The position numbers and the translations under genes were made by a program. Of a stretch of 64,000 nucleotides of DNA, positions 1 through 64,000 are shown piece after piece (position 1 is the stretch's first letter; every line of letters begins with the position of its first letter). This DNA comes from Prosthecobacter sp. (GTDB lineage Bacteria > Verrucomicrobiota > Verrucomicrobiia > Verrucomicrobiales > Verrucomicrobiaceae), in contig NZ_JAXMIH010000024.1 of the NCBI RefSeq assembly GCF_034366625.1, positions 124,001 through 188,000 of the forward strand, in the 5' to 3' direction. A model generated the notes under the pieces. It ran no database searches and was not told the DNA's origin. It saw only the letters and a program-made list of their open reading frames with translations.

Positions 1-36
1 GGTGACCGCGAGGAAAGCTCGTTCTTCGACAAGTAG
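1..36 (+). CDS. C-terminal end of an upstream gene (partial)
   Basis: Frame 1 reads GDREESSFFDK and then a TAG stop at 34-36. The charged, hydrophilic tail is a plausible protein C-terminus, but only eleven codons are visible, so the product cannot be named. It could also be a chance open stretch. Confidence 0.3.
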   Translation, partial: GDREESSFFDK

Positions 37-479
37 AAGGGTCCAGGTTAAAACGAGCCTGCATGCCGTTGCGGCTGATCTCATTCGGCCATGGCTCCCA
101 TGGGAAACCCGGCTGCTTGCGTTCTGCGCGATTTGAGGGCATTAAAGCCGCTGACATAGCCGAACAAAAGTCGCGTGCCTAACTCAGTTCGTGTGCCGGA
201 GACTGGGTGAAATATCCTGAACCAAAATCTCCCGAACGGTTGCTGAGGACGAATGCTGGATGGTGGTGGGACCGTGCATTGGCGCGTTCGGAGGGTAAGA
301 GGCAAGTCGCTCACTGCGACCGCTGCCACGAGAAGCTTGTTTGGGCGCTTTTACTTTTTTGTTCGGTTGGCACTGGCATAGTGCCCGCTGTGGGTTGTTC
401 TATGAAGGAGGTGCAGGAGATCGCGAACAAGATGGATGAGCTGATCGTGATGCTGCGAAGGTGAGGATGCCTAGGCTGC
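37..479. other. Sparse region without a convincing gene
   Basis: No open frame here resembles a known family, and I see no RNA gene, strong hairpin or repeat. The only candidate is a short GTG-started frame at 207-464, listed separately at low confidence. Confidence 0.4.
207..464 (+). CDS. Possible small hypothetical protein (85 aa)
   Basis: A GTG-started frame of 85 codons. Its second half has a hydrophobic stretch (VWALLLFCSVGTGIVPAVGC) that ends in a lipobox-like 'AVGC', followed by a charged helix-prone tail (KEVQEIANKMDELIVMLRR). This pattern would fit a tiny lipoprotein or membrane-tethered peptide with a start further inside than 207. The N-terminal half (KSPERLLRTNAGWWW) looks non-coding. 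No homologue is recognised and a spurious frame is quite possible. Confidence 0.2.
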   Translation: MKYPEPKSPERLLRTNAGWWWDRALARSEGKRQVAHCDRCHEKLVWALLLFCSVGTGIVPAVGCSMKEVQEIANKMDELIVMLRR

Positions 480-902
480 TCATTTCGTCACGCCCACCTG
501 CCGCAACCACTCTTCGAGGTTGTAGTAGTTGGTGACACGTTTGACGAGACCGTCACGCAGCTCGAAAAACGCTCCCACACGCAAACGATAGCGCTGACCG
601 TTCGCAGGGGGCAATCCCTCATCGGTGGCAAGATATTCGCCCTCGATGAAGAACTCCGCCGCGCCGCGCGTGCCGTCTTCGTCCGCGAAAACCACGAGAT
701 CACACACCTGCTCGCGGTAACTGCGGTCCATGCGCGCCAGGAAGGCCCGGAAGGCCGTCTTTCCCGTTTCCGTCCCACCTTGATTGATGTCATGCACGAC
801 ATCTTCCGCCAGCAGCGCGAGAAACGCAGTGCGGTCGCCGGAATTGAAGACGGTGTAGTAGTTTCGAATGAGTGTGGCGGCCTGCTGCTGCGGTGTGGAC
901 AT
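480..902 (-). CDS. SnoaL-like / ketosteroid-isomerase-related protein (NTF2-like fold)
   Basis: The product has about 140 residues. It reads like a one-domain NTF2/SnoaL protein: an N-terminal helix (AATLIRNYYTVFNSGDRTAFLALLAEDVVHDINQ) followed by the curved-sheet segment ending in 'FFELRDGLVKRVTNYYNLEEWLRQVG'. It most resembles the ketosteroid-isomerase-related group found as free-standing proteins in many bacteria; the substrate is unknown. The ATG at 902 (MSTPQQQ) is preferred over the longer start at 914 because similar proteins start just before the first helix. It is transcribed divergently from the S11 peptidase gene, with about 100 bp between them for both promoters. Confidence 0.75.
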   Translation of the reverse strand: MSTPQQQAATLIRNYYTVFNSGDRTAFLALLAEDVVHDINQGGTETGKTAFRAFLARMDRSYREQVCDLVVFADEDGTRGAAEFFIEGEYLATDEGLPPANGQRYRLRVGAFFELRDGLVKRVTNYYNLEEWLRQVGVTK

Positions 903-1001
903 GGCGCGCAGCATGAATTCAGCCGTGCCTGCGTCAATTCAGAAAAGCAGGGGGAAATCCACGGTTGCGATGCGGGCGCAGGCAGCTAAACATCGCCGTC
1001 T

Positions 1002-1970
1002 ATGTTTTCCCCCAGCATGGCGCGGCTTCGCTCCCGCGCGTCGATCCTTGGCATCTGTTTGACCCTCGCCACCAGCACCAGCGCCCTGCAGGCGCAGTCC
1101 GCCGTGCTCGTGGTCGATGCCTTCAACAAAAAAGTGCATGTCGCCGGCAATGCGCAGTCAAAACGCCCTGTCGGCGGCCTGGCCAAGATCGCCACCGCCA
1201 TGGTGACGCTCGACTGGGCGGAGGCCTCCAAGGTGGGCGTGGGCGTGCTGGCCACCGTGCCCGCCTATGCCTTCCAAATCTCCGACGCAGGCACCATCGG
1301 CCTGCAACCGGGAGATCAGGCCACGCTGCGCGATCTCATCTACGCCACCATGATGAGCAGCGACAACATCGCCGCCATCACCCTGAGTGACTTCGTCGGG
1401 CGTGATCATCTGGCGCGACTCGGCCGCAGCGGCCATCCGATGGAAGAATTCGTCCGGCAGATGAACCAGCTCGCCAGCCGCGAAGGCGCGCGCGGCACAC
1501 GCTTCACCAATCCGCATGGCCTCGAAAACTCACGCCCCCTGCCCTATTCGACCGCAGCAGACATCGGACGCCTCGCGATCTACGCTGTTTCTCGTCCCGC
1601 GATGCGCTTTTACACGAATCAAGACAGCCGCAGTATCACCATCTACCGCGCCGGGCAGCAGATCAGCGTGTCTTTGAAAAACACCAATCAACTCCTCGGC
1701 GTGGACCGCATTGATGGCGTCAAAACCGGCAACACCGAGCGTTCCGGCGGCTGCGTGGTCATTTCTGCGGAGAAGCCTTCCAGCGTGCAGGTGCAGGCGG
1801 ACAACACCAGCCTCATCTACCGCCACCGCATGGTCGTCGTGGTGCTCGGTTCGGCCAGCCCCTTTGCCGAGGCGCGCACGCTGCTGCACCAAGGCTGGGC
1901 GGCTTACGACCGATGGCTCGCCGCAGGCCGCCCCATCACAGACAAACGGCAGATGCTCGACCAATTTTAG
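1002..1970 (+). CDS. S11-family D-alanyl-D-alanine carboxypeptidase homologue with altered active site
   Basis: Secreted penicillin-binding-protein-type peptidase of 322 residues. A signal peptide covers about residues 1-32 (hydrophobic ASILGICLTLATS, cleavage near ALQAQ). Family landmarks: the SxN motif as S120-D121-N122 (in MMSSDNIAA), the 'TNPHGL' loop at 169-174 and the KTG motif at 241-243 followed by a glycine pair. The SxxK motif is abnormal: the segment KRPVGGLAKIATA has Gly59 where the catalytic serine should stand, while Lys62 is kept. Family members normally trim the terminal D-Ala from peptidoglycan pentapeptides in the periplasm. Without the serine nucleophile this copy may only bind peptide or act as a regulator. 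It lies 60 bp before the phosphofructokinase gene. Confidence 0.85.
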   Translation: MFSPSMARLRSRASILGICLTLATSTSALQAQSAVLVVDAFNKKVHVAGNAQSKRPVGGLAKIATAMVTLDWAEASKVGVGVLATVPAYAFQISDAGTIGLQPGDQATLRDLIYATMMSSDNIAAITLSDFVGRDHLARLGRSGHPMEEFVRQMNQLASREGARGTRFTNPHGLENSRPLPYSTAADIGRLAIYAVSRPAMRFYTNQDSRSITIYRAGQQISVSLKNTNQLLGVDRIDGVKTGNTERSGGCVVISAEKPSSVQVQADNTSLIYRHRMVVVVLGSASPFAEARTLLHQGWAAYDRWLAAGRPITDKRQMLDQF

Positions 1971-2030
1971 AGATCTGCTGGCATCGTTTCTGCACCCTTC
2001 AGCCACACACCTCTTTCCAACCACACACTC

Positions 2031-3110
2031 ATGCGAATCGGAATCTTGAACAGCGGCGGGGATTGCCCCGGACTCAATGCGGTCATTCACGGCGTCGTCG
2101 GCGCGGCCCACACCCACGGCTGGGAGGTCGTCGGCTTTCGTGATGGCTTTGAAGGCCTGCTGCCGCCCGGAGATTACATGATGCTCACGCCTGAAAAAAC
2201 CGTCGGCATCATGAAGCTCGGCGGCACCATTCTGGGCACCACGAACAAAGGCCACTTCGTGGCGAAAGTCGGCGAGGGCAACGTCTCCCAGGTGCCGGTC
2301 GAAATCGTTGAGAAGGCCAAAAGCACGTTGCGCCATCTCGAAGTGGGAGCTCTCATCGTCGTCGGTGGAGACGGCAGCCTCACCACCGGCCTGCAACTTT
2401 TCCAGATGGGCATTCCCGTCATCGGCGTGCCGAAGACCATCGACAATGACATCCAGGCCACCGCCACCTCCTTCGGTTTTGACTCTGCCGTGGCCGCCGT
2501 TGTCGATGCCCTGGACCGCCTGCACACCACGGCGGAAAGCCACAAGCGTGTGATTGTGCTCGAAGTCATGGGCCGTCATGCCGGATGGATCGCGCTTTAC
2601 GGCGGCATGGCTGGCGGGGCGGACGTCATTCTTCTGCCGGAGATTCCCTTCAATTTCGATCACGTTGCCAAAGCCATCCGCAAGCGTGATGCCGCAGGCC
2701 ACCACAGCACGCTCGTCGTCGTGGCCGAGGGTGCGCGCATGGAAACCGGCGAGCTGCTCACCAAGGAGCGCGTGGGCGTCAAGGGCGAGGACCGCCTCGG
2801 CGGCATGGGGGACTATGTGGCCAAGCACATCGAAATAGCCACTGGCAAGGAAACCCGCGCCTGCACGCTGGGGCATCTGCAACGCGGTGGCGCCCCCACC
2901 GCGCTCGACCGCATCCTCGGCGTGCGTTTTGGCGCCAAGGCGGTCGAACTCATCGAACAAGGCTGTTTCGGACGCATGGTCAGCTACCAGCAGTATCAAG
3001 TGGGCGACGTGCCCATCGAGGAGGCCGTGCATCAGCTCCGTCTCGTCAACAAGGACAGCGAAATCGTCAATGCTGCCCGAGCCATCGGCATCTCCTTCGG
3101 AGACATGTGA
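2031..3110 (+). CDS. pfkA: 6-phosphofructokinase (group III type, predicted ATP-dependent)
   Basis: Catalyses fructose 6-phosphate to fructose 1,6-bisphosphate, the committed step of glycolysis. The 359-residue protein starts with the nucleotide-binding loop ILNSGGDCPGLN and carries GGDGS at 112-116, PKTIDND at 134-140 (catalytic base Asp138) and MGRHAGWIA at 180-188. In this family the residue after GGD separates donors: Gly115 fits ATP use, whereas PPi enzymes have Asp. Lys135, where the E. coli enzyme has Gly, places the protein in the mixed group III (PfpA-like) branch. Donor choice is therefore a family-based inference. The length is normal. The gene converges with thioredoxin, 33 bp away, with no clear terminator hairpin. 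Confidence 0.93.
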   Translation: MRIGILNSGGDCPGLNAVIHGVVGAAHTHGWEVVGFRDGFEGLLPPGDYMMLTPEKTVGIMKLGGTILGTTNKGHFVAKVGEGNVSQVPVEIVEKAKSTLRHLEVGALIVVGGDGSLTTGLQLFQMGIPVIGVPKTIDNDIQATATSFGFDSAVAAVVDALDRLHTTAESHKRVIVLEVMGRHAGWIALYGGMAGGADVILLPEIPFNFDHVAKAIRKRDAAGHHSTLVVVAEGARMETGELLTKERVGVKGEDRLGGMGDYVAKHIEIATGKETRACTLGHLQRGGAPTALDRILGVRFGAKAVELIEQGCFGRMVSYQQYQVGDVPIEEAVHQLRLVNKDSEIVNAARAIGISFGDM

Positions 3111-3143
3111 TGGCAGGAGCAGCGCAGATGAAGCAAGGCGGGA

Positions 3144-3473
3144 TCAACCCAGCGCCGCAAGGCGTTTCGCCAGCGCGTCTTTCGACTGCACGCCCACGAC
3201 CGTGTCCTTGGCCTTGCCATCCTTGAAAAACACGAGCATCGGAATGGAGCGCACGTTGAATTGTGCGGCCAGGTTTGGCGCTTCATCCACGTTCACCTTG
3301 CCGATCTTCACCTTCCCGGCCTGATCCTTCGCCAAATCGTCGAGGATCGGCCCCAGCATGCGGCACGGCCCGCACCACTCAGCCCAGAAGTCCACGATGA
3401 CCGGCACGGTGGAACTGGAGATTTCGGATTCAAAATTCGCTTCGGTGAGGGTGAGAACTGCTTCGCTGGCCAT
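3144..3473 (-). CDS. trxA: Thioredoxin
   Basis: A 109-residue cytoplasmic dithiol oxidoreductase. It has the active site WCGPC (Cys34 and Cys37) after 'VIVDFWAE', the cis-proline segment 'RSIPMLVFF', and the glycine-bearing C-terminal helix region. It keeps target proteins such as ribonucleotide reductase and PAPS/methionine sulfoxide reductases reduced. The ATG at 3473 (MASEAVLTL) matches the normal thioredoxin start; the open frame extends further upstream without family resemblance. Its 5' side faces the CHAD gene across a 265 bp divergent spacer. Confidence 0.95.
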   Translation of the reverse strand: MASEAVLTLTEANFESEISSSTVPVIVDFWAEWCGPCRMLGPILDDLAKDQAGKVKIGKVNVDEAPNLAAQFNVRSIPMLVFFKDGKAKDTVVGVQSKDALAKRLAALG

Positions 3474-3738
3474 GGTGAGGTGGAGTGGGTTTGAAGATGG
3501 GTTACGAATGCACGCTGGCATTGGCGGCAGGCGAATCAATCAAAGTTTTTCACCAAACTCCCTCTGCTTTCGCCAAAAAATGGCATCCAAAACGAATGTG
3601 ACGACATTCCCAGCAGATCGACTGACTTCAGTGATTCAGACAATTCACAAGCCCGGCGCGCTTGTTGCCAGAATTCGAGGACGAATGTGAAAAACTCTTT
3701 CTTGCCGTCGCAAGTGCCCCCGTGCTGAATGAGAACGC
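3474..3738. promoter_or_regulatory. Divergent intergenic spacer between trxA and the CHAD gene
   Basis: 265 bp with both flanking genes pointing outward, so it must hold both promoters. I could not pick out a convincing -35/-10 pair or a strong inverted repeat. Confidence 0.4.
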
Positions 3739-4557
3739 ATGAAACAAAGCCATGACTCCTCGGGCCTGACGGGCCGGCAGTTGAAGCGTTTGTTGCATCA
3801 GCTCTGCGAACGCGCGCAGGATGATGTGCTGAGGATTTCATCGCAGGAAGAAACAGCCACGCACCAACTGCGGGTGCGCATGAAAAAGATGCAGGCGCTG
3901 CTCCGGCTCGCACGCGAAGGCATCGAGGAACACACCCTGCAGGCGATGCGCCTGCACATTCGCACGGTTAAAAACGCCTGTGCCTGCAATCGTGACCGCG
4001 TGGTGCAGCACAAGCTCATCGACAAACTCGCTCATCGCTTCCATCTGGCGCCCAAAAACCGTCCGCATCTCGTGGGCATGCCGCAGGCAAAACCGCCGGC
4101 CTCATCTCTGCGCCATCAACTGCATGCGCTGGGGCAGCTCATTGACAACACCTGCATCGAATCGCTCTCAGCAGAGCAGCTTCTTGGGGAGCATGCCCGG
4201 TGCTATCGCAAAGGCCGCCGCCTGATGAAACAGGCTTGTGAAACCACGGACAATCGCATTCTGCACCGCTGGCGGCATCGCGTGAAGGACCTGTATTTTC
4301 AAACCCTGGCGCTGCCGCAGCTTCCCGGATCGGCACGACGCATCAAACGGGCAAAGCGTCTCGGTCATCTGCTCGGGCGCGATCAGGATCTCGCCAATCT
4401 CGCGCGCGAGCCCGCCTTTTCCATGCGCCGCAGCCCTTGGATGCAGGTGATCAACGAACACCGCGGCTGTCTGCGCGAGCGCTTCCTCGTCCTCGGCCAC
4501 AAACTCTACGCGCCTCACAGCTCGCGCTTCAGCGGGAGAATCATGAGCCGCGCCTGA
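3739..4557 (+). CDS. CHAD domain-containing protein
   Basis: A 272-residue alpha-helical protein rich in His, Arg and Lys. The CHAD signature is present at the N-terminus (ATHQLRVRMKKMQALLRLAR) and again in the second half (LHRWRHRVKDLYFQTLAL ... LGHLLGRDQDLANL). CHAD domains bind inorganic polyphosphate through conserved basic residues; many sit next to or are fused to CYTH phosphatases, but no CYTH domain is present here. It has no signal peptide, so it is probably cytoplasmic or granule-associated. Its stop is one base from the convergent stop of the anti-sigma gene. Confidence 0.87.
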   Translation: MKQSHDSSGLTGRQLKRLLHQLCERAQDDVLRISSQEETATHQLRVRMKKMQALLRLAREGIEEHTLQAMRLHIRTVKNACACNRDRVVQHKLIDKLAHRFHLAPKNRPHLVGMPQAKPPASSLRHQLHALGQLIDNTCIESLSAEQLLGEHARCYRKGRRLMKQACETTDNRILHRWRHRVKDLYFQTLALPQLPGSARRIKRAKRLGHLLGRDQDLANLAREPAFSMRRSPWMQVINEHRGCLRERFLVLGHKLYAPHSSRFSGRIMSRA

Positions 4558-4558
4558 T

Positions 4559-5971
4559 TCACAGTCCTGCCATACGCTGCGCATCCTGCACGAGCCGGAT
4601 GAAACGTGCACGTCCACCGCTGGTGTCAGCACCTTTGGCCTGTTTCGCGAGTTCCAGCACAAGATCATGATTCAGGCCGCCCAATTGATCCGCGCCGCGC
4701 AGCAACAGGCCGAAACCGACCACGGAGGTCTCAAACACGAAGTCTTCACGTGCGTTCTGGAGTGAGTAACCACGGTCAATGACCTGCAGTTTGCTGCTGT
4801 CGAACGGTCCGACGGTCTGCGAGGTAAAGCGTGCGTTGGGCAGCGTGACGGTGGCGATCTGCCGGCCGCCGTCACGGGCGATTTCGCCGCTGCCATTCGG
4901 CTGGAACTCATACCACAGCACGTGTGTGCCGGCGCTGCGCAATTCGGCCGCAACCAGATGCCGCTCACACAATAGGCGGAACTGCTTCACATTCGCCTGA
5001 TCAAAGGTGACTTGGAGCGGGAAACTGGCGTCGGAGGCGAGGACTGCGGGCTGATCGGCCGGCACCTGGATCACAACGCGCAGCAGACGATTCGCAGGAT
5101 TCCACGGACAGGCGGCCACTTCGGCCTTCCATGAATGGATAAACAAATCCGTCACACGCATCGGCTTGGCTTCGGTCTTCGCATTCGCAGGCTGTGGCGA
5201 GGCAAACACCTGTCCTTGTGGCTTGGATGGCGCAGGCTTGATCTGTGCAGGCTGCAGGTTGAACTGATCGGAGGTCTGTTTCGTCGTGCTGGCAAATGCA
5301 CCGCGCCCGGCAGGCATGGTGAAGCCCAGATTTGGTGTCACAACCGCCGCAGTGGTTGGAGGCGTGACCGCAGGAATCGTTTTGACAACCACCACCTCCT
5401 TCGCGGCTGGGATGGGTGCTGGAGTGATGTTGTCCGCGACTTTCTGTGGCATCGGCTCGGTCGCGGGTTGCATGACCGGTTTGACGGCCACGATTGGCGC
5501 AGGAACCGCCTTTTCAGGAGCTGTCTGCGGATTGGCGGCATTTTCGACCGGTGGCTTTGCCTTGGGAGGTGTGGCAACGATCTGCGCCGCATCCTTCACC
5601 ACCGGACTGAACGACCATCCCGCGAAGAAGGCCGCGCCCGTCAGGGTAATGACGGCGGCCGCCTTCAGCAGTGTGCCCATCACCGGCCAGAAGGCCTGAT
5701 GCGGACGTCCTGCAGGCTTGCGCGGCAGCATCGGCTGAATCCGACGCGGCAGATTGGCCGGATGCAGCACGGCGTGGCGCTGTTCATGAGTGAGACGTGA
5801 CTGCGGAATGGGCGCCCCATGACGTAACGCATCGGTCACGGCCTCGATCTGCTCCAACTGGTGCGCGGCGGCGGGCGTAGTGGCCAGCATTTCGTGCAGC
5901 GCGTGCGCCTCCTCGGCGTTCAGTTCTCCGAGCGCGTAAGCGGTAAAGTGGGGATTGTCCTGCGGGTTCAT
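4559..5971 (-). CDS. YfbK-like membrane anti-sigma protein lacking the vWA domain
   Basis: 470 residues. Residues 1-70 (HFTAYALGELNAEEAHALHE ...) resemble the cytoplasmic anti-sigma-like N-terminus of verrucomicrobial YfbK proteins. One membrane segment lies at about 99-121. A long Pro/Ala/Lys/Val-rich linker fills 130-275, and 278-468 match the YfbK C-terminal domain (DUF3520): 'AEVAACPWNPANRLLRV', 'VTFDQANVKQFRLLCE', 'DFVFETSVVGFGLLLRG', 'ELAKQAKGADTSGGRARFIRLVQ'. The von Willebrand A domain that normally lies between these parts is missing. The ATG overlaps the sigma-factor stop (ATGA at 5968-5971), so the two are co-translated. The likely role is to hold the ECF sigma factor at the membrane until a periplasmic signal arrives. 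Confidence 0.78.
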   Translation of the reverse strand: MNPQDNPHFTAYALGELNAEEAHALHEMLATTPAAAHQLEQIEAVTDALRHGAPIPQSRLTHEQRHAVLHPANLPRRIQPMLPRKPAGRPHQAFWPVMGTLLKAAAVITLTGAAFFAGWSFSPVVKDAAQIVATPPKAKPPVENAANPQTAPEKAVPAPIVAVKPVMQPATEPMPQKVADNITPAPIPAAKEVVVVKTIPAVTPPTTAAVVTPNLGFTMPAGRGAFASTTKQTSDQFNLQPAQIKPAPSKPQGQVFASPQPANAKTEAKPMRVTDLFIHSWKAEVAACPWNPANRLLRVVIQVPADQPAVLASDASFPLQVTFDQANVKQFRLLCERHLVAAELRSAGTHVLWYEFQPNGSGEIARDGGRQIATVTLPNARFTSQTVGPFDSSKLQVIDRGYSLQNAREDFVFETSVVGFGLLLRGADQLGGLNHDLVLELAKQAKGADTSGGRARFIRLVQDAQRMAGL

Positions 5972-6519
5972 GAATGGGTGGGGGAATATTCTTCGCTTAG
6001 GTCAGTGCTCATCAGTTCGCGCAGTTTCTTGATCGCGTGATGCATGATGAAGCCGACATTGCCGACGCTGAGTCCGGTGATGCCAGCGATCTCCTGGTAG
6101 GAGCAATCGTGAAGGAACTTGAGCCGCACGACTTCGCGTTGGTTGGGCCGCAGCCGGTCCACGCAATGCCAGATGTGCGCATAAAGCTCGTGCATGCCGG
6201 CGCTTTGGGCGGGGTCGGGCTCGTGATCCGTTGCCGCGGCGATGACATCCTCGTTGCCGAGGTCCAGCCGCTGCTCCTTGCGCAGGATGTCAAAGGCACG
6301 ATTTCGGCAGACGGTGAACAGCCAGGACTTGAGGTTCTCACGGACACGCTCCGGCTCGGTGAGGTAGAGCCGCAGCATGGCATCCTGCACGACATCGCGC
6401 GCACGCTCGATGTCTCCACCGAGGATGCCGGCTGTGTAGGCGATAAGTGTGCTTTCATGCTGGTCCAGTGCTCGCCTGACCAGCACGGAGGCTTCATCCT
6501 GGACGTGTTGGGCGGGCAT
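5968..6519 (-). CDS. ECF-type RNA polymerase sigma factor
   Basis: 183 residues with the two ECF regions. Sigma-2 spans about 15-85 (ARDVVQDAMLRLYL, then LKSWLFTVCRNRAFDILRKEQR) and sigma-4 about 120-170 (LRPNQREVVRLKFLHDCSYQEIAGITGLS, then VGFIMHHAIKKLREL). The second helix-turn-helix ends with the 'GNVGFxxHxAIKKLR' form common in Planctomycetes and Verrucomicrobia. The ATG at 6519 (MPAQHVQ) is chosen because the longer frame adds 46 residues unlike any sigma factor. It is the first gene of a two-gene operon with its putative anti-sigma protein. Target promoters are unknown; autoregulation is common in such pairs. Confidence 0.92.
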   Translation of the reverse strand: MPAQHVQDEASVLVRRALDQHESTLIAYTAGILGGDIERARDVVQDAMLRLYLTEPERVRENLKSWLFTVCRNRAFDILRKEQRLDLGNEDVIAAATDHEPDPAQSAGMHELYAHIWHCVDRLRPNQREVVRLKFLHDCSYQEIAGITGLSVGNVGFIMHHAIKKLRELMSTDLSEEYSPTHS

Positions 6520-6555
6520 GCGTTGATTCAGGGTTGGAACGGGCAGGCACGGGGA

Positions 6556-6584
6556 AAAATTAGGCGGCGGGCAAAGTTGCCGCC
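6556..6584 (-). terminator. Putative Rho-independent terminator after the L,D-transpeptidase gene
   Basis: Read on the minus strand, the sequence forms a GGCGGC / GCCGCC stem with a 10-base loop, followed by TAATTTTT. It lies 149 bp past the L,D-transpeptidase stop and just upstream of the sigma-factor start. It could end the first transcript or act as an attenuator for the second. Confidence 0.45.
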
Positions 6585-6732
6585 AATTTCCGTCTTGGAA
6601 ACCGCAATTTGCGCCCACCCGAGCTGTCAGACTGGGTCTGAGACAGTCAACGGTCATGGATCAAGAATGAACAGGCCGCAACGCCTGACCTCGAAACTAC
6701 TTTGGGATCCGGCGTCGAGTTCTTGAGCCCTT

Positions 6733-7365
6733 TTATGGCACAATCTCCACCGGAGTGCCGACGTGGACCTGCTGATAAAACTTCTCGGCCATGTGGCCGG
6801 GAAGGCGAATGCAGCCGTGGGAAGCGGCGTAGCCTGGGAGGTGGCCCTGATGCATGCCGACACCGCCATAGACACGCATGAAGTAAAACATCTTCGCGCC
6901 CTCGAAGCGCGTGCCGGGCGGGCGAGGATCCTTGCGGTTGTCGATGTTCTGCATGATGACGTTGCCCTCGAAGTCCTCATAGTCGCCGTAGATGGAGGAT
7001 TTGTGGTCGATGTCCTTGTCGAGAATGCGGTAGCTGCCGGGTTTGGTGTCGTAGCCTTCGGTGCCGGAGGAAATGGGCGAACCACCGGCGAGTTCGCCGC
7101 CTTTGAACAGATAGACCATCTGCTCGCCGAGATTGATGACAACGCTGGGCCTGCCGCTCATGTCATCAGCATACCAGAAGGAGCCATCATTAGCCCCACC
7201 ACGGAAAAAACCAGAGACATGCCCCCACATGAAGCGTGAGGCACGCGGGATGTCACTGGTGACGAACTTACGGCCATAGCGGAAAGCGTTGTTGCCCGTG
7301 TTCTGGACGGTGGTGCAACTGACAAGGCTCAGCACGAGGAGTGGAAGCAGGCAGCGTGGCGTCAT
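6733..7365 (-). CDS. L,D-transpeptidase (YkuD family), predicted lipoprotein
   Basis: A 210-residue cell-wall enzyme that makes 3-3 cross-links in peptidoglycan or attaches proteins to it. The N-terminus is a lipoprotein signal (MTPRCLLPLLVLSLVSC) with acylated Cys17. The YkuD domain starts at about 75 ('SVVINLGEQMVYLFKGGE') and ends with the catalytic pattern His172 ... Ser182-His183-Gly184-Cys185-Ile-Arg187. The ATG at 7365 is chosen because it puts the lipobox at the right distance; the frame opens 10 codons earlier. It lies directly downstream of the giant surface-protein gene on the same strand, separated by a probable terminator, so co-transcription is possible but not shown. Confidence 0.9.
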   Translation of the reverse strand: MTPRCLLPLLVLSLVSCTTVQNTGNNAFRYGRKFVTSDIPRASRFMWGHVSGFFRGGANDGSFWYADDMSGRPSVVINLGEQMVYLFKGGELAGGSPISSGTEGYDTKPGSYRILDKDIDHKSSIYGDYEDFEGNVIMQNIDNRKDPRPPGTRFEGAKMFYFMRVYGGVGMHQGHLPGYAASHGCIRLPGHMAEKFYQQVHVGTPVEIVP

Positions 7366-7399
7366 GCGTAGGAAGCCGTGCGCTAAAACAGCCAAATGA

Positions 7400-7436
7400 C
7401 AAATGCAAAATCAAGGCCAGATGAAAGCCGTGGCCT
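7400..7436 (-). terminator. Putative terminator after the giant gene
   Basis: On the minus strand a perfect AGGCCA / TGGCCT stem (7414-7436, 11-base loop) is followed by the T-rich TTGATTTTGCATTT. It starts 7 bp beyond the stop of the giant gene. Confidence 0.5.
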
Positions 7437-7442
7437 GCCGCA

Positions 7443-8275
7443 TCACGGTTTGACGAGGAAGAAAGCCCGGAAGGCATCCAGCAGCGGCTGGGTGGTGACC
7501 TCAAGGCCGGTGGACTCGTCGATCCACTGCGACTGTGGATTGAGCAGGTAGTTTTGATAGGCGGCAGAAGCAGGGTCGGCATCGCCACTCCACAGACGGA
7601 GGCGTGAGCCGCTGGTGTGTGTCTGCACGCCAGGAGCCTGCGGGGTGGCGAGGCCGGTGCCGAGAAGTTGTGTGCCCGCAGTCTGCGGCAGCGCAAGCGG
7701 GGCGGTGCGGACCTCGCCAAGGAAGGTGAGCGTGGCCGGAGTGCTGCGAATCTGCACGAACATGCCTTCCTGCGGAGGGATGACGCGGGTGGAGACATCG
7801 GCAAGCGTGGAGCCGCCATCGACCACCCACTGCGGCGCAGCGGTGGCGGATTGCAGCCAGACAACCTGGAAGCGACCTGCAGTGGCATCGAAGAACATGA
7901 CGCGGTCCGCTTCTTCCGCCGCAGACGCAGGCTGGAGGACATCCGCAGGCAGCAGCGCTCCGAGCGTCCAATGCGGACGGATGCGGAGGCGTGCGCCGGT
8001 CATGGTGGTCTCGGCGACGGTGGTGAGCGTGATCGTGCTGCCAGTGGAGGCGGTGGTGTCGATGTCAAAGCTGCGTCCGGCCAGAGCGCCGTCGAGCACC
8101 TCAGCGTAGTAGCTCACGCCATTCTGCAAGTGAGTGCGGATGTCGATGCCGTTTGTGTTGAGCACGGCGATGCGACCACTGATGGAGCTGACTTTGCCGG
8201 TGTAAATGGCGGGCTGCAGCAACGGCATGGAAAGCGTCTGGCGACCGGCCTGGAACAGCCTCTGTGACCAGCCTT
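7443..8275 (-). other. C-terminal region of the giant protein (TIGR02597-like)
   Basis: About 280 residues from 'WSQRLFQAGRQTLSMPLL' to the end 'AFFLVKP'. The order of segments (a span on leaving a surface or gap, 'DRVMFFDATAGRFQVVWL', then 'VIPPQEGMFVQIR') resembles the TIGR02597 family known mainly from Verrucomicrobia. Just before it, at about 8580-8625, lies the segment DPDTDGLTNLMEYALG, a calcium-loop-like motif frequent near C-termini of secreted proteins in this phylum. Function is unknown; it could be a surface-attachment or export element. Confidence 0.5.
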
Positions 8276-11200
8276 GTGCCCCCGTCACGGCACTGGCCTC
8301 AGATGTGCCGTCGAGGTCGGCATCAAGCGTGACTTTGAGGCGCAGGAAGGTGGTGGTGACATTGGCGAAGCGCAGTGTTTCGGTCTGATCTGCGTTAGCT
8401 TTGGCAGCAGGCGTGATGGTGAGCGCCGTCCACACGACGAGATCATTGCTGCCTTCGAGGATGTAGCGCAGATCGCGATGCTCGCCCGCAGGACGCGTGA
8501 GCAGCCCGTCGATGGCACCGGTGACCGTGTTGTGTTCCAGAAGGAAGCGTGAAACACCGAGGCCATTGTCAGCTGCGGAGCCGAGCGCGTATTCCATCAG
8601 GTTCGTCAGACCGTCCGTATCAGGATCATCATTCGGGTTGTTGAGGCCGCCCAGATTGTGCTGCGACTGCCAGGCGGTGAAGGTGGACGGAGATGCGGAC
8701 TCCGCATCATTGCCGGCAAGATTGCGCTGCACGTGCGCAGCGTTTGGCTGTCCGGCGAGCACTTCGAAGCCGAAGTCGATCGTCATGATGCCGGAGGCGT
8801 CCGCCGCATCGTCCAAAAAGGCTTCGTAGCCGTTTTCACCCGCACTGGAGGTCGGGCTGCTGTTCACCGGCATGCTGCCATAGGCAAGGTTGATGAGACC
8901 GGAGGAGATGCCGTTGGCCGCAGGTGAGATGTCATCCACGCCATTTTCATCAAAGCGGTCATCCTTGCCGCTGTCGGCGGTGGTGGTGAGAAGAACGTTG
9001 CCGGTGCCGGTCACGGTGGTCATGCCATTGAGCGGCGCACCGGTGGCGAACATGGTGGCAGGAATATGCACATAATAGGCCGCCGCTGAGGGGGCGTAGA
9101 GCAGATAGGTGCCGTTGGATGCCGTGACCGCCTCCGAAACCGGTGTGTCGGTGACTGCCTGCGCCTGCTGGAACAGACGCACCGTCACATCCGGCACCGG
9201 CAGATCAATGCCGGATTCATAGGTGCCGTTGGCGTTGACATCACGGAAGACCAAATTGCCGACCATGAGGGCTTTCGGCTTGAGGCCAAAATCGAAGGTG
9301 AGATCGTTGTTGGCATCGTCAGCATTGTCGCTGGTCTTGTCGAAACCGGCCTCGCGACCATCCGCATCAGTGGGCAGGGTGCTAGGGATGGTGGAGTAGC
9401 TGGTGGTAAAGACACCGGTGATCTCAGGGCTGGTGGCAGGCTGGGCGTTTTGATTCAAGTTGTCGTCATAACCGGTGGTGGTGGTGATGCTTGGCACGAG
9501 GAAATTCAGCGGTCCGGCGGTGATGAACTGCGAGGCGGGGATGCGCACTTTGTAGGTTTGCGGAGCAAGGGCCGGCGGGCCATAGAGAACATAAGCGCCG
9601 GTGATGTCCGTCGTCGTGGTGCCAATGACGGACTCCTGACTGGTGGTGCCGTCAATGTGGACGAGTTCCACGGTGATGCCCGCAATGCCGCTGTCGATGC
9701 CGGTCTGGAATTTGCCGTCAGCATTTTCATCACGGAACACAAGATTGCCGACACCGAGACGGGTGGCGAAGCCGAAGTCAACGGTGAGGTCCACGCGTTC
9801 GTCGCTGGCATCATCGCTCGTTCCTTGGAAGCCGCTTTCGAGGCCGCCAGTCGGCGCCGCATTGGCCGTGAGAGTGGTGGGAAGCGAGGTGACACCGACC
9901 TGCTCGGGATTCTGCACGTCGATGCCATCCTCACCGATATCATCGTCGCCCATGCTTGCCTGATGGCCGCGCAGTGAGGTGGTGAGGTACAGCGGCCCTG
10001 ACCCTACGGGACCACCATTGATGCTGATCGACTCCTTGAAATTGTCTGCGGCGACGTGGACGGTGTAAGTGCCCGGGCTCAGATTGGTGAAGAAGTAACG
10101 GCCGTTCACGTCCGTGTAGGTGCTGCGGATGGAACTGGTGGATCCTGCGGTTCCAGTGCCTGCATACAGCAGCATCCATACACCGGGCACGCCTTCGCCA
10201 GCATCGGCGACGCCGTTGTTGTTGGCATCGTTGAAGACAAGGTTGCCGATGCTCATCAGATCCGGCAGGACACCACCGGTGAAGCCAAAGTCGATGGTGA
10301 GGTCCGCGTCGCCCTCATTGAAAGCATCTTGAGTGGCAAGGAAGCCCGTTTCCCCGGAGTCATCCTGTGGCTCGGTGTCGTAGGCGAGTTCGAAGACAAT
10401 GGAGCTGACGCCAGTGACGTCAGGATTCGTTGCATCCAGACCGTCTTCGTTCGCATCGTCGTCCATGCCATCATCATCCCCGAAGCCTGGGATGGAGGTG
10501 GTGCCGGCCAGGAGCGAACTGCCAGCGAACTCGGAAGCGGGAATGTGCATGAAGTATTGACCGGCCTCATAGGCGTTCAGGAGATAGGTGCCGTCGAGGC
10601 TTGTGGTGGTCTCCATCACTGGAACAGTGCCTTCGTTGGAAGGATCATCACCAAACCTGTAAAGACGCACCTTCACGCCCGGCACACCGAAGTCATCGCC
10701 ATCATAAGTGCCATTGGAATTTAAATCACGGAAGACGAGGTTGCCGACACTCAGCGGCTTCGGCGAGAAGCCGAGATCGACGGTCAAATCGACATTCGCA
10801 TCGTCAAAGTCATCGGATTCGGAGAGATAACCGGTCTCCGTGGTGGCCAGGGTCGGCGCATTGCCTGGCAGAAGAGTGAAGAGGGCCGTGCGCGCGCCTT
10901 CGACGAGCACGGAGCCGGTGGTGTAGCCATCCTGCAGAGTGTCGTCATCACCCTCAGTGGTGGTGATGATGCCGGAACCCGCCGCAACGGGCTTCGATGG
11001 CACCCGATTGGCCAGAGCGCCGCCTTCGGCAAAGCTGGAGGCAGGAATGCGGATGTGGTAGCCGCCGGGAGCCACATTGAAGTTGTAAAGGCCACCACCA
11101 AACGTGGTCGCGGTGGCAACAGCCATCGTGGCGCTGGTTTGATTCGACCAAAGCTCAACCGTGACACCATCGATGCCGTATTCGACGTTCGGATCGAAGA

Positions 11201-14200
11201 TGCCGTCATTGTTGGCGTCATTAAAGACCAGATTGCCGATGGAGACACGCGGCACAAAGCCAAGGTCGATGGTCAGGTTGGTGGCCGCATCGTCGATGTC
11301 ATCGCTGGAACCAAGATGGCCGCTCTCCTGGCTTCCAGTCGGAGAACTGGCGGGGCCGAGTTCAAACACGGCGGTCTGAATTCCGTTCCAAGACGGACTG
11401 CCGTCATCAACACCATCCTCACCGAGATTGTCATCACCCGTCTGCGCGCCAAGCACGCTGGCCTGGCCGTAGAGCGGCATGCCGAAGTCAAACTCCACTG
11501 CTGGCACACGCACAAAGTACCTGTCTGGCGGGAGATCGGTGAACAGATAGGTGCCGTCGGCCGCGCTGGTGGTGGTGGTAACAGGCGCATCAAACGGAAC
11601 AACCATGTCTTCGCGGTAGATTTCGAGAGTGACCCCGCCGACGCCCTCAGCCGCATCAGCGCGACCGTTGTAGTTGGCGTCGATGAACACGAGGTTGCCG
11701 ACGGCGACGGAGCGGAAGAAGCCGAAATCGATGGTCAGGTCGGCGTTGTCATCATTCACATCGTCACTGTAGGCGTTGTGACCAAATTCACCGAGCGAGT
11801 TGGTGGGCTCCCCATCAGGCGCCAGATGGAAGGCTGCCGAAACGATGCCGGTGGTGGACGGATCAATCACATCGACGCCGTTTTCATCCAGATTGTCATC
11901 AATGCCGTTGTCACCACCATCACCAGGCAGCGAACGCCAGCCGGAGAGCGGTTTGCCGGGGGTAAATTCTGAAGGCGGAATGAAGACCTGGTAATCACCT
12001 TCGGAGAGGTTGCTGAAGAGATAGCCGCCGCCATTGCTGGTGATCACGGTGGCGAGGGGATTGCCAGTGAGCGGATCGGCCGAGGCGGCAAAGAGCTGCA
12101 CTTTGACACCATCCATGCCTTCGCCCGCATCATAGAGGCCATTGCCATTGAGATCGAGGAAGACCAGGTTGCCAACGCCGACGCCGTTGGGATTCGAGGG
12201 GGCAAAACCAAAATCCAGGGTGAGGTTGAAATTGTCGTCATCGAAGGCGTCGATGTCATTGAAGGAGCCGCTTTCACCATTGGCATCCGTTGGCTCGGAG
12301 TTCACCGCGAGGCTGAAGACCGCGCTGGAGATGCCATTGAGGAACGGCGTGGGGTCATCAATGCCGTTTTCGTTCTCGGGTGCGTCGTCATCCACGACAG
12401 CGGTGACATTGCCGGCACCTGCGGAGGAATCCAATCCATTGAGCACATGCCCCGGCTCGAACTCAGAATAGGGAATGTGCAGGATGTAACTGCCCGCAGG
12501 CAGGGAATCGAAGAAGTACCTGCCACCACCGCTGGTAATGCGGGTGAAGAGCGGGATGCCGAACCCAGGTGTCTGGTTGCCACGATAAAGCTCCACCGTC
12601 ACGCCATCGATCCCCTCGCCAGTGTCGGCGATGCCGTTCTCGTTGTTGTCGATGTAAACGAGATTGCCGACACCCACAGGCGTCTGGAAGCCGAAGTCGA
12701 TGGTAAGATCGACCGCTGCATCGATTTGATTGTCGCCCGTGCTTTCAAAGCCGGTCTCACCACTGTCATCGGTGGGTGCGTTGCCCGGGAACAGGCTGAT
12801 GACGAGGGAGGAGACTCCGTTGACGACTGTATCGCCATTGTTGATGCCGTCTTCGCCAACATCGTCGTCACCGACGAGTCCTTCGAGAATGCTGATCCGC
12901 TGATACAGCGGTCCGCCAGACTGGAACTGCGAGGCCGGAATGTGAACCATGTAGTTGCCTGGACGCAGGAAGTTGAAACCATAGCGGCCTTCAGAATCAC
13001 TGGTGGTGAAGGCCATCGGGTTGTCCACGCCGGGGAACTGGGTGTCGGTGTAGAGTTCCATGCGCACACCTGGGAGGCCCTCTCCCGTGTCAAAACCACC
13101 GCTGGAGTTGTTGTCGGCGAACACGAGATTGCCGAGGGCCACAGGGCGGAAGAGGCCGATATCGACGGTGAGGTTGATGTTGAAGTCGTCGAGATCGGTG
13201 GAGGAGTCGTAACCGGTCTCGATGCCGTCATCGGTGGGGGCCTCCTCGCGCACGAGGTTGATCACGCCACTGCTGATGCCGGTGACCCAAGGCTCCTCTG
13301 AATCGAGCGAGTCTTCACCCGTGTCATCGTCACCGGTCGAGAAGCCGGGAAGGCTGAACAGACCGCGCAGACTGCCGGTGAACTCAAACTGAGGCGCCGG
13401 CAGATGGATGAAGTACTGCCCCTGCCAGAGATTGCTGAAGAGGAAGACGCCGCCATTGGCCGTGGTGGTGATGGCGACGGGCTGGGTGACGCCAGGTGTG
13501 TCCCCCCAGCGATAGAGTTCGATCACCGCGTCGTCCCTGCCTTCGCCCACGTCGAAGCGGTTGTTGCCGTTGGCATCGACATAAACCAAGTTGCCAATGC
13601 CCATGATGCCGGGTTCGACGAAACCAAAGTCCACGGTCATGTCGCCGTTGGCATCGACGGTGTAGTTGTCGATTTCACCGCCGCGTGCGTGCTCGGCTCC
13701 CGTGGTGCCGTTGCCGAGCGGCTCCGTGCCTGGCGTGAGCGTAATGAGCGGGCTTTTCACTTCCGTTTTCGGCCCGTCAGGCTGGCGGCCACTGTCATCA
13801 CCGTCGATTTGATCATCCAGAATGGAGCTGATGGGACTGCTGTAACCGCTGCCTGCAAGCGGCAGGCCATCCACAAAGTTGGATTCTGGAATCTGCACCT
13901 GATACACGCCCGGAGCCTGGCCGGAGAAGTAATAATGACCGTTCGTGTCGGAGTAGGTCCAGCCGATGAGCAGTTCCGCTCCATCCACAGAGCTGCCGTT
14001 CGCATCATGCCAGAGTTCGACACGCACGCCTGGGATTCCAGGCTCTCCCGCGTCCTGAATGCCATCCGCATCAAGGTCGTTCCAGATCACGGAACCAATG
14101 GAAACAGAATCCGGCAACGGAGCGAACGGACGGCCAATCGCAAGGTCACGCGGACCGGCCCAGATTTCATTATTTGGACCCGGTGGCCGCGGAATGGGAA

Positions 14201-17200
14201 CTTCGTGAACGCTGACGGTGCCATTCGGAGCGCCGGAGACATCGACACGGAGCAACGCACCACTGATGTAGGTGCCGGCATTGACCGGCTTGCCCCAGTG
14301 ATAGCCGGAGATGTAAAGCTGGTTGTTGGCAGGGTTGAACTCGACATCGCGTGTGTCCACCTCGCCCATGCCTGCGCTGGAGATGGTGGCAACGAGCTGC
14401 GGCAGCCCGGGTGCTGCAGGCGTGGTCAGATCCACGCTGAAGATTTCGCCATCGCTGCGGTTCACGCCGTAAAGCGTGCTGCCTTCGATGTCGATGCCGG
14501 AGATGAGCGCAATGGACTGGCCGCCTGGGACCATGTCCAAAAGCTGCGTGTCAGTGACAATGGTGCCAAGCAGGTCGCCGGTGGTGGCGTTGTAACGGCG
14601 CACCTCACGCACAGCACTGGTCTGCACAATGAGATAGAGATTGCCGTCCGGACCAAAGTTGATGTCCTCGACACCGCCCTGAGAGATGAATGTGTAGGGC
14701 GCGACGCCCATCGGAGCACCGGGTGTCGATCCCGAAGGGCCCTGGAAGCGCACGATGCGACCACCATTCACATCGACGACGTAGAAATTGCCATCGGGGC
14801 CGATGGTAAACTGGGCGATCAAGCTCACACTGGCGGTGGAGTTGTCGAGCACGGGACCAAGGTCCGTGCCGGAGGGGCTGATTTTGCGGATGTTGCTCGC
14901 GCCGTAGTGGGCGACGTACCAGTTGCCGTCCTGGCCGAGCTCCATGGCATAAGGCACATCACCATAGTCCGCATTGCCCTGGCTGAGGCTGCTGCCGAAA
15001 GCGGACACAAGCGATCCGGTATAAAGGCCGGTGGTGGCATCGAAAGTTTGAACGCTGTCAGCCTGAGTGGCGGAGACATAGATGCTGGGGTTCACATTCA
15101 GGAAGCCAAAATCGACCGTGGTCTCGTCATAGGTGCCTCCACCGGTGCCTGGTTCATCGGCAGCGGTCAGCGTGATGATGTGACTGTACACGGCCCCGCC
15201 ATTGACCTGATGGCCGTTGTCATCATCATCGACCCCATTATCCATGAAGGTGGTGGTGCTGCTCGAAAGCGGCTGTGCGGCAGGTGGTGTAGGAATGCGC
15301 ACATAGACCTTCAGCGGGGGCAGCGCGGTGAAAAGATACGCGCCACCGCCACTCGTGGTGGTGGTTCTCAGCAGAACATCATCCGTGCCGCCGATGCGGG
15401 CATCCTCCCCTGCCGCCCACAGTTCCACATTGACACCATCGATGCCGGGTTCGCCGTTGTCACGGAGGCCGTTGTCGTTGGTGTCCTGCCAGACGAGGTT
15501 GCCGACGCTCATGCCTCGGAAGATGCCGAAATCGAGAGTGTAATCGGTGTCAGGGTCAGCATCATCCACAGTCGGCTCTGCGCCGGTGGAGAGTGTGATG
15601 ATGGGCGAGAAGATTGGACTGCCAGGACCGCCGGGCTGCAGGGCGGAGTTGTTGTCGTTGTCGATGCCGTTGTCGAGATTCACCGGATTGCCGCCGGGGA
15701 TGTTCAGCGCGGTGGGCATGAGCACGCGCAGGAAGAAAGCGCCGGGCTGCAGATCGTCGAAATAATACTGCCCCAGCGCACCAGTGGTGGTGCTGCGGAG
15801 CATGAGATCGCTGTTCGGGCCGCTGCCGCCAATGGCACCATCCGCACCCGGATCCCAAAGTTCCACCGTGATGTCCTTGATGCCAGGCTCACCAATGTCC
15901 CGAGTGCCGTTGAAGTTGGTGTCTTCAAACACGACATCGCCGAGGCTCAGCCCCTTCACGAGCAGTGAATAGGACTGCGTGGAGGAGCAACCGTAGGTGT
16001 CCGTGGTACGCACGGTGAAGCTGGCCGTGCCGTACACCTGCGACGTGCCGGAAATCAATCCAGCGGACGACAAAGTGATGCCTGCTGGCGGCGAACCGGC
16101 GATCACACTCCAGGTGTAAGGTCCGGTGCCGCCGCTGACACTCAACTGCTGGCTGTAAGGCGTGCCATAGTAAGCATCTGACAGCGTGGCCGGAGTGATG
16201 CTGATGGACGGGCAGTTCACCGTGAGCGTGTAGAGCAGTGTCTTGACGCAATCGAACGCATCCCGCGCTTCCACCGTGAACGAGGCGGTCGTCGCCTGGC
16301 TGGGAGTGCCTGAGATGATGCCGTTGGAGCTGAGCGAGAGCCCCGGCGGCAGTGTGCCGCTGACCACGCTCCACACATAAGGCGCGCTGCCACCCGTAGC
16401 ATTCAACGGTGCGGAGTAGGCGGTGCCCACGGTTCCATTGGAAAGTGTGGAAGGCGAGATGACAAAATCCGGGCAGCGGATGGTGATCGTGTAGGGCTGT
16501 GTGCCAGGTGCGCCGTTCGCATCCAGCGCCTGCACGGTGAAGGAATAGGCGCCGGGAGCGGCCGTGGTGGTGCCGGAGATGACTCCTGTGGAGGAGATGC
16601 TGATGCCGGAGGGCAGATTGCCGGTGAGTTTGCTGAAGGTATAAGGCGAGGTGCCGCCTGTGGCGGTGATCTGCTGGAAGTAGGGGACGAGGCGCGTGGC
16701 ATCCGGCAGCGTGGGCGGCAGGATCGTGATGGGCGGATAGTCCACCGTGAAGGTGTACTGCTGGGTCGCGGTGCAGTTTTCCGCATCCGTCGCACGCACC
16801 ACAAAGGTGCTGCTGCCCAGGCTGGTGGGCGCACCGCTGAGCACACCACCACTGGACAGCGTCATGCCCGTCGGCAGCACACCGGAGGCAAGACTCCAGG
16901 TGTATGGAGCCGTGCCGCCACCGACAGCCAGATTCTGGCTGTAGGAGGCATATTGAACCGCCGTGGGCAGCGGAACCGGGCCGATGGAGAGCACCGGGCA
17001 CGCGATGACGATCTGGAGCGGCAGCGTGGCGGAGCAGTTCACGCCATCCGTGGCGCGCACGGTAAAGTTGTAGGTGGCAGGTGCTGCCGATGGCGTGCCG
17101 GAGATCAATCCCGCATTGCTCAGAGACAACCCGGCGGGCAGCGTGCCCGAAACAAGGCTCCAGGTGTATGGTGCCGTGCCGTTCGCCGCCGCCAACTGCT

Positions 17201-20200
17201 GCGGAGCATATTCCACGCCCTTGGTGCCGGATGGAAGCGCCGGAGCGGTGATGCTGATGGCCGGGCAGTTGACCACCACGGGATAAACGCCCGAACCGGC
17301 GCAGCCGTTGGCGTCCAAGGCGGTGATGGTCACGTTGTAAGTGCCGGGAGCGCTGGTCGGCGTGCCGCTGAGCACACCGCTGCTGCTGAAGCTCATTCCA
17401 GCGGGCAGCGTGCCGCTCAGGCTCCATTGATACGGGGCCGAACCATTGCTGGCGCTGAGTGTCTGCGGGGCATAGACCACGTATTGCACGGCGGCGGGCA
17501 GCGTGGCGGGCGTGAGGGAAAGCGTCGGGCAGGTGATGGTCCAGTTGATGGAGTTGTCCACCATGCAGCCGTTTGCATCTGCGGCGCGGATGACAAAGCC
17601 ATAGATGCCAGGCGTTCCAGTCACGGTTCCGGAGAGAAGGCCGCTGGAGGAAATGGCGACACCCACCGGCAACGTGCCCGACGCACGCGAGTAAGTGTAG
17701 GGCCCTGTGCCACCGCTGGCGGTGAACTGCTGGCTCACGACTGAATTTTGTGCCACGGCTGCAAGGCTGGCGGGTGACAGCGAAAGCGTGGGGCAGACCA
17801 CACGCAACGTCATCGCCTGCGTGGCGGCGCAGTTGGAGGCATCACGCACACGCACAGTGAAGTTATAGGTGGCCGGAGCGGCTGTGACGGTGCCGCTGAG
17901 CACACCGCTGCTCGAAAGCGAAAGTCCGGCAGGCAGCGCACCGCTGGTGATACTCCAAGTGTAAGGAGAATTGCCGCCCGCAGCGCTGAAGGTGGCGCTG
18001 TAGGTGGAACCTTTCATCACATCCGCCAGCGTGGCAGGCGTGATGCTGATCACCGGGCAGGAGTTCAGACCAAAGTCGATGGTGTTTTCCGTGTTCGTCG
18101 CCCCCGTGCTGCCGGGTTCGCCACCCGCTGTGAGCTGAAACACCATGCTCTTGATGTCCGAACCCGCACCGCCCGGCTGCGAGCCATTGTTGTCGTTGTT
18201 CACACCGTTGTCCGTGGTGACGACCGCACTGCTGGCCAGTGAGTACGCTGCCGGAGGCGTCAGACGCACGAAATAACTGCCTGCCGTGTACACTTTGAAA
18301 CTGTAAGCGCCGGTGCTCAGCGTCGAAGTGGTTTGCAGGACGGAATCTGCATCCGCTCCACTGCCGCCGATGAGGCCGTCGGCCCCTGTGCTCAGGAGTT
18401 CAACCTGCACACCGCTGACGCCGGACTCGGTGGTGTCCTTGAGGCCGTTGTTGTTGGTGTCCCGCCACACGAGGTCGCCCACGGTGAGGCCGGTGAAGAG
18501 ACCAAAATCGATGGTGTTGTTGCCGTTGGTGCCATCACCATCCACAGCAGATCCAGGTTCGAGTGCGACGGCAAGCTCCACCACCGGACTGAACACCGCC
18601 GTGCCGGGGCCGCCCGGCTGCGCGCCGTTGTTGTCGCCATCAATGTCGTTGTCGAGCACGACAGCCACACCGCCGCTGCCAGGAATGCTCAGCGGAGGCG
18701 TCACACGCACGTAATACCTGCCTGGAACGAGATTACTGAAGATATAACCGCCTGTGCTGGTGGTGACCACGCTCGCGCCGACCTGTGCATCAGCATTCAG
18801 GCCTGAACCACCGATGACGCCATCCGCTCCAGGGCTGAAGAGTTGCACCGTGGCTCCGCTGATGCCGAGTTCGGTGCCGTCACGCACGCCGTTGTTGTTG
18901 GTGTCATTCCAGACAAGGTTGCCGACGCTCACCCAGGGTGAAACGGAGCATGGTTCGGTGGCGATGGTGAAGACGCCTGCGGGATCGGTGTCAAACGCCC
19001 CCTCGGTTGTCGCTCCAGGTGTGTAAGCAAAGGAGGTCAGGCAGCCGTTGGCATCGTAGGTCGGTGCAGCGTTCAGATCGATCATGCGCAGCACGGTTCC
19101 AGCATTGCCTCCGGCCTGGATGCCCTCCCAGGTGCCGGCGTTAATGCCGAGCGCCGCCCAGTTGCTGGCGTTGTTCACGCGGCTGACATCCAGCACGAAT
19201 TGGAAGCGCACGGATGCGCCGGTTTCAGTGACCTGCTTCAGCAGGATGTCGGAAGCGGTGGTGCTGCCGGATGCGCTGCTGACCATGAGATTGGCGGCGA
19301 TCTGCCAGCTTTCGTAGCCGAGCGCCGGATCGTGGCGGTAGATCGTCACCTGCGGATTGGCGCGGTTCAAACCGTCCACATACACGACGGCGTGATCGGC
19401 GGTGGCCGGATCAGAGCCGGTGCTGACGAGGAAACGCAGGGCATCCACCTTGCTGCCTCCGATCTGGTTCAGCGTCACGTCCAGGGCCAGACGGCTCAGC
19501 GCCGCGTCATAGACCATGTCCAGACTGTCGAGATGTGCGATGGTCGGCGTATAATTGAAATCGTAGGCCTGATCCGGCGTCAGTTCCGTGGTCTGGTGGA
19601 TGACGCCATCACGATTCACATCCGCCAGCAGGAAGTGATAGCAGCCGGTGGCGGCAGGACCGGAGGACTTGAAGCCCAAATCCACGGTCATGTTGCCGTT
19701 ATCATCATCGCCATCGTCCAGGGTGTTGAACGCGCCGCTTTCACCATTGCTGTTGATCGGCTCCTCATCGTCCAGAAGCACGATCAGTGAGCTGGTGATG
19801 CCGTTGGTGGCAGGAAGGGCGTTGTCGATGCCGTCGTCGTTGCCCACGATGTTGTCATCCAGGTTGCTGTCCGTGGAGGAGGCAGGTGAGATCGAGATGG
19901 AATTGACCAGCGGCTTGCCGCTGGCGAATTCGGAGGCGGGAATGCGCACGTAGTAAGAGCCAGGCACCACGTTATTGAAGATGTAACGGCCAGTATTACT
20001 GCCGCTGCTGATCGTCGTGGTGCTGGCAACAAAGACGCCGGAGCTGTTGAGCAACTCCACACGCACGCCCCCGACGCCTTCGGCGGAATTATAAACGCCG
20101 TTGTTGTTGCCGTCCTTGTAAACCAGGTTGCCAATGCTGCAGAAGGTCGGACGCAGGCCGAAGTCGATGGTGGTGTCGGCATTGCCGCCGAAAGGAGCGA

Positions 20201-23200
20201 GAAGATTGCCCGGTTCGGTCAGCGCGGAGAGCGTGACCATGGGAGAATAGATCCTGGCACCGGAAGACGACTGCGTGATGCCGTTGTTGTCGTTGTCGAT
20301 GCCGTTGTCAGTGCTGCTGCTGGTGCTGCTACGACGTGGATGCGTGGCGGGAGGAGTGACACGCACATAGTAACGGCCCGCAGCGAGACCGCTGAAGCTG
20401 TAAAGCCCGTCCGCAGCCGTGACAAACGTGCTGCCCACCTTCACATCGTCGCCGTTGTTCACGGTGGTGTCCGTGGAGCTGAAAAGTTCTGCCTGCGCGC
20501 CTTCCACGCCAGTTTCACCGACATCGACCACGCCGTCGTTGTCATTGTCGGACCAAATCAGGTTGCCAATGGTGAGCGAGGCGCTGAAACCGAAGTCGAT
20601 GCTCATCTCCTGGTTGCTGCCGCTGACGAGATTGCCCGGCTCCTTGTTGAGGGCGAGGTCGATGACCGGGCTGCTGACAGCGGTGCCGGTGCCGCCAGGC
20701 TGCAAACCATTGCTGTCGTTGTCCTCGCCATTGTCATTCGCATCCGCAGGAGAAGCGACCGGCCAGAGCGAGGACGGCGTCGGGATGCGCACGAAATATT
20801 TACCGGCAGGCAGTCCGGTGAAGAGGTAGTAACCGTTGGCATCTGTCGTGGTGGTGGCCACCGGCTGATCATCGACGGTGTTGCTGAGATCATCGGCACC
20901 CGGGCGCAGCAGTTCGACGGTCAGGTTCGGCAGGCCCGGCTCACGCGCATTCTTGATGCCGTTCGCATTCGTGTCCGCCCACACAAAGTCGCCGAGTGAC
21001 AGCGCCGGTGGATCGCAGGTGGCGCTGCCTTGCAGCAGGATGTTGTCGACGTCGATGTAACCGGAGCCGTCACCACCCCAGAGATAGATTTCGAGCAGGA
21101 AGGGTTTGCCAGCGAGTTCCGCGCCCGTCGGCACGGCAGTCGCACCGCCGATGAAGCTGCTCCAGGGGAGGTTCATCGAATACCACGATCCTGTCGAAGG
21201 CAGCGTGAAGCTGTTCGTCACCGCCGTGCGGTAATTGGATCCGTCCTTCCACGTGAGCAGAACCTTGCCCTGCACCGGGGCGGTGGAGCCGACACGGAAC
21301 ACATCAAAGAGGATGTTGCCGATGTTGCCTGTGGCGGTCGGATCCATGTCTAAACGAATCCACAAGCTGTCGCGATTCTGCGTCATGCTTGTGCGCGTGG
21401 CATCGTAGGTCGTGTCGTAGGCCGCATCCCAGTCGCGCATGCGGCGGGAGAGCGCTCCGCTGCGGATCGGGCCGTTGCTGGCCGGTTCACTGATGTCGGT
21501 GAGGCCGTTCATGTCGTCCTCGATCTGGATCTTGGCCGCGTTGACGACGCAGGGACTCTTGAAGCTCGGCGGAGCCGGCAGACCGCCGCTGGTGGCATTC
21601 AAATCGTATTCGAGGAGGTTCGTGATCGAGGCCGGAACCGCGCGGAAGGCGAAGTCGAGGCTGTTGTCCGCATCCGTGCCACCGGCGTTGTCTCCCGGTT
21701 CACGTCCGACGGCCAGCGTGATGACTGGTGAAGTGACCACCGTCCCCTTCCCGCCTGCCTGCACGCCGTTGTTATCGTTATCGATGCCATTGTCCGTGCT
21801 CACCTGCGCCCCGGATGACATCGGGTGTGTGGAGAGTGGCGTGGCGATACGCACAAAGTAGCGTCCCGGTGCCAGACCGGTGAATGCGTAACCGCCGGAG
21901 CCGTCCGTGGTCGTCGTGCCCTGCGAAACGTCATCGCCATTGCCGATCACCGTGTCAGTGGTGGCGAAAAGCTGAAGAGAAACACCTGCGAGACCAGGTT
22001 CACCGGCATCACGCATGCCGCTCTGGTCCAGATCATCCCAGACGAGGTTCCCCAGTGTCAGACCATTGATCACCACGGCATAATCACGCGTGCCGGAACA
22101 GGTGGCGGAATCAACGCTGCGAATCGTGAAGCTGTAGCTGCCTGCGGCGGTCGGCGTACCACTAATGGCTCCCGTGCTCGTGCTCAACGTCACTCCCGGC
22201 GGCAGGCTGCCTGCGATGAGCGAATAGCTATAAGGCCCGACACCGCCACTGCTCGTGACCGTCTGGCTGTAGGCCACACCACGATAGCCCGAGGCCAGGC
22301 TGCCGGGGCTGAGTGTGAGCGTCGGACAGACAACCGTGCAACTGATCGTGGCGCTGCCGATGCAGCCATACACATCACGTGCCTCGGCGGTGAAGGAGAA
22401 GCTGCCTGCCGCCGTCGGCGTGCCACTGACACTGCCCGAGGGGCTCAAAGCGACACCCGCAGGCAGGGAACCCGCCGGAATGCTCCAAGTGTACGGTCCG
22501 GTGCCGCCGCCTGCGGTGAGATTGGTCGTGTAGCTGACTCCCACCGTCGCGTCTGGCACCGTTGCCGGTGAGACGGTGATCGTCGGGCATTGCAGGGTGA
22601 TGACATAATTGATGGTACCAGGGCAGTTGTTCTGATCCATCGCCTGGAGGGTGACGCTGTAGTTGCCCGGCGTGCTCGTCGGTGTGCCGCTGATCAGGCC
22701 GGAAGGCGAGATGCTCATGCCCGTGGGGAAGGACCCGCCGGTGCGCGACCAAGTCTTCGTGCCCACGCCACCGCTGGCGCTGAGCTGCTGCGAGTAGGCG
22801 TTGCCCACGGTTGCGGTTGGCAGCGAGGCCGGCGTGATCGTGATCGCGGCGCAGTTCACACCGAGGGAGAGCGCCTGCTGCTTCACGCAGGCGTTCAAAT
22901 CGCTGGCTTGAACGGTGAAGTTGAAGGAACCGACGGCGGTCGTGGTGCCGCTGATCAATCCCGCCGAGGACAGCGTGATGCCCGCAGGCAGCGCCCCGGC
23001 CGCCAGCGACCAAGTATATGGCGTGGTGCCGCCGCTGGCGGTGAGCTGCTGGCTGTACAGCTCCGTCGTCGTGGCCTGCGGCAGCGTTGTGGGCGTGATG
23101 CTGATGAGCGGGCAGTCAAAGATGAGCGTGTAGTCACGCGTGCCGGCGCAGCCAAAGCTGTCGGTGGCCTTCACGCGGAAGTTGTAGCTGCCCGGCGGTG

Positions 23201-26200
23201 CCGTCGGCGTACCGCTGATGACACCGCCGCTGCTCAGGGCCAGTCCTGCGGGCATGCTGCCGCTTTCCAGCGACCAGGTGTAGGCCGGATTGCCGCCACT
23301 GGCGCTCAAGGTCTGGCTGTAGGCCTGATACTGGCGTGCATTCGGCAGTGATGACGGTGAAATGGCGATGACCGGGCAGGTCACACTCACGGTATAGCTG
23401 CGCGTGCCCGAGCAGCCGACACTGTCCGCGCCACGAATCACCACGGTATAATCACCCGGTGTGGCGGTCGGTGTGCCGCTGATCAGGCCGGCATTCGTCA
23501 TGCTCATGCCGGCGGGCAGGGCGCCGCTGTCGATACTGAAGGTGTAGGGTGCGCTGCCGCCCGTGCCATCCAGCAGCACCGCTGTGTAGGCTGCAAACTG
23601 CTGCGCGTCTGGCAGTGCGGACGGAGTGAGCATGATCGGCGGGCAGACCACGCGCACGCTGAGCGCCTGTGTGCTCACGCAGTTGTTCGCATCACGCGCA
23701 CGCACGGTGACCGAGTAGGTGGCGGGCGCGGAACCCGGCGTGCCGCTGATCACCCCCGCGCTGCTCAGGCTCATGCCGGTCGGCAAGGCCCCGCTGGTGA
23801 TGTCCCATTGATACGGCGCTGTCCCACCCGCCGCGTTCAGCGTGACAGCGGTGTAAGCCGCATACTGCGTGGCGTCCGCGAGCGTCTTGGGTGTGATGTC
23901 GATGACCGGACATGCGACAGCGAGCGTGTAACTACGCATGCCGATGCCGCTGTATAGATCGCTCGCGCGAACGGTGAAGGGATAGCTCGACGGCACGGCG
24001 GTGGGCGTTCCACTCAGGATGCCGGTCGCGGAGTCGAGCGCCAGGCCGGTCGGCAGGCCGTAGTTGCCGCTGTTCGTGAGGTTGTAGCGTGACAACACCT
24101 CGGCGGCGCTGATCGCACGATTGTAAATCACCGGTTCATCGAACGCACCGCTCCAGTGTGTGCCCGCCGTCGCGCTGCCGCCCATGACCAGAGGCTGCGA
24201 AGAGTGGCTGATGGCCGCAGTGAAAGCTTTTGAGGCGATCTGCACACCGTTGACATAAATGCGCAGATTGGTGAGGTCGTATGTGGCCACCACATGACTC
24301 CAGTCGTCCACCACCACCGGCGCATCGACAAACTCCGACGTGGACGCCACCGAACTGATGCCATTGATCCAGAAACGCACAGAACTCGTGCCGCTGTTCT
24401 GAAGCAGGCCGTAGCCATTCGCTGGCGAGGCGATGCTGGAGGTTTTGGCGATGAGGATGCGATTACCGAACGGCGTGGAACTGGCCGGACGCACCCAGGC
24501 TTCAAGACTGATCTGCGCCGGACGCATGACTGACTGGTCCGCCACCTGCATGTGATCATCGGTGCCGTCGAAAAGGAATGCGCGACCGATCCGACCTGCG
24601 GTGAAGGCGACGCCGTTCACCAATGCGCCGTTGTTTCCTGCCACCACTTCTGCCGCGCCGTTTTCACCCGGCCACCACACAGCGGTTCCGCTCAAAGCCG
24701 AAGGACTGACGCTCCAGGCGTAGGGCGAGGTGCCTCCAGAGGCCAGCAGGTTTTGAGTGTATGCTGCATACTGCGTCGCGGAAGGCAGCGTGCTCGGGCT
24801 GACGGTCACGATCGCGTTGATGAGTGTCAGTGTGTAGTTCTGCGTGCCGGCACAGCCCTGGCTGTCGGTGCTGCGCACGGTGAAGGCATAGCTTCCAGGC
24901 GCTGCGGATGCGCCCGGTGTGCCGCTGATGACGCCGCCACTGCTCAAGGTCATGCCGTTTGGCAGACCGCCGCTGCTGATGGAATACGAGTAACCACCAG
25001 CGCCGCCACTGGAGGTGAGTGTGAGCGGATTATAGGCCACGTATTGCGTTGCCACGCCGACAGTGCCGGGGCTGATGGTGATGGTCGGACAGCCACGGAA
25101 ACCGAAGTCGATGGTGTTTTCGATATTCGAGATGCCTGCGCCGCCAGGTTCACCACCGGCGGTCAGCGATATCACCGGACTGATCACCGCCGTGCTGATG
25201 CCACCGGGCTGCAACGCATTGCTGTCGTTGTCCTCGCCATTGTCCGAGCCGTCGGCCACACCGGAGGCCAGCGGATACAGCGCAGGCGGAGCGGGGATGC
25301 GCACGCGATACGCGGCAGGTTGATAGACGGTGAATCCATAAACGCCGGAACTGTTCGTCGTGGTGCTGGCGACGACGGTGTTCACCGAGCCATCGAGCAG
25401 TTCCACCGTCACACCGGCGCCGGCACCGGTTTCCGTGCCACTGCTGAAGACGCCGTCGTTATTGGTGTCGATAAAGAGCTGGTTGCCGAGCTGGATGCCA
25501 GTGAACAGGCCAAAGTCGATGCTGAGTTCGGTGTCGGGGTTGGCATCACCGTCATTGTTCGGTTCCGCACCGATGCCAAGGTTGATCACCGGGCTGAAAA
25601 GGTAAGTGCCGGGCCCGCCGGGTTGCGAACCGTTGTTATCGTTGTTGATGCCGTTGTCGGCGATGACCACGTTGCCACCAGTGGCGGGAATGCTTGCGGG
25701 AGGTGTGACACGCACGACGTATTTGCCATCGGCGAGGCCGGTGAAGTTGTAGGCACCGGTGGGACTGGTGGTGGTGCTGCCGATCAGGAGGTCGTCGGCG
25801 TCACCGGCGATGTCATTGGTGGTGCGGAAAAGATCGACCGTGACGCTGCCGATGCCGATTTCGCTGAACGCACCGGTATCGCGCACGCCATTCTTGTTGG
25901 CATCATTCCACACGAGGTTGCCAATGGTGAGTGTGGCGGAAGGGCTGACCTGGCAGAGATACACGAGGTCGGCGGCCACCGAATTCGTGCTGCTGCCGCC
26001 GGAAAGAACGATGGTGGCCGTGTCGATCTGCGACTGCGTGGCCGCATTGGCAACACGGAAGCGGTAAGTGAACTGCCGCCACACCGGCTGCAACGCGTTC
26101 GCCGAGGCTTCCGTCCAGCCATTGTAATCAGACGCACCGAAGGATGGATAAGAAACCGTGCCGCCGCTGTAACCGCAGCACTGCTGCACGCCTGGAGCCG

Positions 26201-29200
26201 TGGCGCTCATTTCACCCTGTGGCACGGTGTAGTACTGATAGATGCCCGGTGTCGCGCCGGTGATGATCTGGAAAATCTGCGCGTTCGCGCCGAGATCCCA
26301 CAGAATCGAGGCGGCGCCGGCTGAAGCGCTGGAGGCCCAGACGCTCAGCTCGTATTCCTTGCCCGGCAGCAACACCGTGCTCCAGGCGCCACCACCTGCC
26401 GGACGCAGGCTCGCACAGGAGTTGGTCCCCTGCAGCAGCAGCATGCGTTTGCCATGGCGGCTCTTCACGCTCTCCATCCAGGAAACGCGCGAGCCGTTGT
26501 TGCCAGAGAGGATCTGCACGCGCTGCACCGGCTCACCGATGCCGCTGGTGCCGTTCGTGCCGCCGAGCCACTGGAATGCGTTGATGTTCGCACCAAACGA
26601 CGTGCCCGTGCCGTCATAACCGAGCACCATCGTCGATGTGCCGGTCGTGTTCGGAAGCCCCTGGAATTCAAAGCTGGGGTTGTCGATGAGATTGGTGATC
26701 TGGCACGGGTTGGCGTTGGCAAAGCCGATGTCGATGGTGCTGTCGGCATCGGTGTCATCACCATCGGTGCCGCTGCCGGGCTCCGTGGTGGGAGACAGCG
26801 TGATCAATGGTGTAACCACCGGATCGCCGGAAACAGACTGGAGGCCGTTGTTGTCATTGTTGACGCGATTGTCGAGAGCCACCTGGCTCGTGCTGATCTT
26901 CGGATAAAACGTCGGCGGTGTAGGAATGCGCACGTAATAGATGCCCGGCGCGAGGTTGTTGAAAAGATAGACGCCGTTGGCGTCTGTGGTTTTGGCGGAG
27001 CCGATCATCACGTCATCACCAGCGCCGTTGTCCATCGCTCCGTTGATGCCTGGCGACCACAACTGCATGAGCAGGTTCGGCACACCGCTTTCCATGGATC
27101 CGCGCAGACCGTCGTCGTTCATGTCGATCCATACCTGGTTGCCCAAACTCATGCCTTTGACGAGGAACGTAACGGTGCTGGTCGTACTCTGGCAGTTGTA
27201 GCCGTCCGTGGCACGTACGGTGACGGTGTAGCTGCCGAGGGTCGTCGGTGTGCCACTGAACGTGCCATCGGAGGCCATGGTGAGTCCCGGCGGCAAGGTT
27301 CCGCTGATCAACGCGAATGAATAGGGAGCGGTTCCACCGCTCGCAGTGAGAGTTTGCGAGTAGCTGGTGTTGAGATAGCCATTGGACGGCGGAATGCCGC
27401 CGAGTGTGATGACCGGACAGACCGGTATGACCGTGTAGGAGCGCGAACCTGGGCAACCATTCGCATCCGTCGCGGTGAGAGTGAAGGTGACGGGTGTGGA
27501 CGTCGTCGCGGTGCCGCTGAGAACACCGGTGCCGCTGTCGATGCTCAACCAGGCAGGCAGGCCGCTCGCAGTCCATGTCAGCGGCGTGGCGCTGCTGCCA
27601 CTGGCGGTCAATGTTTGTGCATAGGGGAAACCAATCACCGGCGCGGGAAGTGTGGCCGGAGTGAGCGTGATGACCGGGCAGACCTGCACCTGACGACTCA
27701 CCAGGCCGACACACCCTTCGGCATCCGTGATGCGAACGGTGATGCTGGTTCCTCCGGCATTTTCAGCCGTCGGCGTGCCCGAAATCACGCCTTCACTCGA
27801 AAGCGAAAGACCATCTGGCAGCGTGCCACTGCTCAAGGCAAAGGAATGCGGCGCGGTGCCGCCAGAAGCAGTCAAAGTCTGGGAGTAAGCCGTACCCACC
27901 GTAGCCTTGGAGAGGGTTGCCGGCGTCAGCGTGATGATCGAGCAGCGCGGATCAAGCGTGTAAGCCTGCGTGCCTGTGCAGCCGTTCGCGTCGGTGGCAC
28001 GCACGGTGAAAGTGATCCGAGTGGCATCGGGTGGAGTGCCGGAAATCACACCCGTGCTGGCATTCAAGGCACACCATACTGGAAGCGAGCCGCTGGCGAT
28101 GGTGAACTGATAAGGAGCGACACCCCCAGAGGCACTCACGGTCTGCTGGTATTCCAAGCCCACCGTCGCCGGTGGCAGCGCGGAAGGATTGAGCGTGATG
28201 ACCGGGCAAACCTGGAAGGGCAGAACACGAGTGCCGGCGCAGCCACTGGGATCGGTGGCACGCACGGTCACATTGACACCGATGCCATTCGCCACCGTTG
28301 GAGTTCCGCTGATGATGCCCGTGGCCGGATCAAGGGAAAGTCCTGCGGGCAGAGTGCCGCTGGCAATGCTCCACGAATGCGTGAGCCAGCCGGTGACCGT
28401 CTGCATCGTGTGCGTTGGCCCCGACCACTGCAAACGTGCGACGGCCGAGCCTGCGTTTTCATAAAATTCCATGCGGACAGGCACCACCGTTCCTGCCGTC
28501 AAAGAAAGGGTCGCGCTGTATGTCGTGGCTGACTGATCCTGCCAGTGGTCGATGATCAGCGTGTTGTTGACCCAGAGGCGGATGCCGTCATCGGACGTGC
28601 ATTGGAAGGTGTGCGTGCCCGTTGCAGACGGCCGGATGAAACCGTTCCAGCGCACGGAGAAATTGTCAGCGGGAACCGAGGCATGCGGCGAACCACTGGT
28701 CCAGTCGAAATCAACCGAGCTGTCCTGGCGGGTCAGCACGAGCGTGTCGAAGCTCTTGCCGGTGTAGTATTGACCGGTCAGACCGGATTGCGGCGATGCG
28801 GTCAGCGTCTGCGAATAAGCCTGCCCCACTTTGGCAACCGCAGGCACGGCAGGATCGATTGTGATCGTCGGGCAAACCGGTGGCAGTGTGTATTCGCGTG
28901 AACCGGAGCAGAGATTCGCATCCGTTGCGGTGATGGTGAAGGTCACTGAGGCGGCATTGCTCGGCATGCCGGACAGCGCACCCGTGCTCGGGTCGAGGCT
29001 GAGCCATGCAGGCAATCCCGTGACACTGAAGATCACCGGAGTGGCCGTGGTGCCGCTGACCGTGACTGTCTGTGAGTAAGGAACACCGATCAGCGGAACG
29101 GGCAGCGTGGTGGGATTCACGGTGATGACGGGGCAGACCTTGATGCTGAGCACCTGGTCTTTGTAGCAGGTGTCGGCATCCATCGCGCGAATGGTGACGC

Positions 29201-32200
29201 TGGCTCCGTCCACGCCGCTGGTCGAGCCCGTGGGTGTGCCGCTGATGACACCATTGCTTCCGAGACTCAATCCCGCCGGAAGTGAACCGGACACCGTGCT
29301 CCAGGTGTAAGGCGTGGCGCTGCTGCCGTCGGCCGTCATGGTCTGCGAATAGGCCGTGCCGACGACGCCAGCAGCCAATGTGGCCGGAGAAATGGCGATG
29401 TTCGGGCAGGGACGGAAACCAAAGTCGATGGTGTTTTCAAAACTCGTACCGCCGGACGATCCCGGTTCCGTGCCGGTGGCGAGCGTGATCAGCGGGCTGG
29501 TCGCGCTGGAGCCCGTGCCGCCCGACTGAGTGCCGTTGTTGTCATTGTCTTCACCGTTGTCCGCCGTGTCCGCAGGTGACGCCAGCGTGTAGATGGATGA
29601 CGGCACCGGCACACGCACGCGATAGCTGCCAGGAGCACAGGAGCCGAACAAATAACGCCCATCCGCACCCGTGACGGTGCTCATCAAAACGCTGCCGCCG
29701 CTGTCCAACAACTGCACACCAACATTCGGAATGCCCGTCTCACCAGAAGCCGGCTCAAACAGCCCGTTCGCGTTCAAATCGGCAAACACGAGGTCACCCA
29801 CGTTCACACCGTTGTTGAGACCGAAGTCGATGGAGAGTTCAGTGTTGGGATTGGTGTCGCCATCGTTCATCGGCTCCGTGCCAGGAGCCAGCGCGATCAT
29901 GGGGCTGAAGATCGGTGTTCCCGGCCCGCCAGGCTGAAGGCCGTTGTTGTCGTTGTTAATCCCGCTGTCGAATGGAATGACACCCCCGGAGGTTGCAGGC
30001 AGGGATGCGGTGGGTGTGACCTGCACATAATAGGTTCCCGCAGGAACAGAGCTGAACACATAGGCACCGCTGCTCGCAGTGGTGATGGGCGGCGCCACCT
30101 CGTAGTCGGCATTGGCACCCGTACCACCGCGCACACCATCCGCACCAGGATGGAACAAACGCACCACGGCACCTGCCACACCAGGCTCGCCCAGATCCTT
30201 GATGCCGTCACGGTCGGTGTCCTGCCACACGGCATTGCCGAGACAGAGACGGCCTTCCGCCGCTGGAATGCGCTGGAACAAAATCGAATCCTCAATGGCG
30301 GAAGGATTGTTGCCATACACGCCCAGCGTGTTGCCGTCGGCAGAGATGCCGTCGCCGCCGTTGTAGATGTTCCAAGAGGCGTAAGCACTGTCCTGTGCGG
30401 CATGGCCGTCAGAAATCAGCAGGTCGGAGATGCGTGTGTAGAGAGTCGTCGGCGAATCCCACATGACAGCGAAACTGCCGGATGAACCCGTGCTGTAGAT
30501 CGAGCCAAGAGCGCGTCCGGTGTCGCTGATGGCACCCACAATGCCCCCCAGGCTGTCCTGCGGCAGAACGCGGGGCAGATTGGTGCGCAAGGTGGTCAGC
30601 GTGTCGTAAACGAACGGCACCGGCACACCGGAAATGCGCTGGCTGGAACCGACATAACGTCCGTTCGGGCTGAGGCGGCCGCCGCGAAGTGAACCACCGG
30701 TGAAGGTGACCACCGTGGTGCTCCAACCGATGGTGGGATGACCGCTGATCACCTTGCCCACGCCGCTGCTGTCGATGACGAGCAGCTTCGTGCCATCTGC
30801 GGAGGCATCATACATCTCACGCACGCCGGAGATCGCCGTCCACACACGGGAATTGAGATTCCACCAGCCGCCCTGGGACATCAGCGGTCCCGAAGGGCCG
30901 TCCGGGTCCACCGTGCCAAATGCATAGGTGCTGTCGGCAGTCAGCGCGCACGGCAGGGCATAAACGCTGGCATTGCCATCGTAAGGCGTGAGCAGGCGCG
31001 TGACCGTGCCGGTGGCATGGTTGTAGAACCAGGGGATGACGTTGAACTTTTTGCCGCTGGTCCATTTTTCATGACCGACGACGTTGCCACTGTCATTCAC
31101 GTCACCACCCATCGCATAGGGATGCGAGGCATCCACCAGAGGAATGTCCACGTTGGCGTGTGAGAGCGTGCTCATCACAAAACCACGTGTCTTGAGACCA
31201 AAACGGATGCCGGTGATCCAGCGGCCATCTGGAGACATGTTGAAGATACAGTTGCCCTGGCTTTGAGTTTCACCCCCAAACACATCGCGGCCGATGCGGG
31301 TCACGAGATAGGAAACGCCGTTCGTGCGGCCCAGCGGGTCCGGACAGTTCCCCACGGCAGGAGCCACAAGAAGCATGCGCGTGACGGTTGTTTCACAGCC
31401 ATTGGAATCAAGCGCAGACACCGTCACCTCAGTGCCGCCCGCCGTGGTGGGCATGCCGCTGATCACGCCATCGGAGCTCAAGGCAAGCCCTCCAGGCAGG
31501 GTGCTGCGAGCGGTGTAAACGTAGGGACCGCTTCCTCCAGAAGCGGCCAGGGTGACATTGTAGGCCACACCTGCGGTGCCGCTCGGCAACTGCGCTGGCG
31601 ACAGCGCGAAGGTGGTGCAGTTGGAGAGACCGAAGTCAATGGTCATCTCCGAGTTCGGACTGCCGTCCCCGTCAGTCATCGACTCCGTGCCCACGGTCAG
31701 TGTGAACACCGGACTGAACAACGGCGCGCCCGCGCCACCCGGCTGGCTGCCGTTGTTGTCATTGTCGGTTTGATTGTCCACCACACCGGGCGTACCAGAG
31801 GTATAGGGCAGCGCGACGGGCGGCGTGACACGCACGAAGTAAGCACCAGGAGCCAGGCTGCCGAAGTTGTACAAACCAGCGCCATTCGTCGTGCTCGAAG
31901 CGACCAGCACGTCCGCGTTCGCACCGGAACCGCCCACCGCGTTGTCGGCTCCAGGTGTGAACAACTGCACCTGCAGACCCGAAACGCCGTTTTCGCCCGA
32001 ATCGAACAGACCGTTGTTGTTCACGTCGTTCCAGACAAGATCTCCAATCTGCAGGCGTGTCACTTCAAAGTCCTGCGCCGTGATATCTTGGTTCGTTTCG
32101 AGCGTGATGCTGATGTTGTTTGGCGCTCCACCATCAGAGTCGATCCAAGGATAATAAGTCGCCGCCGGTGTGTGCGTGGTGTTGTAATAGCCGGGCAGGA

Positions 32201-35200
32201 GGTTGGTGAAGCTGAACGCGCCCGACGCATTCGTCGTGGTGTTGTAAGGCACGTCATCCGCGGTTCCTGGAATGCCGTCGCTGCCTGCGTGCGTCAGTGT
32301 GACAGCCACCCCGGAGAGGCCGGTTTCACCCACTTGGGCGATGCCGTCGCCATTGCCGATGACAACACGGCCCGCCACGCTGCCGAGCTGCTGAAGGTAA
32401 CCGAAATTCTTGCCGGTCACACCGGCTGTGAGCGTGGTGATGACCGTCTGCTGATCCTTAGTGGCATCCGGATCACCCGTCTGCGTGTAACCCTGCGCCG
32501 CTAAAAACTCTCCCTGCACCACAAGGGTCACATGCGCGCCAGAAGAGATGCCGCTAAAGCTGAAGATGCCGCCGGCATCAGTGGTCAGTGTCAACGTGTC
32601 GTCCGTGCCGCCGTCGTTGTTGGAATCCACCAATGCCTGCACCGCGATGCCTGAGATGCCGGGCTCCGCGCCATTGATGATGCCATCACCCGCCACACCA
32701 CCACTTTGACCGCCATCATTCCACACACGGCCGCTGACGCCAAATGTGGCGGAGAGAATGCTGTAGCCGAAATGGAGTCCGCTCACCGTTCCACCGTTCG
32801 TGATGGTGACGGTGGCGTTGCCATCCAGCGGTGCCACGGGATCAGCGGTGGGCGTGGCGGCATATCCAGGCGGCAGGCTCTCAGAGCGCACCTTGATGAG
32901 GTGCGTGGCGTTTTCGAGGCCTTCAAAACGATAAATCCCGTCCGTGCCCGTGACACGCGAGTCAAGCAGCGTGGTTCCAGCAGAGTTGTACAGCTCGACC
33001 AGCACGTTGGCCAGTCCGCTTTCACCGGCTTGACGCGAACCGTTGCCATCCGCGTCCGCAAAAATCGTTCCTGTGGCGACGCCGGCATGATCGCGACCGA
33101 AATTGATGTCCACGATCTCGTTGCCTCCCACCACACTCATCCCATAAGAGGCAAGCGTGGTGACACGGCTGAGAGCGACGGGAATATCCGCGTCATTCGA
33201 GGCATAGGCCACCGTGTAGGCGCCGGGAACAGTCAGGATGAAATAACTGCCATCCGCCGCGCTGACGACAGACTTGGAAACAGGGCTGCCCGACACGTTG
33301 GTGCCAGACAGAGTCACGGTCACGTTTGGCAGGCCGGGTTCGCCCGCACCAAGGAGACCGTCGGAATTCACATCATGGAACACATGCCCTTCGATCAGCG
33401 CCAGCTCGCCAAAACCAAAGTCTGCGGTGAGCACCGCAGCACCTGGGGCCAGCGTGACCGGGCTCTCCTCGCCTGTGGTCGGCAGCATGGTGTCAAAACG
33501 GCCCGCATTCGGGCTGGTGGGCGGTGCAGGGACGTGCTGCTCCTCGACACGCACCACATATTTGCCACCCGGCAGGCGTGAGAGAAGATATTGGCCGCTG
33601 GCATTCGTACTGGTGAACGCCATGACAGCTTCGGTGGCATCCACCTCGCCGTTGGCGTTGTCATCGGCATAGAGTGTGACACGCGTGGACGCGATGCCGG
33701 GCTCGTCATCCGCGTTGCCCAGGATGTTGTCCGCCCCGTTGAGATCCTGCACACCGTCGAAATTGGTGTCATAGAAGACGACATCGCCGATGCTGCCGGT
33801 GTGATTGTGGCCGAAGTGAGCATTCGTCACATTCTGCGCGGCGGCCAGCGTGATGCGGTGCAGACCGGTGGTCAGTGACAGCGTGGAAGTACCTGTCACA
33901 AGCTGCATTCCCGCCGACAGGGTGCTTTCGATCACATCCACCAGATAATTCGCCGCGCCCAAGCCGCTGAAACGATAGGCACCGCCCACATCGCTCACCG
34001 CCTGGCGCATGAGCAGGTCGCTGGATTCGATGCTGCCGTTGTTGTTGAGGTCTCGGTATAAACGCAGCGTGATGTTGGACAGGTTCTGTTCGCCTGCATC
34101 GATCACCGCATTTTCATTCGCGTCGCTCCAAACGGTGCCGCGAATCGAGCCGCCGTTGGGGTCTGGCGGGATAAAGCCGAAGTCCGCGTCGTTGATTTGC
34201 GTGCCGTTGGCCGCGAGCGTGCGTTGCAGCGTGGGGGAGGTCGTCGCCACCCAGTCGGCGGGCAACGAGGCGAGATCAACGCTCACGGTCCAGGGTGCCC
34301 CACCGTTCGCCGTCAGGCCGAACACGCGGTAGCGGCCCAAACCGTCGCTGGTGGCGGTTTTGGTGATCGTGCCATTGCTCACATTGATCTTCACACCGGA
34401 GAGACCCGGCTCGCTGACATCCTGCGTGCCGTTGGCGTTGGCATCGGCAAAGACGGCGTCGCCAATGCTGCCAGTGAGCGCGGTCTGCACGGTCTGGCTC
34501 GCTGTCTGGGGGATGGCAGTGGGAGAAGAGGCGCAGGCGAGCGCCTGGTGGTCGGTGTAAGCAGCAAAGCTGGCCGTCAACGCAACCTCACGCGTGGCCG
34601 CACCGGTGAGCGGATCGATCTGCCAGAGCGTGTTGTTCGTCGCGGCCGCTCCGCTGTTGCCGGTGGTGGCGCGGAGGAAACCATTCGAGTCGAAATTCAA
34701 GCCACCGACATCATTGATGCCAGTCGTGGTGCCGGTCAGTGTGACACGACCGATGTCAGTGACCGCGCCGGTCAGGATGTCGATCTTGATCAGGCGGTCC
34801 TGATCTCCCATTCCCGTGGTCGAATCGTTGGCGATGGCAAACAGCTCACCCGTTGCGACCTGGAAGCTCATGTCGTCGATGTCGTAGAGTGCGGTTGGCA
34901 GCGTGTTGGTGGCCACCGGCACATAATCCACACCCGCGCCGAACGCGTCCTCGACATGCATGCCGGTTTCGGGATCGATCTGGAACAGCACATCGAGCAG
35001 TGTGTTGCTGTTGCTGGCGTCCTCACGGCGATGAACGGCATAAATCAGGCCGGAGGCCGGATCGGTGTCCATGGCGGTGATTTTGAGCACGGTTAAGCTG
35101 CCCAGCGCTCCTTCGAGTGGATTGGTACTGTTGGCCGCCCGGCCAATCGGCGTGAACATCGCGGTGGCAGGATCAATTTTCCCAATCAAGTCAGCCCCCG

Positions 35201-38200
35201 AGCCCGCCGTGGCATCGCGGTCGGCCGCGTAGATCTGGCCTTCGGAGTTCAGCATGATGGCACGCACCTGCGTGGTGCCGGTGGCCCCCACATCGGTCAC
35301 CTGACCTTTGTCCACCTTCAGCAGGCGGTCTTCATCCGCTCCGCTGGTGAGGTTGGCCACGACGTAGCTGCCGCGGAACTCGTTGGTTTGGATCGTGGCG
35401 ACGTTGTCCACCGAGTCGAGGGCGCTGGCATCCGCCACGTTGATCGTCACCGTCAGCGGACGGGTGGTGATGACGCCATTGGAGGTGGATGCGGGGAAAC
35501 TGCGGCCGCCGGAGCTGAACGCGGGGTTCGTAAACATCAGCGTGCCAGGATTGGTGCCCGCCGAGACCGTGTAAGTCCAGGTGAAGGTGGTGGAACCGTC
35601 TAAAGGTACAGTCGCGATCGTTGGCAGCGGGCCTGAGACCAGCGTGGCCGTGGTACTGTTCGTGCCGGAAACGGACAGGGCCGGAGGTGACACTCCATTG
35701 ATCTGCGCCTCGGTTGAACTGATGGTCATCGTCACCGTTGCCGTGCTGCCATGCAGGACCAGAGAAGGCCGGACGTTGAGTTCCACCGACAGTTCGGTGG
35801 GCACCGGAGCACCGTATTCCACCATCGCACCGCCGCCCTTCACATAGACCGGCATGCTGGCCAGAGAGGCCCAGGTATTGGCGGAAGGATTGTAGCGCCA
35901 GACGTTGGTGGAACTGTCCCCGCGCAACGCGTAGATGGTGGAGCCTGCATGAACCAGCGCGGCCCCTGAATAGGCCGTGTTTGGGGCGGAAGCACGGGTG
36001 CTCCAGGAGTTCGATGAACGATCGTAGCGGTAGAAGGTGGAGCGATCCCCGCCGCGGAAGGCATAAATGTAGGTGCCGTCAAAAGTCAGCGCACCGCCGG
36101 AGCTTATGCTGCTCGGTGTCGAAGCGCGTGAGGTCCAGGTGTTGGCGGAGGGATCGTAACGGTAGAAGTTGGATTTGTCATCGCCACGCAAGGCATAGAG
36201 ATAGGTGCCGTCGGTCGTCAAAGCAGCGCCTTGATCCGTGTCGCCCGGAGGGGATGCGCGTGTGGTCCAGGTGTTTGCCGCCGGATCGTAACGATAAAAC
36301 GACAGGGTATCGTTTCCGCGCAGCGCATAGAAATAGGGCGCACGATAAACCAGGGCTCCCCCTTCTCGGATGGCTGCGGGCGTGCTGGCACGGGTCGTCC
36401 AGGTGTTGGCGACAGGATCGTAGCGCCAGAAGGAAGTACTGTCGTCACCACGCAACGCATAAATGTGGGTGCCGTCTGAAGCCAGAGCCCCGCCCCAATT
36501 GACCGTGCCGGGTGCATTGGCTCGCGCCACCCAGGCTCCCGTGCCCGCATCGTAACGGTAAAAGCCCGTCTTGTCGTCACCTTGGAACGCAAAGAGATTG
36601 AGGTTCTGCACCAGCGATCCCGGCACACTCTCCGTCGTGCTGCCGAGATTCCAACTCACACTCTGACCGGTACCGGTGCGTGACACGTTGAGACTTGGGG
36701 AGATGCCATGACCGAATGCGTAGCTTCCCGCCGCCGCTCCGCAGTCAAAGCTGATGTCACCGCTGCCTGCGCCCGCGTCCACTTGATAGGTCCAAGTGAA
36801 CGCCGTGCTGCCTCCGGCTGAGATGCTGGCGGTGGCTGATGTGGGGCCGCTGACCAGCGTGGCGGTGGCGCTGCCGGTGGCGTTCACGAGAGGCAGATCG
36901 GGCACGATGTTCGTCATCGCGCCAGTGCTGGTGAGCGTCATCGTCAGGGTGACGAGATCACCATTGCGGCACAGGGTCTTGGAGACTGCGAGTGCCGTGG
37001 TCGTCTGGGTCGAGGCCGCTGCGGGGCGGAAGGCCGCCCAATAATTGGCAACGCCGAAGGCATTGGCGCGTGTGTCCGAACCGACCTGGAAGCCGTCGCT
37101 CTGCAATAGCTGGATGTTGTTGGAGGCATTGGAGCTGGCGCTGCCAAACATGGACAAATCCCCCGTGAGCGAGGCAGGGCGCATCACCGCCGCCACTGCC
37201 GACGCACTGCGCAGCAGCACAAAGGAGGGCTGGAAGGTCACATCGCTGATGCTACGGTCATCGGTGCTGTTGCCTTCATACAGCCCCGTGGCCGTGATGC
37301 CCTCCAAGGGCTTCCAGGCGATGTAATGGTAAACCGTGGAACTGGCGTTGCTGCCGGTGCCCACTTGGAAGCCAGAGGAGGTCAGCCCTGTGATCAAGTT
37401 CGTCGCGGCCGCATTGCCGGTGAAAAGGAACGACTCACTGTCTCCCATCACATCCATTTTCATGACGGCCGAGGAGGACGTGGCAGGCAGGACAAACACC
37501 GTTCCCGGCTTGAAGCCCGGATTGGTGATCGTGCGGGAGGACGCGCCATTGCCAGTGTAGCTGCCCACACTGAGCACACCACTGGCCGCGCGGAAGGCGA
37601 TCCAGTCATAGCGCATGCCGTTGCTGTTCACCGCCGAGTTGTTGCCGAGCTGGAAGCCATCGGAGAGCAACGACTGAATCAAATTGGTGGAAAGCGTGTT
37701 GGCAGTGACAAGCTTGGCCGCATCTCCGCTCATGGATGAGGTGCGGATGACCGGCGTCACGCTGCTGGCCCCTTTGACGATGACCACGTCCGGTTGGAAA
37801 CCGGCGCCGGTGATAGTGCGATTGTCGGAACCGTTACCGGTGTAGGTGCCGGTGACCATCTGCACGGTGGGATTGCCCGCGCTGCCGCTCACGGCTGGCT
37901 GGGAGGCAAAGGTGTTCAGCACGCCCCCCTGCCCCGCGCTGACAAAGCTTGTGCCGGACGGCAGGGCATCGCTGATGGAAAGACTTTTGAGCGCATCTTC
38001 CCCAGGATAGTTGGGCGTGAGCGTGTAAACGATCTGGTCCCCCTGCACTGCCGAGGCACGATTGGCCGCCTTGGTCAGGAGCTGTACAAAGGCAAAGTCG
38101 GCGGTCAAATAGGACTCACCCGCCTCCAACGCCACCGCCACTTCTCCCACAATCGCGTGATACCCAGGCGGCATCGCGACAGAGGTGGCGTCCAGCTTCA

Positions 38201-41171: not shown

Positions 41172-41422
41172 GAATTTTCGTGAATCTCATCCATCTTAAC
41201 CATAACAAATATAATTTCAATAATAATTGGTCTAATAATAAAGATGACCTAAACATTGATTCAGAGGATCTGAAACCACCGCTGCTGACTTTCGAGGAGT
41301 CTTTTTACTCCCTCTCGTCGCCTGGCAAAACAGACAGCGGCGCTCGAAACTCGCCCTCGACACCCCGGCAATCACCCGTATTCTCGCGCCCTCTTTTTCG
41401 CCCCCTTTCATCGAACTCACAT
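41172..41422. promoter_or_regulatory. AT-rich divergent promoter region between the giant gene and argG
   Basis: 251 bp that drive the giant gene to the left and argG to the right. The part at about 41160-41275 is strikingly AT-rich compared with the surroundings and contains two TATAAT sequences on the plus strand (41161-41166 and 41210-41215), neither with a good -35 box at 17 bp. The AT-rich block could host promoters or a nucleoid-protein site. Confidence 0.5.
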
Positions 41423-42655
41423 ATGAGCAAGAAAATCGTCCTCGCCTATTCTGGTGGTCTCGACACCTCCGTCCTTCTTTCCTGGATCAAAGAAACCTAT
41501 CAGGCTGAAGTCATCGCCTTCTGCGCAAATATCGGCCAGGACGACGAATTGAAGGGCCTCAACGCCAAGGCAAAGAAGACTGGTGCCTCGAAAATCTACA
41601 TCGACGATCTCCAGGAGGAATTCGCCACCGATTTCATCTTCCCGATGGTTCAAGCCGGAGCCATTTATGAAGGCGAATACTTCCTCGGCACCAGCATCGC
41701 CCGTCCGCTCATCGCCAAACGCATGGTGGAGATTGCCAAGGCTGAAAAAGCCGGCTTTATCGCCCACGGAGCCACCGGCAAAGGCAACGACCAGGTCCGT
41801 TTCGAACTCACCGCCGCCGCTCTGGCCCCCGAAATTGAAATCATCGCCCCGTGGCGTGACGAACGCTTCCGCACGCAGTTTCCTGGCCGTGCCGAAATGA
41901 TCGCCTACTGCGACGAGAAGAAAATCCCCGTCCAGGCCAGTGCTAAAAAGCCGTTCTCGATGGACCGTAACCTCCTGCACATCAGCTACGAGGCCGGCAT
42001 TCTCGAAGATCCGTGGTTCGATGCCAGCGATCCCAAATACAAAGGCTACTTCAACACGCTCTCCGTGTTCCCAGAAGACGCTCCTGACAAGGCCGAAACT
42101 GTCATCCTCGAATTCGAGAAAGGCAACTGCATCGCCGTGAACGGCAAATTGCTCTCACCGCTCGGTGTGATGAAACTGCTCAACAAACTCGGCGGCAAGC
42201 ACGGTGTCGGCCGCGTGGACATGGTGGAAAACCGTTTCGTCGGCATGAAGAGCCGTGGCGTGTATGAAACACCCGGCGGCAGCATCCTGCACTTTGCCCA
42301 TCGTCAGATTGAAAGCCTCACGATGGACCGCGAGGTCATGCATCTGCGTGACGGCCTCATCCCCAAATACGCCACGCTTGTTTACAATGGCTTCTGGTAC
42401 GCGCCGGAGCGTCTCGCGCTGCAAGCCCTCGTCACCGAGAGCCAGCAAAAGGTCAGCGGCACCGTACGCCTCAAACTCTACAAGGGCAACATCATCGCCG
42501 CCGGGCGCAAGAGCCTCTACAGCCTCTACAACCCGCAGATCGCGACCATGGAGGCCGATCCAACCAAGGCCTACAACCAGGACGATGCCACCGGCTTCAT
42601 CCGCCTCAACGGCCTGCGCCTCAAAACCGGTGCGCTGCGTGATCGGAAAAAATAG
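41423..42655 (+). CDS. argG: Argininosuccinate synthase
   Basis: Joins citrulline and aspartate with ATP to form argininosuccinate in arginine biosynthesis. The 410-residue protein opens with the PP-loop '[22 protein letters not shown]' and continues with '[13 protein letters not shown]', 'APWRDERF' and the type-I segments '[16 protein letters not shown]' and '[27 protein letters not shown]'. Length and motifs are standard. The ATG at 41423 is chosen because the in-frame extension upstream (from 41180) is Asn/Ser-rich low-quality sequence with no family match. A strong terminator follows the stop, so the gene is probably monocistronic. Confidence 0.96.
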
Positions 42656-42681
42656 ACTTCGGCCGCTCAGTTCAATTGCAG

Positions 42682-42716
42682 GTGCCAGAGAGGCTGCTCT
42701 CTGGCACTTCTTTTTT
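42682..42716 (+). terminator. Rho-independent terminator of argG
   Basis: A perfect 10-bp stem (GTGCCAGAGA / TCTCTGGCAC, 6-base loop, 42682-42707) followed by TTCTTTTTT. It begins 27 bp past the argG stop and its T-tract touches the stop of the convergent membrane-protein gene. Confidence 0.92.
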
Positions 42717-43150
42717 CACCACAAGGTAAATCCCACCTGCCCGGCACGGCGGATGCGCGTGTTGAACAGCAGGAACAATGCCCCGACCGTGTAGGCCAGA
42801 TTGGCCAGTCCCACCCAGATCGGGACGAACGCATGCGGAATCAACGGTCCGCGTGGCGGATCAATGCCGGGAAACACCCGGTTAACGAACAGCACACCCG
42901 CCCCTGCTCCTCCAAGAAAGACCAGCGCCAGCAGCCAGCGGCAGTGTTTTCTCTCATTCATAAACCCATACATCACGGCGAGGCTGAGCGTGTACCAGAG
43001 TGTGGAGCCCGCAAACCACGAGAAAACCTCGTGAAACAGGAACAGCGCGATCACCACCGGTCCTAGAATCATGTGCGCCCACATGAACTTGCGGGCAAAT
43101 TTGATCTCCTCAAGATGGGTGGCCCCACGATAGCGCTGCACATCAAGCAT
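42716..43150 (-). CDS. Small multi-pass membrane protein of unknown function
   Basis: 144 residues with four hydrophobic segments, at about 25-47 (MWAHMILGPVVIALFLFHEVF), 50-63, 72-90 (WLLALVFLGGAGAGVLFVN) and 108-130 (FVPIWVGLANLAYTVGALFLLF). The N-terminus is predicted cytoplasmic and carries 'RYRGATHLEEIKFARKFM'. I recognise no family. The start lies 6 bp after the stop of the beta-helix gene, so the two are probably one operon. Confidence 0.7.
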   Translation of the reverse strand: MLDVQRYRGATHLEEIKFARKFMWAHMILGPVVIALFLFHEVFSWFAGSTLWYTLSLAVMYGFMNERKHCRWLLALVFLGGAGAGVLFVNRVFPGIDPPRGPLIPHAFVPIWVGLANLAYTVGALFLLFNTRIRRAGQVGFTLW

Positions 43151-43156
43151 GAGTCG

Positions 43157-44380
43157 TCAGGGATCAGTGGATGAGGTTTCATTCAGGTTGTCTTTGAGCA
43201 GGACACCCGTCTTTTGCTCAAAGGACAACCACGCGCTGTTCTTAGCAAGTTTACGGCCACAGTCCATGCATAGATTGCTTGTCACGAGGACATTTTTAAC
43301 CTCGCCCGTGCTCCAAACCGCCGCGGTGGAGAGCCCTGAGAACGTATTACCATTGAGTATCAGCCCGTTGACTCCTTTCTCCACCAGCACGCCGGTCCCC
43401 TCATCAATACCCATCGGTGTCTTGTCCTCGGCGGGCCGTTTGTCCTGCCCCGCCCCAATGTAGGTGTTGCAGAAGGTGTTCGCGCTGATCGTGTTGCGCT
43501 CTGAGCCCCCGCCAACCCTCACCGAAAACTCATGCGCGATGGTGAATGTGTTCGCGCTGATCGTGCAACCGCAGGCATCGCGCAGATCGATCCCGCCTTT
43601 CAGGTGATGCGCGATCACATTCGCGCTCAGCGTGATGCCGTAGCAATCGCGATCCAGGATGATCGCCGTGCCGTTGCACTCCTCGATCATGTTACCACTC
43701 AGCACCGAGCCGTAGGTGTTCTCGATGATCACTCCGTTGCCGAGGTGGTCGTCGATGTTGTTGCCGTTCATGCACAGGTTGAAGGAATCCACGCAGCGCA
43801 GCGCGTCCTGGTTCTCCTCGAAGTGGTTCGCGTTCACCACGATGTCATGACAGCCGATGATCTCGATCCCGCATTTCTTGTTGTAGGTCAGGATGCAGTC
43901 CGCGATGCGCGGATCTTCATAGCAGTCCTTCAACTGGATGCCGTGCCCGCCGTTGTGGTCGATCGACACGCCTTCGAGATAAATCTCCTGAATCCCCTCT
44001 GCGAAGACGCCGTCGCCGCTCTTCTCATTGCCGCTGATGCGCAGGTCCGCCATCTGCACACGCCAAAGCCGCGATTTCTTATCCGTGTCGAGATTGACGG
44101 GCCGCAGAATGAAGGCGGGAGTCCCCGACTCGCTCTTGTTGATGATGTGCGTCGCCGCTCCGCCACCAACGATGCGCGTCTCCGCTGTCTTCACCCGCAG
44201 CGGTTCCATGATCTCGTAATTCCCCGGTGGGATCGTCACGACACCACCGCTTTCCGGCACTGCATCCAGCGCCGCCTGCAGATTCGGGTGCTTCGACGCA
44301 TCAATGGCCGCTGGCGCGACGGTTTGGGCGTTCAGGGAAACAACCAAGCACGACAGGAGCGAGAAGAGCAGCGTTTTCAT
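43157..44380 (-). CDS. Secreted right-handed parallel beta-helix protein
   Basis: 407 residues. A signal peptide covers 1-18 (MKTLLFSLLSCLVVSLNA, cleavage before Gln). Then comes the 'HPNLQAALDAVPESGGVVTIPPGNYEI' entry typical of pectate-lyase-superfamily/NosD-type beta-helices. About ten coils follow with 'NxIxxNxFxxN' ladders (ANHFEENQDALRC, NNIDDHLGNGVIIENTYGSVLSGNMIEECNGTAII, NTISANTFCNTYIG). Catalytic residues for a specific lyase are not apparent, so polysaccharide binding or cleavage is only inferred. The ATG at 44380 is chosen because the signal peptide begins there. It faces lpxR across a 151 bp divergent spacer. Confidence 0.82.
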   Translation of the reverse strand: MKTLLFSLLSCLVVSLNAQTVAPAAIDASKHPNLQAALDAVPESGGVVTIPPGNYEIMEPLRVKTAETRIVGGGAATHIINKSESGTPAFILRPVNLDTDKKSRLWRVQMADLRISGNEKSGDGVFAEGIQEIYLEGVSIDHNGGHGIQLKDCYEDPRIADCILTYNKKCGIEIIGCHDIVVNANHFEENQDALRCVDSFNLCMNGNNIDDHLGNGVIIENTYGSVLSGNMIEECNGTAIILDRDCYGITLSANVIAHHLKGGIDLRDACGCTISANTFTIAHEFSVRVGGGSERNTISANTFCNTYIGAGQDKRPAEDKTPMGIDEGTGVLVEKGVNGLILNGNTFSGLSTAAVWSTGEVKNVLVTSNLCMDCGRKLAKNSAWLSFEQKTGVLLKDNLNETSSTDP

Positions 44381-44531
44381 CCGAAGACAAACGTGCCAGG
44401 CGCTGCTCTTTCGTCGCACTTTCCATCGTCACATAGCCTTGGTTCGCCCGAAGCTGTCTTCAGATCTATTGTGGAAGGCGCAAACAATGTGATGGACTTG
44501 CGGTGACTCAACACAGAGAGTTTCGTTTATC

Positions 44532-45569
44532 ATGAAAACGCGCCTTTACCTCATGGTCGTCCTGGCCTTTCCCTGCCTGGCGCCTGCCCAGCTTGCTCCA
44601 GACCTCCAGCCCGCCCGCTTCGGTGCGCTGACCTTCTACTTTGAAAACGACGCATTCAGCAGCACGGATCGGGACTACACCAACGGCATGCGCATCAGTT
44701 GGACCTCGCCCAGCCTCAGTCGCTTCGGTGATGATGCGAACGTGGGCGGAGTCGCGGGCCTTTTCGATGGCGCCCCTGGGACGGGAGATTCCAGCTATGA
44801 ACGCAATGTGGCCATTTCCATCGGCCAGAGCATGTTCACCCCCGTCGATGTGCGCAATCCAGCCCTCGTGGCAAATGAACGCCCCTATGCAGGCTGGTTT
44901 TATGTAGGACTCGGGCTCGTGTGGAAAAAGGCCACGGTGAAAAACACCCTCCTCTTCAACATCGGCGTCATCGGCCCTTGGTCCATGGCAGAAGAGACTC
45001 AGCGTTTCGCCCATGACTCTCTGGGACAACGTTCTCCCCAAGGCTGGGACAACCAGTTGCGCAATGAGGTCGGCATCAATGCGTCCTACGAACGCAAATG
45101 GCGCCTTCACCACAACGCCGCCAGTCATGGCGTGGGCTGGGATTTCCTGCCCTATGTCGGGGCCACGCTCGGCAATGTGTACACGCACGGCACGCTCGGC
45201 GGCGAACTTCGCATCGGTTACAACCTGCCGGATGACTTCGGCACCGGGGCCATCAGCGACTCCGCCACCACGCCGACACCCATGGAGGGCGCTTCGAGTT
45301 CCAACTCTTGGGCACATCGGTTTGGCTGCCATCTTTTCGCCCGCGCCGAAGGCCGGGCTGTCGCGCGCAACATCTTCCTTGATGGCAACACCTTCCGGGA
45401 GAGCCACTCCGTGGACAAAAAACCCTTCGTCGCCGATCTTTCGGTCGGCTTTGCCATCAACTGGCGCAACTCCAAGCTCAGCTATGCCTACATCTACCGC
45501 ACCTGCGAGTTCAAAGGCCAGCCGGACGAACAGATCTTCGGCTCGATTGCCCTGAGCATCTTCTTCTAA
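44532..45569 (+). CDS. lpxR: Lipid A deacylase LpxR family outer-membrane protein
   Basis: LpxR removes the 3'-acyloxyacyl chain of lipid A in the outer membrane. The 345-residue protein has a signal peptide (cleavage near PAQ), the family entry 'LTFYFENDAFSSTDRDYTNGMRISW' with the catalytic-region Asn-Asp pair, 'ERPYAGWFYVGLGLVW', 'GWDNQLRNEVGINASYERKWRL', 'GNVYTHGTLGGELRIGYNLPDDFG', and a final aromatic residue (IFF) expected of a beta-barrel. It implies lipid A in this bacterium. Activity is inferred from family only. The gene stands alone between a divergent beta-helix gene and thuA. Confidence 0.88.
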   Translation: MKTRLYLMVVLAFPCLAPAQLAPDLQPARFGALTFYFENDAFSSTDRDYTNGMRISWTSPSLSRFGDDANVGGVAGLFDGAPGTGDSSYERNVAISIGQSMFTPVDVRNPALVANERPYAGWFYVGLGLVWKKATVKNTLLFNIGVIGPWSMAEETQRFAHDSLGQRSPQGWDNQLRNEVGINASYERKWRLHHNAASHGVGWDFLPYVGATLGNVYTHGTLGGELRIGYNLPDDFGTGAISDSATTPTPMEGASSSNSWAHRFGCHLFARAEGRAVARNIFLDGNTFRESHSVDKKPFVADLSVGFAINWRNSKLSYAYIYRTCEFKGQPDEQIFGSIALSIFF

Positions 45570-45601
45570 GACGCGCCGGAGGAGACAGCGCACGCATCGC
45601 A

Positions 45602-45639
45602 GGAAAAGAGCCGCCGCTCTCTTTCCGCGTATTTTCCGC
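45602..45639 (+). terminator. Weak hairpin after lpxR, possible terminator
   Basis: GGAAA-A-GAGC / GCTC-TC-TTTCC pairs around a CGCC loop (45602-45626) and is followed by GCGTATTTTCC. The stem has an asymmetric bulge and the T-run is short. Confidence 0.3.
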
Positions 45640-45678
45640 CTGCAAAAGCGCTTCCCCGCGCCACGTTCTGCAACCACC

Positions 45679-46626
45679 ATGATCACACGCCTCACGCTCC
45701 TGCTCGCCGCAGCCCTCTCGCTCTCCTCCGCCTTCGCGGAAACGAAAAAGTTGCTCGTCGTCACCGTCACCACCGGTTTCCGCCATTCCTCCATCGAAAC
45801 CGCTGAAAAAGTCCTCGCCGAGCTCGGCACGAAGTCCGGCGCCTTCACCGTCGATTTCGTTCACCAGCCCGAAGGCCAGCCCAAGAACCCCGGCAAGCCG
45901 CCGGTGAAGGGCGAAAAGGAAACCGACGAGTCCTTCAAGGCCAAGCAGGACGCCTACAGCACCGCCCTCGCCAAGTTCAATGAGGACAACAAAACCTGGG
46001 GCGACAAAATCAAAGCCTACATGGCCGACAAGATGGCCATCGACAAAATCAAAGACTACGACGGCTTCGTCTTCGCCAACACCACCGGCGATCTCCTCTT
46101 CCCCGACCGCGACGGCTTCACCAAGCTCATCGAAGGCGGCAAGGCCTTCATCGCCATGCACTCCGGCTCCGACACCTACCATCCCTTCCGTGGCTACATC
46201 GACATGCTCGGCGGCGAGTTTGAAACTCACAAAGCCCAGGTCGAGATCCAGCCCATCCTGCACTCCCCCGGCCACCCCATCACCAAGGCCGTTCCCATGG
46301 GCTGGAAGGTCTTCGACGAGATCTACATCATCAAAAGCTTCGACAAGGCCAAGGTCCACGGCCTCCTCGGCCTCAACGCCCACCCGAATGAAGGCACCCC
46401 CGGCTACTTCCCCGTCTCCTGGTGCAAAGAGTACGGCGCCGGCCGTGTCTATTATAACTCCCTCGGCCATCGCGAAGACGTCTGGGATCCCACTTGGAAG
46501 GAAGGCACCAAGGACCGCAAAAACAGCCCCGAGATCGCCCACACGTACCAGGAGATGATCCTCGCCGGCATCAAATGGGCCTTGAAGCTCGAAGAAGGTG
46601 TCTCCACGCCTGGCAACATCCCGTAA
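45679..46626 (+). CDS. ThuA domain-containing secreted protein
   Basis: 315 residues with a signal peptide (cleavage after SSAFA). The class-I glutamine-amidotransferase-like ThuA domain follows: 'LLVVTVTTGFRHSSIETAEKVL', 'YDGFVFANTTGDLLFPDRDGFTKLIEGGKAFIAMHSGSDTYH', 'YIDMLGGEFETHKAQVEIQ', 'FPVSWCKEYGAGRVYYNSLGHREDVW'. ThuA proteins are named for trehalose utilisation; the many secreted copies in Planctomycetes/Verrucomicrobia are thought to act on sugars, but their reaction is unknown. A Lys/Glu-rich insertion at about 60-115 lies between the first two blocks. Confidence 0.9.
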   Translation: MITRLTLLLAAALSLSSAFAETKKLLVVTVTTGFRHSSIETAEKVLAELGTKSGAFTVDFVHQPEGQPKNPGKPPVKGEKETDESFKAKQDAYSTALAKFNEDNKTWGDKIKAYMADKMAIDKIKDYDGFVFANTTGDLLFPDRDGFTKLIEGGKAFIAMHSGSDTYHPFRGYIDMLGGEFETHKAQVEIQPILHSPGHPITKAVPMGWKVFDEIYIIKSFDKAKVHGLLGLNAHPNEGTPGYFPVSWCKEYGAGRVYYNSLGHREDVWDPTWKEGTKDRKNSPEIAHTYQEMILAGIKWALKLEEGVSTPGNIP

Positions 46627-46665
46627 ACCAGAACACTCCACTCAATCCATCGACCACCTGCCGCA

Positions 46666-47196
46666 CTAACCACCCAAATTTGGGGAGAAGTTGAAGGGAA
46701 TCAGGTGGGTGTCGAGGGGGAGGCGGTATTTGTCGGGCTGGGCATGGTTGTAGGCGCGGGTGGGGGTGTTGACAAAATGGGCGTCGTCGTGACCGACGTT
46801 TTGTACGGCGTGAAAGACACCGGCGGGGATGCGTACGAGGCCGCGTTTGCGGTCGCTGAAGTTGAGGATGTTGAGCTGTTGGTAGGTGAGGGAGTCAGGA
46901 CGGTCATCGAAAAGGACGACGCGGAAGGAACCGAGGGCGAAGAAGAGGCGGTCGGTCTGGAGCAGGTGTTTGACCCAGCCTTTGGTTTTGCCGGGACGGA
47001 CGCTGGCGAAATAGGAGTACACCATGGGCTCGTCATCAAAGCCCCAGGCGGCGCTGTACAACTCGCAGAGATCGCCCCGGTCATCGGGATGGGTGACGGC
47101 ATGGCGCACTTTGACGCCATCAATGAGGGGCTGAACGCTCTGACCTTGTGGGGTGACGGTTTGCGAATCGGGGACGGCGGGGAGTTCGGGGTGCAT
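46666..47196 (-). CDS. dTDP-4-dehydrorhamnose 3,5-epimerase-family (RmlC-like) cupin
   Basis: 176 residues. RmlC-like jelly roll with 'HPDDRGDLCELYSAAWG', 'YSYFASVRPGKTKGWVKHL', 'DRLFFALGSFRVVLFDDRPDS', 'LVRIPAGVFHAVQNVG' and 'NTPTRAYNHAQPDKYRLPLD'. Classical members invert C3 and C5 of dTDP-4-keto sugars on the way to L-rhamnose. This one lies at the end of a four-gene glycan operon without rmlA, rmlB or rmlD nearby, so it may act on another nucleotide sugar. The ATG at 47196 leaves 10 bp to the upstream glycosyltransferase stop. Confidence 0.83.
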   Translation of the reverse strand: MHPELPAVPDSQTVTPQGQSVQPLIDGVKVRHAVTHPDDRGDLCELYSAAWGFDDEPMVYSYFASVRPGKTKGWVKHLLQTDRLFFALGSFRVVLFDDRPDSLTYQQLNILNFSDRKRGLVRIPAGVFHAVQNVGHDDAHFVNTPTRAYNHAQPDKYRLPLDTHLIPFNFSPNLGG

Positions 47197-47206
47197 CTGG
47201 AATGAA

Positions 47207-48106
47207 TCAGTCTTTGGGCGGGAGGCCTTTGTATTTACGACGTTGATCAAAGACAGCTTTTTTGTAGCCAAGGATTTTCCGGGCATGCCACCGGAGGGAG
47301 CGGAGCCCTTCGCGGAGCAGAAACGTGAGGCCCGGCCGTGGTCGCAGCGCGGCGGCGAGGAGTTCCTCGCGTTCGAGATCGATGCCGTCCTCTATCTTCT
47401 GCATCCAGGCAGCCTGTTCATGGCAGGGCCGCTCGTGATACACATTTTTCCGCAACGCGGCGGGAAGTTTCAAGGCAGTGAGCCGCGGCACAAAGCGGCT
47501 GGTGCCGCCGGCGGCATGCATGCGATTGATCAGATCGGCCTCGGGGTCGATGGAGATGTCGCGATAGGAGCGCCAGCCGCCGATGGATTGCGCGAGGTCT
47601 TTGCGGTGGAGCAGCCCGGTGGGTGGAATCCATCTGCCCGGCTGGTAGTGCCGGGGATGCTGCGGCATCAACCACCGGGTTTGATCCGGCAGGATATATG
47701 ACACCAGGCTCCAGGCGAAGTCTGCGCCGGCATCCAAGGCGGGGATGAGCGCCTCCAGATGATGCGGCAGCCAGAGATCATCGTGACCGAGATAGGCAAT
47801 GTAGTCGCCACGTGCGCGCTCGATGCCGGCGTTGTTGGGACCGCCCTGCTGGCCGAAATTGACGGGCAGATTGTGCCAGTGAACGCGGGGATCCTTGATG
47901 GCGCTGACGACCTGCGCCGAATCGTCGGTGCAGGCGTCTCCGACCACCCACAGCTCGAAGTCGGTGCGCGTCTGCCGCAGCACACTGCCGATGGAATAAG
48001 GCAGGACGGAACTCCAGTTGTAGGTGGCGATCACCACGGTGACTTTGGGATTGGGCAGCACGGCGTGTTCGGTATGCGAGCCCTGATGGTGCGTCAATGC
48101 GGTCAT
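47207..48106 (-). CDS. Glycosyltransferase family 2
   Basis: 299 residues with a GT-A fold: 'KVTVVIATYNWSSVLPYSIGSVLRQT', 'ELWVVGDACTDDSAQVV', 'NFGQQGGPNNAGIERARGDYIAYLGHDDLW' (acceptor/metal region), then a basic C-terminal tail. It transfers a sugar from an unknown nucleotide donor to the surface glycan. The ATG overlaps the stop of the methyltransferase upstream by four bases (48103-48106), indicating translational coupling. No membrane segment is evident, so it probably works at the inner face of the membrane. Confidence 0.9.
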   Translation of the reverse strand: MTALTHHQGSHTEHAVLPNPKVTVVIATYNWSSVLPYSIGSVLRQTRTDFELWVVGDACTDDSAQVVSAIKDPRVHWHNLPVNFGQQGGPNNAGIERARGDYIAYLGHDDLWLPHHLEALIPALDAGADFAWSLVSYILPDQTRWLMPQHPRHYQPGRWIPPTGLLHRKDLAQSIGGWRSYRDISIDPEADLINRMHAAGGTSRFVPRLTALKLPAALRKNVYHERPCHEQAAWMQKIEDGIDLEREELLAAALRPRPGLTFLLREGLRSLRWHARKILGYKKAVFDQRRKYKGLPPKD

Positions 48107-48942
48107 GACACCTTGAGCCAGCCGGCGTAGGCCCCATACGGCACCGAAGACACGCCTTCGGCTCCTTCCAGCAGAAGTTCGCCGCTCTCGACACCGCCGC
48201 CGAAGACGCTGAACTCCTGACGCATGAGGTGCCGCAGCGTGGTGGGCGAGACCGCGCCCTGACGGCAGAAGAGCAGCACGCCGGCCGGTTTGTCGGACAG
48301 CAGACCGCTGACCGTGCCGAGCAGCGCGCCGAGATCGCGCTCGACCTCAAACGCGCCGCGTTTCGCGTCGCGCGGCACCTGCGGGTCGATGACGATGAGA
48401 TCGTAGCGGTTCGTCTGCGCGCGCTCACGCTGGGCGAACTTCACCGGATCATCGACGACCCAGCGGATGTCGCGGTTGGCGAGGGTGTTGATGGCGGCGT
48501 GATCGCGGGCGCGCTTGATCATCTCTGCGGAGCCCTCGACATGCACCACGGCGGCGCCGGCCTGTGCCGCCGCCAGCGTGATGCCGCCCGCACCGCCGAA
48601 CAAGTTCAGCACGCGCGCGGGACGCCGCTGCTGCTCTGCAAACGCGATGCACAGCGCCTGCACGCGCTCCCAATGCTCCTCCAGTTCCGGTGCCAGCGCG
48701 CGCACACCGCCGCCCGCAGGGGAAAGCTGGAAGCGCACGGAGCCGATCTTCACCCGCAGCGGCTCCTTGAGCTCGCGCTTGAGTTCCACGGCCTTCCGCC
48801 ACTCGGCCCCGGACAGCTTGCGCCGCCACCAGGCCGCATGGCAGGCGCGTGTGCTGATGATCCCGCCGAGCTTTTCCAGCACACGCCCGCCGCCGCTGTC
48901 GAGCAACTCATAGGCTTCGTTGTCTTGATGATTCTCAACCAT
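48103..48942 (-). CDS. Class I SAM-dependent methyltransferase, RlmI-like
   Basis: 279 residues. The Rossmann core matches the C-terminal half of RlmI/RlmK-type RNA methyltransferases: motif I 'VLNLFGGAGGITLAAAQAGAAVVHVEGS', 'KRARDHAAINTL', 'RWVVDDPVKFAQRE' and motif IV 'YDLIVIDPQVPRD' in place of the usual DPP. The N-terminal PUA domain of RlmI is absent. RNA is the family-based target; its place inside a glycan operon makes a sugar target conceivable but less likely. The ATG at 48942 (MVENHQ) overlaps the upstream glycosyltransferase end by 8 bp. Confidence 0.75.
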   Translation of the reverse strand: MVENHQDNEAYELLDSGGGRVLEKLGGIISTRACHAAWWRRKLSGAEWRKAVELKRELKEPLRVKIGSVRFQLSPAGGGVRALAPELEEHWERVQALCIAFAEQQRRPARVLNLFGGAGGITLAAAQAGAAVVHVEGSAEMIKRARDHAAINTLANRDIRWVVDDPVKFAQRERAQTNRYDLIVIDPQVPRDAKRGAFEVERDLGALLGTVSGLLSDKPAGVLLFCRQGAVSPTTLRHLMRQEFSVFGGGVESGELLLEGAEGVSSVPYGAYAGWLKVS

Positions 48943-50182
48943 GCTTTTCTCCCAGATAGGTTTGATAGATCTCCTCCAGCCGGTCGAGCATGAACTCGAT
49001 GCTGTGCTTCTGCTCGACCATGGCACGACCTTCACGGTTCATGCGCGTTGTTTCTTCCCGCTGGTCAAAAGTTTCGGCGATGCGCGCCGCCAGCGCTTCT
49101 GCATCGCCCGAAGCGAAGATGCGGCCGGTTTTGCCGTTCTGAATGATCTCGGGAATGCCACCGCAGTCACTGCCGACCACCGCCGTGCCGCAGGCAAGCG
49201 CCTGCAGGCCGATCTGCGGCACGCCCTCGTGCTTGAGGGAGGGAATGCACAGCACATCAAGCGCGCGCAACACCTCGGGGATGTCCTCGCGATGACCGGT
49301 GAAATGCACCTGGCCTTCGACGCCGTGCTTCCGCGCCATGCCGGCGTAGTTTTCCATGGGGGCGCCACCGCCGACGACCACGAACTGAAAATCACGCCCC
49401 GCCTCGCGCAGTTTGCGGATGGCGTCAAAGAACACGGCATGCCCTTTCCAGGAACGCAGCACCGAGACCATGCCGATGACCGGCGGCGCGCCGGGCTCCT
49501 GCCGCAGTGGCAGCTCCGCCTTCGCCCCCTCAGGATGAAACCGCGCGACATCAATGCCCGTGGGCATCGTGGTGATGTGGGCGTCCGGCAGAGGGAAGAT
49601 GCGCTGAAAGTGATCCGTGATCTTCTGGCTGGTGGTCAGCACATGGTCGGCAAAGGTCGTGAAGGCATGCCGGCTGATGCGAGGATTGGGATAGCTCACG
49701 TCGATGTGCCGGCTGCGGATGAGCAGCGGCACACGCGCGAGCCGCGCAGCGACGCCGAGCAGCCAGCCATCCCGCGAGCTGTGGGTGTTGACGATCTCGA
49801 TCTTCTCCTGCCGCAGCCAGAGCGCCAGCCGCACCGCGTCGAAAGGCAGACGCCGGCGGTCAAACGCGCAGGCGCGCACGCCCATGCCCGCCGCCGTCGC
49901 ACGCTTGAAGATCTGGCTCTGCGGGTGCGCCACCAGCCACACCGGACAGCCGCGGCTTTGAAAGCCGGACAATTCCGCCATCACACGATGCTCCTGGCCG
50001 CCCCAGCCGCGGGAGGCTTCGGAATGCAGGATGCACCAGCGGGCGTGAGGCTGGGTGGAAGGTACGGTGGTGTGCAAGAAAGCGTCTCTTGTCCGTCCCC
50101 GGCCAAAAAGAAAGCGGAAAAACACGCCGCCAATCCTGGCGTGCAAAGAACTGTGTTTCTTCGTTGCGCGGGGCAGCGGCAA
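48935..50182 (-). CDS. Glycosyltransferase family 4 (GT-B)
   Basis: Up to 415 residues. It has the GT4 N-domain entry 'WCILHSEASRGWGGQEHRVMAELSGF', 'VNTHSSRDGWLLGVAARLA', the linker 'TTMPTGIDVARFHP', and the donor-site segment 'LCIPSLKHEGVPQIGLQALACGTAVVGSDCGGIPEII' containing the conserved EX7E-like region. It probably adds a hexose-type residue during synthesis of the surface polysaccharide. No ATG lies upstream of the conserved region; TTG codons at 50182 and 50077 are both possible, and 50077 would start just before the first family residues. First gene of the leftward operon, divergent from cysC. Confidence 0.88.
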   Translation of the reverse strand: MPLPRATKKHSSLHARIGGVFFRFLFGRGRTRDAFLHTTVPSTQPHARWCILHSEASRGWGGQEHRVMAELSGFQSRGCPVWLVAHPQSQIFKRATAAGMGVRACAFDRRRLPFDAVRLALWLRQEKIEIVNTHSSRDGWLLGVAARLARVPLLIRSRHIDVSYPNPRISRHAFTTFADHVLTTSQKITDHFQRIFPLPDAHITTMPTGIDVARFHPEGAKAELPLRQEPGAPPVIGMVSVLRSWKGHAVFFDAIRKLREAGRDFQFVVVGGGAPMENYAGMARKHGVEGQVHFTGHREDIPEVLRALDVLCIPSLKHEGVPQIGLQALACGTAVVGSDCGGIPEIIQNGKTGRIFASGDAEALAARIAETFDQREETTRMNREGRAMVEQKHSIEFMLDRLEEIYQTYLGEKHG

Positions 50183-50249
50183 ATTCCAAGATAAAGCCGG
50201 AAACGATCACACGCAGCTGCTGCGGAGATTCAACGCTATCAACGACGAC

Positions 50250-50867
50250 ATGCCCCCGGAGCCCGCCACCAATCTCACGCGCACTCATTACCTGATCGCG
50301 ACCTCGGAACGCGAAATTCTCACCGGACACCACGGCGTTGTGGTGTGGATGACCGGACTTTCAGGCGCGGGCAAGTCGAGCATCGCGGTGGGCCTGGACC
50401 AGCATTTGAACCAGCAGCGGCAGCATTCCTTCATCCTGGACGGCGACAACCTCCGGTCCGGCCTGTGCGCCGATCTTTCCTTCAGCGACCAGGACCGCAC
50501 TGAAAACATCCGCCGCGCCGGCGAGGTGGCCAAGCTCATGGCCGAGGCCGGGCTGATCGTTATTTGCGCCCTCATCTCCCCGTTTGAGGCGGACCGCCTG
50601 AAGGTGCGACAGAGCTGTGAAAAATCGTCTGTTCCGTTCATGGAGGTGTTCATCAACGCCCCGCTCGAAGTGTGTGAGAAGCGCGACCCCAAGCACCTCT
50701 ACCAGCGCGCACGAGCCGGTGGCATCACCGGCTTCACCGGCATCGACTCCCCCTATGAGGCCCCGGTGAACCCGGAGGTCGAGTTGCGCACCGATCTGAA
50801 CACGCTGGAAGAATGCATCCGCCAGCTCGCAGGCCGCATCCTGGAAAAAACGGCCATCGTGACCTGA
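50250..50867 (+). CDS. cysC: Adenylylsulfate (APS) kinase
   Basis: Makes PAPS from APS and ATP. 205 residues with Walker A 'GLSGAGKSS' (36-44), 'DGDNLRSGL' (64-72), 'RTENIRRAGEVAKLMAEAGLIVICALISPFEADR' with Ser110 as the phospho-acceptor position, and the lid 'GFTGIDSPYEAP'. The start at 50250 (MPPEPATN) is chosen because it places the P-loop at the normal distance; the frame extends upstream into the divergent spacer. No ATP sulfurylase gene is nearby, so APS must come from elsewhere. Its partner in this locus is the sulfotransferase at 62137, which would use PAPS, rather than assimilatory sulfate reduction. Confidence 0.93.
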   Translation: MPPEPATNLTRTHYLIATSEREILTGHHGVVVWMTGLSGAGKSSIAVGLDQHLNQQRQHSFILDGDNLRSGLCADLSFSDQDRTENIRRAGEVAKLMAEAGLIVICALISPFEADRLKVRQSCEKSSVPFMEVFINAPLEVCEKRDPKHLYQRARAGGITGFTGIDSPYEAPVNPEVELRTDLNTLEECIRQLAGRILEKTAIVT

Positions 50868-50906
50868 ACGTTGAATTTGAACCCCTGCACGAGACCTGTT
50901 TCACTC

Positions 50907-52061
50907 ATGACCCGAAAAGTTTGCATCGTCGTCACCGCCCGGCCGAGCTATTCCCGCATCCGCAGCACCATGCTGAGGCTGCGCGAGATGCCCGGGGTCG
51001 AGCTCCAAGTCGTGCTCGCCGCCTCCTCGTTGCTGGATGTGTATGGCAACGTGGCCGAATTTATCCAGAAGGACGGCTTTGAGGTCAACGCACGCGTTTA
51101 CAGCGTGGTGGATGGACAAAGCCGGCTGACTTCTGCCAAGACCACAGGCCTGGGCCTGATCGAGCTGGCCACCGTCTTCGACAATTTGAAACCCGACCTC
51201 GTGGTGACCATCGCCGACCGTTTTGAAACGATGTCCACCGCCGTGGCTGCCGCCTACATGCACATCCCGCTGGCGCACATCCAGGGCGGTGAGATCACCG
51301 GCTCGATCGACGAGAAGGTGCGTCATTCCATCACCAAGCTGGCGGACACCCACTACGTCTCCACCGATCAGGCGCGCAGCTACGTGATCCGCATGGGCGA
51401 GTCGCCCGAGTGTGTGTTTAAGACCGGCTGCCCTTCCATCGACATCGCCGCCGAGGTGCTGCAAGCACCGGAACTGTCCGTGGACATCTTTGAGAAATAC
51501 GGCGGTGTCGGCCACATCCTCGATATCTCCTCCGGTTACATCGTGCTCATGCAGCATCCGGTGACCAACGAGGCCCCCGCCGCACGGCAGCAGATGGACG
51601 CCTCTCTGGAGGCTGTACGTCGTCTGGGTCTTCCCGTGCTGTGCTTCTGGCCGAATCTGGATGCGGGCTCCGATGGCATTTCCCGTGCGATCCGCATCCT
51701 CCGTGAACGCGGCCATGACGAAAACTTCCATTTCTTCAAGAACATGGCCGGCAATGATTTCCTGCGGTTGCTGCTGCGCTCCAAGGGCATCGTGGGCAAC
51801 TCCAGCGTGGCCATCCGCGAATGCTCGTTCCTCGGCGTTCCAGCGGTCAACATCGGCACACGCCAGGAAGGCCGCGAGCATGCGCCGAACCTGCTGCACG
51901 CCGGCTATGATGCGGATGAAATCGCCACGGCGGTGTCAAAACAACTGAAGCACGGCCACTACGAGTCCTCCCATTTGTATGGCGATGGACTGGCAGGTCC
52001 GCGCATCGCGAAACTGCTGTCCGAAGTCCCGCTCGAAACCGCGAAAAAACTTACCTACTGA
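50907..52061 (+). CDS. neuC: UDP-N-acetylglucosamine 2-epimerase, hydrolysing (NeuC/LegG-type)
   Basis: 384 residues, first step of nonulosonate synthesis: UDP-GlcNAc (or a diacetamido relative) to free ManNAc-type sugar and UDP. It has the family pattern 'CIVVTARPSYSRIRSTMLRL', 'DLVVTIADRFETMSTAVAAAYMHIPLAHIQGGEITGSIDEKVRHSITKLADTH', 'GCPSIDIA', 'VLMQHPVTNE', 'GNSSVAIRECSFLGVPAVNIGTRQEGRE'. The ATG at 50907 (MTRKVC) is preferred over the longer start at 50871. It follows cysC by 39 bp. NeuC and LegG cannot be separated by eye; no other legionaminate-specific gene is in the window. Confidence 0.9.
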   Translation: MTRKVCIVVTARPSYSRIRSTMLRLREMPGVELQVVLAASSLLDVYGNVAEFIQKDGFEVNARVYSVVDGQSRLTSAKTTGLGLIELATVFDNLKPDLVVTIADRFETMSTAVAAAYMHIPLAHIQGGEITGSIDEKVRHSITKLADTHYVSTDQARSYVIRMGESPECVFKTGCPSIDIAAEVLQAPELSVDIFEKYGGVGHILDISSGYIVLMQHPVTNEAPAARQQMDASLEAVRRLGLPVLCFWPNLDAGSDGISRAIRILRERGHDENFHFFKNMAGNDFLRLLLRSKGIVGNSSVAIRECSFLGVPAVNIGTRQEGREHAPNLLHAGYDADEIATAVSKQLKHGHYESSHLYGDGLAGPRIAKLLSEVPLETAKKLTY

Positions 52062-52067
52062 CCCTCC

Positions 52068-53003
52068 ATGTATCCCTCCCCTCTGAGCCGGGCCGAACGC
52101 ATCCAAAGCCTGGCCTACAACTTCGACGCACAGCCGAAGAAACGCATCAGCCGCTGCAACCTCTCCGGCGCGACCGATCTTATCACCATCACCCATGTGG
52201 ACCGCTACGGCTACCGCGCCCGGGCCGATTTGTGCCGCAGCTCCGGCCTGGTGTTCCTCAATCCGGTGATGACGCAGGAGGCCTACACCGAGTTTTACAT
52301 TCACACCTACCGCCCGCTGGTCAGCGCGTTTCACAACCGCCTGATCGACGCCAAAACCATCCAGGACGAGCAGCGCGCTTATGCCGCCGAAGTGATCCAG
52401 TTCATCGCCCCGTCCTTCGAGGGCCGCCCAATGCGGCACCTGCTGGACATTGGCGGCTCCACCGGCGTGGTGGCGGAGGAATTCATCAAAGCCTTCGGCT
52501 GCAAGGCCACCGTGGTCGATCCCGCGCCGGACGAGCTGGTGGTCGCCGGTGAGATGGGCATGCAGGTGATCCCCGGCTTCATCGAAGACGTGGACGTCGG
52601 CAGCGGCACCTACGACTTCGTGATGATCTGCCAGAGCATCGACCACCTGCTGGATGTGGACCTCGCCATCCAGCGCATGCGCGACGCGATGACGGATGAC
52701 GGCGTGTTCTTCATCGACATCGTGGACTTCCGCGCGGCGTATCTGCGCAACCAGCGCATCGAGGACGCGATCAAGATCGACCATCCCTATTACTTCACGC
52801 AACAGACCATCGAGGCCTACCTGCGCAAACACGGCCTGCGCGTCGAGCGCATGAACTATGCCGCCGACCATCTGCACGTGGGTTTCCTCTGCCGTAAATG
52901 CGAGCCGGTGAAGGACTTCCTGCCGGACCGGAAGTGGATCGATTCCTTCATTGACGAAATTCGCAGCATTCAAAACGCGCCGTTGCCTCTGCGTCATGGC
53001 TAA
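52068..53003 (+). CDS. SAM-dependent methyltransferase of the sugar C-methyltransferase type
   Basis: 311 residues. Motif I 'MRHLLDIGGSTGVVAEEFIKAFG', then 'CKATVVDPAP', 'YDFVMICQSIDHLLDVDLAIQRMRDAMTDDGVFFIDIVD' and 'YYFTQQTIEAYLRKHGLRV'. The N-terminal part has 'ISRCNLSGATDLITI ... RADLCRSSGLVFLNPVMTQEAYTEFY', a layout like the cysteine-bearing front of sugar methyltransferases next to glycan loci. Likely methylates a sugar or nucleotide sugar. It starts 6 bp after neuC and overlaps neuA by 8 bp. Confidence 0.82.
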   Translation: MYPSPLSRAERIQSLAYNFDAQPKKRISRCNLSGATDLITITHVDRYGYRARADLCRSSGLVFLNPVMTQEAYTEFYIHTYRPLVSAFHNRLIDAKTIQDEQRAYAAEVIQFIAPSFEGRPMRHLLDIGGSTGVVAEEFIKAFGCKATVVDPAPDELVVAGEMGMQVIPGFIEDVDVGSGTYDFVMICQSIDHLLDVDLAIQRMRDAMTDDGVFFIDIVDFRAAYLRNQRIEDAIKIDHPYYFTQQTIEAYLRKHGLRVERMNYAADHLHVGFLCRKCEPVKDFLPDRKWIDSFIDEIRSIQNAPLPLRHG

Positions 53004-53706
53004 GCCGCGCATCATCGGCCTCATTCCGGCACGAGGCGGCTCCAAGGGCATCCCGGGCAAGAACCTGCGCTCCCTCGGCGGCAAGCCGCTGCTGCAATGG
53101 GCCTTCGAGGCGGCCAAGGATTCCGGCGTCGTCGAACGCGTCATGCTCTCCACCGATTCAGAGGAGATCGCGGATATGGGTCGCAAGCTCGGCATTGAAG
53201 TTCCCTTCCTGCGCCCCGCCGAACTGGCCCAGGATGACACGCCCATGATCGTGGTGCTGAAGCATCTCATCGAGCACCTGCGCGCCACCGATACGCTGCC
53301 GGACGCCATCATGCTCCTGCAACCCACCGCGCCGCTGCGTCGTGCGGCGCATTTGAAACAAGCGGGCGAACTGCTCATCCCCGAAGGCGTGGACTCCGTG
53401 GTGGGCGTGACAGAAATCCCGCAGCATTACGCGCCGCATTACGCGATGAAGATCACTCCCGACGGACATCTCACTCATTACCTGCCGGACAGCGCCGCGA
53501 TCAAACGCCGTCAGGACGTTCCCAAGGCTTATTCGCGCGACGGCACGGTTTACCTCTTCCGTATTTCGACGCTGGAGACGTATAACGACATCTACGGCGC
53601 GAACTGCATTCCGCTGCTGATTCCATCGGATGAGACGCTCAATCTCGACACGATGGAAGACTGGGAGCATGCGGAACGGGTTTTCTCCCGCACGCACGCC
53701 GCCTGA
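52996..53706 (+). CDS. neuA: N-acylneuraminate (nonulosonate) cytidylyltransferase
   Basis: Activates a nonulosonate with CTP to give the CMP-sugar. 236 residues with the signature 'IIGLIPARGGSKGIPGKNLRSLGGKPLLQWAFEAA', 'VMLSTDSEEIADMGRKLG', 'AIMLLQPTAPLR' and the closing 'DETLNLDTMEDWEHAERVF'. The ATG at 52996 lies inside the end of the methyltransferase gene (8 bp overlap). The stop TGA and the stop of the convergent asnB-type gene share the palindrome TGATCA, so there is no room for a separate terminator. Specificity (Neu5Ac, legionaminate or other) is not determined. Confidence 0.92.
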   Translation: MAKPRIIGLIPARGGSKGIPGKNLRSLGGKPLLQWAFEAAKDSGVVERVMLSTDSEEIADMGRKLGIEVPFLRPAELAQDDTPMIVVLKHLIEHLRATDTLPDAIMLLQPTAPLRRAAHLKQAGELLIPEGVDSVVGVTEIPQHYAPHYAMKITPDGHLTHYLPDSAAIKRRQDVPKAYSRDGTVYLFRISTLETYNDIYGANCIPLLIPSDETLNLDTMEDWEHAERVFSRTHAA

Positions 53707-55536
53707 TCAGTCGAGAAACTGACGCGCCCATATTTCGAGATTGATCCACTGCCAGATGAAGAAGGAGTTCTGATTGTCGCCGGCCAGATAGCGGGCATAA
53801 CGCTCCTTCGCACGGTCGGGACAAACCCACCCGCGCTGACGGAAGGAGGCGCTGTTCAGCACCTCCTCGACGAAGGGCCGCCACTCATGCCCCAGCCACT
53901 CGCGCTGCGGACTTTGCACCGTGCGCTTCGGCGCTTCGGCGACGGTGGGATCCATCTTACGCCGCAAGAGTTCGCGCACGGGCGCCTTGGTGCCCCGGCG
54001 GTTCATCAACAGCTCAGCCGGCAGAGCCAGGCCCCACTCCACCAACTCGTGGTCCATGAACGGCACGCGCAGCTCCTTGGAGTACATCATGGAGATGCGT
54101 TCGTTGAACCGAAGGGCGCGGGGAATCTTGGTGGCCACCAGATCACTCATGGCCAGGTCACGTGCGGCATTGCCGGTCAAGGCCGGCAGGACGGGCACAC
54201 GTATTTCGGCATTTTGCAGGGCGGAACCGAGTGATTCACGATGAAACGGAATCGTGCCGTCAATCGCCGCACCACCGCCGACGCGGGCATGAACCAGGCT
54301 TTTTTCGATGCTGGCACGCGGCTCCTGCCAGAAGGCCATGTACTCGGCCAGCGCGCTTTCATACGCCGCCGTGCCCAGCTTCTGCGCCAGATCCGCCAGG
54401 TGGTATTTCTTGTAGCCGAGGAAGATTTCATCCACGCCATTGCCATCCAGCAGTACGGTCACTCCCAACGAGTGCGCACACTCATACAGGGGCGCAAAGC
54501 CAATGACCGGCACGCCTCCGAAGGGTTCACCCTGATGCCGCATGACCGATTCAAAGCGCGCGAGGCAGTCGGCGGCATCCTGCAGGACGTAGTGGCAGTT
54601 CACCCCGGTGCCGCGTGTGGCGCGCTCCACCCATTCCCGCTCGCTATAGGGATCTTCATAGTCCTGGGTGAAACCGTGGATTTCAGGATGGAACCGCGTG
54701 ACATAGTGAATCAACGCGGATGAATCCACTCCACCGGAAACATTCACCCCCACGGGCACGTCGCTGATGAGATGACGCTTCACCACCTCGGCCAGAAGAT
54801 GATCCAGTTCATCCAGCAATTCGTCACCGCTGAGGACAACGCGACGGGAGGCCTTCGCGGCCACATCATACCAACGGCTGATCCGCACGGATGAGGGATC
54901 CTCCAGACTCACATGCGCGCAACAGCCCGCCTCAAGACGGCCCACACCAAGGAAGAAGGTGCTGGTGCCGATTTCATAAGCGCCGGTGGCCAAATAGGTC
55001 TTGATGGTGTCCAGATCAGGCAAGGACTCTCCAAGCAGGAGCAGCAGTGGAGGAATCTCGCTGGCAAAGAGCCAGTCACCATTCACATGCGCGTGGTAAA
55101 AAGGCTTGATACCGAAACGGTCACGCGCAGCAAAGATCGTCTTCTCCTCACGATCATAAATCGCGAAGGCAAACATGCCGTTCAGATGATCGAGCATCTT
55201 TTCCCCCATCCGGCTGAAAAGCGCCAGCAGCACCTCGGTGTCACCGTCCGTCTGCCAGTCGTGTTCGGGTGCCAGCGCACGCAGTTCTCGGTAATTAAAA
55301 ATCTCGCCGTTGAAAACGATCAGATACCTGCCGCAGGCGGACTTCATCGGCTGGTTCGCACGGTCGTTGAGATCCAGGATTTTGAGGCGCTGGTGGCCTA
55401 GCATGACACCACCTTCCTCGATCATCTCCAGACGAAAGGCATCCGGTCCCCGGTGATGCATGAGATCAAGCGCACGACGGCAAAGATCCTGATCAAAGTT
55501 TTTTCGCAGGCTGAGCCCGCCAAGAATGCCACACAT
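53707..55536 (-). CDS. Glutamine-hydrolysing asparagine synthase-type amidotransferase
   Basis: 609 residues. The mature N-terminal nucleophile Cys2 (MCGILGGLS) defines the start at 55536. Glutaminase motifs: 'MHHRGPDAF', 'LGHQRLKILDLNDRANQPM', 'IVFNGEIFNYRELR', 'DTEVLLALF', 'LNGMFAFAIYD', 'ARDRFGIKPFYH'. The synthetase half has the PP-loop 'VGVNVSGGVDSSALIHYV' and 'LDGNGVDEIFLGYKKYH'. The family makes asparagine, but copies in polysaccharide loci often amidate sugar carboxylates, as WbpS does in Pseudomonas O-antigen. Its position, opposed to and abutting neuA, suggests the second role. Confidence 0.9.
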   Translation of the reverse strand: MCGILGGLSLRKNFDQDLCRRALDLMHHRGPDAFRLEMIEEGGVMLGHQRLKILDLNDRANQPMKSACGRYLIVFNGEIFNYRELRALAPEHDWQTDGDTEVLLALFSRMGEKMLDHLNGMFAFAIYDREEKTIFAARDRFGIKPFYHAHVNGDWLFASEIPPLLLLLGESLPDLDTIKTYLATGAYEIGTSTFFLGVGRLEAGCCAHVSLEDPSSVRISRWYDVAAKASRRVVLSGDELLDELDHLLAEVVKRHLISDVPVGVNVSGGVDSSALIHYVTRFHPEIHGFTQDYEDPYSEREWVERATRGTGVNCHYVLQDAADCLARFESVMRHQGEPFGGVPVIGFAPLYECAHSLGVTVLLDGNGVDEIFLGYKKYHLADLAQKLGTAAYESALAEYMAFWQEPRASIEKSLVHARVGGGAAIDGTIPFHRESLGSALQNAEIRVPVLPALTGNAARDLAMSDLVATKIPRALRFNERISMMYSKELRVPFMDHELVEWGLALPAELLMNRRGTKAPVRELLRRKMDPTVAEAPKRTVQSPQREWLGHEWRPFVEEVLNSASFRQRGWVCPDRAKERYARYLAGDNQNSFFIWQWINLEIWARQFLD

Positions 55537-55670
55537 GCTCGAGTTCGGTGATGATGCACCAGACTGGCGGCGAAGCCCTGCCTTCGCAACACGAAACCGG
55601 GCGGTGAAATGATTCGCGGCAGAGGCGTCAGCCAGACGGCTTGCAAGCAGATGAAACGACGCTACCAGTC

Positions 55671-57182
55671 GTGCCAGCCTTCCTCCGGCCCATCCGCTCT
55701 CCCGCATTGGACAGACAGCAACCATCGCCATCGACCGACCAGACGCCGGGCCTCGCCGCCCGACTTTTTCATGCGGACTTTCTGCAACCCGGCACAAAAG
55801 CACTGCTGTTCCCGGTCGAAACCATCAGCCGCGAGCTGGATTTCAAGCTGGTGCTGGCCGGTTACTGCGCAAGGCCGGGAAACCAGATCTTCCTGGGCAA
55901 CCACACGGACATTTACGAACTGGGCAAACGGCTGCGGCACGGCCTCTACGTCGGCAAGAACGTCCTCAATGTGTCCCCCACCCGTCTGCGGGTGTGCTAC
56001 GACGACCTGAAGCAAAACCACTGCCGTGTCATTTACCTTGATGAAGAGGGGGCAATCTTTGCCGGCGGTCCCAACGACTGGAAGGAGGACATGATCCGCA
56101 AGTTTGACCCGCGCTGGCTCAACGCGGAAGACCACGCCTGCGCCTGGGGCACGTTTCAAGAGCAGCTCTACCATGATCTGAAGCCCGCCTGTGACAAAAA
56201 CATCGCCCTCACGGGCCATCCACGCTTCAGCCTGTGCCATGACCGTTTTCTCCCATTGTATCAAAACGAAATCAATGATCTGAAACGCCAGCACGGGAAG
56301 TTCATTCTGGTCAGCACCAATTTCACCCGTGGAAACTTTGGTACCGGGCCGGAGTACTTCTTCAAGCGCTACCACGTCACGCCGGACTCGCCGCTGCGGT
56401 CGCCCTTGATCCAGGAGTTCGCCTACCACCAGCAGAAGCTGGCCATCTTCATCCGCCTCGTCAGCCGCCTCAGCGATAGCTTCCCTGACCACAAGATCAT
56501 CCTGCGCCCACACCCCAGCGAGGGCCACGCCATCTATCAGGCCATCCTCAAATACATCCCGCGAGCGGAGATCCAGGTGCACGGCTCCCTCACCGCCTGG
56601 CTGCGCGCGGCAGACGCCCTGATCCACTGCGGCTGCACCACCGGCATCGAAGGCTGGCTGTGCGGCACCTACGTGCTCAACTACCAGCCGCTGCATGATG
56701 AACGATTCGAGCGCAGAATTCCCAACCTCGTCGGTGAACGCTGTGAGGCAGAGGACGATGTCATCGCCAGGTTGAGCACCGCCCTGACGCTCGAAGAACC
56801 TCCACACACCACTCTCACCCCCGAAGCTCTGGCACTGATGAAAAGCCTCATCGACAATGTGGAGCAGTCCACGGAGAGCTTTGAAAAGCTCGCCCGCCTC
56901 GTGGCCAGTGTTGAAGACGAACTGCCTGCGACCACGGCCATCGCATCGCTCGCTTTATTCGCGAGACGCGGGGTGTCCGAGAGGTTAAAGCGGGCCATCC
57001 GTTCCCGTTATCCACGATTCATCAAACCTTGGAAACCGCGCAACACCTACCAGCACCAGCGCTTCCCCGGCCTGGATCCTGTGGTCATTGATTCCAAGCT
57101 GGCCTTTGTCAGTGAGCTGACAGGACGCCCGCTCATTGCGAAATATTGGAGTTCCAAGTTGATGAGCGTCTCATGCGGGTAA
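55671..57182 (+). CDS. Surface carbohydrate biosynthesis protein (GT-B-like, TIGR04396-type)
   Basis: About 500 residues. The entry 'KALLFPVETISRELDFKLVLAGYCARPGNQIFLGNH' and 'ELGKRLRHGLYVGKNV' match the surface-polysaccharide biosynthesis family, and 'KIILRPHPSEGHAIYQAIL' plus 'AADALIHCGCTTGIEGWLCGTYVLNYQP' form a GT-B donor domain like that of CDP-glycerol/sialyl-type transferases. The true reaction is unknown. There is no ATG before the domain; GTG at 55671 is chosen over TTG at 55641, and both are uncertain. Divergent from asnB; the next gene starts 18 bp downstream. Confidence 0.82.
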   Translation: MPAFLRPIRSPALDRQQPSPSTDQTPGLAARLFHADFLQPGTKALLFPVETISRELDFKLVLAGYCARPGNQIFLGNHTDIYELGKRLRHGLYVGKNVLNVSPTRLRVCYDDLKQNHCRVIYLDEEGAIFAGGPNDWKEDMIRKFDPRWLNAEDHACAWGTFQEQLYHDLKPACDKNIALTGHPRFSLCHDRFLPLYQNEINDLKRQHGKFILVSTNFTRGNFGTGPEYFFKRYHVTPDSPLRSPLIQEFAYHQQKLAIFIRLVSRLSDSFPDHKIILRPHPSEGHAIYQAILKYIPRAEIQVHGSLTAWLRAADALIHCGCTTGIEGWLCGTYVLNYQPLHDERFERRIPNLVGERCEAEDDVIARLSTALTLEEPPHTTLTPEALALMKSLIDNVEQSTESFEKLARLVASVEDELPATTAIASLALFARRGVSERLKRAIRSRYPRFIKPWKPRNTYQHQRFPGLDPVVIDSKLAFVSELTGRPLIAKYWSSKLMSVSCG

Positions 57183-57200
57183 AGTCACCGCTTCCATTCC

Positions 57201-58304
57201 ATGAATTTATCTCGAATCAAAATCTACGGCGCAGGCTCCATCGGCAACCATCTGGCCAATGCGGCCCGGACACTCGGCATGAGCGTTTGCGTGGTGGACC
57301 GTGACCGCGAGGCGCTGCGCCGCATGCGGGAGGACATCTACCCCTCTCGCTATGGCCGTTGGGATGATGGCATCACACTCCACACCTCCGAGGATGAACC
57401 GGAGGGAGGATTCGACCTTATCTGCGTGGGAACCCCTCCTGCCGCGCATGTTCCACTGGCTTTGAAAGCGCTGAAGGAGAAACCCAAGGCGATCCAGGTC
57501 GAAAAACCCCTCTGCATGCCCGATATGGCCTCGGCGGCTGAACTGAGGCGGCTAGCGAATGACAATGGAGTGAAGGTGTTTGTCGGTTACGACCATGTGG
57601 TGGGCAAATCCGCCCGCCAGGCCGTCGAGATGGTGAAGGAAGGCGTCATCGGCGATGTACTCACCCTCGACGTGGAATTCCGCGAGTTTTGGGGCGGTAT
57701 TTTTGCCGCACACCCGTGGCTTGCCGGACCTCACGACAGCTATCTGGGCTTCTGGAAGCAGGGGGGCGGCGCCAGTGGCGAACATTCCCACGCGCTCAAT
57801 CTCTGGCAGCATCTTGCACGCAGCTTTGACTTTGGCCGTGTCACGCAGGTGGACGCCCTCATGCGCTACGTGACCAACGAGCGCGTGGACTATGATGAGC
57901 TGTGCTCGCTGCATCTGATCACCGACAAAGGCTTCTGCGGACGAGTGATTCAAGATGTTGTAACGCAGCCCGTGCGTAAGGTGGCCATCATTCAGGGCAG
58001 CAAAGGCACGCTGACGAATCATGTGAACCACAGCAAGGCGGGCGATGCGCTGATCCTGCACCTCACCGGCAAGGATCCCGTGATAACCACCGTGGCGAAG
58101 GCCCGGCCGGATGATTTCATCGAGGAACTGAAGCACATCGACGCCTCCCTGAATGCCGCAGCCCCCGTCAGTCCCCTCGACCTCGACTTTGGTCTCGACA
58201 CCATGATGGTGGTTGCCGCCGCCCACCGTTCCCACGCCACAGGCCGCAGAATGGTACTGCCAACACCTCCGGATTACAGCCTGGAGTCGCTCCGATTCGT
58301 CTGA
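57201..58304 (+). CDS. Gfo/Idh/MocA-family NAD(P)-dependent oxidoreductase
   Basis: 367 residues. The Rossmann entry 'IKIYGAGSIGNHLANAARTLG' is followed by 'DLICVGTPPAAHVPLAL', the catalytic lysine motif 'AIQVEKPLCM', and the C-terminal sheet with 'GGGASGEHSHALNLWQHLARSF', where the His region forms the substrate pocket. Such enzymes oxidise or reduce ring positions of nucleotide sugars. Placement between the surface-carbohydrate gene and neuB suggests it modifies the nonulosonate or its precursor. The stop lies 23 bp before neuB. Confidence 0.9.
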   Translation: MNLSRIKIYGAGSIGNHLANAARTLGMSVCVVDRDREALRRMREDIYPSRYGRWDDGITLHTSEDEPEGGFDLICVGTPPAAHVPLALKALKEKPKAIQVEKPLCMPDMASAAELRRLANDNGVKVFVGYDHVVGKSARQAVEMVKEGVIGDVLTLDVEFREFWGGIFAAHPWLAGPHDSYLGFWKQGGGASGEHSHALNLWQHLARSFDFGRVTQVDALMRYVTNERVDYDELCSLHLITDKGFCGRVIQDVVTQPVRKVAIIQGSKGTLTNHVNHSKAGDALILHLTGKDPVITTVAKARPDDFIEELKHIDASLNAAAPVSPLDLDFGLDTMMVVAAAHRSHATGRRMVLPTPPDYSLESLRFV

Positions 58305-58327
58305 TTCACCCACGAGAACTCATTTGC

Positions 58328-59854
58328 ATGCAGAACCGATTCGATTTTCGCGGCCTTTACGTCCTGGACATGGCCAACAACCACCAAGGACAGGTGGATC
58401 ATGGCCTGCGCATCATCCAGGAGCACGGCCAGGCCGTGGCCAAACATGGTGTGAAGACCGCGCTGAAGTTTCAATTTCGTCATTTTGAAACCTTCATCCA
58501 CCCGGCTCACCAATCCGGCTCCACGAACAAGCACATCCCGCGCTTTCTGGCCAATGCGCTGAGCGATGATGACTTTGCCCGGCTGACCACCGCCGTCCGT
58601 GAGGCCGGCATGCTCACCATGGCGACTCCGTTCGATGAAGAGTCGGTCGATCTCATCGAGAAACTCGACATCTCCATCATCAAGATCGCCAGTTGCTCCG
58701 CACGTGACTGGCCTCTGCTGGAAAAAGCCGCCCGTTACAACCGGCCCGTGATCGTCTCCACCGGCGGCCTGACCCTTGCCGAAATCGATGACGTGGTCAG
58801 TTTCCTCGAGCACCGCAGCGTGGACTTCGCCCTCATGCACTGCGTGTCGGTCTATCCCACCCCGCCGGAACATCTCCAGCTCAACCAGGTTTCCACGCTG
58901 AAGCAGCGTCATCCACGCATCACCGTCGGTTTCTCCACGCATGAAGATCCCGCAGACACGCGTCCGGTGATGGTTGCCGTGGCCAAAGGTGCGGAAATGC
59001 TGGAGCGTCACATCGGTGTCGTCACGGATAAAATCCAGCTCAATGCCTATTCCTCCACCCCGGATCAAACAGACGCCTGGATCGCCGCAGCGGAAGACGC
59101 GCGTGTCATGTGCGGCGCCGTCACACGCCCGATCTCGATCGCATCCGAACAAGAGTCCCTCAAATCACTGAAGCGCGGCGTGTTTGCCGTCCGGGATCTG
59201 CAAACCGGAGATGCGCTGGCATCCGATGCGGTTTATTTCGCCATGCCAATGACGGAAGGCCAGTTGACCAGCGAGCATTGGAAGCCCGGCATCACCCTGC
59301 TTCAGCCTGTGGTCAAAGATGGGGCGGTCATGGAGGGAATCCTCCAGCGGCCACCGTTGCCGCCGAAGCACCGCCTCATCGACGCCATCCACGAGATCAA
59401 GAGCATGCTCAATGAGGCACGCATCTTCCTTCCGGTGGACTTCAATCTCGAGTTCTCACATCACTACGGCATCGAAAACTTCGCTGAAACCGGCGCCGTG
59501 CTGATTGACTGCATCAACCGCGAGTACTGCAAGAAGCTGGTCATCCAACTGCCCGGACAGGCGCACCCCAACCACTTTCACAAACGGAAAGAAGAGACTT
59601 TCCATGTGCTGGCCGGCCAGCTCGAACTCGTGCTGGAGGGCCGTCTGCGCGTGCTCTATCCAGGTGACCTGTATCTCATTCCCCAAGGTGCCTGGCACAG
59701 CTTTTCGTCCAAAACCGGCGTCATTTTCGAGGAAGTCTCCACCACTCATCACAACGACGACTCCTTCTACGAAGACAAGCTCATCAACGAGCGCGGCCGC
59801 GACTTCCGCAAGACGGTTGTCAAGCAGTGGGGCCGCTATCAGTTGGACGCGTAG
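58328..59854 (+). CDS. neuB: Nonulosonate synthase NeuB fused to a C-terminal cupin
   Basis: Condenses an N-acyl-mannosamine-type sugar with phosphoenolpyruvate. 508 residues in three parts. The NeuB TIM barrel is residues 5-270 (LDMANNHQG, LKFQFR, ATPFDEESVDLIEKLDISIIKIAS, VSTGGLTLAEID, HCVSVYPTPPEHLQLN, GFSTHE, LERHIG). An antifreeze-like SAF domain covers about 278-345 (SLKRGVFAVRDLQTGDALASDAVYF). A cupin covers about 370-490 with metal ligands in 'HPNHFHKRKEETFHVLAGQ' and 'PQGAWHSF'. The cupin extension is absent from classical NeuB (about 350 residues) and could isomerise or bind a sugar. The stop is 2 bp before the HAD gene. Confidence 0.9.
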   Translation: MQNRFDFRGLYVLDMANNHQGQVDHGLRIIQEHGQAVAKHGVKTALKFQFRHFETFIHPAHQSGSTNKHIPRFLANALSDDDFARLTTAVREAGMLTMATPFDEESVDLIEKLDISIIKIASCSARDWPLLEKAARYNRPVIVSTGGLTLAEIDDVVSFLEHRSVDFALMHCVSVYPTPPEHLQLNQVSTLKQRHPRITVGFSTHEDPADTRPVMVAVAKGAEMLERHIGVVTDKIQLNAYSSTPDQTDAWIAAAEDARVMCGAVTRPISIASEQESLKSLKRGVFAVRDLQTGDALASDAVYFAMPMTEGQLTSEHWKPGITLLQPVVKDGAVMEGILQRPPLPPKHRLIDAIHEIKSMLNEARIFLPVDFNLEFSHHYGIENFAETGAVLIDCINREYCKKLVIQLPGQAHPNHFHKRKEETFHVLAGQLELVLEGRLRVLYPGDLYLIPQGAWHSFSSKTGVIFEEVSTTHHNDDSFYEDKLINERGRDFRKTVVKQWGRYQLDA

Positions 59855-59856
59855 CC

Positions 59857-60510
59857 ATGCCGGTCTCCGTCATCGCCTTCGACCTGGACGGTACGCTGAT
59901 CGATTCCAACCCGGTGAAGCGCCAGGGTTTCGACCATGTGTTCGCCGGCTTCAATACGGGCACGGCAACGGTGGCCCGCGTGCTGGAGACACATCGCAAA
60001 GCCTTTCGCACTGTCGTCATCCGCCTCGTTTTGGAGCAACTGCACGCTGCGAGCGAGCCCGGCTGCGAACCAACCGAGGAGCGCGTGCTTGAACTTGCCG
60101 CCCGCTACAATCGCTTCTGCATCGACGGCGCCGTCTCATGTCCCGAAATCACCGGGGCTGCACAAACGCTCCAACAACTGTCCGCAAGCCACAAGCTCTT
60201 CATCAACACCGCCACCGCCGGTGAGGCGGCGGTCGAAATCATCGAGCGCCGTGGCTGGAGTCACCTGTTCACGGGCGTGCTTGGCTTCCCGCCGGGGAAG
60301 CTGGAAAACCTGCAGACCGCCGCCGCACAAACAAGAGTGCAGCACCGAGACGTGCTCATGGTGGGAGACGACGACCACGATGCGGAAGCGGCCACCGCAT
60401 TCGACTGCCCGTTTATCGCCGTCCAAGGGCCGACTTCACACTTTACTCGTCCTCCGGCCATGGTTATAACCCGCCTGGATGAACTGCCGCCCCTTCTAGC
60501 TCTTTTATGA
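59857..60510 (+). CDS. HAD-superfamily phosphatase
   Basis: 217 residues. Motif I 'VIAFDLDGTLIDSNPVKRQGF' with the nucleophile Asp, a helical cap (residues about 20-90), motif II around 'LFINTATAG', Lys in 'PPGKLENL' and motif IV 'VLMVGDDDHDAEAA'. The ATG at 59857 is 2 bp after neuB, and its stop overlaps the next start as ATGA, so it is tightly coupled to nonulosonate synthesis. By analogy with Neu5Ac-9-P and KDN-9-P phosphatases it may remove a phosphate from the NeuB product, which would imply a phosphorylated substrate. This is inference only. Confidence 0.85.
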   Translation: MPVSVIAFDLDGTLIDSNPVKRQGFDHVFAGFNTGTATVARVLETHRKAFRTVVIRLVLEQLHAASEPGCEPTEERVLELAARYNRFCIDGAVSCPEITGAAQTLQQLSASHKLFINTATAGEAAVEIIERRGWSHLFTGVLGFPPGKLENLQTAAAQTRVQHRDVLMVGDDDHDAEAATAFDCPFIAVQGPTSHFTRPPAMVITRLDELPPLLALL

Positions 60511-61394
60511 CACAAAACCGGATCAAAGACCTTCTGATTCAGCTCGATCTGAGCGCTCCAGGTTCATTCGTGCAGATTTTCGACCGCGTCCGCGACCGTG
60601 ACGACATCGCCGTGCTGCGCTGCAACAAAAGCGGTGCCATCCTGCTGAGCCGCACGGATCACATGGAGATCAGCCACTATCAGGAGAAGGAAGTCCTCTC
60701 CTACTACAACGCCGACTCCGTGCAGTCCGCTGTTCTCAAGACCGAGATCGACGACAGCCGCCGCGAAGCGATGTTCAAGGATCTCGTGCGCAACAAGACC
60801 CTGCTCGACGTGGGCTGTGGTGGTGGCGGATCGCTCAAAAAACTCTCCGCCTACGCCAAGTCAGCCGTCGGGGTTGAGCCGCAACGGCTGGCCCGTGGCC
60901 TTGCCGAAAATCTGGGGCTGGACGTCAAAGCAGACATCAAGGAAGTGCCGGAGGCTTCCTGCGATGTCGCCACCCTGTTTCATGTTTACGAACACATCAC
61001 CGATCCGGTCGAATTCCTGAAACTCGTGCGCAGCCGCATCCGTCCAGGCGGCAAAGTGCTCATCGAGGTTCCGCACAGCGGCGACTTCCTCATCAGCTTC
61101 CTGGCCTGCGAAGCCTTCATGAAGCACACCTTCTGGAGCGAGCACATCATCCTCCACAGCCGCGTGACTTTGGAGCGTTTCGCCCGTGAGGCAGGATTCG
61201 TGAACCCCGTGATTCGTGGCTACCAGCGTTATCCGCTCGCCAACCACCTGCACTGGCTGTCCAACGGCCAGCCTGGCGGACACCTGAACTGGTCCTTCCT
61301 GCGCGACGAACAACTCGACGCGGCCTACACGTCCGTCCTCGCCAATCTCAATCTCACCGACACGATCATTCTGGAAGCCTCCAATCCTCTGTAA
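60507..61394 (+). CDS. SAM-dependent methyltransferase
   Basis: 295 residues. Motif I 'KTLLDVGCGGGGSLKKLSAYAKSAVGVEPQ', then 'VATLFHVYEHITDPVEFLKLVRSRIRPGGKVLIEVPHSGD' and a C-terminal extension 'HTFWSEHIILHSRVTLERFAREAGF' like other glycan-locus methyltransferases (Methyltransf_23 type). The N-terminal 60 residues have no known domain. Translationally coupled to the HAD phosphatase gene (4 bp overlap). Probably methylates a sugar of the surface glycan. Confidence 0.85.
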   Translation: MTQNRIKDLLIQLDLSAPGSFVQIFDRVRDRDDIAVLRCNKSGAILLSRTDHMEISHYQEKEVLSYYNADSVQSAVLKTEIDDSRREAMFKDLVRNKTLLDVGCGGGGSLKKLSAYAKSAVGVEPQRLARGLAENLGLDVKADIKEVPEASCDVATLFHVYEHITDPVEFLKLVRSRIRPGGKVLIEVPHSGDFLISFLACEAFMKHTFWSEHIILHSRVTLERFAREAGFVNPVIRGYQRYPLANHLHWLSNGQPGGHLNWSFLRDEQLDAAYTSVLANLNLTDTIILEASNPL

Positions 61395-61422
61395 GCTTTC
61401 CGAAGCGCCAGCCCTCTCCCAC

Positions 61423-62112
61423 ATGAAGTATCCCAAATACGAAAGGCTCGGTCGCCTCCGCAAATACCTTCAGGAAGTCCACGGCATGCGACGCCTGAAG
61501 GCCGACCGGGAGTTGTGGGCCGTACTCGATCCGATCTGCAAGGCGAGTTCGTCCACCGGCTGCACGTTTCATGAGATGTACCTGCTCTACTCGCACATCC
61601 TGCGGAAGAAACCGGCATACGTGCTCGAACTCGGTCCCGGTGTGAGCACCATCGTCATGGGCTACGCCGCCAAAAAACTGCGTGCCTCGGGTCATGCCTG
61701 CCAGGTGGTGACTATGGAAGACATACCCTTCTACTACGAGGATCTGAAAAAGCTGCTTCCTGCGGAGTTGAACGACTGCGTGCAGTTGATCCTCTCCCCG
61801 ACCGAGGACCGTGAGGTGAATGGTTTCATCGCACGCCGCTACGTGAACAAGCCACAGCATGAATACGGCCTCGTCTTCATCGACGGCCCAGAGATTCCCA
61901 GCCAGAAGGAGGATCCGCGTTACCTTGATGGCGACATTCTTGACGTGGCGGAATGGAACAAGAAGCCCTTCACCGCCTACCTCGACTGCCGCATCGGCAC
62001 GCGTGATGCGATCAAAGCGCTGCTCCCGCAGGCCGTGATCCACTGGGATCGTCAGCATATGTTTTCCCGCGTCACCATCCCCGCCCCGAGTCTCGACGTT
62101 CATGAAACTTGA
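61423..62112 (+). CDS. Rossmann-fold protein, probable SAM-dependent methyltransferase
   Basis: 229 residues. A motif-I-like segment 'AYVLELGPGVSTIVMGYAAKKL' and 'HACQVVTMEDIPFYYEDLKKLLP', with 'YGLVFIDGPEIPSQKEDPRYLDGDIL' at the motif IV position, resemble Methyltransf_24-type enzymes. The C-terminal part 'AYLDCRIGTRDAIKALLP' is unassigned. The SAM loop (ELGPGVST) fits the family, but the acceptor is unknown. 28 bp follow the preceding methyltransferase, consistent with one operon. Confidence 0.65.
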   Translation: MKYPKYERLGRLRKYLQEVHGMRRLKADRELWAVLDPICKASSSTGCTFHEMYLLYSHILRKKPAYVLELGPGVSTIVMGYAAKKLRASGHACQVVTMEDIPFYYEDLKKLLPAELNDCVQLILSPTEDREVNGFIARRYVNKPQHEYGLVFIDGPEIPSQKEDPRYLDGDILDVAEWNKKPFTAYLDCRIGTRDAIKALLPQAVIHWDRQHMFSRVTIPAPSLDVHET

Positions 62113-62136
62113 GCAGTCCCTTGAAGTGCTACTGCG

Positions 62137-63153
62137 ATGAAGAAAATGATCCAAAAGCTCACCCAGGGCATCAGAGAGCGCAAGCATCTGACCGAGGCGG
62201 TTTTAACCTACTTGGTCCCTGTCAGACAGCCTTTGCTTCTCATCTCGCAGGTGCAGCGTTCCGGCGGCACACTGCTGAGCCAGTTGCTCGATGCCCATCC
62301 TGAACTGCACGCCCATCCTCACGAACTGAAAATTGGCCGGCCGAAAAAAGAGGACTGGCCGCAGCTCGACCCCAAGGAATCTCCGGGAAAACTGTTCGGC
62401 GAGATATGGGAGGAAAACACCCGGTTCTTCCTGCAAAACGGCTATCGTAAGGACATCAAAACCCGCGAACAGAAAGAGACCTTTCGCTGCCTTTTTCTGC
62501 CCAGCATCATGCGTCGGGCTTTTCTCGCCGACCTGGGCTCCAAGCCCAGCCCTGCTCAGCGCGACGTTTTGGATTCGTATTTCACCGCCTATTTCAACGG
62601 ATGGCTCGACAATCGCAATCTACATGGCGCCAAAAAATACGTTTCCGGCTTTGTACCCAGCCTGTCTTCAAGGCCTGCAAGCATGGAAAGATACTGGCAG
62701 GATTATCCAGATGGACGCGTGATTTTCATCGTTCGTGATCCATGCAGCTGGTATGCTTCGGCTTCCAAGTACATGCCTCAGAAGTTTGGCAACCTGGAAG
62801 ATGGCCTCCACCAGTGGACAGCCTCCACGGAGGCCATCCTTGAATCGCGCGGCAAAAAGCCGCAGCAGACTTTGCTTTACACCTTTGAGGACCTGGTGAC
62901 CCGCACCGAAGAAGTGATGCGCTCCATCTGCCGCAACACCGGCTTGAGCTACCATCCAACGGTGCTGGAGCCCACCTTCAATGGCATGCCCATTCGTGCC
63001 GCATCCAGTTTTTCAGTCGATCACGTGAGCCACGGCGTGATCAAGGAGACCGCACAGCGCCGGCATTTGCTTGACGATTCCACAATTCGCCGCATTGAGG
63101 AAAAAACGTCCTCTATTTACAGCGACGCGCTCAACAAACTGACCCCCATCTAA
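62137..63153 (+). CDS. Sulfotransferase family protein (PAPS-dependent)
   Basis: 338 residues. The 5'-phosphosulfate-binding loop is 'LLISQVQRSGGTLLSQLLDAHPEL', and the 3'-phosphate-binding segment is 'RVIFIVRDPCSWYASASKYMPQKFG', followed by 'LLYTFEDLVTRTEEVMRSICRNTGL'. It transfers sulfate from PAPS to a hydroxyl or amine, here most likely a sugar of the surface polysaccharide. The donor can be supplied by the APS kinase at 50250 in the same locus. ATG codons at 62137 and 62146 are both possible. It appears to be the last gene of the rightward operon; a 66 bp gap follows. Confidence 0.85.
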   Translation: MKKMIQKLTQGIRERKHLTEAVLTYLVPVRQPLLLISQVQRSGGTLLSQLLDAHPELHAHPHELKIGRPKKEDWPQLDPKESPGKLFGEIWEENTRFFLQNGYRKDIKTREQKETFRCLFLPSIMRRAFLADLGSKPSPAQRDVLDSYFTAYFNGWLDNRNLHGAKKYVSGFVPSLSSRPASMERYWQDYPDGRVIFIVRDPCSWYASASKYMPQKFGNLEDGLHQWTASTEAILESRGKKPQQTLLYTFEDLVTRTEEVMRSICRNTGLSYHPTVLEPTFNGMPIRAASSFSVDHVSHGVIKETAQRRHLLDDSTIRRIEEKTSSIYSDALNKLTPI

Positions 63154-63219
63154 TCCTCTTCACAAGCATGCCGTAGATTGCATGGTTAAAAAGTAGTGCC
63201 GCCAATTTCGCTATCGCCT

Positions 63220-64000
63220 ATGAGCCGCCACGATCATTTAGTGCCCCACCAGCGCCTGCCCGGCGACTTTCAGATTGATCATGCCAATGTCGGCACCCTC
63301 CTCGCCTTCCAGGCCAAGGCGGCTCCAACCAAGACGTTTCTCATCTGCCCTGGAGCAGATAAGGAAGAATACTCCTACGCTGAGTTTCATGAGCTGGTGC
63401 TGCGGACTGCCCGGTTTCTACAGGCCCGAGGATTGAAGAAGGGGCACCGCATCAATCTGATCATTCCCAACTGCGCCGAGTTTCTTCTGCTCTACTTCGC
63501 AGCCCTGTCTTTGGGAATCGTCGTCGTGCCGATCAACGAGGATCTGGCGCCGAAGGAGATGAGCTTCATCATCAACAATTCGGAGTCCCGCATCGTCTTT
63601 TACGATCCCGGCTATCAGCACAAGGCATCTGAACTCGCCGGCATGATCTCCGCTTCGACCCAGGTCTGCGACGCCGGACGTTATCCCGAGTTCCTGCCTC
63701 TGCAGCACGCGACTGATGCGCCGCTTGTGCCGGAAGACTTTGGTGCGACAGACATCGGCATCATCATCTACACCTCCGGCACCACCGGAAATCCCAAGGG
63801 TGTGGTGCTGACCCACATGAGCATGCTGGCTGATGCGAAGGCTCTTTCAGAACGACTCAGCTTCAGTTCTGCCACCCGCACCATGACCATCCTGCCGATG
63901 TTTCACAACAACGGCCAGATTGTGACCCTGATGACGCCCCTTTACGCGGGCGGTTCGGTCGTTTTGACCAAGGGTAAGGTCTCGCTCATGTCCTTCTGGG
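63220..64000 (+). CDS. AMP-dependent acyl-CoA synthetase/ligase, 5' part (cut by window end)
   Basis: An open frame from the ATG at 63220 (MSRHDHLVPHQRLPG) to the window edge, 260 codons seen. The adenylate-forming core A3 motif 'IIIYTSGTTGNPKGVVLTH' is clear, and 'LPMFHNNGQIVTLMTPLYAGGSVVL' follows as in acyl-CoA synthetases. It activates a carboxylic acid to an acyl-AMP and then a thioester. The substrate cannot be told from this half. It may start a new operon next to the glycan locus or provide an acyl group for it. Confidence 0.9.
   Translation, partial: MSRHDHLVPHQRLPGDFQIDHANVGTLLAFQAKAAPTKTFLICPGADKEEYSYAEFHELVLRTARFLQARGLKKGHRINLIIPNCAEFLLLYFAALSLGIVVVPINEDLAPKEMSFIINNSESRIVFYDPGYQHKASELAGMISASTQVCDAGRYPEFLPLQHATDAPLVPEDFGATDIGIIIYTSGTTGNPKGVVLTHMSMLADAKALSERLSFSSATRTMTILPMFHNNGQIVTLMTPLYAGGSVVLTKGKVSLMSFW

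Follow-up and report, generated by a model that had tools for sequence, protein, structure and literature searches.

A single conserved 11,242-codon gene of Prosthecobacter encodes a predicted giant secreted stalk protein with a histidine-initiated head

Introduction

Can a bacterial reading frame of more than 11,000 codons be one gene, and what would a protein of that size do at the cell surface? The question is raised by a locus of Prosthecobacter sp. (genome 6.65 Mb, 30 contigs), analysed here within a window, by which we mean the whole 64,000-nucleotide stretch G000:C24:124001-188000. Huge proteins of more than 5,000 residues are widely described, with extracellular repeats and a trend towards the PVC superphylum, according to the accessible part of PMC11573180. 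The original prediction for this locus, made from the letters of the DNA, was a single uninterrupted gene for a secreted protein in which binding modules alternate with stalk modules, possibly as an adhesion or capture fibre. The frame is as follows:

7443..41171 (-): complete gene, 11,242 codons with an ATG start; precursor of 1.156 MDa, pI 4.2

The giant frame is one conserved gene

Measured from stop to stop the frame has 11,247 codons. Its sequence (7443-41171(-)) contains zero Ns, and Tandem Repeats Finder reports a 23-base array of two copies as the sole tandem repeat within the gene. Among 30 random 64-kb sequences drawn from a first-order Markov model, the longest stop-free frame was 469 codons. 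Third codon positions are 73.8% GC, which probably accounts for the long frames that overlap the gene, such as 13404-15968(+). The encoded chain is very acidic, with a net charge of about -571. At an elongation rate of 15-20 aa/s one copy would take 9-12 min to translate, in keeping with the many minutes originally predicted.

The N-terminal 424 residues are matched in 17 of the 68 genomes of the family, own genome included, and for comparison we fetched the regions of ten relatives and three own-genome paralogues. In Prosthecobacter sp. HKST-UBA37 (G031), 11,236 codons align with 78.4% identity and 13 gap runs. Overall pS is 0.59 and pN 0.13, giving a dN/dS of 0.12, and the ratio stays between 0.07 and 0.22 in each of 23 consecutive codon windows, which are 500 codons long except for the last one, of 245. 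Against G024 and G026 dN/dS is 0.30 and 0.32, respectively, values that are rough at the high synonymous divergence involved. Frames closed at both ends are present in six relatives (stop-to-stop lengths): G031 (11,396 codons), G029 (9,922), G003 (9,393), G024 (11,510), G026 (11,332) and G019 (12,122), the last being the isolate Brevifollis gellanilyticus NBRC 108608. In G020 a frame of 9,296 codons runs off its contig, and another genus contributes three genomes with frames of 5,580-5,834 codons. The order of blocks is conserved among the long relatives, with copy number shifting most in the first He_PIG array; the block layout is more divergent in G003 and in the shorter g5 proteins.

An assembly or annotation artefact, in the form of joined genes or a chimeric contig, is extremely improbable in the face of closed giant frames in six other genomes, one of them an isolate, and of a reading frame under selection along its whole length. 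A collapsed assembly or a frameshift is very unlikely for the same two reasons. Taken together, these comparisons bear out the predicted single gene, and the proposed comparison with giants of Prosthecobacter and other Verrucomicrobiota yields both a full-length counterpart in G031 and the six closed frames: 7443-41171(-) is one conserved gene for a megadalton stalk protein that is predicted to be secreted. The selection result indicates that a bacterial gene of 11,000 codons can persist as a single unit.

Upstream, argG is divergent to the giant gene and is present in four of the 16 stretches searched, some of which are too short to reach it. Downstream lies a second neighbour:

6733-7365 (-): YkuD L,D-transpeptidase-like lipoprotein gene (73.1 bits), starting 77 bp past the giant-gene stop

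This gene follows the giant gene in G031 too, the G020 stretch has a weak YkuD-like match far upstream (32% over 139 residues), and the remaining stretches searched have no match. Since YkuD-type enzymes can link proteins to peptidoglycan, an anchoring role for this neighbour is conceivable. The surrounding DNA also holds a right-handed beta-helix (NosD-like) gene at 43157-44419(-), whose G031 copy is 85% identical over 417 residues, and a sigma-70-family factor gene at 5971-6657(-) with, directly behind it at 4562-5971(-), a gene whose product has a YfbK C-terminal domain; the latter pair was not found near the giant-gene orthologues searched. Elsewhere in the same genome there are other giant open frames, at C8:867497, C6:588956, C23:563051, C23:366469 and C22:384, with 10,491, 8,918, 6,557, 6,413 and 6,140 codons.

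A long stalk with nested binding-type modules

Seven domain families score above their Pfam cut-offs in the giant protein: SdrD_B, He_PIG, DUF11 (three stretches within the first 4,000 residues), DUF7483, kelch, PA14 and LamG. Behind the head, the main blocks, from the N-terminal to the C-terminal side, are:

39117..39845 (-): DUF11 units that follow the head, roughly aa 443-685; strongest stretch 443-538, position of the second unit judged by eye
38091..39113 (-): three SdrD_B-like units, aa 687-1027, from the own-unit profile
37194..37859 (-): DUF7483, aa 1105-1326, Pfam 58.8 bits against a cut-off of 27
35802..36614 (-): kelch propeller, roughly aa 1520-1790; four Kelch_1 stretches, limits judged visually
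31626..34475 (-): eight SdrD_B-like units forming one block, aa 2233-3182, from the own-unit profile
27171..29417 (-): first He_PIG array, aa 3919-4667, the most variable in copy number among relatives
28404..28790 (-): PA14, aa 4128-4256, nested within a He_PIG unit
22077..25100 (-): second He_PIG array, aa 5358-6365, from the own-unit profile
24096..24569 (-): Laminin_G_3 (LamG), aa 5535-5692, nested within a He_PIG unit
15966..18068 (-): third He_PIG array, eight units, aa 7702-8402, from the own-unit profile
8766..14108 (-): eleven long SdrD_B-like units forming one block, aa 9022-10802, from the own-unit profile

Profiles built from the protein's own units count 35 SdrD_B-like units and 25 He_PIG units. 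The He_PIG number is a corrected one: from 28 profile matches at E <1e-3, one that fell on a DUF11 unit was dropped, and two units halved by PA14 and LamG were each counted once. The median pairwise identity is 33% among 29 SdrD_B seeds and 45% among 18 He_PIG seeds, so the units are not recent copies of one another. In all, about 60 stalk units are accompanied by ligand-binding-type modules nested in or between them, with PA14 and LamG located mid-chain, at neither terminus.

Most of the module assignments originally made by eye are upheld. Pfam finds PA14, LamG and kelch at 105.6, 100.2 and 76.8 bits, respectively, and SdrD_B and He_PIG are recovered by Pfam as well as by the own-unit profiles; a 'CBM-like' module, also proposed, has no Pfam match in the giant protein. 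The overall reading stands in part: there is strong support for one giant secreted protein rich in stalk units, and the propellers, which had been taken for binding modules, need not bind. The original prediction did not cover the conserved head or the C-terminal module, which are the most informative regions of the protein.

The head begins with a histidine at the predicted mature N-terminus

The N-terminal region of the protein contains the following elements:

41016..41171 (-): long signal peptide, aa 1-52, with cleavage predicted from the sequence at A52|H53
39837..41015 (-): head domain, aa 53 to about 445, with no Pfam or NCBIfam match
41013..41015 (-): codon of the first histidine of the mature protein (H1, aa 53), invariant in 51 of 51 rows
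39897..39899 (-): codon of head H373 (aa 425), histidine in 49 of 51 rows and Asn in L097 and L098

The long signal peptide, with its conserved cleavage-type site, agrees with the proposed secretion of the protein. An H[NY][LV] motif stands at the predicted mature start in 51 of 52 loci, while the 52nd, the partial L089, reads A|HY. In all 51 motif loci residue -1 is A, G or S and residue -3 is small or aliphatic. We aligned the head of the window with those of 50 loci (51 rows; the partial L072 and L089 were excluded). Over its approximately 390 residues the alignment has 48 invariant columns, many of them polar, and the only conserved histidines are H1 and H373. The placement of H1 at the predicted mature N-terminus holds down to 37% pairwise identity, and the two rows with Asn at position 373 form a long branch in the tree. 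H373 is bracketed by a pair of cysteines, both of which are present in 29 rows and neither in 22, with no row carrying one alone (scored with three columns of slack; exact in 26 rows, first cysteine shifted in three). Since the cysteines occur together or not at all, a disulfide is suggested.

The head loci span eight phylum labels, namely Verrucomicrobiota, Lentisphaerota, Kiritimatiellota, Planctomycetota, Hydrogenedentota, Chloroflexota, Thermodesulfobacteriota and Pseudomonadota, these labels being taken from the submitters' titles, and some of the genomes being bins. The tree has one PVC-centred and one Chloroflexota-centred side, which fits a history with or without transfer. Among the matches listed, with up to four candidates per genome, the head is found in at least two of 387 phylum genomes, own genome included, and on this count it is rare beyond the family. 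In ten of ten relatives, chosen from different groups of the 50 loci, both DUF11 and SdrD_B follow within 800 residues behind the head, and the three therefore seem to travel together. The head proteins L093 and L096 (Chloroflexota) end in the hydrophobic strings RLFLPRVSN and RLFVPFIVR and lack the Verrucomicrobiota C-terminal module; these tails may be lineage-specific ends on a shared head. L076 and L078 (both Verrucomicrobiaceae) and L089 look broken, in that their frames end in a tail that appears out of frame and the C-terminal module lies on another frame downstream, through either sequencing error or a real frameshift.

None of the 51 head sequences has a Pfam or NCBIfam match at E 0.01, a search against the sequences of solved structures gave a single chance-level match (E 0.91), and a Foldseek fold search gave zero matches at E <= 0.001. 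The AlphaFold2 model of the head has a pLDDT of 93.1 and a pTM of 0.91. With VIA-align, 120-143 of its residues, spanning both ends of the chain, fit the Ig-like sandwiches of pilins, integrins and alpha-2-macroglobulin (Z about 8.4-10.3). Because these spans leave it uncovered, an insert of about 250 residues is likely. No LPMO is among the Foldseek or VIA-align matches listed for the head, and no CopC among the VIA-align matches listed, absences that carry no weight.

A mature N-terminal histidine is argued to be a natural chelate, and four families of this type have been characterised, as described in the accessible part of PMC12537917. Because a histidine opens the predicted mature head and a second one is conserved within it, we propose that H1 and H373 form a histidine-brace-like metal site, a proposal whose chances fall just short of even. 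The histidine is the first residue of the mature chain if cleavage occurs as predicted, and the second histidine is kept in 49 of 51 rows; its replacement by Asn in the other two speaks against a brace. With 48 head columns invariant, invariance alone does not set H1 apart.

C-terminal modules with a candidate role in export or anchoring

The last 440 residues of the giant protein comprise two modules:

8328..8687 (-): C-terminal module 1, DxDxDGLxNLxEYALG followed by a beta domain; profile match G000:C24:132328-132687
7446..8234 (-): C-terminal module 2, TIGR02597-like, reaching the stop; model match 7686-8234, under the cut-off

A profile of module 1 (A1) has 24 matches in the own genome, that of the window included, and every one of them sits at its frame end, 0-57 residues from the stop; only four of them continue into a TIGR02597-like part. 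A second profile, built from 19 of the remaining own-genome sequences, chosen up to their stops, has 33 matches in the own genome and at least one match in 30 of 59 phylum genomes. At the strong loci that were fetched (L131 being from the own genome) all 24 matches end 0-7 residues short of the stop. The other six of the 30 fetched loci are weak, partial and mixed: 16 residues separate the match from the stop in L156 and 13 in L157, the best copy of L155 ends 147 and its weaker copy 36 residues before the stop, and no stop is near the matches in L158 (500 residues from the locus end), L159 (213) and L160 (168). Collectively, these positions make the C-terminal module a candidate export or anchoring signal.

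For module 1, NCBIfam gives a weak Amuc_1099 match in three of the 19 sequences (best E 7.8e-4) and none in the first member. Within the C-terminal 600 residues TIGR02597 is the sole NCBIfam match at E 0.1, scoring 35.2-35.9 bits in the giant protein against a cut-off of 50, and no T9SS type A sorting domain is found; SprA_N has no match in the genome, yet 14 controls are equally silent. No known surface anchor was matched in the giant protein by Pfam or NCBIfam, and the tail had one chance-level match (E 0.68) among the sequences of solved structures. Two structural candidates for the tail were rejected: a phage tail tube protein, from one Foldseek match (7.9e-4) with poor superposition, and the lambda tail tip and gene transfer agent proteins, which VIA-align placed near noise (Z 8.4 and 8.1 over 72-74 residues). 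The G003 orthologue has a different C-terminus. Adjoining it, an upstream frame of at least 3,241 codons (L055:1-9725(+)) carries the C-terminal modules.

The genome's only TIGR02597 match above the cut-off is a separate 447-codon frame (436.7 bits). This stand-alone gene lies at L165:5817-13302 (G000:C15:23817-31302) beside PEP-CTERM-like, GspK-like and GspD-like secretin genes, the latter two scoring above the Pfam and below the NCBIfam cut-offs. The cluster is possibly T2SS-like, and because the TIGR02597 gene adjoins GspK-like and GspD-like genes, it hints at a secretin-based route. Six secretin matches occur in the own genome, which also carries a Verru_Chthon cassette A gene at another site.

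Discussion

An adhesion or capture fibre is a plausible and the most economical reading of the giant protein, and for the specific claim of a giant fibrillar surface protein acting in this way we put the chances at even. On such a scheme, the chain would be exported by Sec, and signal peptidase I would expose the first histidine. The C-terminal module would guide the chain across the outer membrane or attach it there, and the stalk, probably hundreds of nanometres long, would hold the head, PA14, LamG and propellers off the cell. H1 and H373 could then chelate a metal ion to bind or oxidise a polysaccharide surface. The head is probably more than a spacer, because it is common to several phylum labels and its two conserved histidines could chelate metal.

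Two other roles for the whole protein have to be weighed against the adhesion or capture fibre. As a structural protein of the envelope or matrix, for example in a sheath, prostheca coat or capsule scaffold, its units would pack laterally and its nested lectin-like modules would cross-link the cell's own polysaccharide, capturing nothing foreign. Even purifying selection, the small length change against G031, a block order that is fixed in relatives and modules that are distributed along the chain and not at its tip would all suit such a part, but a patchy occurrence (17/68 family genomes, at least 2/387 phylum genomes) is odd for a basic structural component and the He_PIG array is variable, and we judge this role unlikely. 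We give no better prospects to a secreted enzyme platform, in which the head would be a metal-dependent oxidase or monooxygenase and the remaining chain would hold it on polysaccharide. Here H1 in 51/51 rows behind a cleavage-type site, H373 in 49/51, the many invariant polar residues of the head and the presence of PA14 and LamG modules all point the right way, and GbpA, an LPMO and adhesin in one, offers a precedent (accessible part of PMC11729483). However, the head has no relative in Pfam, NCBIfam or the sequences of solved structures and no Foldseek match at E <= 0.001.

The role of the first histidine can be judged apart from that of the fibre. It could be structural or serve protein contacts, with the head an adhesive or capping Ig-like domain free of metal, and this comes close to being an even call: with 48 invariant columns H1 need not be catalytic, and the head shares its core fold with the sandwich domains of pilins and integrins (Z about 9-10). 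What it leaves less well explained is a histidine whose position coincides with the predicted mature N-terminus in relatives down to 37% pairwise identity and the fact that H1 and H373 are the sole conserved histidines. The most far-reaching proposal remains tentative, and we lean against it. It holds that the head is a new histidine-brace-type metalloprotein family topping long stalk proteins across at least eight phylum labels, that a mononuclear metal site would sit at the tip of a megadalton surface fibre, and that the Verrucomicrobiota fibres would end in an unnamed C-terminal sorting domain shared with dozens of further proteins in the same cell. If the head does bind metal, metal or redox chemistry would be joined to fibre-based adhesion, and a direct test of function would be at hand for the giant proteins of the PVC group. 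The C-terminal module, for its part, gives Verrucomicrobiota a concrete candidate for export or anchoring.

Comparison with known systems

The giant protein is most readily set beside the FA-like proteins, with which it shares an extracellular location (in its case predicted from the signal peptide and cleavage-type site), great length, stalk units, PA14-type modules and one chain per fibre, as far as the accessible parts of PMC8286594 and PMC9210967 describe them. SdrD_B is classed there as a stalk domain, and the 35 SdrD_B-like and 25 He_PIG units form a repeated-domain stalk of that kind. Unlike FA-like proteins, the giant carries its lectin-like modules inside stalk units, is built from many more units and has an unnamed head. 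The adhesive region of FA-like proteins is usually terminal, whereas here PA14 and LamG are central and the terminal head has no family match. None of the anchors listed in the accessible parts of the two papers was recognised in the giant protein, and the string Verrucomicrob is absent from the main text of both. With the staphylococcal MSCRAMMs SdrC and SdrD (NF000535, NF012181) it has SdrD_B units in common, but its first 4,000 residues score 175.1 of the 1,700 and 280.5 of the 2,500 bits set as cut-offs, and no sortase-type C-terminal end is seen. To the TIGR02597 family the resemblance is partial, the C-terminal region aligning to model positions 33-237 of 363.

Like the histidine-brace proteins (LPMOs, CopC and the families in the accessible part of PMC12537917), the head would be secreted, with a first-residue histidine, one conserved internal histidine and an Ig-like core; LPMOs have an Ig-like sandwich-type fold, as stated in the introduction of that paper. 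The head differs from them in its approximately 390 residues, its insert of about 250, the absence of a sequence match to any known family (0/51 in Pfam or NCBIfam at E 0.01) and its position on top of a giant stalk protein. The strings Verrucomicro, Chloroflex, DUF11 and SdrD do not occur in the accessible main text of PMC12537917, and in a partial survey of the open-licence literature we recognised no description of the head or the C-terminal module. Relative to the huge proteins in the accessible part of PMC11573180, the present case adds selection over the full length and two end modules. Giant proteins and long adhesins are thus already known; what is new is the head family and the C-terminal module.
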